DNA of 44,067 nucleotides, from contig JAHDGK010000010.1 of assembly GCA_020627685.1 (NCBI GenBank), forward strand, positions 1 to 44,067. The letters run 5' to 3'. The translations under genes and the position numbers were made by a program. Shown here one piece after another: positions 1-44,067 of the stretch. This DNA comes from Granulosicoccus sp. (lineage in GTDB: Bacteria > Pseudomonadota > Gammaproteobacteria > Granulosicoccales > Granulosicoccaceae). The notes under the pieces are model-generated. The model did not search any database, was not told where the DNA came from, and was given only the letters and a program-made list of their open reading frames with translations. How positions within the stretch are numbered: the stretch's first letter is position 1; each line of letters opens with the position of its first letter.

Positions 1-83
1 GGCCCTTTTTGCTTTCCGGCTTTCAAGTTTGAGAAAAGCTCTGCACGTAAATACCAATGCCTAACTCACTAGGGTCGTAAAAC

Positions 84-503
84 CTATTTAACGATAATGA
101 GTAAAGGCGGTGCGCCGGTTGCGCGTAACTCAAATCGTCCAGGTTTGATAGCAATGAAACTAATCTCAGCTTCACCCTCGTCATCAAACTCGATTGAATC
201 AATTCCCAGTGGTCTTATTTCAATGTCATTGATGACAATCTCATCTATCCATAGGTTTCTGAAAAAACTAGCACCACTGATCGCCATTTCAGCAGACCCA
301 TCGGCTTGAATGATGATTTCATAATAGATGCCCGCTTCTATTTCGATGGGCTCTTTGGCTAAGGGCTCACCTGAAGAAAGTACGAGTGTAGGTAGTTCTA
401 CAGCCTTACCAACTAGCCCGTTTTGAGCGGTCGCGGCGCTAAATACACCCAACAGTGATGCTGCAAGGCAGGCCTTTAGCAAACGCTTTACTGAAAAGTG
501 CAT
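84..503 (-). CDS. Small secreted protein of unknown function
   Basis: This encodes 139 residues that I do not recognise. The N-terminus is a clear Sec signal peptide: Lys/Arg-containing start, hydrophobic stretch around residues 8-22, and likely cleavage after ATA before QNG near residue 27. The mature part of about 112 residues is rich in beta-prone Ile, Val and Glu and ends in a run of hydrophobic residues. Its pattern of a short domain with a late Gly-Arg-Phe-Glu-Leu strand recalls cupredoxin-like folds, but I see no Cys/His/Met copper ligand set. Residues 100-112 are acidic. The start is preceded by AAGG at a somewhat long distance. It lies 128 bases downstream of cobU in the same direction, with no evidence of shared function. 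It is probably a periplasmic protein. Confidence 0.6.
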   Translation of the reverse strand: MHFSVKRLLKACLAASLLGVFSAATAQNGLVGKAVELPTLVLSSGEPLAKEPIEIEAGIYYEIIIQADGSAEMAISGASFFRNLWIDEIVINDIEIRPLGIDSIEFDDEGEAEISFIAIKPGRFELRATGAPPLLIIVK

Positions 504-631
504 TTCACATCTACCTTTGTTTTTTAGTTTGTTAAGAAGGTAGGTATATCAACTTTTCTGTTTTGAACACAGTGGACAAAGGAACACCACTGTATTGGTA
601 GTGATATTGAGTGGTTCGGGGTAGGTAGAAT

Positions 632-1156
632 TTAAGCGCCGTTTGCGCTTTTAACCTGTAAAGGAAGTCCTGCCACCATTAGTGTCACCTCATCGCAAAG
701 AGCTGCCAACTCTTGATGCAGTATTCCAATTTGATCGCAATACTGGCGGCTGAGTTTATCCATTGGAACGATGCCCATGTTCGTTTCATTGGAAATCAAA
801 ATGACGTGACACTGTGCGTTTTTGAAGGCCTCAAGAAATTTCTGTTTTTGTAGTTTCAAACTAGCTAAGTCATCGTCAATGACCAGTAAGTTTGTCATCC
901 ATAGTGTCAGGCAATCAATCAATACGCAGTCCGTTTCTGAAAATGTGCAGAGCGCGTCTGCCAGGTAGATTGGCTCTTCCATTGTTGAGACGCCAGGCAT
1001 TCGATCGTCTTTGTGACGCTGTATACGTCTGGCCATTTCTTCATCGAGTGCGGTGGCCGTAGCAATTAAGGTGCACTTCTTGTTCGTCGCTACACCCAGC
1101 GATTCCGCATAACGCGATTTACCCGATTTCATTCCTCCAAGGACGAGTGTTTTCAT
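632..1156 (-). CDS. cobU: Adenosylcobinamide kinase / guanylyltransferase
   Basis: This is a bifunctional cobalamin-salvage enzyme. It phosphorylates adenosylcobinamide and then transfers GMP to it, giving adenosyl-GDP-cobinamide for nucleotide-loop assembly in the cytoplasm. The 174 residues match the usual CobU length. The P-loop GGMKSGKS is at residues 7-14. The guanylylated His of the family fits H48 in the segment RIQRHKDDR. The conserved stretches CVLIDCLTLWMTNL and NMGIVPMD follow in the family order, and the C-terminus has the typical AGLPLQVK. No other cob gene is visible in the window, so it may serve salvage or belong to a scattered pathway. It is divergent from the dehydrogenase at 1262, with about 105 bases between them. 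No cobalamin riboswitch was seen. Confidence 0.93.
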   Translation of the reverse strand: MKTLVLGGMKSGKSRYAESLGVATNKKCTLIATATALDEEMARRIQRHKDDRMPGVSTMEEPIYLADALCTFSETDCVLIDCLTLWMTNLLVIDDDLASLKLQKQKFLEAFKNAQCHVILISNETNMGIVPMDKLSRQYCDQIGILHQELAALCDEVTLMVAGLPLQVKSANGA

Positions 1157-1261
1157 CGTGGGTAAACGGGACTGAGGTTGGTTGCGCGTGAGGGAATCAT
1201 CGAGTATGGGTATTTTGGGCTAATGAGTTAACATAAGGTTTTAATAATACGGAAGAGAACA

Positions 1262-2140
1262 ATGGCACAGGTAGCTTTTTTGGGTCTTGGCGTTATGGGC
1301 TATCCCATGGCTGGTCATTTACAGAAAGCAGGGCATTCCGTAACCGTGTACAACCGCACGGCAGAAAAAGCGGATCGTTGGGCGAAAGAGTATGGCGGTA
1401 CTGCCGCAGCTACGCCAGCCGAGGCTGCTGCCGGGGCAGAATTTGTCATGTGCTGCGTCGGGAACGACGACGATTTGCGTTCGGTCGTACTAGGCGATAC
1501 CGGTGCGTTAGCTGGTATGTCTAGCGAAAGCATTTTCGTTGACCATACTACTGCCTCTGCACAAGTCGCAAGAGAGCTGGCTGCAGTCGCAGCAAAAAAT
1601 GGTATTGGTTTCGTCGATGCGCCCGTATCGGGTGGACAGGCAGGAGCCGAGAACGGGCAACTGGCGATTATGTGTGGTGGCGAGCAGGCTCACTTTGATA
1701 AAGCCAACCCCATTATGGATGTTTACGCCAAAGCCACCGAACGATTTGGTGACGTTGGATCCGGTCAGATCACTAAAATGTGTAATCAGATCTGTATTGC
1801 CGGGCTGGTGCAAGGCATGTCAGAAGCTATTAACTTTGCAGAGAAATCCGGCCTAGATGCAAAGCAGATGGCTTCATTGGTATCTCAAGGGGCCGGTGGT
1901 TCCTGGCAGCTGACCAATCGTGCAGATACCATGGTCGATAACAAATTTGATTATGGCTTCGCTGTGGATTGGATGAGAAAAGATTTAGGTATCGCACTGG
2001 ATGCTGCCAAAGAGGTTGGTGTGTCGCTTCCAGTAACCGCACTAGTCGATCAATTCTATGCGGATGTTCAGCAAATGGGTGGTGGCCGTTGGGATACATC
2101 CAGCCTTATTCAGCGGTTGCGTCATTTCCAAAAAGACTAG
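1262..2140 (+). CDS. NAD(P)-dependent beta-hydroxyacid dehydrogenase (3-hydroxyisobutyrate dehydrogenase family)
   Basis: This is a soluble oxidoreductase of the family that includes 3-hydroxyisobutyrate, tartronate semialdehyde and 2-(hydroxymethyl)glutarate dehydrogenases. The 292 residues are normal for the family. The Rossmann motif GLGVMG is at residues 8-13, the substrate-binding DAPVSGG at 119-125, and the catalytic Lys with its partner Asn fits K172 and N175 in TKMCNQ. The start has a GGAAGAG ribosome site. The exact substrate cannot be read from the sequence. Because an enamidase-like gene lies further right, a role on 2-formylglutarate (as Hgd in nicotinate fermentation) is possible. 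The gene is separated from that locus by the ebo cluster, so valine or glyoxylate metabolism is equally plausible. A 12-bp stem terminator follows. Confidence 0.88.
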   Translation: MAQVAFLGLGVMGYPMAGHLQKAGHSVTVYNRTAEKADRWAKEYGGTAAATPAEAAAGAEFVMCCVGNDDDLRSVVLGDTGALAGMSSESIFVDHTTASAQVARELAAVAAKNGIGFVDAPVSGGQAGAENGQLAIMCGGEQAHFDKANPIMDVYAKATERFGDVGSGQITKMCNQICIAGLVQGMSEAINFAEKSGLDAKQMASLVSQGAGGSWQLTNRADTMVDNKFDYGFAVDWMRKDLGIALDAAKEVGVSLPVTALVDQFYADVQQMGGGRWDTSSLIQRLRHFQKD

Positions 2141-2169
2141 CAACTTCCGCCTGTAAATTTCTCTACAGC

Positions 2170-2205
2170 CAACGCTATATCTTAAGTACCGGAGATATAG
2201 CGTTG
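2170..2205 (+). terminator. Hairpin between converging genes
   Basis: Perfect 12-bp inverted repeat: CAACGCTATATC at 2170-2181 and its complement at 2194-2205, with a 12-base loop, followed by CAGTTTT. It lies 29 bases after the dehydrogenase stop. The second arm lies inside the last codons of the converging UbiA gene. It probably ends rightward transcription and may work in both directions. Confidence 0.7.
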
Positions 2206-3168
2206 CAGTTTTAGCGTTAAAGCGAATGCCCCTATCGTTGCAATAGTCAGCATTAACGATAGGGTAAGAGAGTATGCCGCGCTGGCGGCGACGGCAATGA
2301 GTACGCCATCTACGAGTGATATTCCGGCAATGAGGCTGACTACTGCGCGAGGAATATCACCTGCTTGCCTTCTGAAAATCAGTTTCAGGCAGTAACCGAT
2401 CCATACCAAAAGCAGTGCGCTTATCGCAGCCGTTATCAGTGAAACGTTGCTGTTAATGACACCGAAGACAAGAGGTGCTGCCAGAAACAACAGCGGCCAT
2501 AAAGTTGAAACGTGCCCAAGCTGTTCTTGCTTAGCCGTGTAAGTAAGACCTATCAAGTACGCAAGCGTAATCATCGCTCCAATGAACACGGCCTTATCAG
2601 GCTCTGCGGTGATCGATAGTGCGCAAGTGACATAAACCAGCAGTCGACAAAGCCCCATAAGTAGCGGGCTTGCAGGGTTTCCTTTGTGCCAGACGTTGTA
2701 TCCCACAATAGCGATATTCAGCGCTACTGCACTTAACAGGGCAGGGCCTGTTGTGTTTGCACTTGATGCCACAAGTCCGACAAGCATCGTGGAAATTCCC
2801 AACATCGCAAAGCCTGCGACAAACACATCGGTTGCTGAAACTTGCTTAGACGGTATGGGTCTTTCCGGGCGTTCCGCGGCATCGATCTTTCTATCGAAAG
2901 CATCGTTTAGATACATGCCGCCGATATAGGCAAAGCTCATCGCCGCAAGCAAGAGTGTCAGGTTAAGTGCTGACGTACTAGCACCACTGAGAACGATTGC
3001 CGCCAGCGTATTTGTCCAAACGGTGGGTAGGTTTGAGACTCGTCCAAGTTGTAGTGCGACCGATAAATTCCAGCCGCGAAAGCTTAATTCAGTGTTGGCG
3101 GTGCCTGCAGTCATGAGTGAGTACGAAAAGTGCATAGCGTAGGTTACTTGCTTACGTGCAGTTTCCAT
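2182..3168 (-). CDS. eboC: EboC-like UbiA-family prenyltransferase
   Basis: This is an integral membrane protein of the UbiA superfamily. These enzymes join a polyprenyl diphosphate to an acceptor at the inner membrane. The first Asp-rich motif reads NDAFDRKID, at about residues 88-96, and the following ERPERPIPSK is typical of the family. About eight or nine hydrophobic segments follow. The second Asp-rich motif is not classical: at its expected place is YTAKQEQ, as in several non-quinone UbiA branches. The ATG at 3168 is preferred because AGGA lies 5 bases upstream of it; another ATG two codons earlier (3174) is possible. The assignment as EboC rests on its neighbours EboB, EboF and EboD-EboA. 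It starts only a few bases from the divergent eboF, so the two share one short promoter region. Confidence 0.83.
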   Translation of the reverse strand: METARKQVTYAMHFSYSLMTAGTANTELSFRGWNLSVALQLGRVSNLPTVWTNTLAAIVLSGASTSALNLTLLLAAMSFAYIGGMYLNDAFDRKIDAAERPERPIPSKQVSATDVFVAGFAMLGISTMLVGLVASSANTTGPALLSAVALNIAIVGYNVWHKGNPASPLLMGLCRLLVYVTCALSITAEPDKAVFIGAMITLAYLIGLTYTAKQEQLGHVSTLWPLLFLAAPLVFGVINSNVSLITAAISALLLVWIGYCLKLIFRRQAGDIPRAVVSLIAGISLVDGVLIAVAASAAYSLTLSLMLTIATIGAFALTLKLQRYISGT

Positions 3169-3177
3169 GCTCATCCT

Positions 3178-4596
3178 ATGAAACAGACTCTAGTAATTTT
3201 GGTTGTAGGTTTAAGCCCTGCGCTTGTCGGGGAGCACACACCTCATTTGGCTAAATTGGCCAAGCGTGGAGGGCTGCGTGCAATGCGGGCGGTCACCCCC
3301 GCTGTAACCTGTACAGCTCAATCGACACTGGTCACCGGATTAACACCTAAAGAGCATGGCATTGTCGGAAATGGCTGGTTTTTCCGCGATTTATCGGAAG
3401 TTTGGTTGTGGCGACAGTCGAACAAACTGGTTGGCGGGGAGAAAATCTGGGAGGCTGCGAAAGCGCGAAATCCTGAATTTACCTGCGCCAAAATGTTCTG
3501 GTGGTACAACATGTACTCCACAGCTGATTGGAGCGCAACGCCTCGCCCCATGTATCCGGCCGATGGACGGAAAATCCCCGATCACTACAGCCATCCTCCC
3601 GAGTTACACGATGAGTTAGATGAAAAACTGGGACAGTTCCCCTTGTTTAAATTCTGGGGCCCGATGGCAGATATTACCTCCAGTAAATGGATAGCCGATG
3701 CAACTTGTCACATGATGGAGACTCGGAATCCTACATTGACCTTAACGTACTTACCGCATCTGGATTACAACCTTCAGCGTTTGGGTCCTGATCTGAATCA
3801 CCCCGATATTCAATCCGATTTGACCGCTGTTGATGCATTGTGTGGCGAGCTCATTGCCAAAGCCGATGAGCAGGGTCAAAACGTTATTATTGTTTCAGAG
3901 TACGGTATTACTCCTGTGACTGATGCCGTTCATATCAATAGAGCGCTTCGCCAGGCGGGTCTGCTTCGCGTAAGAAACGAGCAAGGTCGCGAACAATTAG
4001 ATGCAGGCGCTTCAGATGCCTTTGCTGTTGTTGATCATCAGCTTGCCCACGTCTATGTCAACAACCATGAAAAGCTCGATGAAGTTCGGGGAATACTCGA
4101 ATCGCTTGATGGTGTGGAAAAAGTATTGGGTGAGGAGGGTAAAGCACAGTGTGGACTTGACCATGATCGCTCCGGCGAACTGGTGGCTATCTCAAAAGCG
4201 GATAGATGGTTCAGTTATTACTACTGGTTGGATGACAATGCAGCTCCGGATTATTCAAGAACAGTAGATATACACAGGAAGCCCGGCTATGACCCGGTTG
4301 AGTTGTTTATAGATCCTGAGATCAAAGTGCCGATGCTGGCAGTCGCTTCCCGTCTAATTCGAAAAAAATTAGGCTTTCGCACTTTGCTTGATGTGATTTC
4401 CAACAAGCAAACGACGCTGGTAAAAGGATCACACGGTAGGCCCACCGATACGCCTGAGCACGGTCCCTTGGTAATCAGTAGCGACGCCGCCTTATTACCT
4501 AACAGCGATATTGATTCGACTGACTTTAAGCAGCTTGTGCTCGATCATGTGTTTGCTGATGAGACAGCTGACGCTGAGTTCAAACAGGCCAGCTAA
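3178..4596 (+). CDS. eboF: EboF-like alkaline phosphatase-superfamily (type I phosphodiesterase) protein
   Basis: This 472-residue protein belongs to the nucleotide pyrophosphatase/phosphodiesterase branch of the alkaline phosphatase superfamily and matches the ebo-cluster member called EboF. The segment TPAVTCTAQSTLVTG at residues 40-54 aligns with the nucleophile loop, placing the catalytic Thr at T44. Other family landmarks are LPHLDYNLQRLGP (192-204) and KGSHGRP near 416-422. Oddly, the usual N-terminal metal Asp-Gly is replaced by VVGLSP, and the usual Ser-Asp-His-Gly reads VSEYG at 239-243. The metal site is therefore altered, and activity is uncertain. The ATG at 3178 is chosen over a GTG at 3130 because the protein then begins directly with the first beta strand. 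It is the only ebo gene on the plus strand and converges with eboB, with 3 bases between stops. Confidence 0.82.
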   Translation: MKQTLVILVVGLSPALVGEHTPHLAKLAKRGGLRAMRAVTPAVTCTAQSTLVTGLTPKEHGIVGNGWFFRDLSEVWLWRQSNKLVGGEKIWEAAKARNPEFTCAKMFWWYNMYSTADWSATPRPMYPADGRKIPDHYSHPPELHDELDEKLGQFPLFKFWGPMADITSSKWIADATCHMMETRNPTLTLTYLPHLDYNLQRLGPDLNHPDIQSDLTAVDALCGELIAKADEQGQNVIIVSEYGITPVTDAVHINRALRQAGLLRVRNEQGREQLDAGASDAFAVVDHQLAHVYVNNHEKLDEVRGILESLDGVEKVLGEEGKAQCGLDHDRSGELVAISKADRWFSYYYWLDDNAAPDYSRTVDIHRKPGYDPVELFIDPEIKVPMLAVASRLIRKKLGFRTLLDVISNKQTTLVKGSHGRPTDTPEHGPLVISSDAALLPNSDIDSTDFKQLVLDHVFADETADAEFKQAS

Positions 4597-4599
4597 TAT

Positions 4600-5526
4600 T
4601 TATTTGATGACTAAATTGTCGGTGCTGCGAGAGGGTGCGGAATCTTCAACAACAGGCTCACGGCCTCCACGTAGGATACTGTTGCCTTCGTAAACAGTGC
4701 GTTGATCGATAGGTGCCGGGTCAAGCCAATCGCTTTCTTTCATTTGCCCGCTCTGGCTATAGGCATCTAGTGCATTTTGATAGCAGGCGAGGCGGACAGT
4801 CTCTTCAGGTATGCCTCTTTTAAGGGCAAGGCTTGCGGTTTTGGCAACACCCAATGGCTCTGAGATTCCCCAGTCACACGCGGAATCTACGATGATCTTG
4901 TTGGCACCGTATTCAGACAAAATATCCACCATTCGTTCGTTGCCCATTTTGGTCGATGGATAAATAGAGAAGGCGGCCCAGAATCCGCGGTCGAGAACCT
5001 CCTTTACTGTCTCTTCATTGTTGTGATCAACAACGACCATGGAGGGGTCTAAACCGTGCTCTAAGCAGACATCCATAGAGCGCGAAGTGCCTCTCTTTTT
5101 ATCCCGATGAGGTGTATGAATCATGACGGGTAAATTTAATTCTTTAGCCAAGTCCAGCTGCTGGCGGAAATATCGGTCTTCCAGTTCAGTCTGCTCGTCG
5201 TAGCCAATTTCGCCAATCGCAACGACGCCTTCTTTCAATGCGAAGCGAGGCAGTATTTCCATAACCGCTTCAGCCAATTCCTCGTTGTTAGCTTCTTTGG
5301 AATTTAAGCCGATGGTGCAGTAGTGCCGCATACCGAATTGCCCGGCCCTGAAGCGCTCGAAACCGAGAATGGAAGACAGATAGTCTATGTAAGTACCGAC
5401 ATGGGTTCGGGGTTGCCCTAACCAGAATGCTGGCTCAATGACCGCAACGACTCCTGATGCCGCCATGGCCTGGTAGTCTTCTGTCGTACGCGAAATCATA
5501 TGCGCGTGCGGATCGATGAACATCAT
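4600..5526 (-). CDS. eboB: EboB-like TatD-family metal-dependent hydrolase
   Basis: This is a cytoplasmic TIM-barrel hydrolase of the TatD family, 308 residues. The metal ligands are all visible: HAH at residues 7-9, E106 in GEIGYDE, H137 in VMIHTPH, H168 in VVDHNNEE, and D214 in IVDSACDWG. TatD enzymes often act as nucleases or small hydrolases, but the ebo-type members have no proven substrate. The last 40 residues extend past the usual TatD end and are acidic and polar. The first Met codons are doubled (5526 and 5523). It follows the EboD-EboA gene in the same direction with a 70-base gap, so both are probably on one transcript. It converges on eboF. Confidence 0.87.
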   Translation of the reverse strand: MMFIDPHAHMISRTTEDYQAMAASGVVAVIEPAFWLGQPRTHVGTYIDYLSSILGFERFRAGQFGMRHYCTIGLNSKEANNEELAEAVMEILPRFALKEGVVAIGEIGYDEQTELEDRYFRQQLDLAKELNLPVMIHTPHRDKKRGTSRSMDVCLEHGLDPSMVVVDHNNEETVKEVLDRGFWAAFSIYPSTKMGNERMVDILSEYGANKIIVDSACDWGISEPLGVAKTASLALKRGIPEETVRLACYQNALDAYSQSGQMKESDWLDPAPIDQRTVYEGNSILRGGREPVVEDSAPSRSTDNLVIK

Positions 5527-5596
5527 TAGCGTGTCTTGCCTTTTCGGGTTACTCGATTATAGTAACGCCTCGCCTGACTTGCTGAATCTCTTGTGC

Positions 5597-7855
5597 TTAC
5601 TGTTTTGTAAGTCCGTATTGCTGGCCGATTGAATCCCAGTTCAAAGAACCGTTTTCGATTTCTTTACACCACATTGGGTACGTGGCCTGCAGCGCGCCGT
5701 GGTTTGCATTAGGGCATGAGAGTAGGGCAAGAAGGGCAGCCTTTTGCTGTAATTCATTACTGTCTTGCAGCGCGTACTGAAGATCATCCAGCGTGGAGCC
5801 TTCAGCGTGTGGGCCTACACATCGCCAAAGCTCAGGAGTCACTTCCCGGTGCGCCGCCCATCGTTCGTGCGCATAGTCACACAGGATGCGGGCAAGTTCC
5901 GGGTTTGATCGTTCATCGATACCCTGAATCGGCCAGAGTTGGCTGTCAATAAACAACGCCTTTAGTACCATGTGGTTCCAGCGGTTTTGCGAAAAGTGCA
6001 GTCTGGGGTAGGGGTTTCTATAAGCAATCGCTTGGAATATGGCCGCAATATGTGTTCTTAGTCCTGAACCGATAACCGAATCAAGCGTCTCGCCTTTAGG
6101 TAGTACTGCCGTGCAACGATAAAACGCTATGGCTTCATTGAGTTCAGCGGTCTTGCACAGCTCAGCAAACCGATCTTCGAACTGATCGGGGTGGAGCTGC
6201 TGAAGTGTGCATATGACAAGGCAGCGTGCGGCAGCGTCGATACTCCAGTCTGACGGGTTCCATTCGCGCCCGCAATCGCGCTGGGCAGATTCGATTTCTA
6301 TTGCTGAAAGTGTTAAATCATCCCGCTTAAGTTTTCTCGGAATCAGGCCAAGCGTTATGTATAGATCGCGATCTGAATAGTCAGTTTTAAGTTGTTGCAG
6401 TCGCGTTTTTAACCAATCAAATTCTGCAGGCTCTGTGCGTGCTTTTATCCAGTGACTGAGATGAGCGAGAACAGCCTGTATGTTCAGTTCATTATCATCG
6501 GATACGGCGCTGGATACGGCGCTGAAAATGGTTTTGATTTTTGAAGTGTTGCTTGAGTCGTTCGCTGCGGACAGCGTGTGGATTTCTGTTTTAGTATCTG
6601 GATCGGAATTCAACCAATCGATTGATTGTTCGATTAAGTCCTCGTCCATCGAGTGAACTTCTACGCCGACACCAATATCCTCAAGCAGAGTTATGGTGAG
6701 TTCACCACCTAGGTGTTCTTTAAATTCAGTCAGGCCTGAAACAATAGACAGTTGCCCATTGGGAGATCGAGATGACAACTCCGCATGCTGTAAGGTCGCA
6801 CCAAGGGCTTTCAGCAGCTTATAAACTCTTAAGTCTTTGCCGTGATCCAGTAAGGAGCTCAGTACCGAATACCGTGCATCCAATGCAATGCCAATAGCGA
6901 CTGCTTCGCCATGTCTGATGTCATGGTGCGTCATCGTCTCCAAGCGATGAGCAGACCAGTGACCGAAGTCTAAGGGTCTAGCGCTACCGCTTTCAAACGG
7001 ATCGCCGCCTTTCGCTATCTGAGCCATATGCAGTTCGGCACAACGTTTAATCATGTAGCTCATGGAAGTTTTGTCGAACGCTTTTAATTTGCTTGCGTGC
7101 TCTTCCAGCCAGTTGAAAAATTTAGCATCTCTGATCAGAGCAACTTTAACGGCCTCTGACATGCCAGCAATTTTGTCTCGAGCGGGTAAGGATTCTATAA
7201 ACTGGTAATCGTTGATAACAGCATAGGGAGGGGCGAAGGTTCCCAGATAGTTTTTCTGGCCGAACAGATTAACGCCGTTTTTAACACCGACACCGGAATC
7301 GTTCTGAGCCAGCACCGTTGTGGGTATACGAATATGCCTGATCCCTCGATGGGAGGTGGCTGCAACTAATCCAACCGCGTCAAGTAACGCACCACCACCA
7401 ATACCCATGATGTACGAGTGCCTATCGATTCCTTGCTTAGACACAATCTTCTGCATGTGAGTGATGTGCGCCGAATTGTTTTTAATAGCCTCTCCGGCGG
7501 GCATGACGATAGGCGGACCACTCAAGGTCATCGAATGATGATACCTGTCAAAGTAATCATTAATTTGACTAATTAAATTAGGTTGAGCGTCCAGCACGCC
7601 CTCGTCAATAAAGACGCAGCATCGGTGGCATTTGTCGGATTCAAGTCTGGAGACCGTATCAAGCAATGTTGGATTTGTCGCAGCGAAAATATCCTCGCTG
7701 AAAATCACCGGGTATTGATACTCAACCGTAAATTGTTGCCACGAAATATTGTCGCTAGCGTTCTCAGTGGCATGCGCTGTGTGCATAGTCATTTGATTGG
7801 TTTTGAGTTCGTTTGTACAAGCGTTCTCAAGGGTGTTATGTGGGAAAATTTTCAT
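5597..7855 (-). CDS. eboD-eboA: EboD-EboA fusion: dehydroquinate synthase-like sugar phosphate cyclase joined to an EboA domain
   Basis: One 752-residue protein holds two ebo functions that are usually separate genes. Residues about 40-415 are a dehydroquinate synthase-fold cyclase: NAD loop GIGGGALLDAVG (151-162), VPTT-like IPTTVLAQNDSGVGVK (177-192), KNYLGTFAPP (201-210), and Zn ligands E234, H299 and H315. The DSGVGVK and KNYLGT spellings look more like C7 sedoheptulose-phosphate cyclases than shikimate AroB. After a Ser/Asp-rich linker (about 420-458), residues 460-752 match the helical EboA domain, including FSQNRWNHMVLKALF at 621-635. The start at 7855 is set by a GGAGG 8 bases upstream; an upstream ATG at 7909 is less likely. 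It is first in the minus-strand unit with eboB. Product and the reason for fusion are unknown. Confidence 0.87.
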   Translation of the reverse strand: MKIFPHNTLENACTNELKTNQMTMHTAHATENASDNISWQQFTVEYQYPVIFSEDIFAATNPTLLDTVSRLESDKCHRCCVFIDEGVLDAQPNLISQINDYFDRYHHSMTLSGPPIVMPAGEAIKNNSAHITHMQKIVSKQGIDRHSYIMGIGGGALLDAVGLVAATSHRGIRHIRIPTTVLAQNDSGVGVKNGVNLFGQKNYLGTFAPPYAVINDYQFIESLPARDKIAGMSEAVKVALIRDAKFFNWLEEHASKLKAFDKTSMSYMIKRCAELHMAQIAKGGDPFESGSARPLDFGHWSAHRLETMTHHDIRHGEAVAIGIALDARYSVLSSLLDHGKDLRVYKLLKALGATLQHAELSSRSPNGQLSIVSGLTEFKEHLGGELTITLLEDIGVGVEVHSMDEDLIEQSIDWLNSDPDTKTEIHTLSAANDSSNTSKIKTIFSAVSSAVSDDNELNIQAVLAHLSHWIKARTEPAEFDWLKTRLQQLKTDYSDRDLYITLGLIPRKLKRDDLTLSAIEIESAQRDCGREWNPSDWSIDAAARCLVICTLQQLHPDQFEDRFAELCKTAELNEAIAFYRCTAVLPKGETLDSVIGSGLRTHIAAIFQAIAYRNPYPRLHFSQNRWNHMVLKALFIDSQLWPIQGIDERSNPELARILCDYAHERWAAHREVTPELWRCVGPHAEGSTLDDLQYALQDSNELQQKAALLALLSCPNANHGALQATYPMWCKEIENGSLNWDSIGQQYGLTKQ

Positions 7856-7863
7856 CTCCTTCA

Positions 7864-7868
7864 CCTCC
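7864..7868 (-). promoter_or_regulatory. Strong ribosome-binding site for eboD-eboA
   Basis: Read on the minus strand this is GGAGG, 8 bases before the ATG at 7855, with a further GGAG directly before that ATG. It decides the start 18 codons inside the longest open frame. Confidence 0.75.
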
Positions 7869-7991
7869 CCTGAAGTAGTGCTTTGATAAGCCTTAGGTGC
7901 AAGTATCATGTCAAAGATACGCCTTCACATTACGTGGCAAGCTTCTTGATGCACTGACATGTACTGATCAACAAAAAATGGCGTCGATCTG

Positions 7992-8378
7992 ATGCGAATA
8001 ATGCTTGGCTTACTGTTATTTCTTATGCTCTTGTTCGGGGCGGTTCAATATAACGATCCTGACGGGGCGCTATGGATGTTGATCTATACAATCCCGGCTG
8101 TATGGTGTGGCTTAGGCTTATTCCAACGCAAGTTATTTACACTTAAATCAGTCAAAGTTGCCTATTGGGCAACTGTTGCGCTGACGGTGATCGGGGTGGT
8201 GTACTTCTGGCCAATAACCCCGAGGTTCTGGACCAAGGAAGTTTGGTACAACGTGGAAACGGCAAGGGAGGGTATGGGCTTAATGATAGTTCTGTGCGTT
8301 CTTCTATACGTGCGGTTTTGCGTACGCCGGCCGCAGGGTAAAATAGCTGAACCTGACTACGAAGCGCAGCAAGCCTAG
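7992..8378 (+). CDS. TMEM220-family small membrane protein
   Basis: This 128-residue protein has four hydrophobic helices (about residues 3-18, 27-45, 55-73 and 94-108). It carries the family signature QYNDPDGALWMLIY near 20-33, which matches the transmembrane 220 family found in bacteria and animals. The biochemical role of the family is not known. The start has no strong ribosome site; a second ATG three codons on is possible. It is divergent from eboD-eboA by 136 bases and converges on the enamidase gene. There is nothing to tie it firmly to either neighbour, although its place beside the ebo cluster is worth noting. Confidence 0.75.
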   Translation: MRIMLGLLLFLMLLFGAVQYNDPDGALWMLIYTIPAVWCGLGLFQRKLFTLKSVKVAYWATVALTVIGVVYFWPITPRFWTKEVWYNVETAREGMGLMIVLCVLLYVRFCVRRPQGKIAEPDYEAQQA

Positions 8379-8426
8379 CCGCGCAACTTATAGGATTTTT
8401 GAAGCTATAACTAAACGTCGATGCAA

Positions 8427-9599
8427 CTAGACAATAGCCGGTAGTCTTCCCGCAGGAGGAGTATTACGGCTGCGGTGAGAGGTCACTTTCCCATCAATAA
8501 CGGTCATGCCGATACCCGGTAAATTCCCTTGTTGAATACTTTCCAACATGTCTTTTCCTGGCGAATGTTGGGCCTGATCCAGGATTAACAAATCGGCTGA
8601 CTTGCCGACTTCAACAATGCCGGTATCGAGTTCTCGCATTCTGGCAGTATTGCCTGTCGCAAAGCAAAAAGCGATTTCTGCAGGTACGTTCCCAAGGCTT
8701 GATAGCATGGCAATCATTCTGAGAATGCCTAATGGCTGAACGCCGGAACCCGCCGGGGAATCTGTACCTAGAATGACGCGTTCGGACTGATCAATCTCAA
8801 AAGCGGTGCGCATAGCAAGTAGGCCTGCACGCTCGTTTCCGTTGTGTACGATTTCGATACCTCGAGTACAACCTTCGCACAAGCACATTATTTGATCGTC
8901 GGGCAGTGCCGTGTGTCCCCCGTTAATATGGCCGATGATGTCCGCATCGGCCTCTAAAACGATATCTTTGTCTATTAAGCCTGACCCGGGAATTGACGGT
9001 CCTCCGGTATGTATCGTCGATTGAATGCCATATTTACGAGCCCACTTCACCATCTCGGCTGCGGTTTCCCCCGCTTTTACGGTGCCAAGGCCCACTTCGC
9101 CTAAAAGTTTAACGCCTGCATCGGCCAAGTCTTTGAAGTCTTCCTCGACCATGCCTTCTTCCAGAACCGGTGCTCCGGCGTGCATTTTTACACCGGATGG
9201 TCGAAAGTTTTCGTACCAGCGTTGAGATGCGATTGCCATAGCCTTCAACCCGACGATATCTTTTGGTCTGCCCGGAAGGTGTACTTCTCCGGCAGATATC
9301 ATCGTAGTCACGCCACCATGCAGACACGAATCAATCCAATGGATTTGTTGTTGTCTGGGTGTGTAGTCACCGATAACCGGGTGGACGTGAGAATCAATCA
9401 GACCAGGAGATACCCAAGTATCGTTAGCATCGACGGTGGTTGTTGCCTGGTCGGTATCCATGTCTTTCTCATAACCGATTTCTGATATCAACCCGTCCAA
9501 GGCGATAATGCAATTTCCGTCAATAAGAGGTTCTTCCAACTTTCCGGACAGAATACGGCCGATGTTTTTAATAACCAGTTTTTCTTGAAAGTCGGACAT
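8427..9599 (-). CDS. ena: Enamidase-like amidohydrolase (cyclic enamide hydrolase)
   Basis: This 390-residue amidohydrolase-superfamily enzyme most resembles enamidase of the nicotinate pathway. That enzyme opens the ring of 6-oxo-1,4,5,6-tetrahydronicotinate to 2-formylglutarate and ammonia. The metal site is complete: HVH at residues 71-73, E168 in LLGEVGLG, H197 in TIHTGG, H224 in IIGHINGGH, and D280 in LGTDSPAG. The length is close to that of the Eubacterium barkeri enzyme. The ATG at 9599 is preferred because GGAG lies 8 bases upstream; a start five codons earlier is possible. It follows the MarR gene in the same direction, so repressor and hydrolase are likely co-transcribed. Homology alone does not prove the exact ring substrate; imidazolonepropionase-like activities are the main alternative. 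Confidence 0.85.
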   Translation of the reverse strand: MSDFQEKLVIKNIGRILSGKLEEPLIDGNCIIALDGLISEIGYEKDMDTDQATTTVDANDTWVSPGLIDSHVHPVIGDYTPRQQQIHWIDSCLHGGVTTMISAGEVHLPGRPKDIVGLKAMAIASQRWYENFRPSGVKMHAGAPVLEEGMVEEDFKDLADAGVKLLGEVGLGTVKAGETAAEMVKWARKYGIQSTIHTGGPSIPGSGLIDKDIVLEADADIIGHINGGHTALPDDQIMCLCEGCTRGIEIVHNGNERAGLLAMRTAFEIDQSERVILGTDSPAGSGVQPLGILRMIAMLSSLGNVPAEIAFCFATGNTARMRELDTGIVEVGKSADLLILDQAQHSPGKDMLESIQQGNLPGIGMTVIDGKVTSHRSRNTPPAGRLPAIV

Positions 9600-9620
9600 G
9601 CTAGTGGTCTCCATTCATCC

Positions 9621-9638
9621 AGAGAAAAGTGTTTCTCT
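9621..9638. other. Short inverted repeat between marR and ena
   Basis: AGAGAAA and TTTCTCT form a perfect 7-bp stem with a 4-base loop. It starts at the MarR stop codon and ends 21 bases before the ena start. It could be a weak attenuator or an RNA stability element. No T-run follows, so a true terminator is unlikely. Confidence 0.35.
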
Positions 9639-10108
9639 TACGTTTTCTGTATTTTTTTAAGTAGCTTTACAAGCTTTGATGCTTCTGCGGAAGTTAATTT
9701 TTCTACTGTTTTTCGAGTAATTTCCTGAGCAATGGGAATAGCTTGTTCCGTGGTTCTCACGCCCTTTGCCGTTAAGGAAATGCTCAGCCGTCTTTTATCC
9801 TTACTGTCTGTTTTGGATTTAATTAAGCCCTTTTTGTATAGCCTGTCTATGACACCGTTAGTGGTGGCTGCGTCAATTCCCACTTGTCGGCCTAATTCAT
9901 TTTGGGAAAGTTGACCGACTTCGTGCAGGCGTGCCAGTACCGAAAACTGCGTCGGGGTCAATGCTGGCATGTTTTCAGAAAATATTTCAAGGTGCCGCTG
10001 ATTGGCTAATCGGAGTAGGTAGCCGATTTGTTCATCAAGCTGATATTCCTCAGAAATATCGCTCTGAGCGGTATGCATACTGAGCTCTGCTGCGTTGGGC
10101 TGAATCAA
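9638..10108 (-). CDS. MarR-family transcriptional regulator of the N-heterocycle locus
   Basis: This 156-residue winged-helix repressor has the MarR order: an N-terminal dimer helix, LTPTQFSVLARL (near 50-61), the recognition region QNELGRQVGIDAATTNGVIDRL (split across about 75-96), the wing KTDSKDKRRLSIS, and a C-terminal dimer helix. MarR proteins usually bind an aromatic acid or similar ligand and release DNA. NicR of nicotinate degradation is a MarR protein, which fits this context. It is divergent from the catabolic operon that begins at 10243. The 134 bases between the genes hold two palindromes that could be its operators. The likely inducer is the pathway substrate or a hydroxylated intermediate. 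Confidence 0.88.
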   Translation of the reverse strand: MIQPNAAELSMHTAQSDISEEYQLDEQIGYLLRLANQRHLEIFSENMPALTPTQFSVLARLHEVGQLSQNELGRQVGIDAATTNGVIDRLYKKGLIKSKTDSKDKRRLSISLTAKGVRTTEQAIPIAQEITRKTVEKLTSAEASKLVKLLKKIQKT

Positions 10109-10139
10109 TAGACTTGACCTTCTGATTGAATTCGGTATA

Positions 10140-10159
10140 ACTGTTTGCGTACGAACAGT
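10140..10159. promoter_or_regulatory. Candidate MarR operator 1
   Basis: ACTGTT at 10140-10145 and AACAGT at 10154-10159 are perfect inverted half-sites with an 8-base spacer that itself contains CGTACG. The size and place, midway between marR and the operon, suit a MarR dimer site. The assignment is by position and symmetry only. Confidence 0.5.
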
Positions 10160-10191
10160 GTTTTAACAATACGCCTAAGTTGGGATATTGG

Positions 10192-10203
10192 CAAAGTACT
10201 TTG
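10192..10203. promoter_or_regulatory. Candidate operator 2: 12-bp perfect palindrome
   Basis: CAAAGTACTTTG is self-complementary and lies 39 bases before the first start codon of the operon at 10243. It could be a second repressor site overlapping the promoter or leader. No clear -35/-10 pair was identified next to it. Confidence 0.4.
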
Positions 10204-10242
10204 ATACCGACCATAACCTGTAATGCGGAGAGACGCCAAGCC

Positions 10243-10824
10243 ATGCCGGAAGTCGTGATACGAAAACTGGGCGTGAACGTTGAGGAAATCTTCCACGAGG
10301 GCGGTGATGCCCCGTCGCAGCCGCTGCGTCGCGCGGTTGCTATTGCAGTCATACACAATCCCTTTGCAGGTCGATATGAACCTGACATAGAAGGGTTTAT
10401 GGCCGATTTAAATCCATTGGGTTTACGCTTAGCTAACCGTTTAGTGGAAGTCCTAGGTGGCGTAGATCAAGTGCAGGGCTACGGAAAAGGTGCAATTGTC
10501 GGAAGTGCCGGCGAATTAGAGCACGGGGCCTTGTGGCATGTTCCCGGCGGTTACGCTATGCGTGAAGCCCTGGGTGGCGCAAAGGCCATTGTTCCATCGA
10601 CTAAAAAGGTGGGAGCGCCAGGCACACGTTTAGATATCCCCATAACGCATATTGATGCTTCTTATGTTCGCAGTCATTTCGATGCCATCGAGGTTGGCCT
10701 TAATGATGCGCCAAAAGCTGATGAATTATTGTTGGCATTAGTCATGTCAACAGGTTCGCGCATCCATGCAAGAGTTGGCGGTTTGCAGGCTGCTGATATT
10801 GAAGGACAGGATGGGCTGCGCTAG
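10243..10824 (+). CDS. DUF1185 ('amino acid synthesis') family protein, first copy
   Basis: This 193-residue protein belongs to the DUF1185/AA_synth family, which has no firmly assigned reaction. Recognisable family features are the N-terminal IRKL, the segment HNPFAGRY, GYGKGAIVGSAGELEHGA, and the C-terminal DASYVRSHFDAIEVGLNDAPKADE (read in two parts), followed by ARVGGL. It begins the catabolic operon. The start at 10243 follows a purine-rich GGAGAGACG leader. It is a clear paralogue of the protein at 11715: both share YVRSHFD, NDAP.A.E and RVGGL. The UPF0280 start lies inside its last codons, pointing to translational coupling. A hydrolase, isomerase or scaffold role in ring breakdown is possible, but none can be claimed. 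Confidence 0.85.
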   Translation: MPEVVIRKLGVNVEEIFHEGGDAPSQPLRRAVAIAVIHNPFAGRYEPDIEGFMADLNPLGLRLANRLVEVLGGVDQVQGYGKGAIVGSAGELEHGALWHVPGGYAMREALGGAKAIVPSTKKVGAPGTRLDIPITHIDASYVRSHFDAIEVGLNDAPKADELLLALVMSTGSRIHARVGGLQAADIEGQDGLR

Positions 10825-11728
10825 CAGCAATATTCTAAAGCAGGAGCGTCCAACAGCATGGTTGTTGGGCGATGCAACTCGTCTGCATTTACAGCATGGC
10901 CCTATTGATTTAATCATTGATGCCGCAGGTTCTTCTGCGGAAATTAAGCGTGCTTACAGGCAAGCAGCCGTTGCCTTTGAGAGTGTGCTTGATACGCTAG
11001 CTGCGCAGCTACCGGCTTTGCGTCAAGAAAGTCGAATCTACGAAAACTTCTTATTTAAAGGAGATGTTGCAAGGCGAATGCAGCTCGCCGTTCAACCATA
11101 TAGTGAGTTTCACGTGACACCTATGGCGGCAGTGGCTGGCGCCGTAGCCGATCATATACTGTCCTACTTAATTCACAATCGAACATTAGATCGTGCTCAG
11201 GTCAATAATGGTGGAGATATCGCGCTCCATCTAAGTCCTGCCAGCGAATTGAAAATTGGTATTTGTAAATCACAAAAGAGTACTGATCACTCAGACGCGT
11301 TTCTAATAAAACCCGAAGACGGTATCGGTGGTGTCGCCACCAGTGGTTGGCAGGGACGTAGTTTTTCATTAGGAATCGCAGACGCTGTTACGGTGCTGGC
11401 ATCGACTGCAGCAGATGCCGATGTTGCTGCAACGCTTATTGCCAATGCGGTAAATCTGCCAGTAGCTCAAGAAGTCACTCGTGCACCAGCAGCGAGCATA
11501 CAGCCAGACTCAGACCTCGGTAATCGCTTGGTTACAATCAATGTCGAACCCCTGAGTGAGATTAATAAAAAACAGGCGCTAAATGCGGGTGTACAGTGTG
11601 CGAAAAAACTGATGAATCAGGGAAATATTCACAGTTGTTATCTTCATCTGCAAGGCCAGACGAAAATTGTAGAGTCTTCGTGTTATCAATCCGCGTTTTG
11701 TGTGAGTCAACGATATGCCCACTGTTAA
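10811..11728 (+). CDS. UPF0280-family protein (ApbE-superfamily-like)
   Basis: This 305-residue protein matches the UPF0280 family, which is placed in the ApbE (FAD:protein FMN transferase) superfamily but has no proven role. Landmarks are DLIIDAAG near 34-41, the segment TPMAAVAGAVADHIL near 100-114, NNGGDIALHL near 130-139, and a C-terminal SLGIADAVTVLASTAADAD. The ATG at 10811 overlaps the previous gene by 14 bases and is preceded by AAGGACAGG; an earlier in-frame ATG at 10766 lies deep inside the upstream gene and is less likely. Its end overlaps the next gene by 14 bases. Because the operon also encodes a 6-hydroxynicotinate reductase-like protein, whose studied relative carries covalent flavin, attachment of that flavin is an attractive inferred role. 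Confidence 0.82.
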   Translation: MGCASSNILKQERPTAWLLGDATRLHLQHGPIDLIIDAAGSSAEIKRAYRQAAVAFESVLDTLAAQLPALRQESRIYENFLFKGDVARRMQLAVQPYSEFHVTPMAAVAGAVADHILSYLIHNRTLDRAQVNNGGDIALHLSPASELKIGICKSQKSTDHSDAFLIKPEDGIGGVATSGWQGRSFSLGIADAVTVLASTAADADVAATLIANAVNLPVAQEVTRAPAASIQPDSDLGNRLVTINVEPLSEINKKQALNAGVQCAKKLMNQGNIHSCYLHLQGQTKIVESSCYQSAFCVSQRYAHC

Positions 11729-12302
11729 AATTAGAAAACTAGTCACCTTTGTTGATGAAACATATAGCGAAATGGGGCAGGCTATAAACCCTGCAACTCG
11801 TAGAGCTGCCGCAGTGGCTGTTATAGAAAATCCATACGCAGGCCAATTTTCACAAGATTTAGAAGATCTCATGGTTATCGGTGAAGAGCTGGGCGGTATT
11901 CTGGGAGAGAAATGTGTTGCGGCGTTGGGGATACAAGCTGCTGATGCACAGAGCTACGGTAAAGCTGCGATGGTGGGTGAGAACGGTGAGCTGGAGCATG
12001 CCGCGGCCATTTTGCATCCGCGTTTAGGAAAGCCGTTGCGAGCAGCGGTAGAAAAAGGAGCTGCGTTGGTCGCTTCAAGCAAAAAGATGGGGTCTTTGGG
12101 GCAGGTGCTTGATGTTCCTTTGGGGCACAAGGATGCCGCTTATGTTCGATCGCATTTTGATGGTATGGAGGTTAGAATCAATGATGCGCCTCGCGCTAAT
12201 GAAATAATGGTGGCAGTAGCCGTCACAGACTCAGGACGTCCAATACCTCGTGTCGGCGGTCTAACACATGAAGATGCTGTCGGTGAGGACGGTTTAAGAT
12301 GA
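11715..12302 (+). CDS. DUF1185 ('amino acid synthesis') family protein, second copy
   Basis: This 195-residue paralogue of the protein at 10243 keeps the same blocks: IRKLVTF at the N-terminus, ENPYAGQF near 37-44, SYGKAAMVGENGELEHAA near 80-97, AAYVRSHFDGMEVRINDAPRAN near 140-161 (here split as AYVRSHFDG and INDAPRANE), and PRVGGL near the end. The two copies differ in the middle and may form a heteromer or act on successive intermediates. It overlaps the UPF0280 gene by 14 bases upstream and the Rieske gene by 4 bases (ATGA) downstream, so it is firmly within the operon. The reaction is unknown. Confidence 0.85.
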   Translation: MPTVKIRKLVTFVDETYSEMGQAINPATRRAAAVAVIENPYAGQFSQDLEDLMVIGEELGGILGEKCVAALGIQAADAQSYGKAAMVGENGELEHAAAILHPRLGKPLRAAVEKGAALVASSKKMGSLGQVLDVPLGHKDAAYVRSHFDGMEVRINDAPRANEIMVAVAVTDSGRPIPRVGGLTHEDAVGEDGLR

Positions 12303-13318
12303 GTTATGTTCGCGATGCATGGTATGTCGCGGGTTGGTCGTCAGAGTTCGACGACTCGCTAAAACGCGTCGTCATACTCGAGCAGCCTGTCGTCATGTAT
12401 CGGGCAACGAATGGCAGTATGGCCGCTCTTGAGGATCAATGCCCTCATCGATTACTGCCACTATCAAAGGGCAAGAGAATTGGTGATGATATCCAATGTG
12501 GATATCACGGTATGACGTTCAATTGCGAAGGTCGATGTGTGCGAGTTCCAGGGCAGGACAATATTCCGGCATCCGCATTTGTTAAGAGCTATGCCGTACA
12601 CGAAAAGCACAATATTGTGTTTGTCTGGATGGGTGATTCGCGTGATGCCAACACCGATGACATTTTCGATTTACCTCAGTTCCACAGTGATCAATGGCAC
12701 GCGCATCAAGGAGATGCACTGCACCTGAAAGCAAACTATTTAAATGTCGCGGAAAACCTGGTTGACCCCGCGCATGTGAGCTTTGTTCACCCTACAACGC
12801 TTGGTAACTCTGCCAGTGAAAACGTCCCTGTACACGTTGATACAGAGGGCGAGGTGCTCGTAGCATGGCGTTGGATACGCGACGCGCCACCCGTTGGCTT
12901 TTTCCAGAAGTTTGGCGGATTTGAAGGCAATGTGGACAGATGGCATTACTACTATTTACACCTGCCGTGTACAGCTGTCATAGATTTTGGAAGTGCCGAT
13001 ACTTCAAGGCAATTGCCCGAGGAATTGCGCGACGAGGGTGTGCGAATATTTGCGTTGCATTTCCTCACGCCGGTTAATGAGCACTACACCATTGATCGCT
13101 GGATGCACTTGCGCAATGCAGCAGTTGGCGATGAAGCAGCATCTGAACAAATGGATGCCATGTTTAGAGTCGCATTCAATGAAGACAAGGAGATCCTTGA
13201 AGCCATTGATGAGCAAGAGCAGTTGGCTCAAAATCGCAAACCCATACGACTGGCCATAGATAAAGGTCCAACGGTGTACAGAAAAAGAATCAGTGCGATG
13301 ATTACTCAGGCAGAGTAA
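12299..13318 (+). CDS. Rieske non-haem iron oxygenase, oxygenase component (VanA-like)
   Basis: This 339-residue protein is a Rieske-type ring-hydroxylating or demethylating oxygenase. The [2Fe-2S] ligands are CPH (C48, H50) and CGYH (C67, H70). The catalytic mononuclear iron region reads NLVDPAHVSFVH at 153-164, with the bridging D156 and ligands H159 and H164; a late Asp in NEDKEILE is a fit for the third ligand. The size and the N-terminal YVRDAWYVAGW place it near vanillate O-demethylase and related N- or O-demethylases rather than large dioxygenase alpha subunits. No ferredoxin reductase partner is present in the window, so electrons must come from elsewhere. In this operon it may remove an N-methyl group or add oxygen to the ring before reductive breakdown. 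Confidence 0.9.
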   Translation: MSYVRDAWYVAGWSSEFDDSLKRVVILEQPVVMYRATNGSMAALEDQCPHRLLPLSKGKRIGDDIQCGYHGMTFNCEGRCVRVPGQDNIPASAFVKSYAVHEKHNIVFVWMGDSRDANTDDIFDLPQFHSDQWHAHQGDALHLKANYLNVAENLVDPAHVSFVHPTTLGNSASENVPVHVDTEGEVLVAWRWIRDAPPVGFFQKFGGFEGNVDRWHYYYLHLPCTAVIDFGSADTSRQLPEELRDEGVRIFALHFLTPVNEHYTIDRWMHLRNAAVGDEAASEQMDAMFRVAFNEDKEILEAIDEQEQLAQNRKPIRLAIDKGPTVYRKRISAMITQAE

Positions 13319-13345
13319 TCAGTTTGATGTTTTCGACGTAGTAAG

Positions 13346-13358
13346 CCAACGACGTTGG
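13346..13358. other. Perfect palindrome CCAACG-A-CGTTGG
   Basis: Two 6-base arms flank a single A in the 86-base gap between the Rieske gene and the binding-protein gene. With the next repeat at 13375 it marks the only sizeable gap inside the operon. It could be an operator for an internal promoter or a processing hairpin. Confidence 0.35.
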
Positions 13359-13374
13359 TGACCACTATTGATAC

Positions 13375-13392
13375 AGAATCAATTGAGATTCT
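13375..13392. other. Inverted repeat AGAATC-N6-GATTCT before the binding-protein gene
   Basis: The repeat ends directly before the ribosome site GAGGAG of the ABC binding-protein gene. A hairpin here could protect or set the level of the highly expressed binding-protein mRNA, as is common in ABC importer operons. It could also be a protein site. Confidence 0.35.
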
Positions 13393-13404
13393 AGAGGAGA
13401 GTTG

Positions 13405-14628
13405 ATGATGAAAAAACTAGGTTCATTTATGTCGGTTGCAACCGCTACTGCTGTCACGCTTGCGAGTTTGCTCAGCGCGTCCGGCACAGCTTTGGCAGAG
13501 GACAGCATTAAAATTGGTGAGATAAATCACTACAAGAGAATGGCTGCATTCGCAGGTCCATATAAAAACGGTATTGAGCTGGGCCTTGCTGAGATTAATT
13601 CTGCAGGTGGTGTACTGGGCAAACAGCTGGAGTTTATCTACCGCGACGATCAGGGTAAGCCTGGTGAGGCTGTAAAAATTGCAGAAGAGCTGGTAAGCCG
13701 TGATGGCGTTGCCATGATTACAGGCACCATACTCAGTAATGTCGGTTTGGCTATCTCGTCTTTTGCCGCAGAGAAGAAGGTTGTGTACTTGGCATCAGAG
13801 CCATTAGCAGATGGCTTAGTTTGGGAGAGCGGCAACGATTACACCTTTCGTTTGCGTGCATCCACTTATATGCAGGCATCAATGTTAGCCGAAGCGGCTG
13901 CTAAAACTGATGCAGTAAAGTACGCCACCATCGCTCCTAACTACGCCTATGGAAAAGATGCGGTGGCAGCCTTTAAAAAGGCACTAACGGCACTGCGTCC
14001 CGATGTTGAATTTGTCACTGAACAATGGCCTGGTGTTTTCAAAATTGATGCAGGCGCGGAAGTTCAAGCGCTAGAGCGAGCGAAACCCGATGCCATTTAT
14101 AACGTCACGTTTGGCAGTGACCTTGCCAAGTTCGTGCGTGAAGGCACAACACGTGGCTTATTTGAAGGTCGAAATGTTTATGGTCTATTGACAGGGGAGC
14201 CTGAGTACCTGGAACCTCTTGCCGACGAAGCGCCAGAAGGTTGGACGGTCACAGGTTACCCTTGGTACGACTTTGTCGATGGTCCAAACAAAGTGTTTGT
14301 TGATGCCTACACAGAAATGTTTGATGAGTCACCCAAGATAGGTTCCTTAGTTGGCTATATGACCGCGCAGTCAATAGCTGCTGCGTTAACACGTGCAGGT
14401 TCAACCGATATGGAAAGTATCAGAACTGCCTTTATCGGCCTTGAAGTAGATACCCCGGTTGGCAACATTGTTTATCGTGAGCAAGATCATCAATCCACAA
14501 TGGGTGCGTTTGTCGGTACCACCACCGTCAGTGACGGTAAAGGCAAGATGATTGACTGGAGCTATAAAGATGGTGCGAGCTACTTACCGTCTGATGAAGA
14601 AGTTGCGAAGTTACGCAATCCAGAATAA
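13405..14628 (+). CDS. Periplasmic substrate-binding protein of a LIV/HAAT-type ABC importer
   Basis: This 407-residue periplasmic protein of the leucine-binding (Peripla_BP_6) type captures the ligand for the importer encoded just downstream. It has a Sec signal peptide: basic start, hydrophobic region with TAVTLASLLSAS, and cleavage near ALAED at about residue 32. The mature protein begins SIKIGEINHY, with GIELGLAEINSAGGVLGKQL typical of the first lobe. The ATG at 13405 is placed 5 bases after GAGGAG; a second ATG follows directly. Members of this class bind branched-chain amino acids but also many aromatic acids, amides and urea. Its place between a Rieske oxygenase and a molybdenum hydroxylase points to the pathway's heterocyclic acid as ligand. 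Confidence 0.9.
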   Translation: MMKKLGSFMSVATATAVTLASLLSASGTALAEDSIKIGEINHYKRMAAFAGPYKNGIELGLAEINSAGGVLGKQLEFIYRDDQGKPGEAVKIAEELVSRDGVAMITGTILSNVGLAISSFAAEKKVVYLASEPLADGLVWESGNDYTFRLRASTYMQASMLAEAAAKTDAVKYATIAPNYAYGKDAVAAFKKALTALRPDVEFVTEQWPGVFKIDAGAEVQALERAKPDAIYNVTFGSDLAKFVREGTTRGLFEGRNVYGLLTGEPEYLEPLADEAPEGWTVTGYPWYDFVDGPNKVFVDAYTEMFDESPKIGSLVGYMTAQSIAAALTRAGSTDMESIRTAFIGLEVDTPVGNIVYREQDHQSTMGAFVGTTTVSDGKGKMIDWSYKDGASYLPSDEEVAKLRNPE

Positions 14629-14666
14629 GGATTCCTTAGTCACTTAATCCAGGGGACTACAGCGCT

Positions 14667-16538
14667 ATGGGATTGTTTGTTGCCCAACTGCTAACAGGGC
14701 TTGCCAATGCGGCAACCCTGTTTCTCGTCGCATCCGGGCTGTCGCTGATTTTCGGCGTCACCCGGATCGTTAATTTTTCTCATGGCTCTTTCTATATGTT
14801 GGGTGCCTTTGTCGGCTACTCACTTATGCAGGTCTTGCCCGGGGCAATAGGTTTCTGGTCGTCAGTGATATTGTCCGGGCTGATCGTAGGTGTCATAGGC
14901 GTTATCGTTGAGGTGCTTGTTCTCAGGCCCGTCTATAAAGCGCCGGAGTTGTTTCAGTTAGTCGCAACATTCGGCGTTATTCTGGTTATTCAAGACCTGG
15001 CGCTTATGATTTGGGGGGCTGAAGATGTTCTGGGGCCCAGAGCGCCGGGGCTTAAAGGCATTGTGCGTTTTATGGGGGAGCCTATCCCCAAATACGATCT
15101 GGCATTAATTGCCATCACGCCGTTTGTGTTGTTTGGTCTTTGGTACTTGTTAACGAAAACACGTGTTGGCGTGCTAGTGCGCGCTGCAACGCAAGATCGG
15201 GAAATGGTTGCAGCACTTGGCGTTAATCAGTCCTGGTTGTTCACGGGTGTTTTCTTTTTAGGTGCTGCACTGGCTGGGTTGGGAGGCGCTATTCAGCTGC
15301 CCAAAGGTGGTGCAGATCTACTCATGGATTTTAATATTCTGGCAGCCATATTCGTTGTGGTTGTCATTGGCGGAATGGGCTCCTTGCCGGGTGCGTACAT
15401 AGCCGCTGTACTCATTTCTGTTCTCAATGTATTCGGTGTTGCGTATATCCCGCAAAGCACCTTGGTACTGATGTTTGTGGTTATGGCTGTTGTATTAACC
15501 ATTCGTCCTTACGGTTTGCTAGGGCGTGAGGAGGTTGCTGGCGAACATGGACAAGTGGGCGAACCTGAAAAGCCGATAAAACCTGCCAGTGGGCGCGCTC
15601 GAATAGTAGTCGGCTTGTTGTTGCTCGGGTTGGTTTGTCTACCTCTGCTCGATTCTCATTTCGTTTTGATACTGGCAACAGACATCATTATTTTTTGTTT
15701 GTTCGCTGCCAGTTTGCATTTTCTACTCGGTTTAGGCGGGCTTGTCTCCTTCGGACACGCTGCCTACTTTGGTGGCGGTGCTTACGTTGCGGCCCTGTTA
15801 GTGACCCATGCAAATGCGCCCATGGAGCTTGCATTCTTAATGGCCCCTATTGGTGCAGGTTTCGCCGCAGTCATCATAGGGTGGCTGTGTCTAAGACTGA
15901 CCGGTGTCTACTTTGCCATGCTGACATTGGCACTAGCGCAACTGTTGTGGTCACTGGTTTTTCAATGGGATGAATTCACCGGTGGTGATGATGGCCTTGT
16001 CGATATCTGGCCTTCGGCTTGGTTATCCGAAGCGACCACTTATTTCTTTTTCACTGTCATCATTGGTGTGGGTGGAATATTGCTGTTACGCCACGTAGCT
16101 CACTCGCCATTCGGCTATGCACTCAGAGCCTCGAGAGACTCTAACCGTCAGGCGGAAGCGACCGGTATCGATACCAAAAAAATTCAGTGGATGGCGTTTA
16201 CCTTTGCAGGAGCTATGGCCGGTGTGTCAGGTGCCTTGTTCGTATTTTCAAAAGGAAGTGTGTTTCCCAATGAATTGGAAATAGCTAAGTCTTTCGATGG
16301 AATAATCGTCGTGTTCTTGGGTGGCGTGAAAACTCTGTCAGGCGGAGTAGTCGGTGCGGCTTCATTAGAGTTGGTTAAAGACTACTTGACCCGATTTGAA
16401 TATTGGCGTCTCGCCTTAGGTCTACTCATTATTTTTGTCGTGATCGTAGCGCCTCACGGCATTGTGGGTTCAATCAGACGTGGCTATGAACGGCTCTTTT
16501 CGCGTTCAACGACCCGCGTTGACGGAGAATCCTCATGA
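14667..16538 (+). CDS. livHM: Fused ABC permease, LivH and LivM halves in one chain
   Basis: This 623-residue membrane protein combines two permeases that are usually separate. Residues about 1-290 are LivH-like, with the typical GLSLIFGVTRIVNFSHGSFY near 23-42 and GAIQLPKGGADLLMD. A polar linker rich in Glu, Lys and Pro (about 288-310) joins it to a LivM-like half with GLGGLVSFGHAAYFGGGAYV and ATGIDTKKIQWMAFTFAGAMAG. About 15 or more hydrophobic segments are visible. It forms the channel of the importer, with the ATPases next to it. Its stop overlaps the ATPase start by 4 bases (ATGA). Fusion of the two permeases fixes a 1:1 ratio and is seen in some related importers. Confidence 0.92.
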   Translation: MGLFVAQLLTGLANAATLFLVASGLSLIFGVTRIVNFSHGSFYMLGAFVGYSLMQVLPGAIGFWSSVILSGLIVGVIGVIVEVLVLRPVYKAPELFQLVATFGVILVIQDLALMIWGAEDVLGPRAPGLKGIVRFMGEPIPKYDLALIAITPFVLFGLWYLLTKTRVGVLVRAATQDREMVAALGVNQSWLFTGVFFLGAALAGLGGAIQLPKGGADLLMDFNILAAIFVVVVIGGMGSLPGAYIAAVLISVLNVFGVAYIPQSTLVLMFVVMAVVLTIRPYGLLGREEVAGEHGQVGEPEKPIKPASGRARIVVGLLLLGLVCLPLLDSHFVLILATDIIIFCLFAASLHFLLGLGGLVSFGHAAYFGGGAYVAALLVTHANAPMELAFLMAPIGAGFAAVIIGWLCLRLTGVYFAMLTLALAQLLWSLVFQWDEFTGGDDGLVDIWPSAWLSEATTYFFFTVIIGVGGILLLRHVAHSPFGYALRASRDSNRQAEATGIDTKKIQWMAFTFAGAMAGVSGALFVFSKGSVFPNELEIAKSFDGIIVVFLGGVKTLSGGVVGAASLELVKDYLTRFEYWRLALGLLIIFVVIVAPHGIVGSIRRGYERLFSRSTTRVDGESS

Positions 16539-17323
16539 ATACTCAGCAAGCAGACAGTGTTCTGAAGGTCACGGGCTTAAGTAAGTCTTTCGGCGGGTTG
16601 CAAGCGGTCAGTAATTTAAATTTTGACGTGCGCCGAGGAGAGTTGTTGGCGCTAATCGGGCCTAACGGTGCTGGCAAATCTACGTGTTTCAATATGCTGA
16701 TGGGACAGCTAAAAGCGACCCAGGGCGATGTCTTCTTACGGGGTGAAAAAATCACCGGCATGAAGCCACGCAAGATATGGCGTAAAGGGGTTGGTCGAAC
16801 ATTTCAGATAACGGGTACCTATCAGTCAATGACGGTTATCGAGAATGTGCAAATGGCACTAATTTCACACCACAAGAAACTATTTTCGATACGTCCTTAT
16901 GCAACGCGTTTGTATCGAACTGAAGCAATGCAATTGCTGGAACTTGTTGGAATGTCGGCTCAAGCCGAACGTGCCTGCGCTATCTTGGCCTATGGTGACC
17001 TTAAACGCCTTGAGCTAGCCATTGCATTAAGTCATAGCCCGTCATTGTTGTTGATGGATGAGCCAACCGCAGGTATGGCTCCGAAAGAGAGAATAAACTT
17101 GATGCAGCTCACTGCAGATATCGTGGAAGAGCGAGATATCAGTGTGCTCTTTACGGAGCACGATATGGACGTTGTTTTCGCTCATGCCCATCGCATCATG
17201 GTTTTAAATCGCGGTGAACTCATCGCTAATGGCACCGTAGAAGAAATCCGTAGCGACCCGATGGTGCAGGAAGTCTATTTAGGCGGTGGCAGCGTGTTTG
17301 CCAATGAGTCTTCACATGCTTGA
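16535..17323 (+). CDS. livG: LivG-type ABC transporter ATPase
   Basis: This 262-residue ATPase powers the importer. Walker A is GPNGAGKST near residues 42-50. The ABC signature is slightly unusual, AYGDLKRLELAIAL in place of LSGGQ-like wording, as is normal for LivG proteins. Walker B is SLLLMDEPTAGM, followed by the switch His in FTEHDMDVVF. The Liv-type C-terminal block NGTVEEIRSDPMVQEVYLGG is present. The start has a GGAGAA ribosome site and overlaps the permease stop. It overlaps the second ATPase by 8 bases. Confidence 0.93.
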   Translation: MNTQQADSVLKVTGLSKSFGGLQAVSNLNFDVRRGELLALIGPNGAGKSTCFNMLMGQLKATQGDVFLRGEKITGMKPRKIWRKGVGRTFQITGTYQSMTVIENVQMALISHHKKLFSIRPYATRLYRTEAMQLLELVGMSAQAERACAILAYGDLKRLELAIALSHSPSLLLMDEPTAGMAPKERINLMQLTADIVEERDISVLFTEHDMDVVFAHAHRIMVLNRGELIANGTVEEIRSDPMVQEVYLGGGSVFANESSHA

Positions 17324-18017
17324 AATAACAGACATCAATAGTTTCTACGGGAAGGCGCATATACTTCGCGACCTTAGCTTTTCTATAAAGCCTGGCGAAG
17401 TAGTCTCTTTGCTCGGGCGAAATGGTGCGGGAAAAACCACGACCGTTAAGTCGATCATGCAGCTGGTTAAGCCGCAAACCGGCCAGATCTTTTTTGATGG
17501 TGTTGAGTTAACCCAATTGCCCACTCACAAAGTGGCGAAGCTAGGAGTGGGTTACGTACCGGAAGAGCGCAGAATATTTACAGACTTAACAATCAGCGAA
17601 AATTTGGAAGTAGGGCGGCAGCCTCCTCGCGAAGGTGTGTTCGAATGGACAACCGATATCCTGTTCGATCTTTTTCCTAATTTATTAGAAAGAAAGAACA
17701 ATCGGGGTAAAGCGTTGTCTGGAGGCGAGCAGCAGATGCTCTCTATTGCGCGAACACTCATGGGAAACCCGCGTTTGTTATTACTGGATGAGCCTTCAGA
17801 GGGGATTGCTCCTGTCATCGTAGAGCAGATGGCGCAAACGATTCTACGGCTTAAAGACGAAGGCTTACCGGTCTTGCTGTCCGAGCAAAATTTACACTTT
17901 GCCCGACTGGTCTCTGATAGAGCGATTGTGATAGAGGGCGGTCTTAAGAAATTTGACGGTGCGTTTAGCGAGTTAGAAGCACAACCGGAGATACGCGATG
18001 CTTATCTGTCTGTCTGA
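17316..18017 (+). CDS. livF: LivF-type ABC transporter ATPase
   Basis: This 233-residue second ATPase completes the importer. Walker A is GRNGAGKTT near residues 35-43, the signature is LSGGEQQML, and Walker B is LLLLDEPSEGI. The next block, PVLLSEQNLHFARLVSDRA, is typical of LivF. The start at 17316 (MLEITDINSFYG) matches the family N-terminus and overlaps livG by 8 bases; in-frame starts at 17304 and a GTG at 17286 are less likely. It is followed after 36 bases by the FAD subunit of the hydroxylase, in the same direction. Confidence 0.92.
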   Translation: MLEITDINSFYGKAHILRDLSFSIKPGEVVSLLGRNGAGKTTTVKSIMQLVKPQTGQIFFDGVELTQLPTHKVAKLGVGYVPEERRIFTDLTISENLEVGRQPPREGVFEWTTDILFDLFPNLLERKNNRGKALSGGEQQMLSIARTLMGNPRLLLLDEPSEGIAPVIVEQMAQTILRLKDEGLPVLLSEQNLHFARLVSDRAIVIEGGLKKFDGAFSELEAQPEIRDAYLSV

Positions 18018-18053
18018 TATTCCAAGCATAAAGGTGCACGTATAAATTCTGTT

Positions 18054-18956
18054 ATGGCTACTGAGCATACGGACAATCGGCAGATGTCCTTAACATCTGC
18101 ATTGCAACAGATAGCTGTTAACCCGATACAGGTCTTAGCTGGCGGCACCGATTATTTCCCTGCGCTTGGAGAGTCCGCCGTCCCCGATTACTTACTTGAC
18201 TTAACGAAAGTGTCCGAGCTTCGCGGCATTCGCATAACTGATGACGGCATAACCATCGGGGCTACAACAACGTGGACAGACATCATAAATGCTGAGTTGC
18301 CCGATTTTTTTAAAGGACTTAAAGAGGCAGCTAGGGAGGTCGGCTCAGTGCAGATTCAAAATGCCGGCACAATCGCAGGCAATCTATGTAATGCATCACC
18401 CGCCGCGGACGGTGTTCCACCTCTATTAGCGTTAAACGCTAGCATCGAGATTGCCTCAGTAGATGGTTTTCGCCGCGTTCCTTTAAGTGAATTCATCCTC
18501 GGACCAAGATCAACAACCTTAGCTGCAAATGAACTAGTCATCGCCATCCACATACCCGGCTTGTCATCTGATGCGCGAAGCGGATTTTACAAACTGGGCT
18601 CACGCCGTTATCTGGTGATATCCATTGTTATGGCGAGTGTCACGCTCTTAGCGAACGATGCCGGAGAGTTGTGCGACGTTAGGATCGCTGTGGGGGCTTG
18701 CTCAGCCGTTGCAAAGCGTATGACAGAATTAGAAGAAGTACTGACCGGTCAGTCTATTCAAAGTGATATTGAGTCTTTAGTTAAACCAGAATTTTTTAAA
18801 GAATTAGCACCGATTAGTGATGTAAGAGCTAGTGCACCCTATCGGACAAACGCCGCCTACGAAGTTGTTATTCGCCTCCTGAGATCAACTTTGGCTGCAC
18901 TACCTCAACATGGTATCTCCACAGGTACACGCACCTGGGTAGGTAGTGCATCGTGA
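18054..18956 (+). CDS. FAD-binding subunit of a xanthine dehydrogenase-family molybdenum hydroxylase
   Basis: This 300-residue subunit carries FAD and passes electrons from the Fe-S centres to the acceptor. The FAD sites are AGGTDYFPAL near residues 27-36 and the family block QIQNAGTIAGNLCNASPAADG, near 101-121 (listed here in two pieces, QIQNAGTIAGN and LCNASPAADG). The C-terminal CO dehydrogenase flavoprotein domain follows, with FYKLGSRRYLVISIV. Length fits CoxM/NdhF-type subunits. Its stop overlaps the GTG start of the next gene (GTGA), so the two proteins are probably made in equal amounts. In the nicotinate pathway this complex hydroxylates C6 of the ring with water as the oxygen source. 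Confidence 0.92.
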   Translation: MATEHTDNRQMSLTSALQQIAVNPIQVLAGGTDYFPALGESAVPDYLLDLTKVSELRGIRITDDGITIGATTTWTDIINAELPDFFKGLKEAAREVGSVQIQNAGTIAGNLCNASPAADGVPPLLALNASIEIASVDGFRRVPLSEFILGPRSTTLAANELVIAIHIPGLSSDARSGFYKLGSRRYLVISIVMASVTLLANDAGELCDVRIAVGACSAVAKRMTELEEVLTGQSIQSDIESLVKPEFFKELAPISDVRASAPYRTNAAYEVVIRLLRSTLAALPQHGISTGTRTWVGSAS

Positions 18957-21781
18957 GCTTATCAAATGACGAGCCAACGGTTGCGGCAGCACCATCGGTG
19001 AATACTTCAAAGGCGAGTCCATCATCAAGTTTTACATTAAATGGTAAGCCCATAACATTCCAAGGTGGAGCTACTCAACGTCTCTCCGTTGCCTTACGTG
19101 AAAAGCTCAATAGTCGGGATGTTAAAGTAGGGTGCAATGCTGGCGATTGCGGAGCGTGCACAGTCCTTATCGAAGGTGAACCGGTATGCGCTTGTTTGAC
19201 GGCTGTGGGGCAGGTACAAGGTAAAGTAGTTGATACCTTGGCAGGGTTAAAAGAAAACGACGATGTGATGAAGTTGTTGCTACGTTCGTTTTTGGTACAT
19301 GGTGCCGCTCAGTGTGGAATATGTACGCCGGGTATGTTGGTCAGTGCCTTACATTTACTGCGTCAGACTCCGTATCCAACCGAGCAACAAGTCATGGACA
19401 GTCTTGGCGGTGTTCTGTGTCGGTGTACCGGTTACCGAAAAATCATAGAGGCTGTTGTTAACGCTACGAATCTGGCTGAAGACACAAAATCCCAGGAAGA
19501 ACGCCATTCGGTTAATAGTGTTGGCGAATCGTTTCAGCGAATTGATGGGATAGCCAAGGTTGATGGCAGTGATGAATTCGGTGATGACGTTTGTCCACCG
19601 GATGCATTGGTGCTACGTCTTGTCCGTTCACCTTTTCACAAAGCCGTTTTCCGTTTCGGAGACCTTAACGCATTCCTTGAAAGGCATCCGGGTATTGAGC
19701 GTGTACTAAGCGCCGCTGACATCCCTGGAGCAAATTTGTTCGGTGTCATACCGCCGTTTATCGACCAGCCCGTCTTTGCGGAAAACACCGCACGCTTTAA
19801 AGGGGAGGCAGTTGCCGCGGTCGTGGGTGAAGCGTCGGCAATGGCTTCATTGAACCTGTCGGATTTTCCCATTGAGTGGGTCGAGGAGAGCGCACTGCTT
19901 GACCCCTTACTGGCATTGCAATCTGAAGACAACCGGGTACACGACAATGCGGATAAAAATATCCTCTGTCATGGTCTTGTGCAAAAAGGGGATGTTGCGC
20001 AAGGACTTAAAGACGCCCACCTGAAAGTTCGCGGAAGTTTTTCCACGGGCTTTATCGAGCATGCCTATATAGAGCCTGAGGCAGGCTATGCCAATCGAGT
20101 GGGAGAAACCTTGGAAGTCTTTGGTTGTACCCAGGCACCTTTTATGGATCGGGATAGTCTGGCTAGCATCATGAACTTAGAGCCTGACAACGTTCGCATC
20201 GTTCCAACCTCCACTGGAGGTGGCTTTGGGTCAAAGCTCGACATCTCCTTTCAACCGTTTGTGGCACTGGCTGCATGGTTATTGAAAAAGCCCGTCCGCG
20301 TGACGTATTCACGAACCGAGTCCATGCAATCGACCACCAAGCGCCACCCGTCCAAAATGGATGTTGAAATCGCGGTGGATGGTGAGGGACGTTTAACTGC
20401 GTATTCGTTCGAAGGTGTTTTTAACACCGGTGCCTACGCCTCTTGGGGGCCGACTGTGGCTAATCGCGTGCCCGTACATGCATCAGGTCCTTACTACATG
20501 CCGAACTATCGTGCTTACACGACAGGTGTGTATACGCATAGCGCGCCGGCTGGAGCATTTCGCGGGTTTGGCGTACCACAGGCGGCGATCGCACAGGAAA
20601 GTTTGTTTGATGAGCTTGCATACTCATTGAATATGGATCGCCTGGAATTTAGAAGGCTTAATGCGCTTGATAATCACCAGCCAACAGTGACCGGACAGAC
20701 GTTTGAATCGGCGGTAGGAATTCGGCAGTGTCTTGATAGTTTGGTTGAGCCTTGGCGAGAAGCATTAAACGATGCTGAAGAATTCAATCGAGAGGCACAA
20801 GCATCAGGTTCTGCTTTACGCCGAGGTGTCGGTGTTGCCAGTGGTTGGTACGGCTGTGGTAATACATCGCTGGCAAATCCGTCCACAATCAAAGCAGGTA
20901 TCACCCCGGAAGGACGTGTCATTCTTCATCAAGGTGCTGTGGATATCGGGCAGGGTTCTAATACTGTTATTGCGCAGATTTTCTCAGACGCATTGGGTGT
21001 ACCTTTAAACCAAGTTGATATCGAAAGTGCGGATACCTCTATAACGCCCGATGCGGGTAAAACATCTGCATCCAGACAGACATTTGTATCAGGCAATGCG
21101 GCGAAGCTTAGCGGGATGGCTCTTCGTAAACTCCTGGCACAACGGGCCGGGTGTGATTCCATACACTCACTGACCATAGACGCTCATCTGTGTACTGTTC
21201 GGCCCGTTGATGGTGATGCCATCACGATTAATTTAAGTGATATGCAAATTAATAATCAAGGCTATGTCTTGATGGCTGAAGAATCATACGATCCACCAAC
21301 CAAACCCTTAGATGAAAACGGTCAAGGTATTCCATACGCGCTATACGGATATGCTGCTCAGCTCGTCACTCTCGATGTTGATACCGCTCTCGGTCTAGTG
21401 AAGCTTGGGCGTTTTACAGCCGCGCACGATGTCGGTAAGGCCATTAATCCACAACTTGTCGAGGGGCAGATACATGGCGGCATAGCGCAAGGTATTGGTC
21501 TGGCACTGATGGAAGAGTTCATACCGGGACGAACCGATAATCTTCACGATTATCTGATTCCGACCATTGGTGATGTACCTCCAATAGACACTGTCATTGT
21601 AGAAGTTGCCGATCCACATGGGCCTTTCGGAGCCAAAGGCCTTGGAGAACATGTGCTAATACCGACAGCTCCGGCCATTCTTAACGCAATCAGACATGCA
21701 AGTGGTGCTGTGGTTCGCGACTTGCCAGCTACGCCCGATAAAGTCTTGGCTGCTATTCAACAAAGTAAGGAGATCAACTAG
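18953..21781 (+). CDS. Molybdenum hydroxylase with fused [2Fe-2S] and Mo-cofactor subunits (nicotinate dehydrogenase-like)
   Basis: This 942-residue protein joins two subunits that are often separate. Residues about 25-175 carry two [2Fe-2S] clusters: C61, C66, C69 and C81 for the plant-type ferredoxin cluster, and C121, C124, C156 and C158 for the second. Residues about 185-942 are the Mo-cofactor domain, with GGGFGSKLD (Q-loop region), PAGAFRGFGVPQA, DIGQGSNTVIAQIF, and the catalytic Glu at E899 in GAKGLGEH. Each hydroxylation would use water and release two electrons to the FAD subunit upstream. The start is a GTG overlapping the previous stop. The exact substrate is not readable; the neighbouring 6-hydroxynicotinate reductase-like and enamidase-like genes argue for a pyridine carboxylate rather than a purine. 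Confidence 0.92.
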   Translation: MSLSNDEPTVAAAPSVNTSKASPSSSFTLNGKPITFQGGATQRLSVALREKLNSRDVKVGCNAGDCGACTVLIEGEPVCACLTAVGQVQGKVVDTLAGLKENDDVMKLLLRSFLVHGAAQCGICTPGMLVSALHLLRQTPYPTEQQVMDSLGGVLCRCTGYRKIIEAVVNATNLAEDTKSQEERHSVNSVGESFQRIDGIAKVDGSDEFGDDVCPPDALVLRLVRSPFHKAVFRFGDLNAFLERHPGIERVLSAADIPGANLFGVIPPFIDQPVFAENTARFKGEAVAAVVGEASAMASLNLSDFPIEWVEESALLDPLLALQSEDNRVHDNADKNILCHGLVQKGDVAQGLKDAHLKVRGSFSTGFIEHAYIEPEAGYANRVGETLEVFGCTQAPFMDRDSLASIMNLEPDNVRIVPTSTGGGFGSKLDISFQPFVALAAWLLKKPVRVTYSRTESMQSTTKRHPSKMDVEIAVDGEGRLTAYSFEGVFNTGAYASWGPTVANRVPVHASGPYYMPNYRAYTTGVYTHSAPAGAFRGFGVPQAAIAQESLFDELAYSLNMDRLEFRRLNALDNHQPTVTGQTFESAVGIRQCLDSLVEPWREALNDAEEFNREAQASGSALRRGVGVASGWYGCGNTSLANPSTIKAGITPEGRVILHQGAVDIGQGSNTVIAQIFSDALGVPLNQVDIESADTSITPDAGKTSASRQTFVSGNAAKLSGMALRKLLAQRAGCDSIHSLTIDAHLCTVRPVDGDAITINLSDMQINNQGYVLMAEESYDPPTKPLDENGQGIPYALYGYAAQLVTLDVDTALGLVKLGRFTAAHDVGKAINPQLVEGQIHGGIAQGIGLALMEEFIPGRTDNLHDYLIPTIGDVPPIDTVIVEVADPHGPFGAKGLGEHVLIPTAPAILNAIRHASGAVVRDLPATPDKVLAAIQQSKEIN

Positions 21782-21783
21782 TC

Positions 21784-23334
21784 ATGGTTCGATTCGTGGT
21801 TGATCAAGAAGATAATGGAAAGATTCGATGCGATGCCTGTCCCGTGCTGTGCTACATCAAAGATGGTCGTACGGGCGCTTGTGATCGATACGCCAATGAT
21901 GGCGGTGAGTTAGTCAGAGTTGATCCTTTTACCGTGCTTCAGCGAATGGATACAGCTGATGCGAAGGCGGTTCCCTTTCTGCTTGATTCACTTAACGACG
22001 ACGCTACAACTGATGACTCACAACAACACGATGAGAATACGTCACAGGGCAACTCATCTAATACCTGGGACGGCGACATACTCGGCAACAATCGAACCTT
22101 TGTCACGGCTATAGGGGCTGGCACAACTTATCCGGATTACAAGCCTGCCCCCTTTATCGTCAGTCAGAAATACGACGATGTCGATATGGTGACCATCGTG
22201 ACCGAAGGGATATTTAGTTATTGTGGTGCCAAAGTCAAAATTGATACCGATAGACACTTGGGTCCTGAGCAAGCTGCGGTTCGAGTAGACGGAGAGGCGA
22301 TCGGTCATGTTATGACCGGGGAGTACGGTTCGCAGATGCTCTCGTTGGGCGGGGTTAATCACTTGACTGGCGGATCGAAAAAGGAAGGCCGCATTACTTG
22401 CAATTCTTTACTGAAGCTCTGCAATTGCGAACCGGTTGAAATGACCATTGATTCCGGTGCAGAGCTGATCGTTCAGGCGGGGCAAGCACCTATAGTAAAC
22501 GGTGTGCGTGAGCACTTAATGAGAGTGGGTTGCGGCTCTGCCACCATCGGTATGTTCGCCACGCAATGGGCACCTCATGTTGACGAGGTTGTTGTCGTCG
22601 ATGACCACATCACCGGCGTGCTCTCGGAACATCAAGCTGGAAAACTGCTGGGCATGCAGCCCACGGGTATCCGTATAAAAGGGCGCCGTTCAACCCCGGG
22701 AAGATATTTTCAAGTCGCCGAGCCGGGTTCCGGCTGGGGCGGTACCGACATACAGGACCCCCTTAGCATTCTTGACGATTTTAAACCCGCACAGGCGAAG
22801 CCGGGTTTGAGAATGCTCATGGTCTCAACCACCGGTGAGCAATGGGCCTACTTTGAGCTGGATGAGAATCTGCAACCGCAGCAGGCCGATTTGCCTGAAG
22901 CGTTGAAGGTGTCGGTGGATCGCATTGCCGAGAATTGCGAACCCTCATTGTGCTCCGTCCTGTTTATGGGGGGAGCCGGCGGATCGCTGCGGGCAGGGGT
23001 GACTGAGAACCCGGTGAGTCTCACCCGCTCTGTACGTGAGTCATTAACCTATGTCTCCTGCGGAGGTGCACAGGCGTATGTCTGGCCTGGCGGCGGAATC
23101 ACGGTCATGGCAGATGTCACGAAAATGCCCAAAAATGCCTTTGGCTATGTACCAACCCCCGCGCTGGTTGCACCAATCGAATTCACACTGCGACGATCAG
23201 ACTACGAACAACTGGGTGGCCATATGCAACATGTACGGACACTGGATGATATTGCGCTTGAGGTTGAGCGCTCTGAAACCGCACCGGATGCCCTTTCCTG
23301 GCCCACTCAGGGACGACATTTCGCCTGGGGATGA
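21784..23334 (+). CDS. hnr: 6-hydroxynicotinate reductase-like iron-sulfur flavoprotein
   Basis: This 516-residue protein resembles 6-hydroxynicotinate reductase, which reduces the pyridone ring to its tetrahydro form. Four N-terminal cysteines, C16, C19, C23 and C33 (CDACPVLC then GACDRY), suit a [4Fe-4S] cluster. Further conserved-looking blocks are TEGIFSYCGAKVKID, MRVGCGSATIGMFA and GRRSTPGRYFQVAEPGSGWG. Residues 400-414 (GSLRAGVTENPVSLT) form a small Gly/Ser/Thr motif that could be a flavin attachment site. Residues about 72-105 form a low-complexity Asp/Asn/Ser/Gln insertion. The E. barkeri enzyme carries [4Fe-4S], FAD and covalent flavin. The gene starts 2 bases after the hydroxylase and ends the operon. 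Electron donor is unknown; ferredoxin is the likely one. Confidence 0.87.
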   Translation: MVRFVVDQEDNGKIRCDACPVLCYIKDGRTGACDRYANDGGELVRVDPFTVLQRMDTADAKAVPFLLDSLNDDATTDDSQQHDENTSQGNSSNTWDGDILGNNRTFVTAIGAGTTYPDYKPAPFIVSQKYDDVDMVTIVTEGIFSYCGAKVKIDTDRHLGPEQAAVRVDGEAIGHVMTGEYGSQMLSLGGVNHLTGGSKKEGRITCNSLLKLCNCEPVEMTIDSGAELIVQAGQAPIVNGVREHLMRVGCGSATIGMFATQWAPHVDEVVVVDDHITGVLSEHQAGKLLGMQPTGIRIKGRRSTPGRYFQVAEPGSGWGGTDIQDPLSILDDFKPAQAKPGLRMLMVSTTGEQWAYFELDENLQPQQADLPEALKVSVDRIAENCEPSLCSVLFMGGAGGSLRAGVTENPVSLTRSVRESLTYVSCGGAQAYVWPGGGITVMADVTKMPKNAFGYVPTPALVAPIEFTLRRSDYEQLGGHMQHVRTLDDIALEVERSETAPDALSWPTQGRHFAWG

Positions 23335-23343
23335 TGCTGTAAA

Positions 23344-23361
23344 GCGGCAAATTTTAGCCGC
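23344..23361 (+). terminator. Weak hairpin after the catabolic operon
   Basis: GCGGC and GCCGC form a 5-bp stem around an 8-base A/T loop, 10 bases past the hnr stop, followed by CCCGTAGTTTTG. It could end the operon, but the T-run is short and offset. Confidence 0.4.
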
Positions 23362-23504
23362 CCCGTAGTTTTGTTCAATTATGAACATTCGGTCATACGG
23401 TCACACAACCTTGACTCTACCCTGTAGCCCCGAGTACAAATGCGGCACTGAATCCAAAAGCAAGTGTCCTAACGCTTGTCTGCACTACATAAACAAGGCT
23501 ATCC

Positions 23505-25298
23505 ATGACCTATAAATACCGCCTGCTGGCGACGACATTACTCGCAATGACGCTGAGTGCCTGTTCTTCTGGTTCTTCGAACAATACAGGCTCCACAACC
23601 GCCGCCAACGATGATCCCGGTGCAACTACTGCTGGAAGTAGCACGGCAGGCGGTACTGACGATGCCGGAAGCGATACCGCTGGTGACGCGGGCAATTCGA
23701 CTGCTGGTGATGCTGGCGGCACTACTGACGGCGATGCGGGCGGAACCACTGATGGTGATGCCGGTGGCACCACTGCTGGAGACGGTACTAGCGACTCAGG
23801 TAGTGATACCAACGACGGAAGCAGTACCCTCATTCTTGAAGATGCCCCCCGAATTCCAACCGCTGGACTGTCGGCTCCCAGTGTTCCGGTTTTAGATCCG
23901 TTGGCACAACCGGTTGAGTCACCTGATTCAAGCGACCCTTTTGGCTCTTTGCTCGAAACTGATCCGGAAGCCGCTGTTGCAGGCGGACCTCCCACTCAGC
24001 CGAAGAATTTTCGACTTGATCTGGTTTCAAACGATTGGGCTGAATTAAGTTGGGCGCGTTCAAACGATGATGGTGAAGTCGTCCAATACAACATTTACCG
24101 AAGTGATGGTGTTGTTTACCGTATTCGTGGGGATCAAACTGACACTGCGTCAGGTACTCAGGCTGAGATCAACAAGATCTGGAATACAACTTCTTTTATC
24201 GATTGCAACTACACACGATTTGCAGACCGCCTGCATACGTGCAACGACAACACGCCAGAGCCGGGTAGTACTTACCAGTATGAAGTGACGGCTGTTGATA
24301 ATGATGGTCAGGAGTCACCGGCTTCAGATCCACTCAGCGTGACCTATCTTGCTGAGAGAAATGCTGCGGTTCCTTTGTATGAAGATTTTTATAAAGGTAC
24401 TGAAGACAACTTTGTTAGCGAAACCGATTTGTCGGCAGTTGATTATTGGTTAGACGATTTTGATTTAGTGTTCTCCGATGAATTTAACGGAGACTCTATT
24501 GATCCGGATCGTTGGCAGACACGATTAACCTGGGGTGATGCGCGCATCATCAACGGTGAGCAGCAGTATTTCGTTAACCCACAGGATCGACCGGATTTTG
24601 GCTACAACCCGTTCGAGTTTACGGGTGAATCCATGATCATTAATGCGGTGCCGGTGCCTGATAATTTACGCGCCAACCTACCACCGGTTTGTGACGAGGT
24701 TGATCCGTCTGGCTTAGACCGTTGTGAGTTTCTATCAGGTGCGTTATCAACTCATGACAAGTTCCAGTTTATTTACGGATACACAGAAGGGCGATTCAAA
24801 GTCAGTGGTGCACCGGGTGCATTGTCCAGTTTTTATCTCTACCATCGCTATGCAGGTACCGGCGTTAACTACCACGCGCCGGAAATCGACATCATTGAAT
24901 ACTTAGGTGAAAATCCGTTCGGTGATGAAGATGCGTTCCAGACTTATCACTTTGGTGATCCAAATACTGGCATCACGCGTTCCGCACCAACCATGTCGTA
25001 TAAAAAGCCAGGTGGTGGAACCTATGCTGACAACGGCGAGTGGCATACGTTTGGCGTACTTTGGGAGCCGCAGTTGGTTATCTGGTACATCGACGGCGTT
25101 GAAGTAAAGCGTCTGTTTGGTCCTCAGGTTTCTAGACAGCCAATGAACATCGTTAACTATCTGGTAGCAGGTAGTGCGTGGGCACCGACTCCCGATATCA
25201 CCGACGAGTCTATTTTCCCTATCCAGTTTGAGGCTGACTACATACGCGTCTATCAACGTGATGCGTTTAAGAGCACTGCATTCTTCGGAAAGCCTTAA
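23505..25298 (+). CDS. GH16-family beta-glucanase lipoprotein with FN3 domain (laminarinase-like)
   Basis: This 597-residue surface or periplasmic lipoprotein probably cleaves beta-1,3 or mixed beta-glucan such as laminarin. The signal peptide ends in the lipobox LSAC with lipidated C20. Residues 21-108 are a Ser/Thr/Gly/Ala/Asp-rich linker with an eight-residue repeat at 69-92. A fibronectin type III domain spans about 165-282. The GH16 domain spans about 312-597: it starts FDLVFSDEFNGDSIDPDRW and has the catalytic EIDIIE, with nucleophile E460, D462 and acid/base E465. The C-terminal DYIRVYQRD is typical of the last beta strand. It stands alone, with an intrinsic terminator downstream. No sugar importer is adjacent, so it is not in a classic polysaccharide locus. 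Agarase or carrageenase specificity is less likely but cannot be excluded. Confidence 0.9.
   Translation: MTYKYRLLATTLLAMTLSACSSGSSNNTGSTTAANDDPGATTAGSSTAGGTDDAGSDTAGDAGNSTAGDAGGTTDGDAGGTTDGDAGGTTAGDGTSDSGSDTNDGSSTLILEDAPRIPTAGLSAPSVPVLDPLAQPVESPDSSDPFGSLLETDPEAAVAGGPPTQPKNFRLDLVSNDWAELSWARSNDDGEVVQYNIYRSDGVVYRIRGDQTDTASGTQAEINKIWNTTSFIDCNYTRFADRLHTCNDNTPEPGSTYQYEVTAVDNDGQESPASDPLSVTYLAERNAAVPLYEDFYKGTEDNFVSETDLSAVDYWLDDFDLVFSDEFNGDSIDPDRWQTRLTWGDARIINGEQQYFVNPQDRPDFGYNPFEFTGESMIINAVPVPDNLRANLPPVCDEVDPSGLDRCEFLSGALSTHDKFQFIYGYTEGRFKVSGAPGALSSFYLYHRYAGTGVNYHAPEIDIIEYLGENPFGDEDAFQTYHFGDPNTGITRSAPTMSYKKPGGGTYADNGEWHTFGVLWEPQLVIWYIDGVEVKRLFGPQVSRQPMNIVNYLVAGSAWAPTPDITDESIFPIQFEADYIRVYQRDAFKSTAFFGKP
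23709..23780 (+). repeat. Three 24-bp tandem repeats in the lipoprotein linker
   Basis: Units start at 23709, 23733 and 23757. Each encodes Asp-Ala-Gly-Gly-Thr-Thr-Asp/Ala-Gly. Copies differ mostly at third codon positions, so the repeat is kept at protein level. It forms a flexible spacer between the lipid anchor and the folded domains. Confidence 0.85.
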
Positions 25299-25322
25299 AA
25301 CGTTCAGGTGTCAAAGCGCTAA

Positions 25323-25343
25323 AGCGGCATATTTAAAACCGCT
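25323..25343 (+). other. Short hairpin after the GH16 gene
   Basis: AGCGG and CCGCT form a 5-bp stem around an A/T-rich loop. The element begins with the same TAAAGCGGCA as the hairpin at 23340, before the GH16 gene. A stronger terminator follows at 25369. Confidence 0.35.
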
Positions 25344-25368
25344 ACTGACTTTGATAACGGTGTAAAGA

Positions 25369-25395
25369 AAAACGGCTCCTTTAGGGGCCGTTTTT
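25369..25395 (+). terminator. Rho-independent terminator of the GH16 gene
   Basis: AAAACGGCTCC pairs with GGGGCCGTTTT across a TTTA loop (one G-T pair), and the stem runs into a TTTTT tract. It lies 71 bases after the GH16 stop. Confidence 0.9.
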
Positions 25396-25586
25396 CGTTT
25401 GTGGGGCTTAAAAGCCAGCTGCACCCGGCTGGGAGTTTTGTCGTGCTGTCTGACTCGTGCAGGCCTTAGTCCTGTATTATCGAGCAGGTCAGCGCGGCGT
25501 GCTTAATAGTGGATTATGCATGACGCTTATCACCCCAATTGGCTAGAATCCTAGCACCAATGATTTAGGTTAATTCAGGATACACA

Positions 25587-26591
25587 ATGGCTGGAAAAAC
25601 ACCGTTCCGCATTGCTCTAATGGGAGCCGGACGAATCGGCAAAGTTCATGGAATGAACATTCATCATCATCCAGATACGGTCGTACACTATGTTGTCGAC
25701 CCCCACGAAGCGTCTGCAAAAGCACTGGCTGACAGCGTCGGTGCAACTGTCGCTGAAACGGATACCGTGTTTACAGACGACGATGTTGATGCGGTAGTCA
25801 TTTGTTCAGCAACTCCCACACACAGCGATTTCATTGAGCGTGGCTTGCTAGCGGGAAAGGCGGTGTTTTGCGAAAAACCCATTGACTTATCCATTGATCG
25901 TGTAAACGCGGTGCTGGAAAAAACCCGCGATTGCACGGCACCTTTTCTACTTGGATTCAATCGTCGTTTCGATCCCGCTGCTTCAAGCATGCACGCGCGT
26001 GTTCAGGCTGGCGATATAGGAGACGTAGAGTTGGTGACTGTCATCTCCAAGGACCCTGAGCCACCCCCGTTAGAGTACGTAAAAGTCTCCGGTGGTCTGT
26101 TTCGAGATATGACCATCCATGACATCGACATGGCCAGGTTTCTCTTAGGTGAGGAGCCTACAAGTGTCGTTGCAACAGCCTCAGCATTGACCAGTCAGGC
26201 AATAGCTGATGAAAACGATGTGGATACCGCCTGTTTAACGTTGCTTTGCGACAGTGGCAAAATGGCAGTTATCACGAATTCCAGACGCGCCTCTTTCGGC
26301 TATGACCAGCGCATTGAAGTGCATGGGTCTCTGGGATCATTGCGCACCGAAAATGTCCCCGCTACCACGCTTGTTTTAGAGCGTGCTGAGGGTGTGCGGC
26401 GTGATTCACCCATGCATTTTTTCATTGAGCGTTATCAGGAGGCTTACAAGCTTGAATGGCAACACTTTGTCGATGTCTTGAAAGGTGAATGTCCTGCGTC
26501 TCCAACCGGTGTTGACGGGCAAAAAGCATTGCTTATCGCCGACGCTGCCTATGAGTCATTGAAAACAGGCGGCCATGTCTCGTTGAAGTAA
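25587..26591 (+). CDS. iolG: Inositol 2-dehydrogenase-like Gfo/Idh/MocA oxidoreductase
   Basis: This 334-residue NAD-dependent enzyme probably oxidises myo-inositol to scyllo-inosose or acts on a related cyclitol. The Rossmann motif GAGRIG is at residues 13-18, the conserved EKP lysine is K97, and the catalytic Asp and His of the family fit D174 and H178 in GGLFRDMTIHDIDM. The block NSRRASFGYDQRIEVHGS is characteristic of inositol dehydrogenases. The start has an AGGA ribosome site. No other iol gene lies next to it; the sulfur genes downstream begin 39 bases on in the same direction, so co-transcription is possible without a functional link. Confidence 0.88.
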   Translation: MAGKTPFRIALMGAGRIGKVHGMNIHHHPDTVVHYVVDPHEASAKALADSVGATVAETDTVFTDDDVDAVVICSATPTHSDFIERGLLAGKAVFCEKPIDLSIDRVNAVLEKTRDCTAPFLLGFNRRFDPAASSMHARVQAGDIGDVELVTVISKDPEPPPLEYVKVSGGLFRDMTIHDIDMARFLLGEEPTSVVATASALTSQAIADENDVDTACLTLLCDSGKMAVITNSRRASFGYDQRIEVHGSLGSLRTENVPATTLVLERAEGVRRDSPMHFFIERYQEAYKLEWQHFVDVLKGECPASPTGVDGQKALLIADAAYESLKTGGHVSLK

Positions 26592-26630
26592 AATGCGTTC
26601 AACAATTATCACTTGTCGAGAGGTAGATTG

Positions 26631-27083
26631 ATGGAACCTATCGTTGCTACAGAATTTACGCCCTTGGCCTCACTGTTGGGCGGCGTGCTCATAGGTTTGT
26701 CGGCCCTTGCTGTGCTGATTTTCTTTGGTCGTATCGCAGGTATCTCCGGTATCACAACGGGTGCCTTTACGGGGGCAAGTGGTGACCGCTTATGGCGAGT
26801 TGTATTTATAGCGGGGCTGGTGAGTGCACCACTGATACTCATTCTGTTCAATATGGAATTTTTAGGGGAGGGGACATCCTACCCCGCCATAATTTCCGAT
26901 AATTATCTCGGTATGGCGTTTGCCGGATTATGTGTGGGTGTGGGTACAGTATTAGGTTCGGGGTGTACATCGGGTCATGGAGTCTGCGGCTTGGGCAGAC
27001 TATCTGCTAGATCCTTAGTCGCCGTCATCACGTTTATGGCGACAGCGGTTTTAACGGTCACGGTGATTCGTCATGTCCTTTAA
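26631..27083 (+). CDS. YeeE/YedE-family sulfur transport protein, first half (PmpA/B-like)
   Basis: This 150-residue membrane protein is one of two small YeeE/YedE (DUF395) proteins, which are thought to move a sulfur compound such as thiosulfate across the inner membrane. Four to five hydrophobic helices are visible. The family cysteine lies in GSGCTSGHGVCGLGRLS, with C112 as the likely transport residue. The ATG at 26631 follows AGAGG; a TTG at 26613 is less likely. It overlaps the second half by 11 bases. Together with the second half and the persulfide dioxygenase it forms a sulfide/persulfide handling unit. Confidence 0.88.
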   Translation: MEPIVATEFTPLASLLGGVLIGLSALAVLIFFGRIAGISGITTGAFTGASGDRLWRVVFIAGLVSAPLILILFNMEFLGEGTSYPAIISDNYLGMAFAGLCVGVGTVLGSGCTSGHGVCGLGRLSARSLVAVITFMATAVLTVTVIRHVL

Positions 27084-27510
27084 AAATACGTTTGTTATCG
27101 GTCTGGTTGCGTGGTTGTCGGGCCTGCTATTTGGTGTCGGGCTAATCATCTCGGGAATGGCTAACCCTGCAAAAGTGCTTAATTTCCTGGACATATTTGG
27201 CCATTGGGATCCGAGTCTTGCGTTCGTTATGGGTGGTGCTGTGGTGGTAACCCTGGTCGGCTTTAAGCTTGTGTCCAAGCAAGCTAATCCTGTATTGCTT
27301 CCAAGTTTTCAGCTTCCTACTAGGCAGGATATCGATAAGCCCCTAATAATTGGCGCTGTTTTCTTCGGCCTAGGGTGGGGCGTCGGCGGTTACTGTCCGG
27401 GGCCTGCGTGGACAGCGCTATCGGCTTTTGCCCCCGGTACTTTGGTGTTTCTGGTCGCTATGCTGATAGGAATGTCGCTTGCAACTGGCTTTAAAAAACG
27501 ATTAACCTAA
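27073..27510 (+). CDS. YeeE/YedE-family sulfur transport protein, second half (DUF6691)
   Basis: This 145-residue partner of the protein at 26631 is the DUF6691-type half. Conserved segments are GVGLIISGMANPAKVLNFLD (residues 21-40) and GWGVGGYCPGPAW with C108. About four hydrophobic helices are present. It overlaps the first half by 11 bases and is followed by the persulfide dioxygenase after about 25 bases. The pair probably works as one pore with one Cys from each half, by analogy with single-chain YeeE. Confidence 0.88.
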   Translation: MSFKNTFVIGLVAWLSGLLFGVGLIISGMANPAKVLNFLDIFGHWDPSLAFVMGGAVVVTLVGFKLVSKQANPVLLPSFQLPTRQDIDKPLIIGAVFFGLGWGVGGYCPGPAWTALSAFAPGTLVFLVAMLIGMSLATGFKKRLT

Positions 27511-27535
27511 TTTGAAAGATCAATCGGCGCAGACT

Positions 27536-28420
27536 ATGGCTACAGACACCACTATTCAAAATCCTCAGGTGCAGGGCTTTTTCGACAAGCGGAGCAATAC
27601 GGTAAGCTACATTGTCAAAGACCCTCAGTCTTCTTCCTGTGCCGTTATAGACTCCGTTCTCGATTTTGATTACTCGGCCGGCCGCATGAGTTATGAATCT
27701 GCGGATGAATTAATAGCGCATATTAAAGAGCATTCTTTAACACTTGAATGGCTTATCGAGACTCACGTTCACGCCGATCATCTGTCAGCCGCGCCGTATA
27801 TTCAAAAGCAGTTAGGGTGTGGTCAGATAGGCATTGGTAAGCAGATCATTGAAGTACAAGATGTCTTTGGCAAAGTCTTTAATGAAGGAACAGAATTCGA
27901 GCGTGACGGCAGTCAGTTCGATCGTCTGTTTAATGATGAGGACACCTATAACATTGGCAATCTGAAAGTACGCGTCATGCATACACCGGGTCATACTCCT
28001 GCCTGTATGACACATGTCATTGGCGATGCTGCCTTTGTTGGCGACACGTTGTTCATGCCGGACGGTGGTACAGCGCGAGCTGATTTCCCAGGTGGTGATG
28101 CGCGTGCTTTGTATTACTCCATTCAAAAAGTATTAGCGCTGCCAGACGATACCCGCCTGTTTATTTGTCATGACTACGGTCCCAACGGACGCGACATAGC
28201 GTGGGAGACAACCGTCGCTGAAGAAAAGCAGCATAATATCCATGTTGGATTCGGAAAGAGCGTAGATGAGTTTGTTACGTTACGAGAAGAGCGTGACAAG
28301 ACACTATCGATGCCTTCTCTTATTATTCCAGCGCTGCAGGTTAATATGCGAGCCGGAAAGCTTCCCGAAGCAGATGAAGACGGTAAGCAATATTTAAAGG
28401 TGCCGGTAAACCTTCTATAA
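27536..28420 (+). CDS. blh: Persulfide dioxygenase-like metallo-beta-lactamase-fold protein (Blh/ETHE1 type)
   Basis: This 294-residue cytoplasmic enzyme probably oxidises glutathione persulfide to sulfite. The metal motif is THVHADH (H77, H79, D81, H82), with H153 in HTPGHTPAC and D170 in FVGDTLF. The downstream block TARADFPGGDARALYYSI is characteristic of the Blh subgroup, which sits in BigR-controlled operons with YeeE proteins. That matches the two genes upstream and the SqrR/BigR-like repressor 2.1 kb further on. The ATG at 27536 is preferred over a TTG at 27512. It converges on the YcaQ-like gene with 4 bases between stops. Confidence 0.9.
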   Translation: MATDTTIQNPQVQGFFDKRSNTVSYIVKDPQSSSCAVIDSVLDFDYSAGRMSYESADELIAHIKEHSLTLEWLIETHVHADHLSAAPYIQKQLGCGQIGIGKQIIEVQDVFGKVFNEGTEFERDGSQFDRLFNDEDTYNIGNLKVRVMHTPGHTPACMTHVIGDAAFVGDTLFMPDGGTARADFPGGDARALYYSIQKVLALPDDTRLFICHDYGPNGRDIAWETTVAEEKQHNIHVGFGKSVDEFVTLREERDKTLSMPSLIIPALQVNMRAGKLPEADEDGKQYLKVPVNLL

Positions 28421-28424
28421 GTGC

Positions 28425-29639
28425 TTAGGTGAGCGTTTTAGAAACTTCGGGTATAGGGCCGGTATTACTGACTTCCGCCAACTTACTTAATCGCTCCAGC
28501 TCTTTACCCAGCTTTTCAATTCTGGCTGACGTGGGTTTTACTTTTTCTTCTAACCACCAGGCGTGTGTGTCCAAGGTGTCGCTCTTACGGTTAGCGCGAA
28601 CTTCAATTCGCCCAATAAAGCGATCAGCTTCAACGATAGGATAGACGTAGTAGCCATACTTTCTTTTATCTTTCGGCGTATAAATTTCTATACGATAGTC
28701 GTAATTAAAAAGACGTTTGACTCTGGCTCTATCTCTGACTATTGGATCAAACGGGCTAACTATCCGTACTCTTGAGCTTGGGTTACGAGTATCGCTGAGT
28801 TCGTCTTCTATTTCGGCGACTGCATACGCATCGATGGTTTGTCCTTTGGCATCTAAGTACTGAACCTGCCTAAGTTTAATGCTGGGTTTTTTTAACCACG
28901 CTTGTACTTCGCCTAGCGTGCAGGCTTCCCAGAACTTTTGAATCTCTGTGGCGCTCGCAAAGCCGAGTTTCTGTATGGCAGTTTCGCATAGCCAATTGAT
29001 TTGGTCTCGCTCTGAAAGTGTTTTTTCCCGGTATTCCAAAGGTATTACGCGTTCGGTGAGATCGTAAAATTTAGTGAAGTTTTTACGATGAGACACGCTA
29101 AGGGTCCCTTCTAGCCACAAATAGTCCAGGGCGAGTTTATGCGCCGGACGAGCCCAGGCATGGGCAGATCGATTAGCGGGTTTGGAGTTAACCTTTGTAA
29201 AGTCTCTAGAACATACCGGACCGTGTTTAGCGATATGGTCGATAATCTTTGTTCTAGTTTTTTTGTCGGCCATTTCTTTTCCCCAAACAGCATTGCTGTA
29301 CTGTGTTGAACGCCTTTGATGTTGGCGCTGCCAGTAAGGGTAGGTGGACATGGGTAGTATTACGGCGTCGTGGCTGAAGTGTTCAAAAACGTCGCGATTG
29401 GTTTGTAGTAACGTATCGTAAGCTGTTGATCGATAGGCAGACTGTCTACTCCAAAGGATGTGGTGATGTGCTCGGCTGACAATACCAATGGAGTCCAATT
29501 GCACCATGCCAAGAGATTCAACGCGTTTGGCAAAAGCAGCACTTTGTCGTTTACCGCAAGGTGGCGCTGACATACTTTGCAGGCGTAGCCATAGGTGCCT
29601 AGCTTGTTTGTTCGTTAAGTTGAGAGGTGCTGTTGCCAT
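28425..29639 (-). CDS. YcaQ-like winged-helix DNA-binding protein (HTH_42 family)
   Basis: This protein of about 404 residues belongs to the HTH_42 family, which includes YcaQ, a DNA glycosylase for interstrand crosslinks in E. coli. Family landmarks are LGMVQLDSIGIVSRAHHHILWSR (split; near residues 30-52), FEHFSHDAVILP, WEACTLGEVQAWL, and the C-terminal SPFDPIVRDRARVKRLFNYDYRIEIY region, near 285-310. That block is followed by YGYYVYPI and a segment with IGRIEVRANR. A glycosylase role is an inference from YcaQ. The start at 29639 is chosen by family N-terminus; an ATG at 29684 is the alternative. It is divergent from the DUF533 gene. Confidence 0.83.
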   Translation of the reverse strand: MATAPLNLTNKQARHLWLRLQSMSAPPCGKRQSAAFAKRVESLGMVQLDSIGIVSRAHHHILWSRQSAYRSTAYDTLLQTNRDVFEHFSHDAVILPMSTYPYWQRQHQRRSTQYSNAVWGKEMADKKTRTKIIDHIAKHGPVCSRDFTKVNSKPANRSAHAWARPAHKLALDYLWLEGTLSVSHRKNFTKFYDLTERVIPLEYREKTLSERDQINWLCETAIQKLGFASATEIQKFWEACTLGEVQAWLKKPSIKLRQVQYLDAKGQTIDAYAVAEIEDELSDTRNPSSRVRIVSPFDPIVRDRARVKRLFNYDYRIEIYTPKDKRKYGYYVYPIVEADRFIGRIEVRANRKSDTLDTHAWWLEEKVKPTSARIEKLGKELERLSKLAEVSNTGPIPEVSKTLT

Positions 29640-29734
29640 TGAATCCGGACGATAGTGCCTTACGTTGATTCGGGTACACTGCATGGTAACGCGCTTGTGT
29701 TGCGGTGCAAAAATTTAATTTGTTGGAGAATAAA

Positions 29735-30502
29735 ATGAGTCTTGTTGGAACGTTAGGTCGCATTGCTGTAGGTATCGCTGTCGCTAAAGGTGTTGGCGGA
29801 TTAATGAACAGACGCGGCGGAGGTTCCGGTGGCGGTCTGGGTGGTTTAGGTGGACTGTTAGGGGGCGCTTTAGGAGGCGGTCAGCAGCAAGCTCCGGGCG
29901 GTAGTTCAATGTCGGGCTCATCAGGTGGTCTGGGCGACTTAGGCGCTCTCTTAGGCGGTGGTGCTGGCGGCGGTATGGCAGGTGGTCTTGGTGGCCTTCT
30001 CGAAAGTATTTCTGGCGGCGCTTCAAACTCACAAACATCCAACTTGGATCCACGCGCCGATGTTCAACCTCCGGTTGGTGGAAGTCTGGGTGATTTACTC
30101 AATGGTGCTTTGCAAGGCAAACCCATCCCAGAACCTGAACCAGCTCAGGAAGACCAAGCTCGCATCCTTATCCAGGCGATGGTAAATGCAGCTAAGTCTG
30201 ATGGAGAAATCGATACCGAAGAACAGCAAAAGATTGTTGCCAACCTCGGTGATGATGTCAGCGATGCGGAGCGGGATTTCGTTTTAGCTGAAATGCGTGC
30301 ACCCCTAGATGCCGAGGCGTTTATTCGTTCCATCCCCCGCGGTGCTGAAATGCAGGTGTATATGATGTCACTGCTCGGTATTAATCTTGATTCACGTGAA
30401 GAAGCCGTATACCTGGATAGCTTGCGTAAAGGTATTGGCATGAGTGAAGAGCAGTGCAATGCCATTCATCAGAAGATGGGTGTGCCCACTATCTATAGCT
30501 AG
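29735..30502 (+). CDS. DUF533 (YebE-like, TerB-fold) protein with Gly-rich N-terminal half
   Basis: This 255-residue protein has two parts. Residues 1-125 begin with a hydrophobic segment (IAVGIAVAKGVGGL) and then are very rich in Gly, Leu, Ser and Gln. Residues about 140-250 form the TerB-like helical domain of DUF533, with ILIQAMVNAAKSDGEID, DAEAFIRSIP and AVYLDSLRKGIGMS. Members such as E. coli YebE sit at the inner membrane, and their function is not known. The ATG at 29735 follows TTGGAG; a frame extends ten codons upstream. A terminator hairpin follows at 30520. The gene stands alone between divergent and convergent neighbours. Confidence 0.82.
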   Translation: MSLVGTLGRIAVGIAVAKGVGGLMNRRGGGSGGGLGGLGGLLGGALGGGQQQAPGGSSMSGSSGGLGDLGALLGGGAGGGMAGGLGGLLESISGGASNSQTSNLDPRADVQPPVGGSLGDLLNGALQGKPIPEPEPAQEDQARILIQAMVNAAKSDGEIDTEEQQKIVANLGDDVSDAERDFVLAEMRAPLDAEAFIRSIPRGAEMQVYMMSLLGINLDSREEAVYLDSLRKGIGMSEEQCNAIHQKMGVPTIYS

Positions 30503-30519
30503 CGTTTATAAAACTTAAT

Positions 30520-30550
30520 CCGACCGGTACAGACAACCGGTCGGAGTTTT
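30520..30550. terminator. Terminator hairpin between DUF533 and arsR genes
   Basis: CCGACCGGT (30520-30528) pairs perfectly with ACCGGTCGG (30536-30544) over a 7-base loop, followed by AGTTTT. It lies between two converging genes and probably serves both, with the better T-run on the plus strand. Confidence 0.8.
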
Positions 30551-30556
30551 ATCAGC

Positions 30557-30898
30557 TCATGAATCGTCGTTGTTACAAAACACTTCGTAAAGTGATTCCA
30601 CAACTGAGCTGACTTCTGTGTCCGCAATACGATAGAAAATTAAGCGTCCGTCGCGTCGTGTTGTCACGAGTTTGTCCGAACGTAACCTAGCGAGTTGCTG
30701 AGAAACCGTAGCTTGAGGAAGACGCATGATGTCTTCAATCTCGGATACAGTCATTTCCCGCTCCGAGAGAATACATAAAATCATCAGTCGCGATTCATGC
30801 GACAAGGCCTTGAGCAGCTCGCTGGCTTTGCGCGCTTGCTCGACAAGGATTTGCATGTCTTTTGGCTTCATGCCAGATGCGACTTTAGGCAGGGCCAT
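30557..30898 (-). CDS. ArsR-family repressor with SqrR/BigR-type cysteine pair
   Basis: This 113-residue winged-helix repressor has the ArsR order: ALSHESRLMILCIL, MTVSEIEDIM, the recognition helix PQATVSQQLARLRS, and the wing RRDGRLIFYRI. Cysteines C42 and C108 sit 66 residues apart, the spacing known for the persulfide sensor SqrR (C41 and C107). In that protein the two cysteines form a polysulfide bridge and DNA is released. No metal-binding ELCV-type motif of arsenic sensors is seen. It starts 3 bases after the thioredoxin-like gene, so the two are one transcript. Control of the Pmp-Blh genes at 26.6-28.4 kb is a reasonable inference, though they are not adjacent. Confidence 0.88.
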   Translation of the reverse strand: MALPKVASGMKPKDMQILVEQARKASELLKALSHESRLMILCILSEREMTVSEIEDIMRLPQATVSQQLARLRSDKLVTTRRDGRLIFYRIADTEVSSVVESLYEVFCNNDDS

Positions 30899-30901
30899 GG
30901 T

Positions 30902-31270
30902 TTATAGTTTTTCCAGCATTTCGCCAAGCAAGAACCAGAAGTACTCGTCACCGGGATAACCGACGAGTCGATCAATTTCGCGGCCGTCGTCTACCAGAAT
31001 GAAGGTGGGGGTGACCGTGGCAGCCCGAACGTTTGCAAGTTCAGCGGGGAAAGGGTCATCCAACTGCAAGCGACGAAGGGGAGCTTTTCGACCCTCGCTG
31101 GTTTTCGGGTAGGCGGGCGCAATTTCACGATTAAACCGGTCGCAATAAACGCAGCCAGGCTCCTCAATCATCAATAGTTCGGCAGCGTGGTTCGATAAGG
31201 GAACGAATAGGCAAAGAAGGCCCAGAATCAGTGCTCGGCGAATGCGGCTAATATATTCGTAAGTTTGCAT
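30902..31270 (-). CDS. Exported thioredoxin-fold protein (SoxW-like)
   Basis: This protein of about 122 residues has an N-terminal signal or anchor (RRALILGLLCLFVPLSNHAA) and a thioredoxin-fold domain with the redox motif CVYC in EEPGCVYCDRF. TPTFILVDDGREIDRLVGYPGDEYF gives the cis-Pro strand and the following helix, here read in two parts at TPTFILVDD and RLVGYPGDE. Related periplasmic thioredoxins reduce disulfides or persulfides in sulfur oxidation. The ATG at 31270 gives a clean signal peptide; a start at 31312 would add 14 residues. It is co-transcribed with the ArsR-type repressor, 3 bases apart. Confidence 0.83.
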   Translation of the reverse strand: MQTYEYISRIRRALILGLLCLFVPLSNHAAELLMIEEPGCVYCDRFNREIAPAYPKTSEGRKAPLRRLQLDDPFPAELANVRAATVTPTFILVDDGREIDRLVGYPGDEYFWFLLGEMLEKL

Positions 31271-31405
31271 GTTAGGAAACAGATTACAGCAAACTGGCCA
31301 AATTTTGCACATCTGGAACTTTGTTCTTGGTGAAACTGTCAGTCAGTTAACGCATTGGTCCAGTACAATGCATGGCTGACCGCTCTGAAGCGAAACGTTC
31401 TGAAC

Positions 31406-32050
31406 ATGACAACTGAAGTTGAGTTTATTAATACTCAACCGAATACCGATAATTTAATAGCCTGCCCGGGCTGCGATTTGCTGCACACAAAACAAAGTTT
31501 GCAGGCGGGGGAGTATGCTCGCTGCGAAAGATGCTCTCATGTATTGCAAACATGTAAACCGCTGAGCATCGACCGGTCGCTGGCTGCGGTACTGGCGGGT
31601 ATCGTTCTATTGCTTATCAGTTTGTGTTTGCCTTTTTTGTCGCTCTCACGCTCTGGTATCGAAAGCACCATATCGGTGCTCAATGCAGTAGAAGCCCTTT
31701 GGGGAAGCGATATGCGTGGCTTGGGGACGCTAACCTTAGCGTTCATCGTCCTACTCCCTTTAACGCGTCTGGTTTTGCTTGCATGGGTGCTCTGGGGGAT
31801 TCGCTTTGACCATCAAATGCGTTATTCGATGCGGGTAGCGTTCAGATGGGCGGTTCAGCTGGAACCTTGGGCTATGGCCGATATCTTTATGGTGGGTGTG
31901 GTCGTCTCATTGGTCAAAATTAGTGCGTTGGCCAATTTGGAAGCGGGTCTTGCGTTTTGGTCGCTGCTTGCGTTGGTGGGTGTCATGGTTATTATTAATC
32001 TGACGCTATGCAAAGATACGGTGTGGAACAAGCTGGACCCCATATCGTGA
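31406..32050 (+). CDS. pqiA: PqiA-like protein, first half (intermembrane lipid transport)
   Basis: This protein of 214 residues matches the first of two homologous halves of PqiA/LetA, the inner-membrane partner of the PqiB tunnel. It begins with a zinc-ribbon-like segment: CPGC then CERC, in the first 55 residues. Four hydrophobic helices follow, with PWAMADIFMVGVVVSLVKI near 158-176 as the family hallmark. The ATG at 31406 is chosen because the extension to 31355 is unlike the family. In E. coli both halves lie in one chain; here the gene ends and the second half starts in a 4-base GTGA overlap. It begins the four-gene pqi operon. Confidence 0.87.
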   Translation: MTTEVEFINTQPNTDNLIACPGCDLLHTKQSLQAGEYARCERCSHVLQTCKPLSIDRSLAAVLAGIVLLLISLCLPFLSLSRSGIESTISVLNAVEALWGSDMRGLGTLTLAFIVLLPLTRLVLLAWVLWGIRFDHQMRYSMRVAFRWAVQLEPWAMADIFMVGVVVSLVKISALANLEAGLAFWSLLALVGVMVIINLTLCKDTVWNKLDPIS

Positions 32051-32649
32051 ATGCACTGGATTCGGGCCTGAAGTCGTGCACTGCCTGTGGTGTGCTGCAA
32101 AGTTTAGACGTGGAGGATTCCTGCCACAGATGCGGCGCCACTGTTAGATCCCGCCGTGTTCATAGTCTACAAAGAACCTGGGCGTTTTTGATTGTGGGAA
32201 TGCTGGCGTATATACCGGCCAACATCTTTCCCATCATGCTGACCCGCTCGTTTACCGGCGACACTTCAGACACTATTTTTAGTGGCGTCATATTATTGGC
32301 AGATAGCGGTAGCTATTTCGTTGCGTTCATCATTTTCTTCGCCAGTATCGTTATTCCCGTGGCCAAGTTTGTGATTATTTCTCTGCTGGCATTAAGTATC
32401 CAATTTAAGTGGGAGATGTCACTGCACAGTCGTCACAACTTGCATCGAATTACAGAGCTAATCGGTCGGTGGTCTATGATCGATGTGTTCGTTGTTGCTG
32501 TATTAGCAGCTTTGATACAACTAGGCGCAATCCTTACTATCATTCCGGGTGTAGGCATAAACGCCTTCGCACTTTCGGTGGTATTTACCATGCTTGCGGC
32601 AAGCTCTCTAGATCCCCGATTGCTATGGGATGGCGATAAACATGTCTAG
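32047..32649 (+). CDS. pqiA: PqiA-like protein, second half
   Basis: This protein of 200 residues is the second PqiA/LetA half. A zinc-ribbon-like CTACG...CHRCG precedes four membrane helices. Typical blocks are YIPANIFPIMLT near 58-69, GVILLADSGSYFVAFIIFFAS, and the hallmark GRWSMIDVFVVAVLAALIQLG (split), near 140-160. The GTG at 32047 overlaps the upstream stop (GTGA) and is preferred; an in-frame ATG at 32008 lies inside the first half. It overlaps pqiB by 8 bases. The two halves most likely form a heterodimer that stands in for the single-chain PqiA. Confidence 0.85.
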   Translation: MNALDSGLKSCTACGVLQSLDVEDSCHRCGATVRSRRVHSLQRTWAFLIVGMLAYIPANIFPIMLTRSFTGDTSDTIFSGVILLADSGSYFVAFIIFFASIVIPVAKFVIISLLALSIQFKWEMSLHSRHNLHRITELIGRWSMIDVFVVAVLAALIQLGAILTIIPGVGINAFALSVVFTMLAASSLDPRLLWDGDKHV

Positions 32650-34327
32650 TAATTCTGAATCGCATTCGAATCAAGGTCCAAACAACGGCGTTGAACCTGC
32701 CACGTCGAGGGTTGAAAGGGCCTCGTATTTGTCTGCGCGAGTCTCCTTTGCGTGGCTGTTGCCGCTCATGGCTGTATTGTTTGCCGGGTGGGTGCTCTGG
32801 CAAGCCTACATTGAGCGCGGACCTCTCGTAGAGATACGATTCGATAAGGCCGGAGGTGTTATAGCCGGGGAAACACGGGTTCGTCGAAATGATGTCGATG
32901 TGGGCCGTGTTGAGGCCGTACGACTTGCAGATGATCTCAACTCAGTGGTGGTCAGTGTGCGACTCGATCCTCAGGTATCCCCGTACCTTGATGACGATAC
33001 GCGTTTCTGGATTGTTAATGCCCGAATCAATACAACAGAAATTTCGGGGCTCGGTACGTTATTGTCTGGCTCCTATATTGAAGTCGATTGGGATGACGTC
33101 CCGGGTGAACGACAATCTGAATTTGTCGGCCTGGATGAGCCGCCGCTGACAACGCGAGGCACCCCGGGATTGAGGCTGACTCTAAACGCAGATGAAGCCG
33201 GGTATATCTATGTCGGTTCCCCCGTTTTCCTAAGGCAAATTGAAGTGGGTCGTGTTGAGCGTCGCCGGTTATCAAAAGATGCCACTCAGGTTCTGTTTGA
33301 TATTTTTATCGAAGCGCCGTTTCATCAGAATGTTTATCCGGATACACGCTTTTATGGCGTATCAGGTGTGGAAGGTTCAATCGGGTCTGATGGTGCGACG
33401 GTGCGTGTTGAATCTATTGCTGCGTTATTCACCGGCGGCATCGCCTTTGAAAACCCGCCGACAATCACCCAGTCCGCGCCGGTTAGATCAAACGGCAAAA
33501 AATTTAAGCTGTTTGATTCAAGAGGAGATGCCAGAGAAAGCTTGTTTGATGGTGAGGATGATCAACAGTATCGACTCATTGCTAAATTCGAAGGCTCGGT
33601 TAAAGGGTTAAGAGCCAATGCGCCCATTGAGTACAACGGCCTTGTGGTGGGGCGAGTAGCGAGCGTCTCCGTTGCCTTACCTAAAGAATCTGCCGGGCCT
33701 AGCATCGCAACAGTTGTACTGCAGTTTCAACCACGCCGCTTAGGACTGGAAGATGTTAGCCAAACTCAATGGTATGAGACGGTGCAGGGTTTGGTTGATG
33801 GTGGACTGCGTGTGCAGCTTGCCACTGGGAATCTTTTGACAGGCTCACTTATCGTGAAGCTTGTGAACAAACCGGATGAGATAAAAGTAGCGGTTGATTT
33901 TGAGAATGAGCCGTATCCATCTCTGCCTGTCATTGCATCTAATGTAGAGGCTGTCACTGCGGACGTAGAGGCACTGATAAAGAATTTATCCGAGCTGCCA
34001 CTGGATTCCTTGGTAACAGCAGCCACACAGCTATTACAGGAAACGCGGCAGTTGGTCGCAAGCCCGGACATTGCGCAGCTACCTGCGCAACTCTCAACTT
34101 CGATGACCTCAATAGCTAAGGCGACGGAGACACTGCCAGCTATGGTGAAGTCGCTGACTACAGCTTCTGACAACGCTAACGATGTCTTGGAAGGTTTAGC
34201 CCCGGACTCTGAAATTTATATCGAATTGTCTGCTGCGGCCCGAGAGCTTCGCATTGCGGCTAAATCCATTGCCTCATTTGCAGAGTTACTTGAGGAAAAT
34301 CCGAATGCACTACTTACCGGGCGCTAG
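32642..34327 (+). CDS. pqiB: PqiB-like MCE-domain intermembrane transport protein
   Basis: This 561-residue protein has one N-terminal membrane helix (about 30-52, LLPLMAVLFAGWVLW) and then three MCE domains, starting near residues 58, 172 and 300. Each starts with a strand like VEIRFDKAGGV, LRLTLNADEAG or RLIAKFEGSVKGL. A long helical C-terminus (about 430-555) follows and would form the periplasm-spanning tube end. Length is close to E. coli PqiB. It probably forms a stacked hexamer that carries lipids between inner and outer membranes. The ATG at 32642 is chosen; one four codons earlier is possible. It overlaps the second pqiA half and is followed by pqiC after 4 bases. Confidence 0.9.
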   Translation: MSSNSESHSNQGPNNGVEPATSRVERASYLSARVSFAWLLPLMAVLFAGWVLWQAYIERGPLVEIRFDKAGGVIAGETRVRRNDVDVGRVEAVRLADDLNSVVVSVRLDPQVSPYLDDDTRFWIVNARINTTEISGLGTLLSGSYIEVDWDDVPGERQSEFVGLDEPPLTTRGTPGLRLTLNADEAGYIYVGSPVFLRQIEVGRVERRRLSKDATQVLFDIFIEAPFHQNVYPDTRFYGVSGVEGSIGSDGATVRVESIAALFTGGIAFENPPTITQSAPVRSNGKKFKLFDSRGDARESLFDGEDDQQYRLIAKFEGSVKGLRANAPIEYNGLVVGRVASVSVALPKESAGPSIATVVLQFQPRRLGLEDVSQTQWYETVQGLVDGGLRVQLATGNLLTGSLIVKLVNKPDEIKVAVDFENEPYPSLPVIASNVEAVTADVEALIKNLSELPLDSLVTAATQLLQETRQLVASPDIAQLPAQLSTSMTSIAKATETLPAMVKSLTTASDNANDVLEGLAPDSEIYIELSAAARELRIAAKSIASFAELLEENPNALLTGR

Positions 34328-34331
34328 ATCG

Positions 34332-34973
34332 ATGACGACTATCAAACACACGACCAGGTGGTTGGCAGGTATGAAGGCAAGTCAAACAGGATTGTTTGCA
34401 GCGTGCGTCGTATTTTTAACCGCTTGTTCCAGCGGGCCTCCGCCTAAACTCTATTTGTTGGATTCTCCGGCGCAAGGCACGGTTGCTGTTGAGCTTGCGA
34501 AGAAGGCGGATATCCAGTCGTTAGGTATGAGTCCGGTAACGCTACCTGGATATGCCAACGATGCGCAGATAGCGAGCTTAAACATTGATGGCACCATTAG
34601 TCAGAATGATAGGCATCGATGGGCTGAAGATCCCGATGATGCGTTAACGCGAGTGCTATCAGAACGGCTTCGTGCGCACGCGGATACAACGGTGCTCATT
34701 GAACCCTGGCCGCGTGACTACGCCCCAATTGCACGGGTAGAGGTATCCTTTGATAAGTTACTTCGTGAACCGAGTGGCGGAGCTCTGATGGTGGGTCAAA
34801 TTTTATTGTTATCAGGCAATGGCCGAACTTTGTTAAAGGCTGTGCCATTCAACCTTAGTTTGGCAGCCGTTGATGAAAGTAATCAGGCGTTTTTTGCAGC
34901 GGTTGCTCGTGGTGTCGATGACATCGCCAGATTAGCCGTCGAGCAAATTCAATCGTTGAGCGCGAAAGCCTAA
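34332..34973 (+). CDS. pqiC: PqiC-like outer-membrane lipoprotein
   Basis: This protein of up to 213 residues is the PqiC (DUF330, ABC-type transport auxiliary) lipoprotein that caps the PqiB tube at the outer membrane. The lipobox is LTAC in FAACVVFLTACSSG. If translation starts at the ATG at 34371 the lipid Cys is residue 19, which is the more normal signal length; the ATG at 34332 is 13 codons earlier and closer to pqiB. Conserved blocks are PKLYLLDSP, VTLPGYANDAQIAS and RHRWAEDPDDALTRVLSERL (split). It ends the operon and converges on the J-domain-like gene with 2 bases between stops. Confidence 0.86.
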   Translation: MTTIKHTTRWLAGMKASQTGLFAACVVFLTACSSGPPPKLYLLDSPAQGTVAVELAKKADIQSLGMSPVTLPGYANDAQIASLNIDGTISQNDRHRWAEDPDDALTRVLSERLRAHADTTVLIEPWPRDYAPIARVEVSFDKLLREPSGGALMVGQILLLSGNGRTLLKAVPFNLSLAAVDESNQAFFAAVARGVDDIARLAVEQIQSLSAKA

Positions 34974-34975
34974 AT

Positions 34976-36199
34976 TCATCTAAAACCTGTCATTTCATTG
35001 ATGGACAACCTGTCCAGTTCGATGTCTCGTCGCCGCTCAAGTGCCAGCTGTAGGCCTTCGTCGGTTTTAAGTTGCTTCACTGTTTCTTCGCTTGTACGAA
35101 TAACCTGATCTAATTCTTTTGCGTGCATCGATACTCTGTCTTGTGTACGGGTATTGTCCACGTCAGAGTAGCGCTCAACAATCTGTGTTTGAAGGGCGTC
35201 GCCAAAGCGTAGGTTTCGCAACTCGATTTGCAATTGCTTAAGTTGCAGCTCCAGTGCGCTTATTAGCTCCTCGTGGCTATCGTCAGTAATCCCGTCCGGA
35301 AGTTCACCAACGTGTTCGCAGTAAAGCTCCAATAAGGTATCGATATCTTTATTCTGGCGAGCTTCCAGACACTGACTCATGAGTTTATGTTTCTCAGCTC
35401 GCAGCTTTTCGTCCTGCTCTCTATCCGGGTGGAGCACTTTGGCAAGCTGTCTAAACAAACGATCGATAGACAGCTTGTTTTCTAGGTCGTGTATTTTTAC
35501 GTCAAGCTCTGGATCTTGCTCCATGGCTGGTTCTTGTGACGGGCGCTGAGGGGGCACTTCGGTTTGGCGAGAGCTGTTCGTTTGTTGAGCGGGTGGATTC
35601 TCCGGTGGTGTGTCTTTCTTATGCCACCCAAAATCAAAAACAATGTCATCCTCACTTTCTGATTCGAGTTCCATATCAACAGGTGAGCTGGGTAACTCAC
35701 TTGCATCAGTGGCTTTTGCAATCTCGGTGCGATGCAAGCGTATGAGTTGGCTGTCGATAGGGTCATCGTAATCCAACGTCTCAGAGAATTGCATAGACAA
35801 GTTCTCCCATTGTGTTTTCGATGCAAACGGGTGGCTGCTGAGTGACGTTAAGTTTTCAATGATCCAGAGTCCGATTAATGAGCGCTCTGCCTGTGATCTG
35901 GCAGGTTTATCTCGCAACACAATAAGTGACTCAGTGAGTTGCTGCATGCACTCGGTAATGCGTTGCTCTCGGGGCTGTATGGTTTGGCGAAAGAGCGTTA
36001 ACACAAATTCGCTCTTTGACTGCCATCGTTCGATTTCCTCACGAGTCGATCGAATGGCGTCCCATAGATGCTGATGACGAGTCGAAGGTGCCGCTCGCTC
36101 GGCCGCAGGCCGCTTCTTTTTCAGTCCCGTCCGACGACTGCGGCTGGAGAGTCTGCTAAGTGGCATAACAAGCGAGGGATAATCGTGAGGTGTTGCCAT
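34976..36199 (-). CDS. Unclassified protein with an internal J-domain-like motif
   Basis: This 407-residue soluble protein is not one I can name. Residues 1-40 are basic and Ser/Arg-rich. Residues 41-165 are mostly helical. Residues about 170-232 are acidic, Pro/Gln-rich and probably disordered. Residues 240-300 resemble a J domain: RLFRQLAKVLHPDREQDEKL with the HPD triad at 257-259, the motif that stimulates Hsp70 ATPase. Residues 305-400 are long helices, probably a coiled coil. Classical DnaJ proteins have the J domain first, followed by Gly/Phe and Zn domains, none of which are seen here. It may be a specialised Hsp70 co-chaperone, or the HPD may be coincidental. It is divergent from the EamA gene. 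Confidence 0.72.
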   Translation of the reverse strand: MATPHDYPSLVMPLSRLSSRSRRTGLKKKRPAAERAAPSTRHQHLWDAIRSTREEIERWQSKSEFVLTLFRQTIQPREQRITECMQQLTESLIVLRDKPARSQAERSLIGLWIIENLTSLSSHPFASKTQWENLSMQFSETLDYDDPIDSQLIRLHRTEIAKATDASELPSSPVDMELESESEDDIVFDFGWHKKDTPPENPPAQQTNSSRQTEVPPQRPSQEPAMEQDPELDVKIHDLENKLSIDRLFRQLAKVLHPDREQDEKLRAEKHKLMSQCLEARQNKDIDTLLELYCEHVGELPDGITDDSHEELISALELQLKQLQIELRNLRFGDALQTQIVERYSDVDNTRTQDRVSMHAKELDQVIRTSEETVKQLKTDEGLQLALERRRDIELDRLSINEMTGFR

Positions 36200-36299
36200 A
36201 TTCTACGCGCGTGACAGAGAAAGGGCTCTGAATTCGGTTAAGCTCTCGTCCCGCGCCTAGTGTTCGGGCAATAATCAACTGTGGTCTTGGTGGAGTGTC

Positions 36300-37223
36300 A
36301 TGAAACGTTGGCATGCGAACCTGCTTTTATTACTGGCAGGTGCAATATGGGGTATGGGTTTCGTAGCACAAGCCAGTGCTATGGATTCAATCGGCCCTTA
36401 TCTTTTCGTTGCGCTACGATTTGTCGTTGCCTCGCTCGTCATCTTGCCATTTACGTTCCTGGAAGCCCGTAGGGTTGCAAAGGCGCGCAGTACTGCCTCA
36501 GACAGTGCGCAATCCATGTCCTCTTTAAGCCCCCGCGATCTTTTAAACTTTGGGCTGATAGGGCTATGCCTGTTTATTGGTATGGCAACGCAGCAGGTTG
36601 GATTGCTGACGACGAGCGTGACCAACTCGGGATTTTTAACCGGGCTCTATGTGGTTTTCACCCCTATTATCGGGATCCTGCTGTTCAGGAATGTACCGCA
36701 CCCGATAACCTGGGTCGCGGCAATCTTAGCCTTGATAGGCATTTACTATCTATCGGGTGGAGACCTAAGTCAGTTAGTGGCCGGTGACTTTCTCACTATA
36801 GTCAGCGCCTCTTTCTGGGCGCTGCAAGTTGTTCTAATCGCCCGCTTCGTCGGGCAGTCGGGCAGGGCATTGGCCTTGTCTCAGGTTCAGTTTGCGGTGA
36901 CGGCTATGCTGGCACTGATAGTCGCTGTGATTTTTGAGCCGATTGAATGGCAAGCAATTCAAACTGCAGCTCCTCAGATCCTCTATGCAGGAATCTTCGC
37001 CAGTGGTCTGGCATTCACCATTCAAGTTATCGGGCAGCGATATACCAGTGCACCACAGGCCGCAATTTTGTTATCCGCTGAGGCACCTTTTGCAGCGTGG
37101 TTTGCTTATCTTTGGTTGGATGAAAAAATTGCCGCTATCGGGTTTCTTGGTTGCTTGTTTATTTTGCTGGCCATGCTGTTGGTCGAGCTGGTGCCTATGT
37201 GGCGAAAAAAAGCGACTACCTGA
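36300..37223 (+). CDS. EamA-family (DMT superfamily) transporter
   Basis: This 307-residue inner-membrane protein has ten predicted helices in two EamA repeats. The N-terminal LLLLLAGAIWGMGFVAQASAM (split as AGAIWGMGFVAQ) and QQVGLLTTSVTNSGFLTGL are typical of the first repeat, and GLAFTIQVIGQRYTSAPQAAILLS (here GLAFTIQVIGQ and SAPQAAILLSAEAPFA) of the second. DMT exporters move amino acids, nucleosides or other metabolites; the substrate cannot be read. The ATG at 36300 follows GGTGGAGTGTC. It stands alone between a divergent gene and a long non-coding gap. Confidence 0.9.
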   Translation: MKRWHANLLLLLAGAIWGMGFVAQASAMDSIGPYLFVALRFVVASLVILPFTFLEARRVAKARSTASDSAQSMSSLSPRDLLNFGLIGLCLFIGMATQQVGLLTTSVTNSGFLTGLYVVFTPIIGILLFRNVPHPITWVAAILALIGIYYLSGGDLSQLVAGDFLTIVSASFWALQVVLIARFVGQSGRALALSQVQFAVTAMLALIVAVIFEPIEWQAIQTAAPQILYAGIFASGLAFTIQVIGQRYTSAPQAAILLSAEAPFAAWFAYLWLDEKIAAIGFLGCLFILLAMLLVELVPMWRKKATT

Positions 37224-37659
37224 GTTGAATCCAGCAAAATGTTATTGCGCATAATCTTTCGATTGATTGGTGTTTATACGTCGTTGAGAAAGCTGCGCGT
37301 TCGGCTATAGCGACGTTAGAGTTTAGTCCACTGAATTCGCTTTGCTAAGAATAAATTTTGCTGCTTTAAAATGCACTAATAACGGTAGAGTTATGCCCGT
37401 ATTGCAGAAACTCGGATTACCGTATCAGTACGACTAAGTTGCTGATTTAAATAGATCATACCTACGAAGTTACGTGCATTGACTTGATAAGTGACGGACT
37501 GCCAACCAAGCTACTCCGGTCGGTTTTTCTCTGTAAAAAAAATGTTTTGTAAGCTGCGGTCCGCGCATTAGTAAATTTCCTCTTCTATGCTCTTTCTTAC
37601 ACTCGTTAAAGTTGGCATGTTTAAGAAAGTTCGTGAGTCCCTCCCCACTACAACAAGAG
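37224..37659. other. Long intergenic gap without a recognised gene
   Basis: This stretch is A/T-richer than its surroundings. I found no tRNA-like cloverleaf, no convincing terminator and no open frame with family features on either strand. A short near-palindrome (CCAACC ... GGTCGG followed by TTTTT, about 37502-37528) is imperfect. It may hold the promoter of the acyltransferase gene. Confidence 0.5.
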
Positions 37660-38802
37660 ATGAAAGATCGTATCTCGATGGCGCGAATGATTTGCGTGTT
37701 GGGGATGATATTCGTGCATGTGCCCGATGGACTTACACTGTCTCCCAACTACTCGTTTAGCGCAGGCAATTTAGGTTTTTTTCTTGAAGGCTTGTTAGTT
37801 GAAGGGCCGGGCAGGGCCAGTGCTGCACTACTGAGTGTTGTGTCGGGATATCTTGCCGCGTTTGCTCTCATGCGCAGCAAAGCATCGGTAAGCTCTTTGT
37901 ATCGAAGACGTTTTGTGTCGATTGTCCTGCCAATGGTTTTTTGGGGGATAGTGACTTACTTCGTATACTTATTAGTCTCTCAGGCACGACCAACTTTTGT
38001 CAGCGATGCGGAATCATGGCTAGACACTCTCAACATTATATTCTTCATAACTGAGATGCCGGTGGGTGCAACCATGCACCTCGGATTTTTACGCGATCTA
38101 TTTGTTTGCATACTGTTAGCACCGGTGTTGCTGCCGGCGGTGCAACGAATGCCCTGGGTCCTGCTCGGTTTGCTCTGCATGTTTTATTTGTTTGAGCATA
38201 ATCAGGCATCCGTCATTATTTTGCGGCCCTTGGTTCTGTTTGCTTTCACCATCGGCTTAACTCTGGCAGTGCGCAACGTCTCGTTGACGCGCTTAGACCG
38301 TTATTGCCCACTGTTTATCGTTTTAGCGGTTGCATCGACCGTCGCGATACTACTGGTTAATGGTGGTGCTGCAGAAGGCGTCGTTGCGTATTTTGCGTCC
38401 AAGGGCATGGCGTTCGATGAAACTGTCTTGTACCCGATAGGCAGGCTCTGCGGCTCTTTGGCGATATGGACTTACTTGCCTGTTTTAATGGGCGGGGCTT
38501 TTCAGCAATGGGTTCTACGCTACTCACCGTACCTGTTTGCAGCTTTCTGTAGTCACTACTTGATGCTCACAATTTTGTTTTTTGCAGGGTGGTTGCCGCT
38601 GTTCGGTGACCGTGAGTCAGATATTTTCATAATTTGGTTTCTGGCCGCGCCTATAGTGTCAATGGGTATTGCAGTAGCGTTAGTACACGCTGCACTAAAG
38701 GTTGCCCCACCCTTGGCCACGTTGATAACCGGTGGAAGAGTCAGTAGTCCATCGAAGTCGTTTGCACCTATGGCGCAACGACGATCGGAGAGTATCGCTT
38801 AG
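37660..38802 (+). CDS. Acyltransferase-3 family membrane protein
   Basis: This protein of about 380 residues has some ten membrane helices. The N-terminal RISMARMICVLGMIFVHVPDG holds the family His (H19 or nearby) that is needed for acyl transfer in this superfamily. GFLRDLFVCILLAPVL and RYSPYLFAAFCSHYLMLTIL (split) are further matches. The family acylates exported sugars, lipopolysaccharide, exopolysaccharide or glucans such as OpgC substrates. The ATG at 37660 is preferred; in-frame GTG (37633) and TTG (37612) codons would add 9-16 residues. No glycan cluster is adjacent, so the acceptor is unknown. It converges on the sensor kinase gene with 13 bases between stops. Confidence 0.83.
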   Translation: MKDRISMARMICVLGMIFVHVPDGLTLSPNYSFSAGNLGFFLEGLLVEGPGRASAALLSVVSGYLAAFALMRSKASVSSLYRRRFVSIVLPMVFWGIVTYFVYLLVSQARPTFVSDAESWLDTLNIIFFITEMPVGATMHLGFLRDLFVCILLAPVLLPAVQRMPWVLLGLLCMFYLFEHNQASVIILRPLVLFAFTIGLTLAVRNVSLTRLDRYCPLFIVLAVASTVAILLVNGGAAEGVVAYFASKGMAFDETVLYPIGRLCGSLAIWTYLPVLMGGAFQQWVLRYSPYLFAAFCSHYLMLTILFFAGWLPLFGDRESDIFIIWFLAAPIVSMGIAVALVHAALKVAPPLATLITGGRVSSPSKSFAPMAQRRSESIA

Positions 38803-38815
38803 GCATTAAGAAGCG

Positions 38816-40183
38816 TCAGGCGACAGGCAGCCGTATTGTGATTTGGGTGCCTGGGCTGATGCTTGGCGAGCTCTGTATTTCCATTAAGCCTGAATGCGCT
38901 TCGACTATCAGTCTTGCCAGTGTAAGTCCCATGCCGAAGCCACCGGTTTCACGGCTTCTTGACGAATCCGGGCGGTAGAACGGGTCGGTGATCAATTTTA
39001 TGTGTTCAGGGTTGATACCTTTTCCATGATCCCTAATAACGACTTCTACTGAGCCATCGTTCTCGCTTAGCGATATGTTTAATTTAACCGTGGAGTCATC
39101 TGATGCCCCATGCTGTTGCGCGTTCAGTAACAGGTTCCTAAAGGCGATTCGTAACCTTGCAGCGTCCGCCTCAATGGTTTGTATTTGGTAAGCAGGGCTG
39201 ACGGATAAATCGACTGTTGGGAAAATTCTTTTAAGTTCGTCGGAGAGTAAATCTTTCAAATCGACGCTGTCTTTGTTTAGAACGGCATGATTACTCTGTA
39301 GTTGCTCTGATTCCATGATGTCGTGAATCATTCGCTCCATGTTCTGCAGATCGTCAGCCAGTCTGTCACGATTTTTTGATTCAGGAAGCAGCTCTGTTGT
39401 TATACGTGCTCGAGTCACTGGCGACCTCAACTCATGACTGAGTGCCATCAGGAGTGCACGCTTTGCATCGAGAAGTGCTTGAAGTCGTTCTGCCATACCA
39501 TCGATACTTTGCGCCAGGACATCCAGGTCGCTGCTGCCTTTGCGATTTATACGGTGATCCAGCTCAGCGTTTGACATGCGCCCAACGCTTTTTTGTATCT
39601 GCCAAATTGGACGAAGCTGATGTCTGATTGCCAGATAACTTAAAAACAGTACGACTGCCAGCCCGAGCAGGGCAACCGCCAGCTCGTTACCAAATCGGTT
39701 TTGTTGTCTAGACGCATTGTGCTGGCTTTGTAGGTCGTAATAGACGACGTGATCGCCTTGCTCAATTCGTAGTATTCGGTTCTCAGAACTATCGTGATCT
39801 GTGAACGCTGCTTTTAACTCTAACGGAGAGTCGAAGCTAGTTTTGCCAATTGGAAAACGCCTGTTAACGGAGCGAAATACTAATGAATCCAAAGGAAGAG
39901 TTTGCCCGTTGGTTGAATAGACAAATTCATCGCTTTGATAAATGTAAATATCAACCCGCAAGCGTTTAGACAGAGCGTTCGCCCGGTCGTGATTAGGCGG
40001 GCTTCCAAGGTCTTGCTGCACGTATTCCACATACTGGACAAGATGCGGCTGGATAGTTCGCCGCCACTGTCCGCTCATCCCTTGAGAGAAGGCGATGATA
40101 AAAAATCCTACTAGCAGAATTGCCGTCAGTAAAAATATGCACAGTAGACGTAAGGAAAGAGAAGAAGAGAGTGCCTTGAACAT
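38816..40183 (-). CDS. Sensor histidine kinase (CpxA/EnvZ type)
   Basis: This 455-residue inner-membrane kinase has TM1 at about 12-34, a periplasmic sensor of about 130 residues, TM2 at 167-187, a HAMP linker at about 188-240, and the phospho-acceptor H250 in MALSHELRSPVTR. The ATP-binding domain has the N box LLLNAQQHG (N354), the G1 box DHGKGI (385-390), and GGFGMGL (414-420). Its start overlaps the regulator stop by 1 base (TAATG), so the pair is translationally coupled. The order CpxP-like, regulator, kinase suggests an envelope-stress system. The sensor domain sequence itself is not specific enough to prove CpxA identity. Confidence 0.92.
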   Translation of the reverse strand: MFKALSSSLSLRLLCIFLLTAILLVGFFIIAFSQGMSGQWRRTIQPHLVQYVEYVQQDLGSPPNHDRANALSKRLRVDIYIYQSDEFVYSTNGQTLPLDSLVFRSVNRRFPIGKTSFDSPLELKAAFTDHDSSENRILRIEQGDHVVYYDLQSQHNASRQQNRFGNELAVALLGLAVVLFLSYLAIRHQLRPIWQIQKSVGRMSNAELDHRINRKGSSDLDVLAQSIDGMAERLQALLDAKRALLMALSHELRSPVTRARITTELLPESKNRDRLADDLQNMERMIHDIMESEQLQSNHAVLNKDSVDLKDLLSDELKRIFPTVDLSVSPAYQIQTIEADAARLRIAFRNLLLNAQQHGASDDSTVKLNISLSENDGSVEVVIRDHGKGINPEHIKLITDPFYRPDSSRSRETGGFGMGLTLARLIVEAHSGLMEIQSSPSISPGTQITIRLPVA

Positions 40184-40881
40184 TATGTGTCTGCTAGGGG
40201 TTGCAGCACAAAGGCATAGCCCGCTCCATGAATGGTGCGTATTGGTTGAAGCGGTTTGAGTTTGCTTCTAAGTCTACTCACTAGAATATCAACCGAGCGC
40301 GAGAACAGCTCTGTCTCGGTACCCTTTAACTTTGCGAGGATTTGATCCCGTGTGAACGGCTTTCCGGGAGACTGGCTTAGCATCAATAACAGTGAATATT
40401 CCATGGTGGTCAGTTCAACTGTATTCTGCTCAACTTTAACTTCGCGTTTTAATGTGTGAATAGACAAGCCTTCAAAATAAAGATTTTGCTCATCGGTATC
40501 GCTTGTCGAAGAAGCGCCTTGTTTGTGTCGTTTTATATTGACTTGTAATCGGGCTACCAACTCGCGAGGGTCGAAGGGTTTTGGCAGGTAATCATCAGCG
40601 CCCAGTTCCAGTCCGACGATACGGTCGGTGACCTCACCACGAGCGGTGAGCATGATGATGGGAATGTCTGTGAACTGCCTTATTTTTTTACAGACTTCGA
40701 ACCCGTCCATCTCTGGAAGCATAACGTCCAGGATGACCGCATCGTAGCTGTCCTTATGTAATTTTTCTAAACCGGTGCTGGGCAGAAGTGCAGGCTCTAT
40801 GCGAATACCAAACTTCGCACAATACTCGCTCAGCACTTCTGCCAGCTTTCCGTCATCATCAATGAGTAATACAGGATTCAT
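40183..40881 (-). CDS. OmpR-family response regulator (CpxR-like)
   Basis: This 232-residue DNA-binding regulator has a receiver domain with acidic pocket D8-D9, phospho-acceptor D52 in VILDVMLPEMDG, T79 in IIMLTARGE, and K101 in LPKPFDPREL. The C-terminal winged helix contains ELTTMEYSLLLML, FTRDQILAKLKG, the recognition helix RSVDILVSRLRSKL and the closing TIHGAGYAFV. These blocks are closest to CpxR among E. coli regulators. It lies 46 bases after the CpxP-like gene in the same direction. A direct repeat of GTAAC with 10-bp period at 41471 is the likely target for self-control. Confidence 0.93.
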   Translation of the reverse strand: MNPVLLIDDDGKLAEVLSEYCAKFGIRIEPALLPSTGLEKLHKDSYDAVILDVMLPEMDGFEVCKKIRQFTDIPIIMLTARGEVTDRIVGLELGADDYLPKPFDPRELVARLQVNIKRHKQGASSTSDTDEQNLYFEGLSIHTLKREVKVEQNTVELTTMEYSLLLMLSQSPGKPFTRDQILAKLKGTETELFSRSVDILVSRLRSKLKPLQPIRTIHGAGYAFVLQPLADT

Positions 40882-40927
40882 AAACGAAGCTTAACTCACT
40901 GAATTCGACTGGGCCATCAATCTGTGA

Positions 40928-41359
40928 TTAATGACGATGTCCGCGACCACGCTTTTCAGCAAATTTTGTGATCTGCTCTTTCTGAGAAGCATCCAGACCA
41001 TCAAAAAATACGGCCGCTGCAGCTACCAGTTCTGGTGCATTGTTTTGCAATGCCGCCGCTCTATCATTAATCATGGTTAGAGCCTTGCCCTGGTCAAACG
41101 TATCTGCGGTAACAAGTGCGCTCATTTCAGAACGTATGTCGGTACTGCCGCCTCTCATAAGTTCGCGTGTCTCTGCAAGCTCAGCGCCGAAAGTAGCCAG
41201 TGCTTCTTTTTGCGTATCGGTCAATTCAAGCTTTTTACTGATACGCTCGATCATGCGATCCTGAAATTTGCCACCGTCTCGATTAGCATAAGCTGATGCA
41301 CCTAGTGCGGTTGTTGCAACGATAAGTGTGCCGACGATAATTTTCTTTACGTGTTTCAT
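40928..41359 (-). CDS. CpxP/Spy-like periplasmic LTXXQ protein
   Basis: This 143-residue periplasmic protein has a Sec signal peptide (KKIIVGTLIVATTALGASAYA, about 5-25, cleaved near SAYAN). Two copies of the LTXXQ motif are visible: LTDTQ at 46-50 and LDASQ at 122-126. The mature protein is helical and ends with a basic His-rich GRGHRH tail, which might bind metal. CpxP and Spy proteins bind misfolded proteins and hold back their sensor kinase. In E. coli cpxP is divergent from cpxRA; here it is first in the same direction, as in some metal-responsive systems. The start codon follows AAGAGA. Confidence 0.88.
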   Translation of the reverse strand: MKHVKKIIVGTLIVATTALGASAYANRDGGKFQDRMIERISKKLELTDTQKEALATFGAELAETRELMRGGSTDIRSEMSALVTADTFDQGKALTMINDRAAALQNNAPELVAAAAVFFDGLDASQKEQITKFAEKRGRGHRH

Positions 41360-41378
41360 TTTGATGTCTCTTTAATGT

Positions 41379-41406
41379 CGCGAACTTGCTCAAGCCTTGG
41401 TTCGCG
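41379..41406 (-). other. Leader hairpin of the CpxP-like gene
   Basis: CGCGAAC and GTTCGCG form a perfect 7-bp stem around a 14-base loop that itself contains a small TTG/CAA stem. It lies 20 bases before the start codon, so it would be in the mRNA leader. It may affect mRNA stability or translation. Confidence 0.4.
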
Positions 41407-41469
41407 TACAAGGCATGATTGAAGTATCGGTTCACACGCCTTCGGATACATTTCGGTACCGCATCAAGC

Positions 41470-41486
41470 TGTAACACGTTGTAACA
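41470..41486. promoter_or_regulatory. Candidate CpxR-type operator: GTAAC direct repeat
   Basis: TGTAACA occurs twice with a 10-base period (GTAAC at 41471 and at 41481). This matches the tandem layout of CpxR/OmpR sites, for which E. coli CpxR uses GTAAA-N5-GTAAA. It lies 111 bases before the CpxP-like start and 43 bases before the Nudix start, so it could serve either side. Confidence 0.6.
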
Positions 41487-41528
41487 GGTGACAATAGTGG
41501 CTGAAACAAATGGAATTTCTTTGATCTT

Positions 41529-42143
41529 ATGAGTGAAAAACCCTCCGATTCCGGTAGCAACTCTGAGGCGGCAAGCCGAATTCGGGTAAAAAAGCGAGAC
41601 GTATTGTCGGATCAGTGGGCACGCCTGGAGGATGTGACGTTTGATTACCTGCGATCCGATGGGCAGTGGCAAACCCAGAAGCGCGAGATCTATCACAGAG
41701 GGCATGGCGCGGCTATCCTTTTGTACAATGTCGAGAACGAAACTATCGTCCTGATCAGACAATTTCGATTCCCGGCGTGGGTCGAAGATGGCGATGGATT
41801 TTTGCTCGAAGTTCCTGCGGGCATCATTGAAAAAGACAATCCCGAGGAAACTATCCAAGCTGAAACCTCGCAAGAGACAGGGTTTCTAATTGGTAAGCCT
41901 GAATTTTTATTTAAGGCTTATGCCACACCGGGCTCTGTGACAGAGCAGCTTTTCTATTTCACTGCACCTTACGACAGCGATCAGAGAGCGGGCGTCGGCG
42001 GTGGCTTGGAGGAAGAAGGTGAAGATATAGAAGTACTGGAAGTGAAATTATCCGAAGCTGTCGATTGGATCCGTACTGGCAAAATCATCGACGCCAAGAC
42101 GATAATTCTTATTCAATATGCCCAGCTAAACATCTTCCGGTAA
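41529..42143 (+). CDS. Nudix hydrolase, NudK/ADP-ribose pyrophosphatase-like, with altered Nudix box
   Basis: This 204-residue Nudix-fold protein resembles GDP-mannose or ADP-ribose pyrophosphatases (NudK group). Conserved features are HRGHGAAILLYN, TIVLIRQFRFPAW and FLLEVPAGII before the box. The Nudix box region AGIIEKDNPEETIQAETSQETGF is altered: where NudK has Asp-Glu-Pro-Glu it reads Asp-Asn-Pro-Glu, and the metal-binding pair Glu-Glu reads Gln-Glu (here QETG). AYATPGSVTEQLFYFTA follows as in the group. One catalytic Glu is therefore missing, so activity may be low or different. The start has only a weak ribosome site. It is divergent from the CpxP-like gene and shares its upstream region. 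Confidence 0.85.
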   Translation: MSEKPSDSGSNSEAASRIRVKKRDVLSDQWARLEDVTFDYLRSDGQWQTQKREIYHRGHGAAILLYNVENETIVLIRQFRFPAWVEDGDGFLLEVPAGIIEKDNPEETIQAETSQETGFLIGKPEFLFKAYATPGSVTEQLFYFTAPYDSDQRAGVGGGLEEEGEDIEVLEVKLSEAVDWIRTGKIIDAKTIILIQYAQLNIFR

Positions 42144-42219
42144 AACTAACAGCGTTTATACCGAAAATTAAGCACTTACAATCGTTTCAAGCGAAGCAGT
42201 CTCAGGTACTATAGCGTGT

Positions 42220-42230
42220 GCTGTAACACG
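42220..42230. promoter_or_regulatory. Second copy of the GCTGTAACACG element
   Basis: The 11-mer GCTGTAACACG occurs exactly here and at 41468-41478, inside the candidate CpxR-type operator. Only one half-site is seen here, 141 bases before the large exported protein. It is directly followed by the inverted repeat at 42236. Confidence 0.35.
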
Positions 42231-42235
42231 ACATT

Positions 42236-42255
42236 AGTGTCATTTTTGTGACACT
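42236..42255. promoter_or_regulatory. Inverted repeat AGTGTCA-N6-TGACACT
   Basis: Perfect 7-bp arms with a 6-base T-rich spacer lie 116 bases before the start of the exported protein and 93 bases after the Nudix stop. Symmetry and spacing suit a dimeric regulator. It lacks a T-run after the second arm, so a terminator is less likely. Confidence 0.45.
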
Positions 42256-42370
42256 TTGTATGTGTTGCATTAGTTTGTTTCGATCGACATTTCATCAACC
42301 GGCGTTGGATAAATGCATCTTCGGGTTCAACGTTTAATTGAGTTGATGAACGACTTCTTACGGAGTACCC

Positions 42371-44067
42371 ATGTCACATTCTGCCGTACACAGTGTTTCG
42401 GTGTTTAGTCAAAGACGGTTGTTGCCATCCTGCTGTGGAGTAATCCTCGGTTTAACTCTATCCGGTGCTGGAGTTGCAGGTGGTCAGGTCAACAGCATTG
42501 CCACAAGTGAAGTCCCTGCAACCCCGTTCACCTACACCATAGGTGATGTTGAGTACCAATGGGGTATGGGGTCTAACCAGTTAATGGAAGGCTTCACAAC
42601 AACCACGGGTGAAGTGTATTCCTATGCTATGTCTGCCGATCGTGTCGACGTACTGCGCGATGACATTCTCGGCGTCACAACGGGCGAGCCTTGCGGGATT
42701 TTCGTAGAGCGTCTTCGAGACTCTGACACCAGCAGAGTGTTCTCAGCAGATTATCCTAGTGACGGATCAGGGACTGGCAATTGCGATTTGTCATCACTCT
42801 TGTCGAGTCGCGTGATCAATCGTGGGGCCGTCGATTTATTTTCAAATAAACTTCCAGACGCTAAAAATATTGAGCGACTCGATTACGTTTATGACTACGG
42901 CTTACTCACACCCTTCGTCGAGTCCGATCTGGCGCTAGCCGGACATGCGGCAGCCGAGAAATCCAGTAACAACCCTGTCAAGGCAGCGGCCATCCTGTCA
43001 CTGGATGTTCTGGGGCGTCCGTCGGCATTCGGTCCCTTGGTGTTGGTTGGCGAGCACAATTGCTACGACAGGGCAGTTTGCTACGGTATAACTGACTTGC
43101 AGCACACCTATTCGTTTTTGCAAAACGACTTTAATGAGCCGCAAAGTTTCCCGGCAGAAACTGAACGATCTGTAGAGTCTGTCGGCATGGCATTTTTAAG
43201 CACACAAGACTTGGGCTTGGGTGCGGGTCAGCGCTACTACGGCATTTCATTTTTCGCCGATGACGTCGACGCCGAATTACATAACTTACTAGACCCCAGC
43301 ACCTTTCCGAACGATACGTCTGACGACAACGTTGTTCCGGGTGATGACGCTGATATATACGGTGGCCTAGCCGGTTACTTTTTGGAAGACGCGGTTACTG
43401 TCGCAACGGGCAGTGTATTTAACGACATCAACGGAAACGGCGTACCTGATGAAACTGAAGCAGGTATCAGTGATATCAGCATTACCGTTTACGAGGACGT
43501 CAATGGAAACGGCATCGTAGATGCTGGCACCGATCTACCTATCGGTGATTCTATCGATAGTGATATGAGCGGTAACTTTGTACTGCCGGGAATTCCCAAC
43601 GGAAATTTTCTGGTGGTGCTTGATTCAAACGATCCCGATCTCCCACCAGGTCTGATCAGTGCGCCTGGTACTAACCCGCATGTATTGAATGTTGCCGGGA
43701 CCGATACCGACACAGTTTACTTCCCGTTTGTTAACCCCGACGGTTCTGGAGGAACTGACGGTGGAAGTGACGGCAGCGATGGAACGACAGATTCCGGTAC
43801 CAGCGATGGAGCTACAGACAGCGGCGCAACTGATAGCGGTACAGCAGATTCAGGTGCCACTGATGGGGCAAGCGATGGTGCGACAGATAGTGGAGCCACT
43901 GATTCCGGCTCAACTGACGGCACGTCCGATGGCGGATCTGCTGACGGCGGCGCCGATGGCGCGACAGATAGCGGTACGGCTGACTCGGGGTCAACTGATG
44001 GCACAGCGGATGGTGGTACTGCCGATTCCGGCACGACCGATTCCGGCACGACTGATTCCGGCACGAC
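42371..44067 (+). CDS. Large exported protein with SdrD-B-like domain and Asp/Ser/Thr/Gly repeat tail, cut by the window edge
   Basis: An open frame starts at the ATG at 42371, after GGAG, and runs without a stop to the right edge (565 codons so far). Residues about 15-38 form a signal peptide (LLPSCCGVILGLTLSGAGVAGG). Residues about 40-340 are a unique extracellular region with four or more Cys, not one I recognise. Residues 347-435 fit an SdrD B-like domain, with calcium-type loops NDINGNGVPDETEAG and EDVNGNGIVDAGTD. From residue 457 on the chain is a low-complexity tail of Thr-Asp-Ser-Gly and Ala-Thr-Asp-Gly units. The true C-terminus, probably with a sorting or anchor segment, is outside the window. 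It is likely a cell-surface or adhesion-type protein. Only the complete downstream sequence would show its anchor. Confidence 0.82.
   Translation, partial: MSHSAVHSVSVFSQRRLLPSCCGVILGLTLSGAGVAGGQVNSIATSEVPATPFTYTIGDVEYQWGMGSNQLMEGFTTTTGEVYSYAMSADRVDVLRDDILGVTTGEPCGIFVERLRDSDTSRVFSADYPSDGSGTGNCDLSSLLSSRVINRGAVDLFSNKLPDAKNIERLDYVYDYGLLTPFVESDLALAGHAAAEKSSNNPVKAAAILSLDVLGRPSAFGPLVLVGEHNCYDRAVCYGITDLQHTYSFLQNDFNEPQSFPAETERSVESVGMAFLSTQDLGLGAGQRYYGISFFADDVDAELHNLLDPSTFPNDTSDDNVVPGDDADIYGGLAGYFLEDAVTVATGSVFNDINGNGVPDETEAGISDISITVYEDVNGNGIVDAGTDLPIGDSIDSDMSGNFVLPGIPNGNFLVVLDSNDPDLPPGLISAPGTNPHVLNVAGTDTDTVYFPFVNPDGSGGTDGGSDGSDGTTDSGTSDGATDSGATDSGTADSGATDGASDGATDSGATDSGSTDGTSDGGSADGGADGATDSGTADSGSTDGTADGGTADSGTTDSGTTDSGT
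43739..44067 (+). repeat. Low-complexity Asp/Ser/Thr/Gly-coding repeat, open at the window edge
   Basis: Degenerate units of 9-15 bases encode Thr-Asp-Ser-Gly-like blocks. The last part is more regular: a 15-base unit (GATTCCGGCACGACY) starts at 44024, 44039 and 44054 and is still repeating at the edge. Near-identical units suggest recent slippage. Confidence 0.85.

Follow-up and report, generated by a model that had tools for sequence, protein, structure and literature searches.

The window, the 44,067-nucleotide stretch of Granulosicoccus sp. DNA analysed here, contains genes for an enamidase-like amidohydrolase (Ena), a MarR regulator, two DUF1185 proteins, a UPF0280 protein, a Rieske oxygenase, a LIV-type importer, a molybdenum hydroxylase and a 6-hydroxynicotinate reductase-like protein (Hnr) (Table 1). 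A preliminary description had placed these genes and families at the same positions, and the open reading frames and family matches agree with it throughout. The gene set is kept in many species, Sulfitobacter pontiacus among them, in which a copy (L119) lies on a plasmid. Judged from the sequence, the likely start of the first DUF1185 gene is the ATG at 10243 rather than the TTG at 10180, and that of the UPF0280 gene is 10811.

Table 1 Features of the nicotinate-type locus in the window.
Feature	Position	Strand	Basis
Enamidase-like amidohydrolase (Ena)	8427..9614	-	Closest PDB chain 2VUN, 1.2e-108
MarR regulator	9638..10108	-	PF01047
Candidate MarR operator, TGTT-N8-AACA type	10140..10159	+	Motif scan
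DUF1185 paralog 1	10243..10824	+	PF06684 2.6e-72; ORF opens at 10180
UPF0280, ApbE-fold protein	10766..11728	+	PRK04334 2.1e-106, above its cut-off
DUF1185 paralog 2	11715..12302	+	PF06684 2.5e-70
Rieske oxygenase, VanA_C type; proposed nicotinate-forming demethylase	12299..13318	+	PF00355, PF19112
Substrate-binding protein, LIV-type, 3I45 type, Rieske-linked clade	13402..14628	+	3I45 1.2e-139
Fused LivH-LivM-type permease	14667..16538	+	ORF; homologs in same order in Rieske loci, annotated permease
ABC ATPase, LivG type	16535..17323	+	ORF, sequence, annotated homologs
ABC ATPase, LivF type	17286..18017	+	ORF, sequence, annotated homologs
FAD subunit, molybdenum hydroxylase	18054..18956	+	PF00941, PF03450
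Fused [2Fe-2S]/molybdopterin hydroxylase, proposed nicotinate C6 hydroxylase	18953..21781	+	Domain matches
6-Hydroxynicotinate reductase-like protein (Hnr)	21784..23334	+	Relatives annotated 6-hydroxynicotinate reductase

The candidate operator motif, a pattern picked after viewing the same regions, precedes MarR in 10 of 63 regions including that of the window, two of the loci (L049 and L050) being near-copies. Only 2 of 221 loci contain the longer form CTGTT-N8-AACAG, in unrelated positions, and no excess of the motif was seen in the window when two mismatches were allowed.

Nicotinate-type core and exchangeable modules

The candidate metal ligands of Ena, chosen from the amidohydrolase pattern (H76, H78, E173, H202, H229 and D285), are kept in 42 of 42 sequences. 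The window Hnr is 66–69% identical to Hnr in Bradyrhizobium, Afipia and Xanthobacter loci, and the NicAB-type clusters of these genera have Hnr, UPF0280 and DUF1185 in common with the window. Six cysteines are present in all 94 rows of the Hnr alignment and two further ones in 93, and the Hnr-like protein matched nothing in Pfam or NCBIfam at 0.001. As none of the 992 PDB chains aligned with the Hnr model (pLDDT 76) reached a Z of 5, no fold is claimed for Hnr. Among the PDB relatives of the hydroxylase, aldehyde oxidoreductases rank first; Eubacterium barkeri NDH (3HRD) also appears, but not at the top, and because 3HRD is split into chains its E-values compare poorly with those of the aldehyde oxidoreductases. 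The E. barkeri nicotinate fermentation genes (hnr, ena and ndh) include homologs of the window Hnr and enamidase, whereas its hydroxylase is a four-subunit enzyme and that of the window is encoded by two genes.

SG-6C degrades nicotinate via 6-hydroxynicotinate, its cluster type being assigned by homology (PMC3511419). The tetrahydro-6-oxonicotinate cluster of Azorhizobium/Bradyrhizobium (SG-6C) resembles the window in that Hnr, enamidase, ABC importer, MarR, UPF0280 and DUF1185 occur in Bradyrhizobium/Afipia-type loci. The window differs from it in having an FAD and a fused FeS-Mo hydroxylase subunit instead of NicAB, an extra Rieske gene and a separate importer clade, and in carrying two DUF1185 genes where many Bradyrhizobium loci show one. 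The match of Ena to 2VUN and the shared Hnr clusters thus back the earlier recognition of a nicotinate-type core with Hnr and enamidase, and this core very probably serves nicotinate catabolism of the aerobic Hnr type.

Gene content was compared across 65 well-flanked Hnr loci, with 28 of 93 loci excluded for flanks shorter than 8 kb. Of at least 332 relatives, the best 80 make up the contig loci, so that close relatives are over-represented. The locus counts also hinge on the identity cut-offs chosen: Ena-like genes at 48–49% in L066, L086 and L094 and a HyuA-like gene (43%) in the Ena locus L128 did not reach the cut-off and were therefore not counted. Among the matches listed, DUF1185 is present in 62 of the 65 loci, its second paralog in 59, MarR in 52, the Rieske oxygenase in 13 and UPF0280 in at least 62, a lower bound because the UPF0280 gene of L047 was lost at the ORF step though present. 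Both UPF0280 and DUF1185 were listed in all 18 loci with NicB, the hydroxylase of the Bradyrhizobium/Afipia kind, which is tied to nicotinate.

By these counts, aerobic Hnr clusters normally include MarR, a dedicated importer, DUF1185 and UPF0280, the genuine addition here being the Rieske oxygenase. The preliminary description had regarded all of them as extras and had suggested comparing related loci; that comparison upholds the Rieske gene as an addition, but most of the other supposed extras turn out to be standard.

Several parts exist in alternative versions. Among the matches listed, the window-type hydroxylase is found in 44 loci, NicB in 18, neither in 3 and both in none. With the cut-offs used, no locus of the 65 listed both Ena and HyuA (neither in 16) or both importer types (neither in 25). 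This mutual exclusion indicates that the versions occupy the same slots, the molybdenum hydroxylase filling the NicAB slot in window-type loci. A quick Hnr tree shows 7 switches of the NicAB label and 10 of the Rieske label, of which the starred branches alone force at least 4 and at least 7, respectively.

The structure model of UPF0280 (pLDDT 88) matched 2O34 with a Z of 19.6 and 19 ApbE/Ftp/FmnB entries with Z values of 13.9–15.8. By this model UPF0280 has the fold of ApbE flavin transferases, and it may serve the flavin enzyme Hnr. ApbE target proteins bear a [ST]GA[TS]-type motif; this classical target motif is absent from all 94 Hnr sequences. The titles and abstract openings of the papers listed describe no function for UPF0280. 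A profile search identified 2QTP and 3BYQ as structural relatives of DUF1185. Kinship of DUF1185 with ring-opening cyanuric acid hydrolases found no support, the search returning beyond these two entries only three weak matches to unrelated proteins (E 0.01 to 1.7).

Genomic distribution of the Rieske oxygenase

The Rieske protein shares its Rieske and VanA_C domains and candidate iron ligands with VanA/DdmC-type demethylases, and its nearest PDB chains are 7QWT and dicamba O-demethylase (DdmC). The ligands (C48, H50, C67, H70, D156, H159, H164 and D296) are present in 12 of 12 sequences. What sets the window protein apart from VanA and DdmC is that its orthologs are tied to nicotinate gene sets. 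Among the matches listed, the gene lies directly upstream of a special-clade importer in 11 of the 13 Rieske loci, the other two (L077 and L099) being without importer, and the hydroxylase is kept in all 13, so nicotinate is the expected product of the Rieske enzyme. The binding proteins linked to the Rieske gene group in a single clade (support 100) with clade-specific residues; these add His and Lys, which are not obviously suited to a pyridinium.

At 57% identity or more, the Rieske gene is carried by 27 genomes, 25 of them with Hnr. One family has the Rieske gene in 20 of 295 genomes, with Hnr, scored as present at E 1e-100 or better, in 19 of the 20 carriers against 84 of the 275 others (Fisher 9e-9); the two genome lists were overlapped by hand, and one of the 103 Hnr matches (G760) has internal stops. 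Another has it in 6 of 257 genomes, five with Hnr, and the window genome is also a carrier. Nine further matches at 35–40% identity in the phylum sample were taken as non-orthologs and not counted; four of these nine genomes also have Hnr.

The two carriers without Hnr at E 1e-100 (G962, in which a weaker Hnr may be present, and G741) have NicAB, NicC and NicX of the Pseudomonas type, and G544, the genome of a 46% Rieske relative, has this nic pathway instead of Hnr. The Rieske relatives of these three genomes, all with NicB, thus accompany genes of the P. putida nic (maleamate) pathway. In the window genome, by contrast, NicB has no match at 1e-60 and NicX only a relative at 35%. The G741 NicX matches 7CN3 (8.6e-96) and its NicC matches 5EOW (4.2e-161). 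The NicX proteins of G962 and G544 are 87–89% identical to that of G741, a closeness found in only 6 of the 295 genomes of the first family, and in G962 NicX (C93:20437-21462) and the Rieske gene (C93:27890-28891) are 6.4 kb apart. PF02073 found no NicX in five genomes, while the NicX protein itself worked as a query. Pfam assigned the nic-type proteins to broad families only, and NicX to none. NCBIfam gave no nic-specific match: NicC-type proteins matched PRK08163 below its cut-off, and seven other nic-type proteins had no match at 1e-25.

No reductase partner adjoins the Rieske gene in the window, which weighs against the proposed demethylation. A VanB/GbcB-like reductase gene adjoins the Rieske gene in G741 and G962. 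This reductase had no match within the window at 1e-12 and weak matches (29–31%) in 2 Rieske-carrying loci among 90 other loci searched. Pairing with a nearby ferredoxin-NADP reductase was rejected, as no association was seen among the matches listed (6 of 13 loci with and 19 of 52 without the Rieske gene, p 0.54). In 12 carriers, the correlation of Rieske distances with those of Hnr (Mantel r 0.88) is no weaker than with those of the binding protein (0.79); because all three matrices correlate, separate inheritance or transfer of the Rieske gene and importer relative to Hnr is not demonstrated in this set.

Across these genomes, the Rieske orthologs track nicotinate catabolism rather than Hnr as such. 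Because they accompany two unrelated nicotinate routes, the enzyme most likely converts an imported nicotinate derivative to nicotinate, and we are fairly confident that it acts upstream of nicotinate. The earlier suggestion that the added Rieske enzyme implies a different starting compound therefore holds up.

Proposed pathway and starting compound

The comparison establishes which gene families are present, which core is conserved and which modules are exchangeable, and it ties the Rieske gene to two unrelated nicotinate routes; all substrates and reactions given for the locus are inferred. The locus would be an aerobic Hnr-type nicotinate cluster with an upstream add-on feeding in a nicotinate derivative, and on balance we favour trigonelline (N-methylnicotinate) as this starting compound. 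The LIV-type importer, under MarR control, would take up the compound, and the Rieske oxygenase would strip its methyl group as formaldehyde to leave nicotinate. The FAD and FeS-Mo hydroxylase would then form 6-hydroxynicotinate, which Hnr would reduce to 1,4,5,6-tetrahydro-6-oxonicotinate, and the enamidase would open the ring of this product with release of ammonium. UPF0280 would probably install or deliver the flavin for Hnr, and the DUF1185 proteins would act in a later or accessory step.

The locus could instead be a plain nicotinate cluster, in which the importer takes up nicotinate and the Rieske enzyme has a secondary role, for example the hydroxylation or detoxification of a ring analogue. 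The window binding protein is closely related to 3I45, which we take to carry nicotinic acid, and nicotinate-type loci without the Rieske gene use the same importer family (54–64% identity to the window binding protein). We consider this arrangement unlikely, however, given the position of the Rieske gene next to the importer, the separate importer clade with its own residues, and the presence of the Rieske gene alongside nicotinate catabolism in three genomes lacking Hnr at E 1e-100. It is also rather improbable that the Rieske enzyme forms nicotinate from another precursor, for example by oxidizing a side chain of the 3-methylpyridine or 3-pyridylmethanol type or by demethylating some other N- or O-methyl nicotinate derivative. 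The genomic link fixes only the product of the enzyme, not its substrate, and an aldehyde dehydrogenase gene adjoins MarR-Rieske in G962; but LIV-type importers usually transport carboxylates or amino acids, and the nearest solved Rieske relatives include the demethylase DdmC. Trigonelline, moreover, is a phytoplankton metabolite documented in two reports (PMC3721227, PMC8269262), although the latter, as a point against it, gives it as far scarcer in the open ocean than homarine.

Homarine, named beside trigonelline in the preliminary description, is abundant in marine plankton (PMC8269262), with values lowered by a published correction because the standard contained picolinic acid (PMC10134881). 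Its demethylation would yield picolinate, and the Rieske gene occurs with NicAB, NicC and NicX, which handle nicotinate and not picolinate. On account of these partners we rejected homarine or picolinate as the substrate, and catabolism of either by this locus is highly improbable; a pathway involving N-methylglutamate dehydrogenase is, as cited in PMC13390433, reported for homarine. Of the candidates named earlier, trigonelline fits best.

TgnA/TgnB, which would share its starting compound with the window, is not known to be a Rieske demethylase. Trigonelline is an osmolyte of plankton and plants. Its bacterial degradation as described in PMC8269262 begins with ring opening by the oxygenase TgnA/TgnB, a point against the proposed route. 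The titles and abstract openings of the papers listed describe no Rieske trigonelline demethylase. A more far-reaching reading, which we consider less likely than not, is a new route: a Rieske N-demethylase and its own importer would feed trigonelline into two nicotinate pathways of unrelated type, UPF0280 would be a flavin transferase dedicated to Hnr that recognizes a new target motif, and the DUF1185 proteins would catalyse the enamine or 2-formylglutarate step that follows ring opening. If true, a demethylating route via nicotinate in marine bacteria would join the trigonelline pool to vitamin B3 catabolism and would give a defined Rieske family its function. The conserved Hnr-UPF0280-DUF1185 set likewise opens two orphan families to direct testing.

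Core and exchangeable parts of the cluster

The genes named in the preliminary description are present as reported, with open reading frames at those places, in a genome of 4.9 Mb. The enamidase-like protein, the proposed ring opener, matches the E. barkeri enamidase 2VUN (1.2e-108), and its candidate metal ligands are kept in 42 of 42 aligned sequences. The 6-hydroxynicotinate reductase-like protein (Hnr), whose nearest named relatives among the matches listed come from uncultured Granulosicoccus MAGs, matched nothing in Pfam and NCBIfam searched at 0.001, and a PDB profile search gave no credible relative (best E 0.65, an antibody chain). Many Hnr relatives in plasmid records carry the annotation "6-hydroxynicotinate reductase"; six cysteines are conserved in 94/94 rows and two further ones in 93/94. 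The N-terminal Cys-rich stretch has 36-45% matches in many other ORFs of the class, mostly of 360-400 aa and perhaps radical SAM proteins.

From 332 related loci in a scan of GTDB genome contigs, the best 80 were taken and combined with 10 annotated plasmid regions and 3 class-search loci, and the 65 of these 93 loci with at least 8 kb on either side of Hnr were counted; all counts on the 65 loci refer to this set, whose contig loci come from the best 80 of 332. UPF0280 is present in 62 loci, directly after Hnr in 60, DUF1185 in 62 (second paralog 59, first 47, both 44) and MarR in 52. Because these genes and an importer are common in Hnr loci, they are no sign of a new substrate, contrary to what had been proposed. 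The hydroxylase is of the window type in 44 loci and NicB (Bradyrhizobium/Afipia kind) in 18, enamidase is found in 38 and HyuA in 11, and the binding protein is 3I45-type (homologous to that PDB chain) in 25 and of another LIV type in 15. At the cut-offs used, none of the 65 loci combined the two hydroxylases, enamidase with HyuA, or both types of binding protein, which looks like the pattern of exchangeable parts of one pathway. All 18 NicB loci contain UPF0280 and at least one DUF1185, with both paralogs in 10. The cluster core is an already known kind of pathway.

In L121, L122, L123, L125, L126 and L127, hydantoinase/oxoprolinase-type HyuAB genes stand in place of the missing enamidase, suggesting ATP-dependent lactam opening as a possible alternative. 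A hydrophobic, probably membrane protein lacking a Pfam match, encoded in L120, occurs in 12 of the 15 loci with the second LIV importer type and in 0 of the 50 others.

Coordinates of features in the window and in compared loci
Feature	Position	Strand	Remark
3-Hydroxyisobutyrate/6-phosphogluconate dehydrogenase family gene	window 1262-2140		6 kb off cluster, unrelated genes between
UbiA-like, type I phosphodiesterase-like, TatD-like and dehydroquinate-synthase-domain proteins	window 2182-7909		grouped
Candidate operator ACTGTT-N8-AACAGT	window 10140-10159		between MarR and first DUF1185
Rieske gene	window 12299..13318	+	VanA_C-type oxygenase
Hnr	window 21784-23334		Cys-rich stretch, residues 8-45
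GH16-family protein	window 23505-25298		immediately downstream of cluster
Membrane protein	L120:8122-9531		
Succinate-glutarate CoA-transferase-like and glutaryl-CoA-dehydrogenase-like acyl-CoA dehydrogenase genes	L147:15782-18204		beside G544 importer; both below NCBIfam cut-offs

A Rieske gene and importer with a probable place upstream of nicotinate

The Rieske gene is present in 13 of the 65 loci, and in 11 of them it immediately precedes a 3I45-type importer. The binding proteins of these importers form one clade in a quick tree (SH-aLRT 100), apart from the NicAB-linked ones, with fixed differences that include S13->H, S15->K, T21->A, F81->I and T107->A (3I45 numbering). At E 1e-40 or better, Rieske relatives occur in 134 plasmid records; the 11 with at least 60% identity all lie among the 26 Hnr-bearing records, and the next one listed reaches 41%. 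The module of Rieske gene and importer is new as a variant, and its position upstream of nicotinate has good support. In L099, a Rieske match in two pieces, possibly a broken gene, directly follows UPF0280; DUF1185 was looked for in this locus and none was found.

Genomes were also searched with the Rieske protein, which avoids selecting loci through Hnr. Among 295 genomes of the first family, the Rieske gene was found in 20 (62-71% identity) and Hnr in 103, with Hnr in 19/20 Rieske carriers versus 84/275 others (Fisher 9e-9); in the second family, 6 of 257 genomes carry the Rieske gene (57-74%), 5 of these with Hnr. The carriers lacking Hnr, G962 and G741, and likewise G544 with a 46% Rieske relative, all have NicB and a NicX at 87-89% identity to the G741 protein, a level found in only 6 of the 295 first-family genomes, G962 included. 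The G741 NicX and NicC match the solved 2,5-dihydroxypyridine dioxygenase and 6-hydroxynicotinate 3-monooxygenase, respectively; further nic-like genes were identified from sequence and broad family only. In G962, NicX and the Rieske gene share a contig at a distance of 6.4 kb, and the interval holds one gene each of the isochorismatase and TctC families plus a reductase gene. In G741 and G544 the two genes sit on separate contigs. The Rieske ORF is overlapped by a VanB/GbcB-like reductase ORF in G741, and in G544 it is adjoined by a ferredoxin and a reductase, with a binding protein on the opposite side. Since Hnr or NicX is present in 28/28 counted carrier genomes (G544 and 27 with at least 57% identity), nicotinate would be the simplest reading of the Rieske product. 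The gene pair in L147 is a pairing common elsewhere too; the end product of the Azorhizobium nicotinate route is glutaryl-CoA.

The solved relatives nearest to the Rieske protein include dicamba O-demethylase. Trigonelline is the natural methylated nicotinate; homarine, proposed alongside it as a starting compound, would give picolinate. PMC13390433 also reports a different pathway for homarine, so that trigonelline is retained, by elimination, as the likely substrate and homarine is set aside. In PMC3721227 and PMC8269262, trigonelline is reported from phytoplankton; the latter gives only 1 to 300 pM, far below homarine, and describes better growth of Ruegeria pomeroyi on trigonelline than on homarine, although, according to PMC10134881, its homarine standard was later found impure.

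Accessory proteins, regulation and flanking genes

The UPF0280 structure model (pLDDT 88) resembles DVU1097 (2O34; Z 19.6) and, at Z 13.9-15.8, 19 flavin-transferase entries of the ApbE/Ftp/FmnB kind; every other row scored far lower, at most Z 8.3. This modelled fold, together with adjacency to Hnr in 60/65 loci, suggests that UPF0280 may flavinylate Hnr. Alhapel et al. (2006) reportedly found that the E. barkeri Hnr binds flavin covalently and carries three iron-sulfur clusters. Counting against such flavinylation, the classical ApbE target motif was found in 0/94 Hnr sequences. DUF1185 has a chorismate-mutase-like fold and no assigned function in PMC2954203. Across 28 sequences, the two paralogs share one set of invariant acidic, His, Lys and Arg residues, suggestive of an active site.

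Upstream of MarR, TGTT-N8-AACA occurs in 10 of 63 regions, the window counted, compared with a mean of 0.07 and a largest value of 1 in 500 single-base shuffles; a looser N6-N8 pattern in random stretches of the same loci gave a mean of 0.38 and a largest value of 3 in 500. As a MarR operator, this pattern, chosen after the regions were seen, is a lead and not proof.

The dehydrogenase family encoded near the start of the window includes the E. barkeri 2-(hydroxymethyl)glutarate dehydrogenase, and the gene group that follows is reminiscent of the ebo gene set. The GH16-family protein possibly acts on algal glucans.
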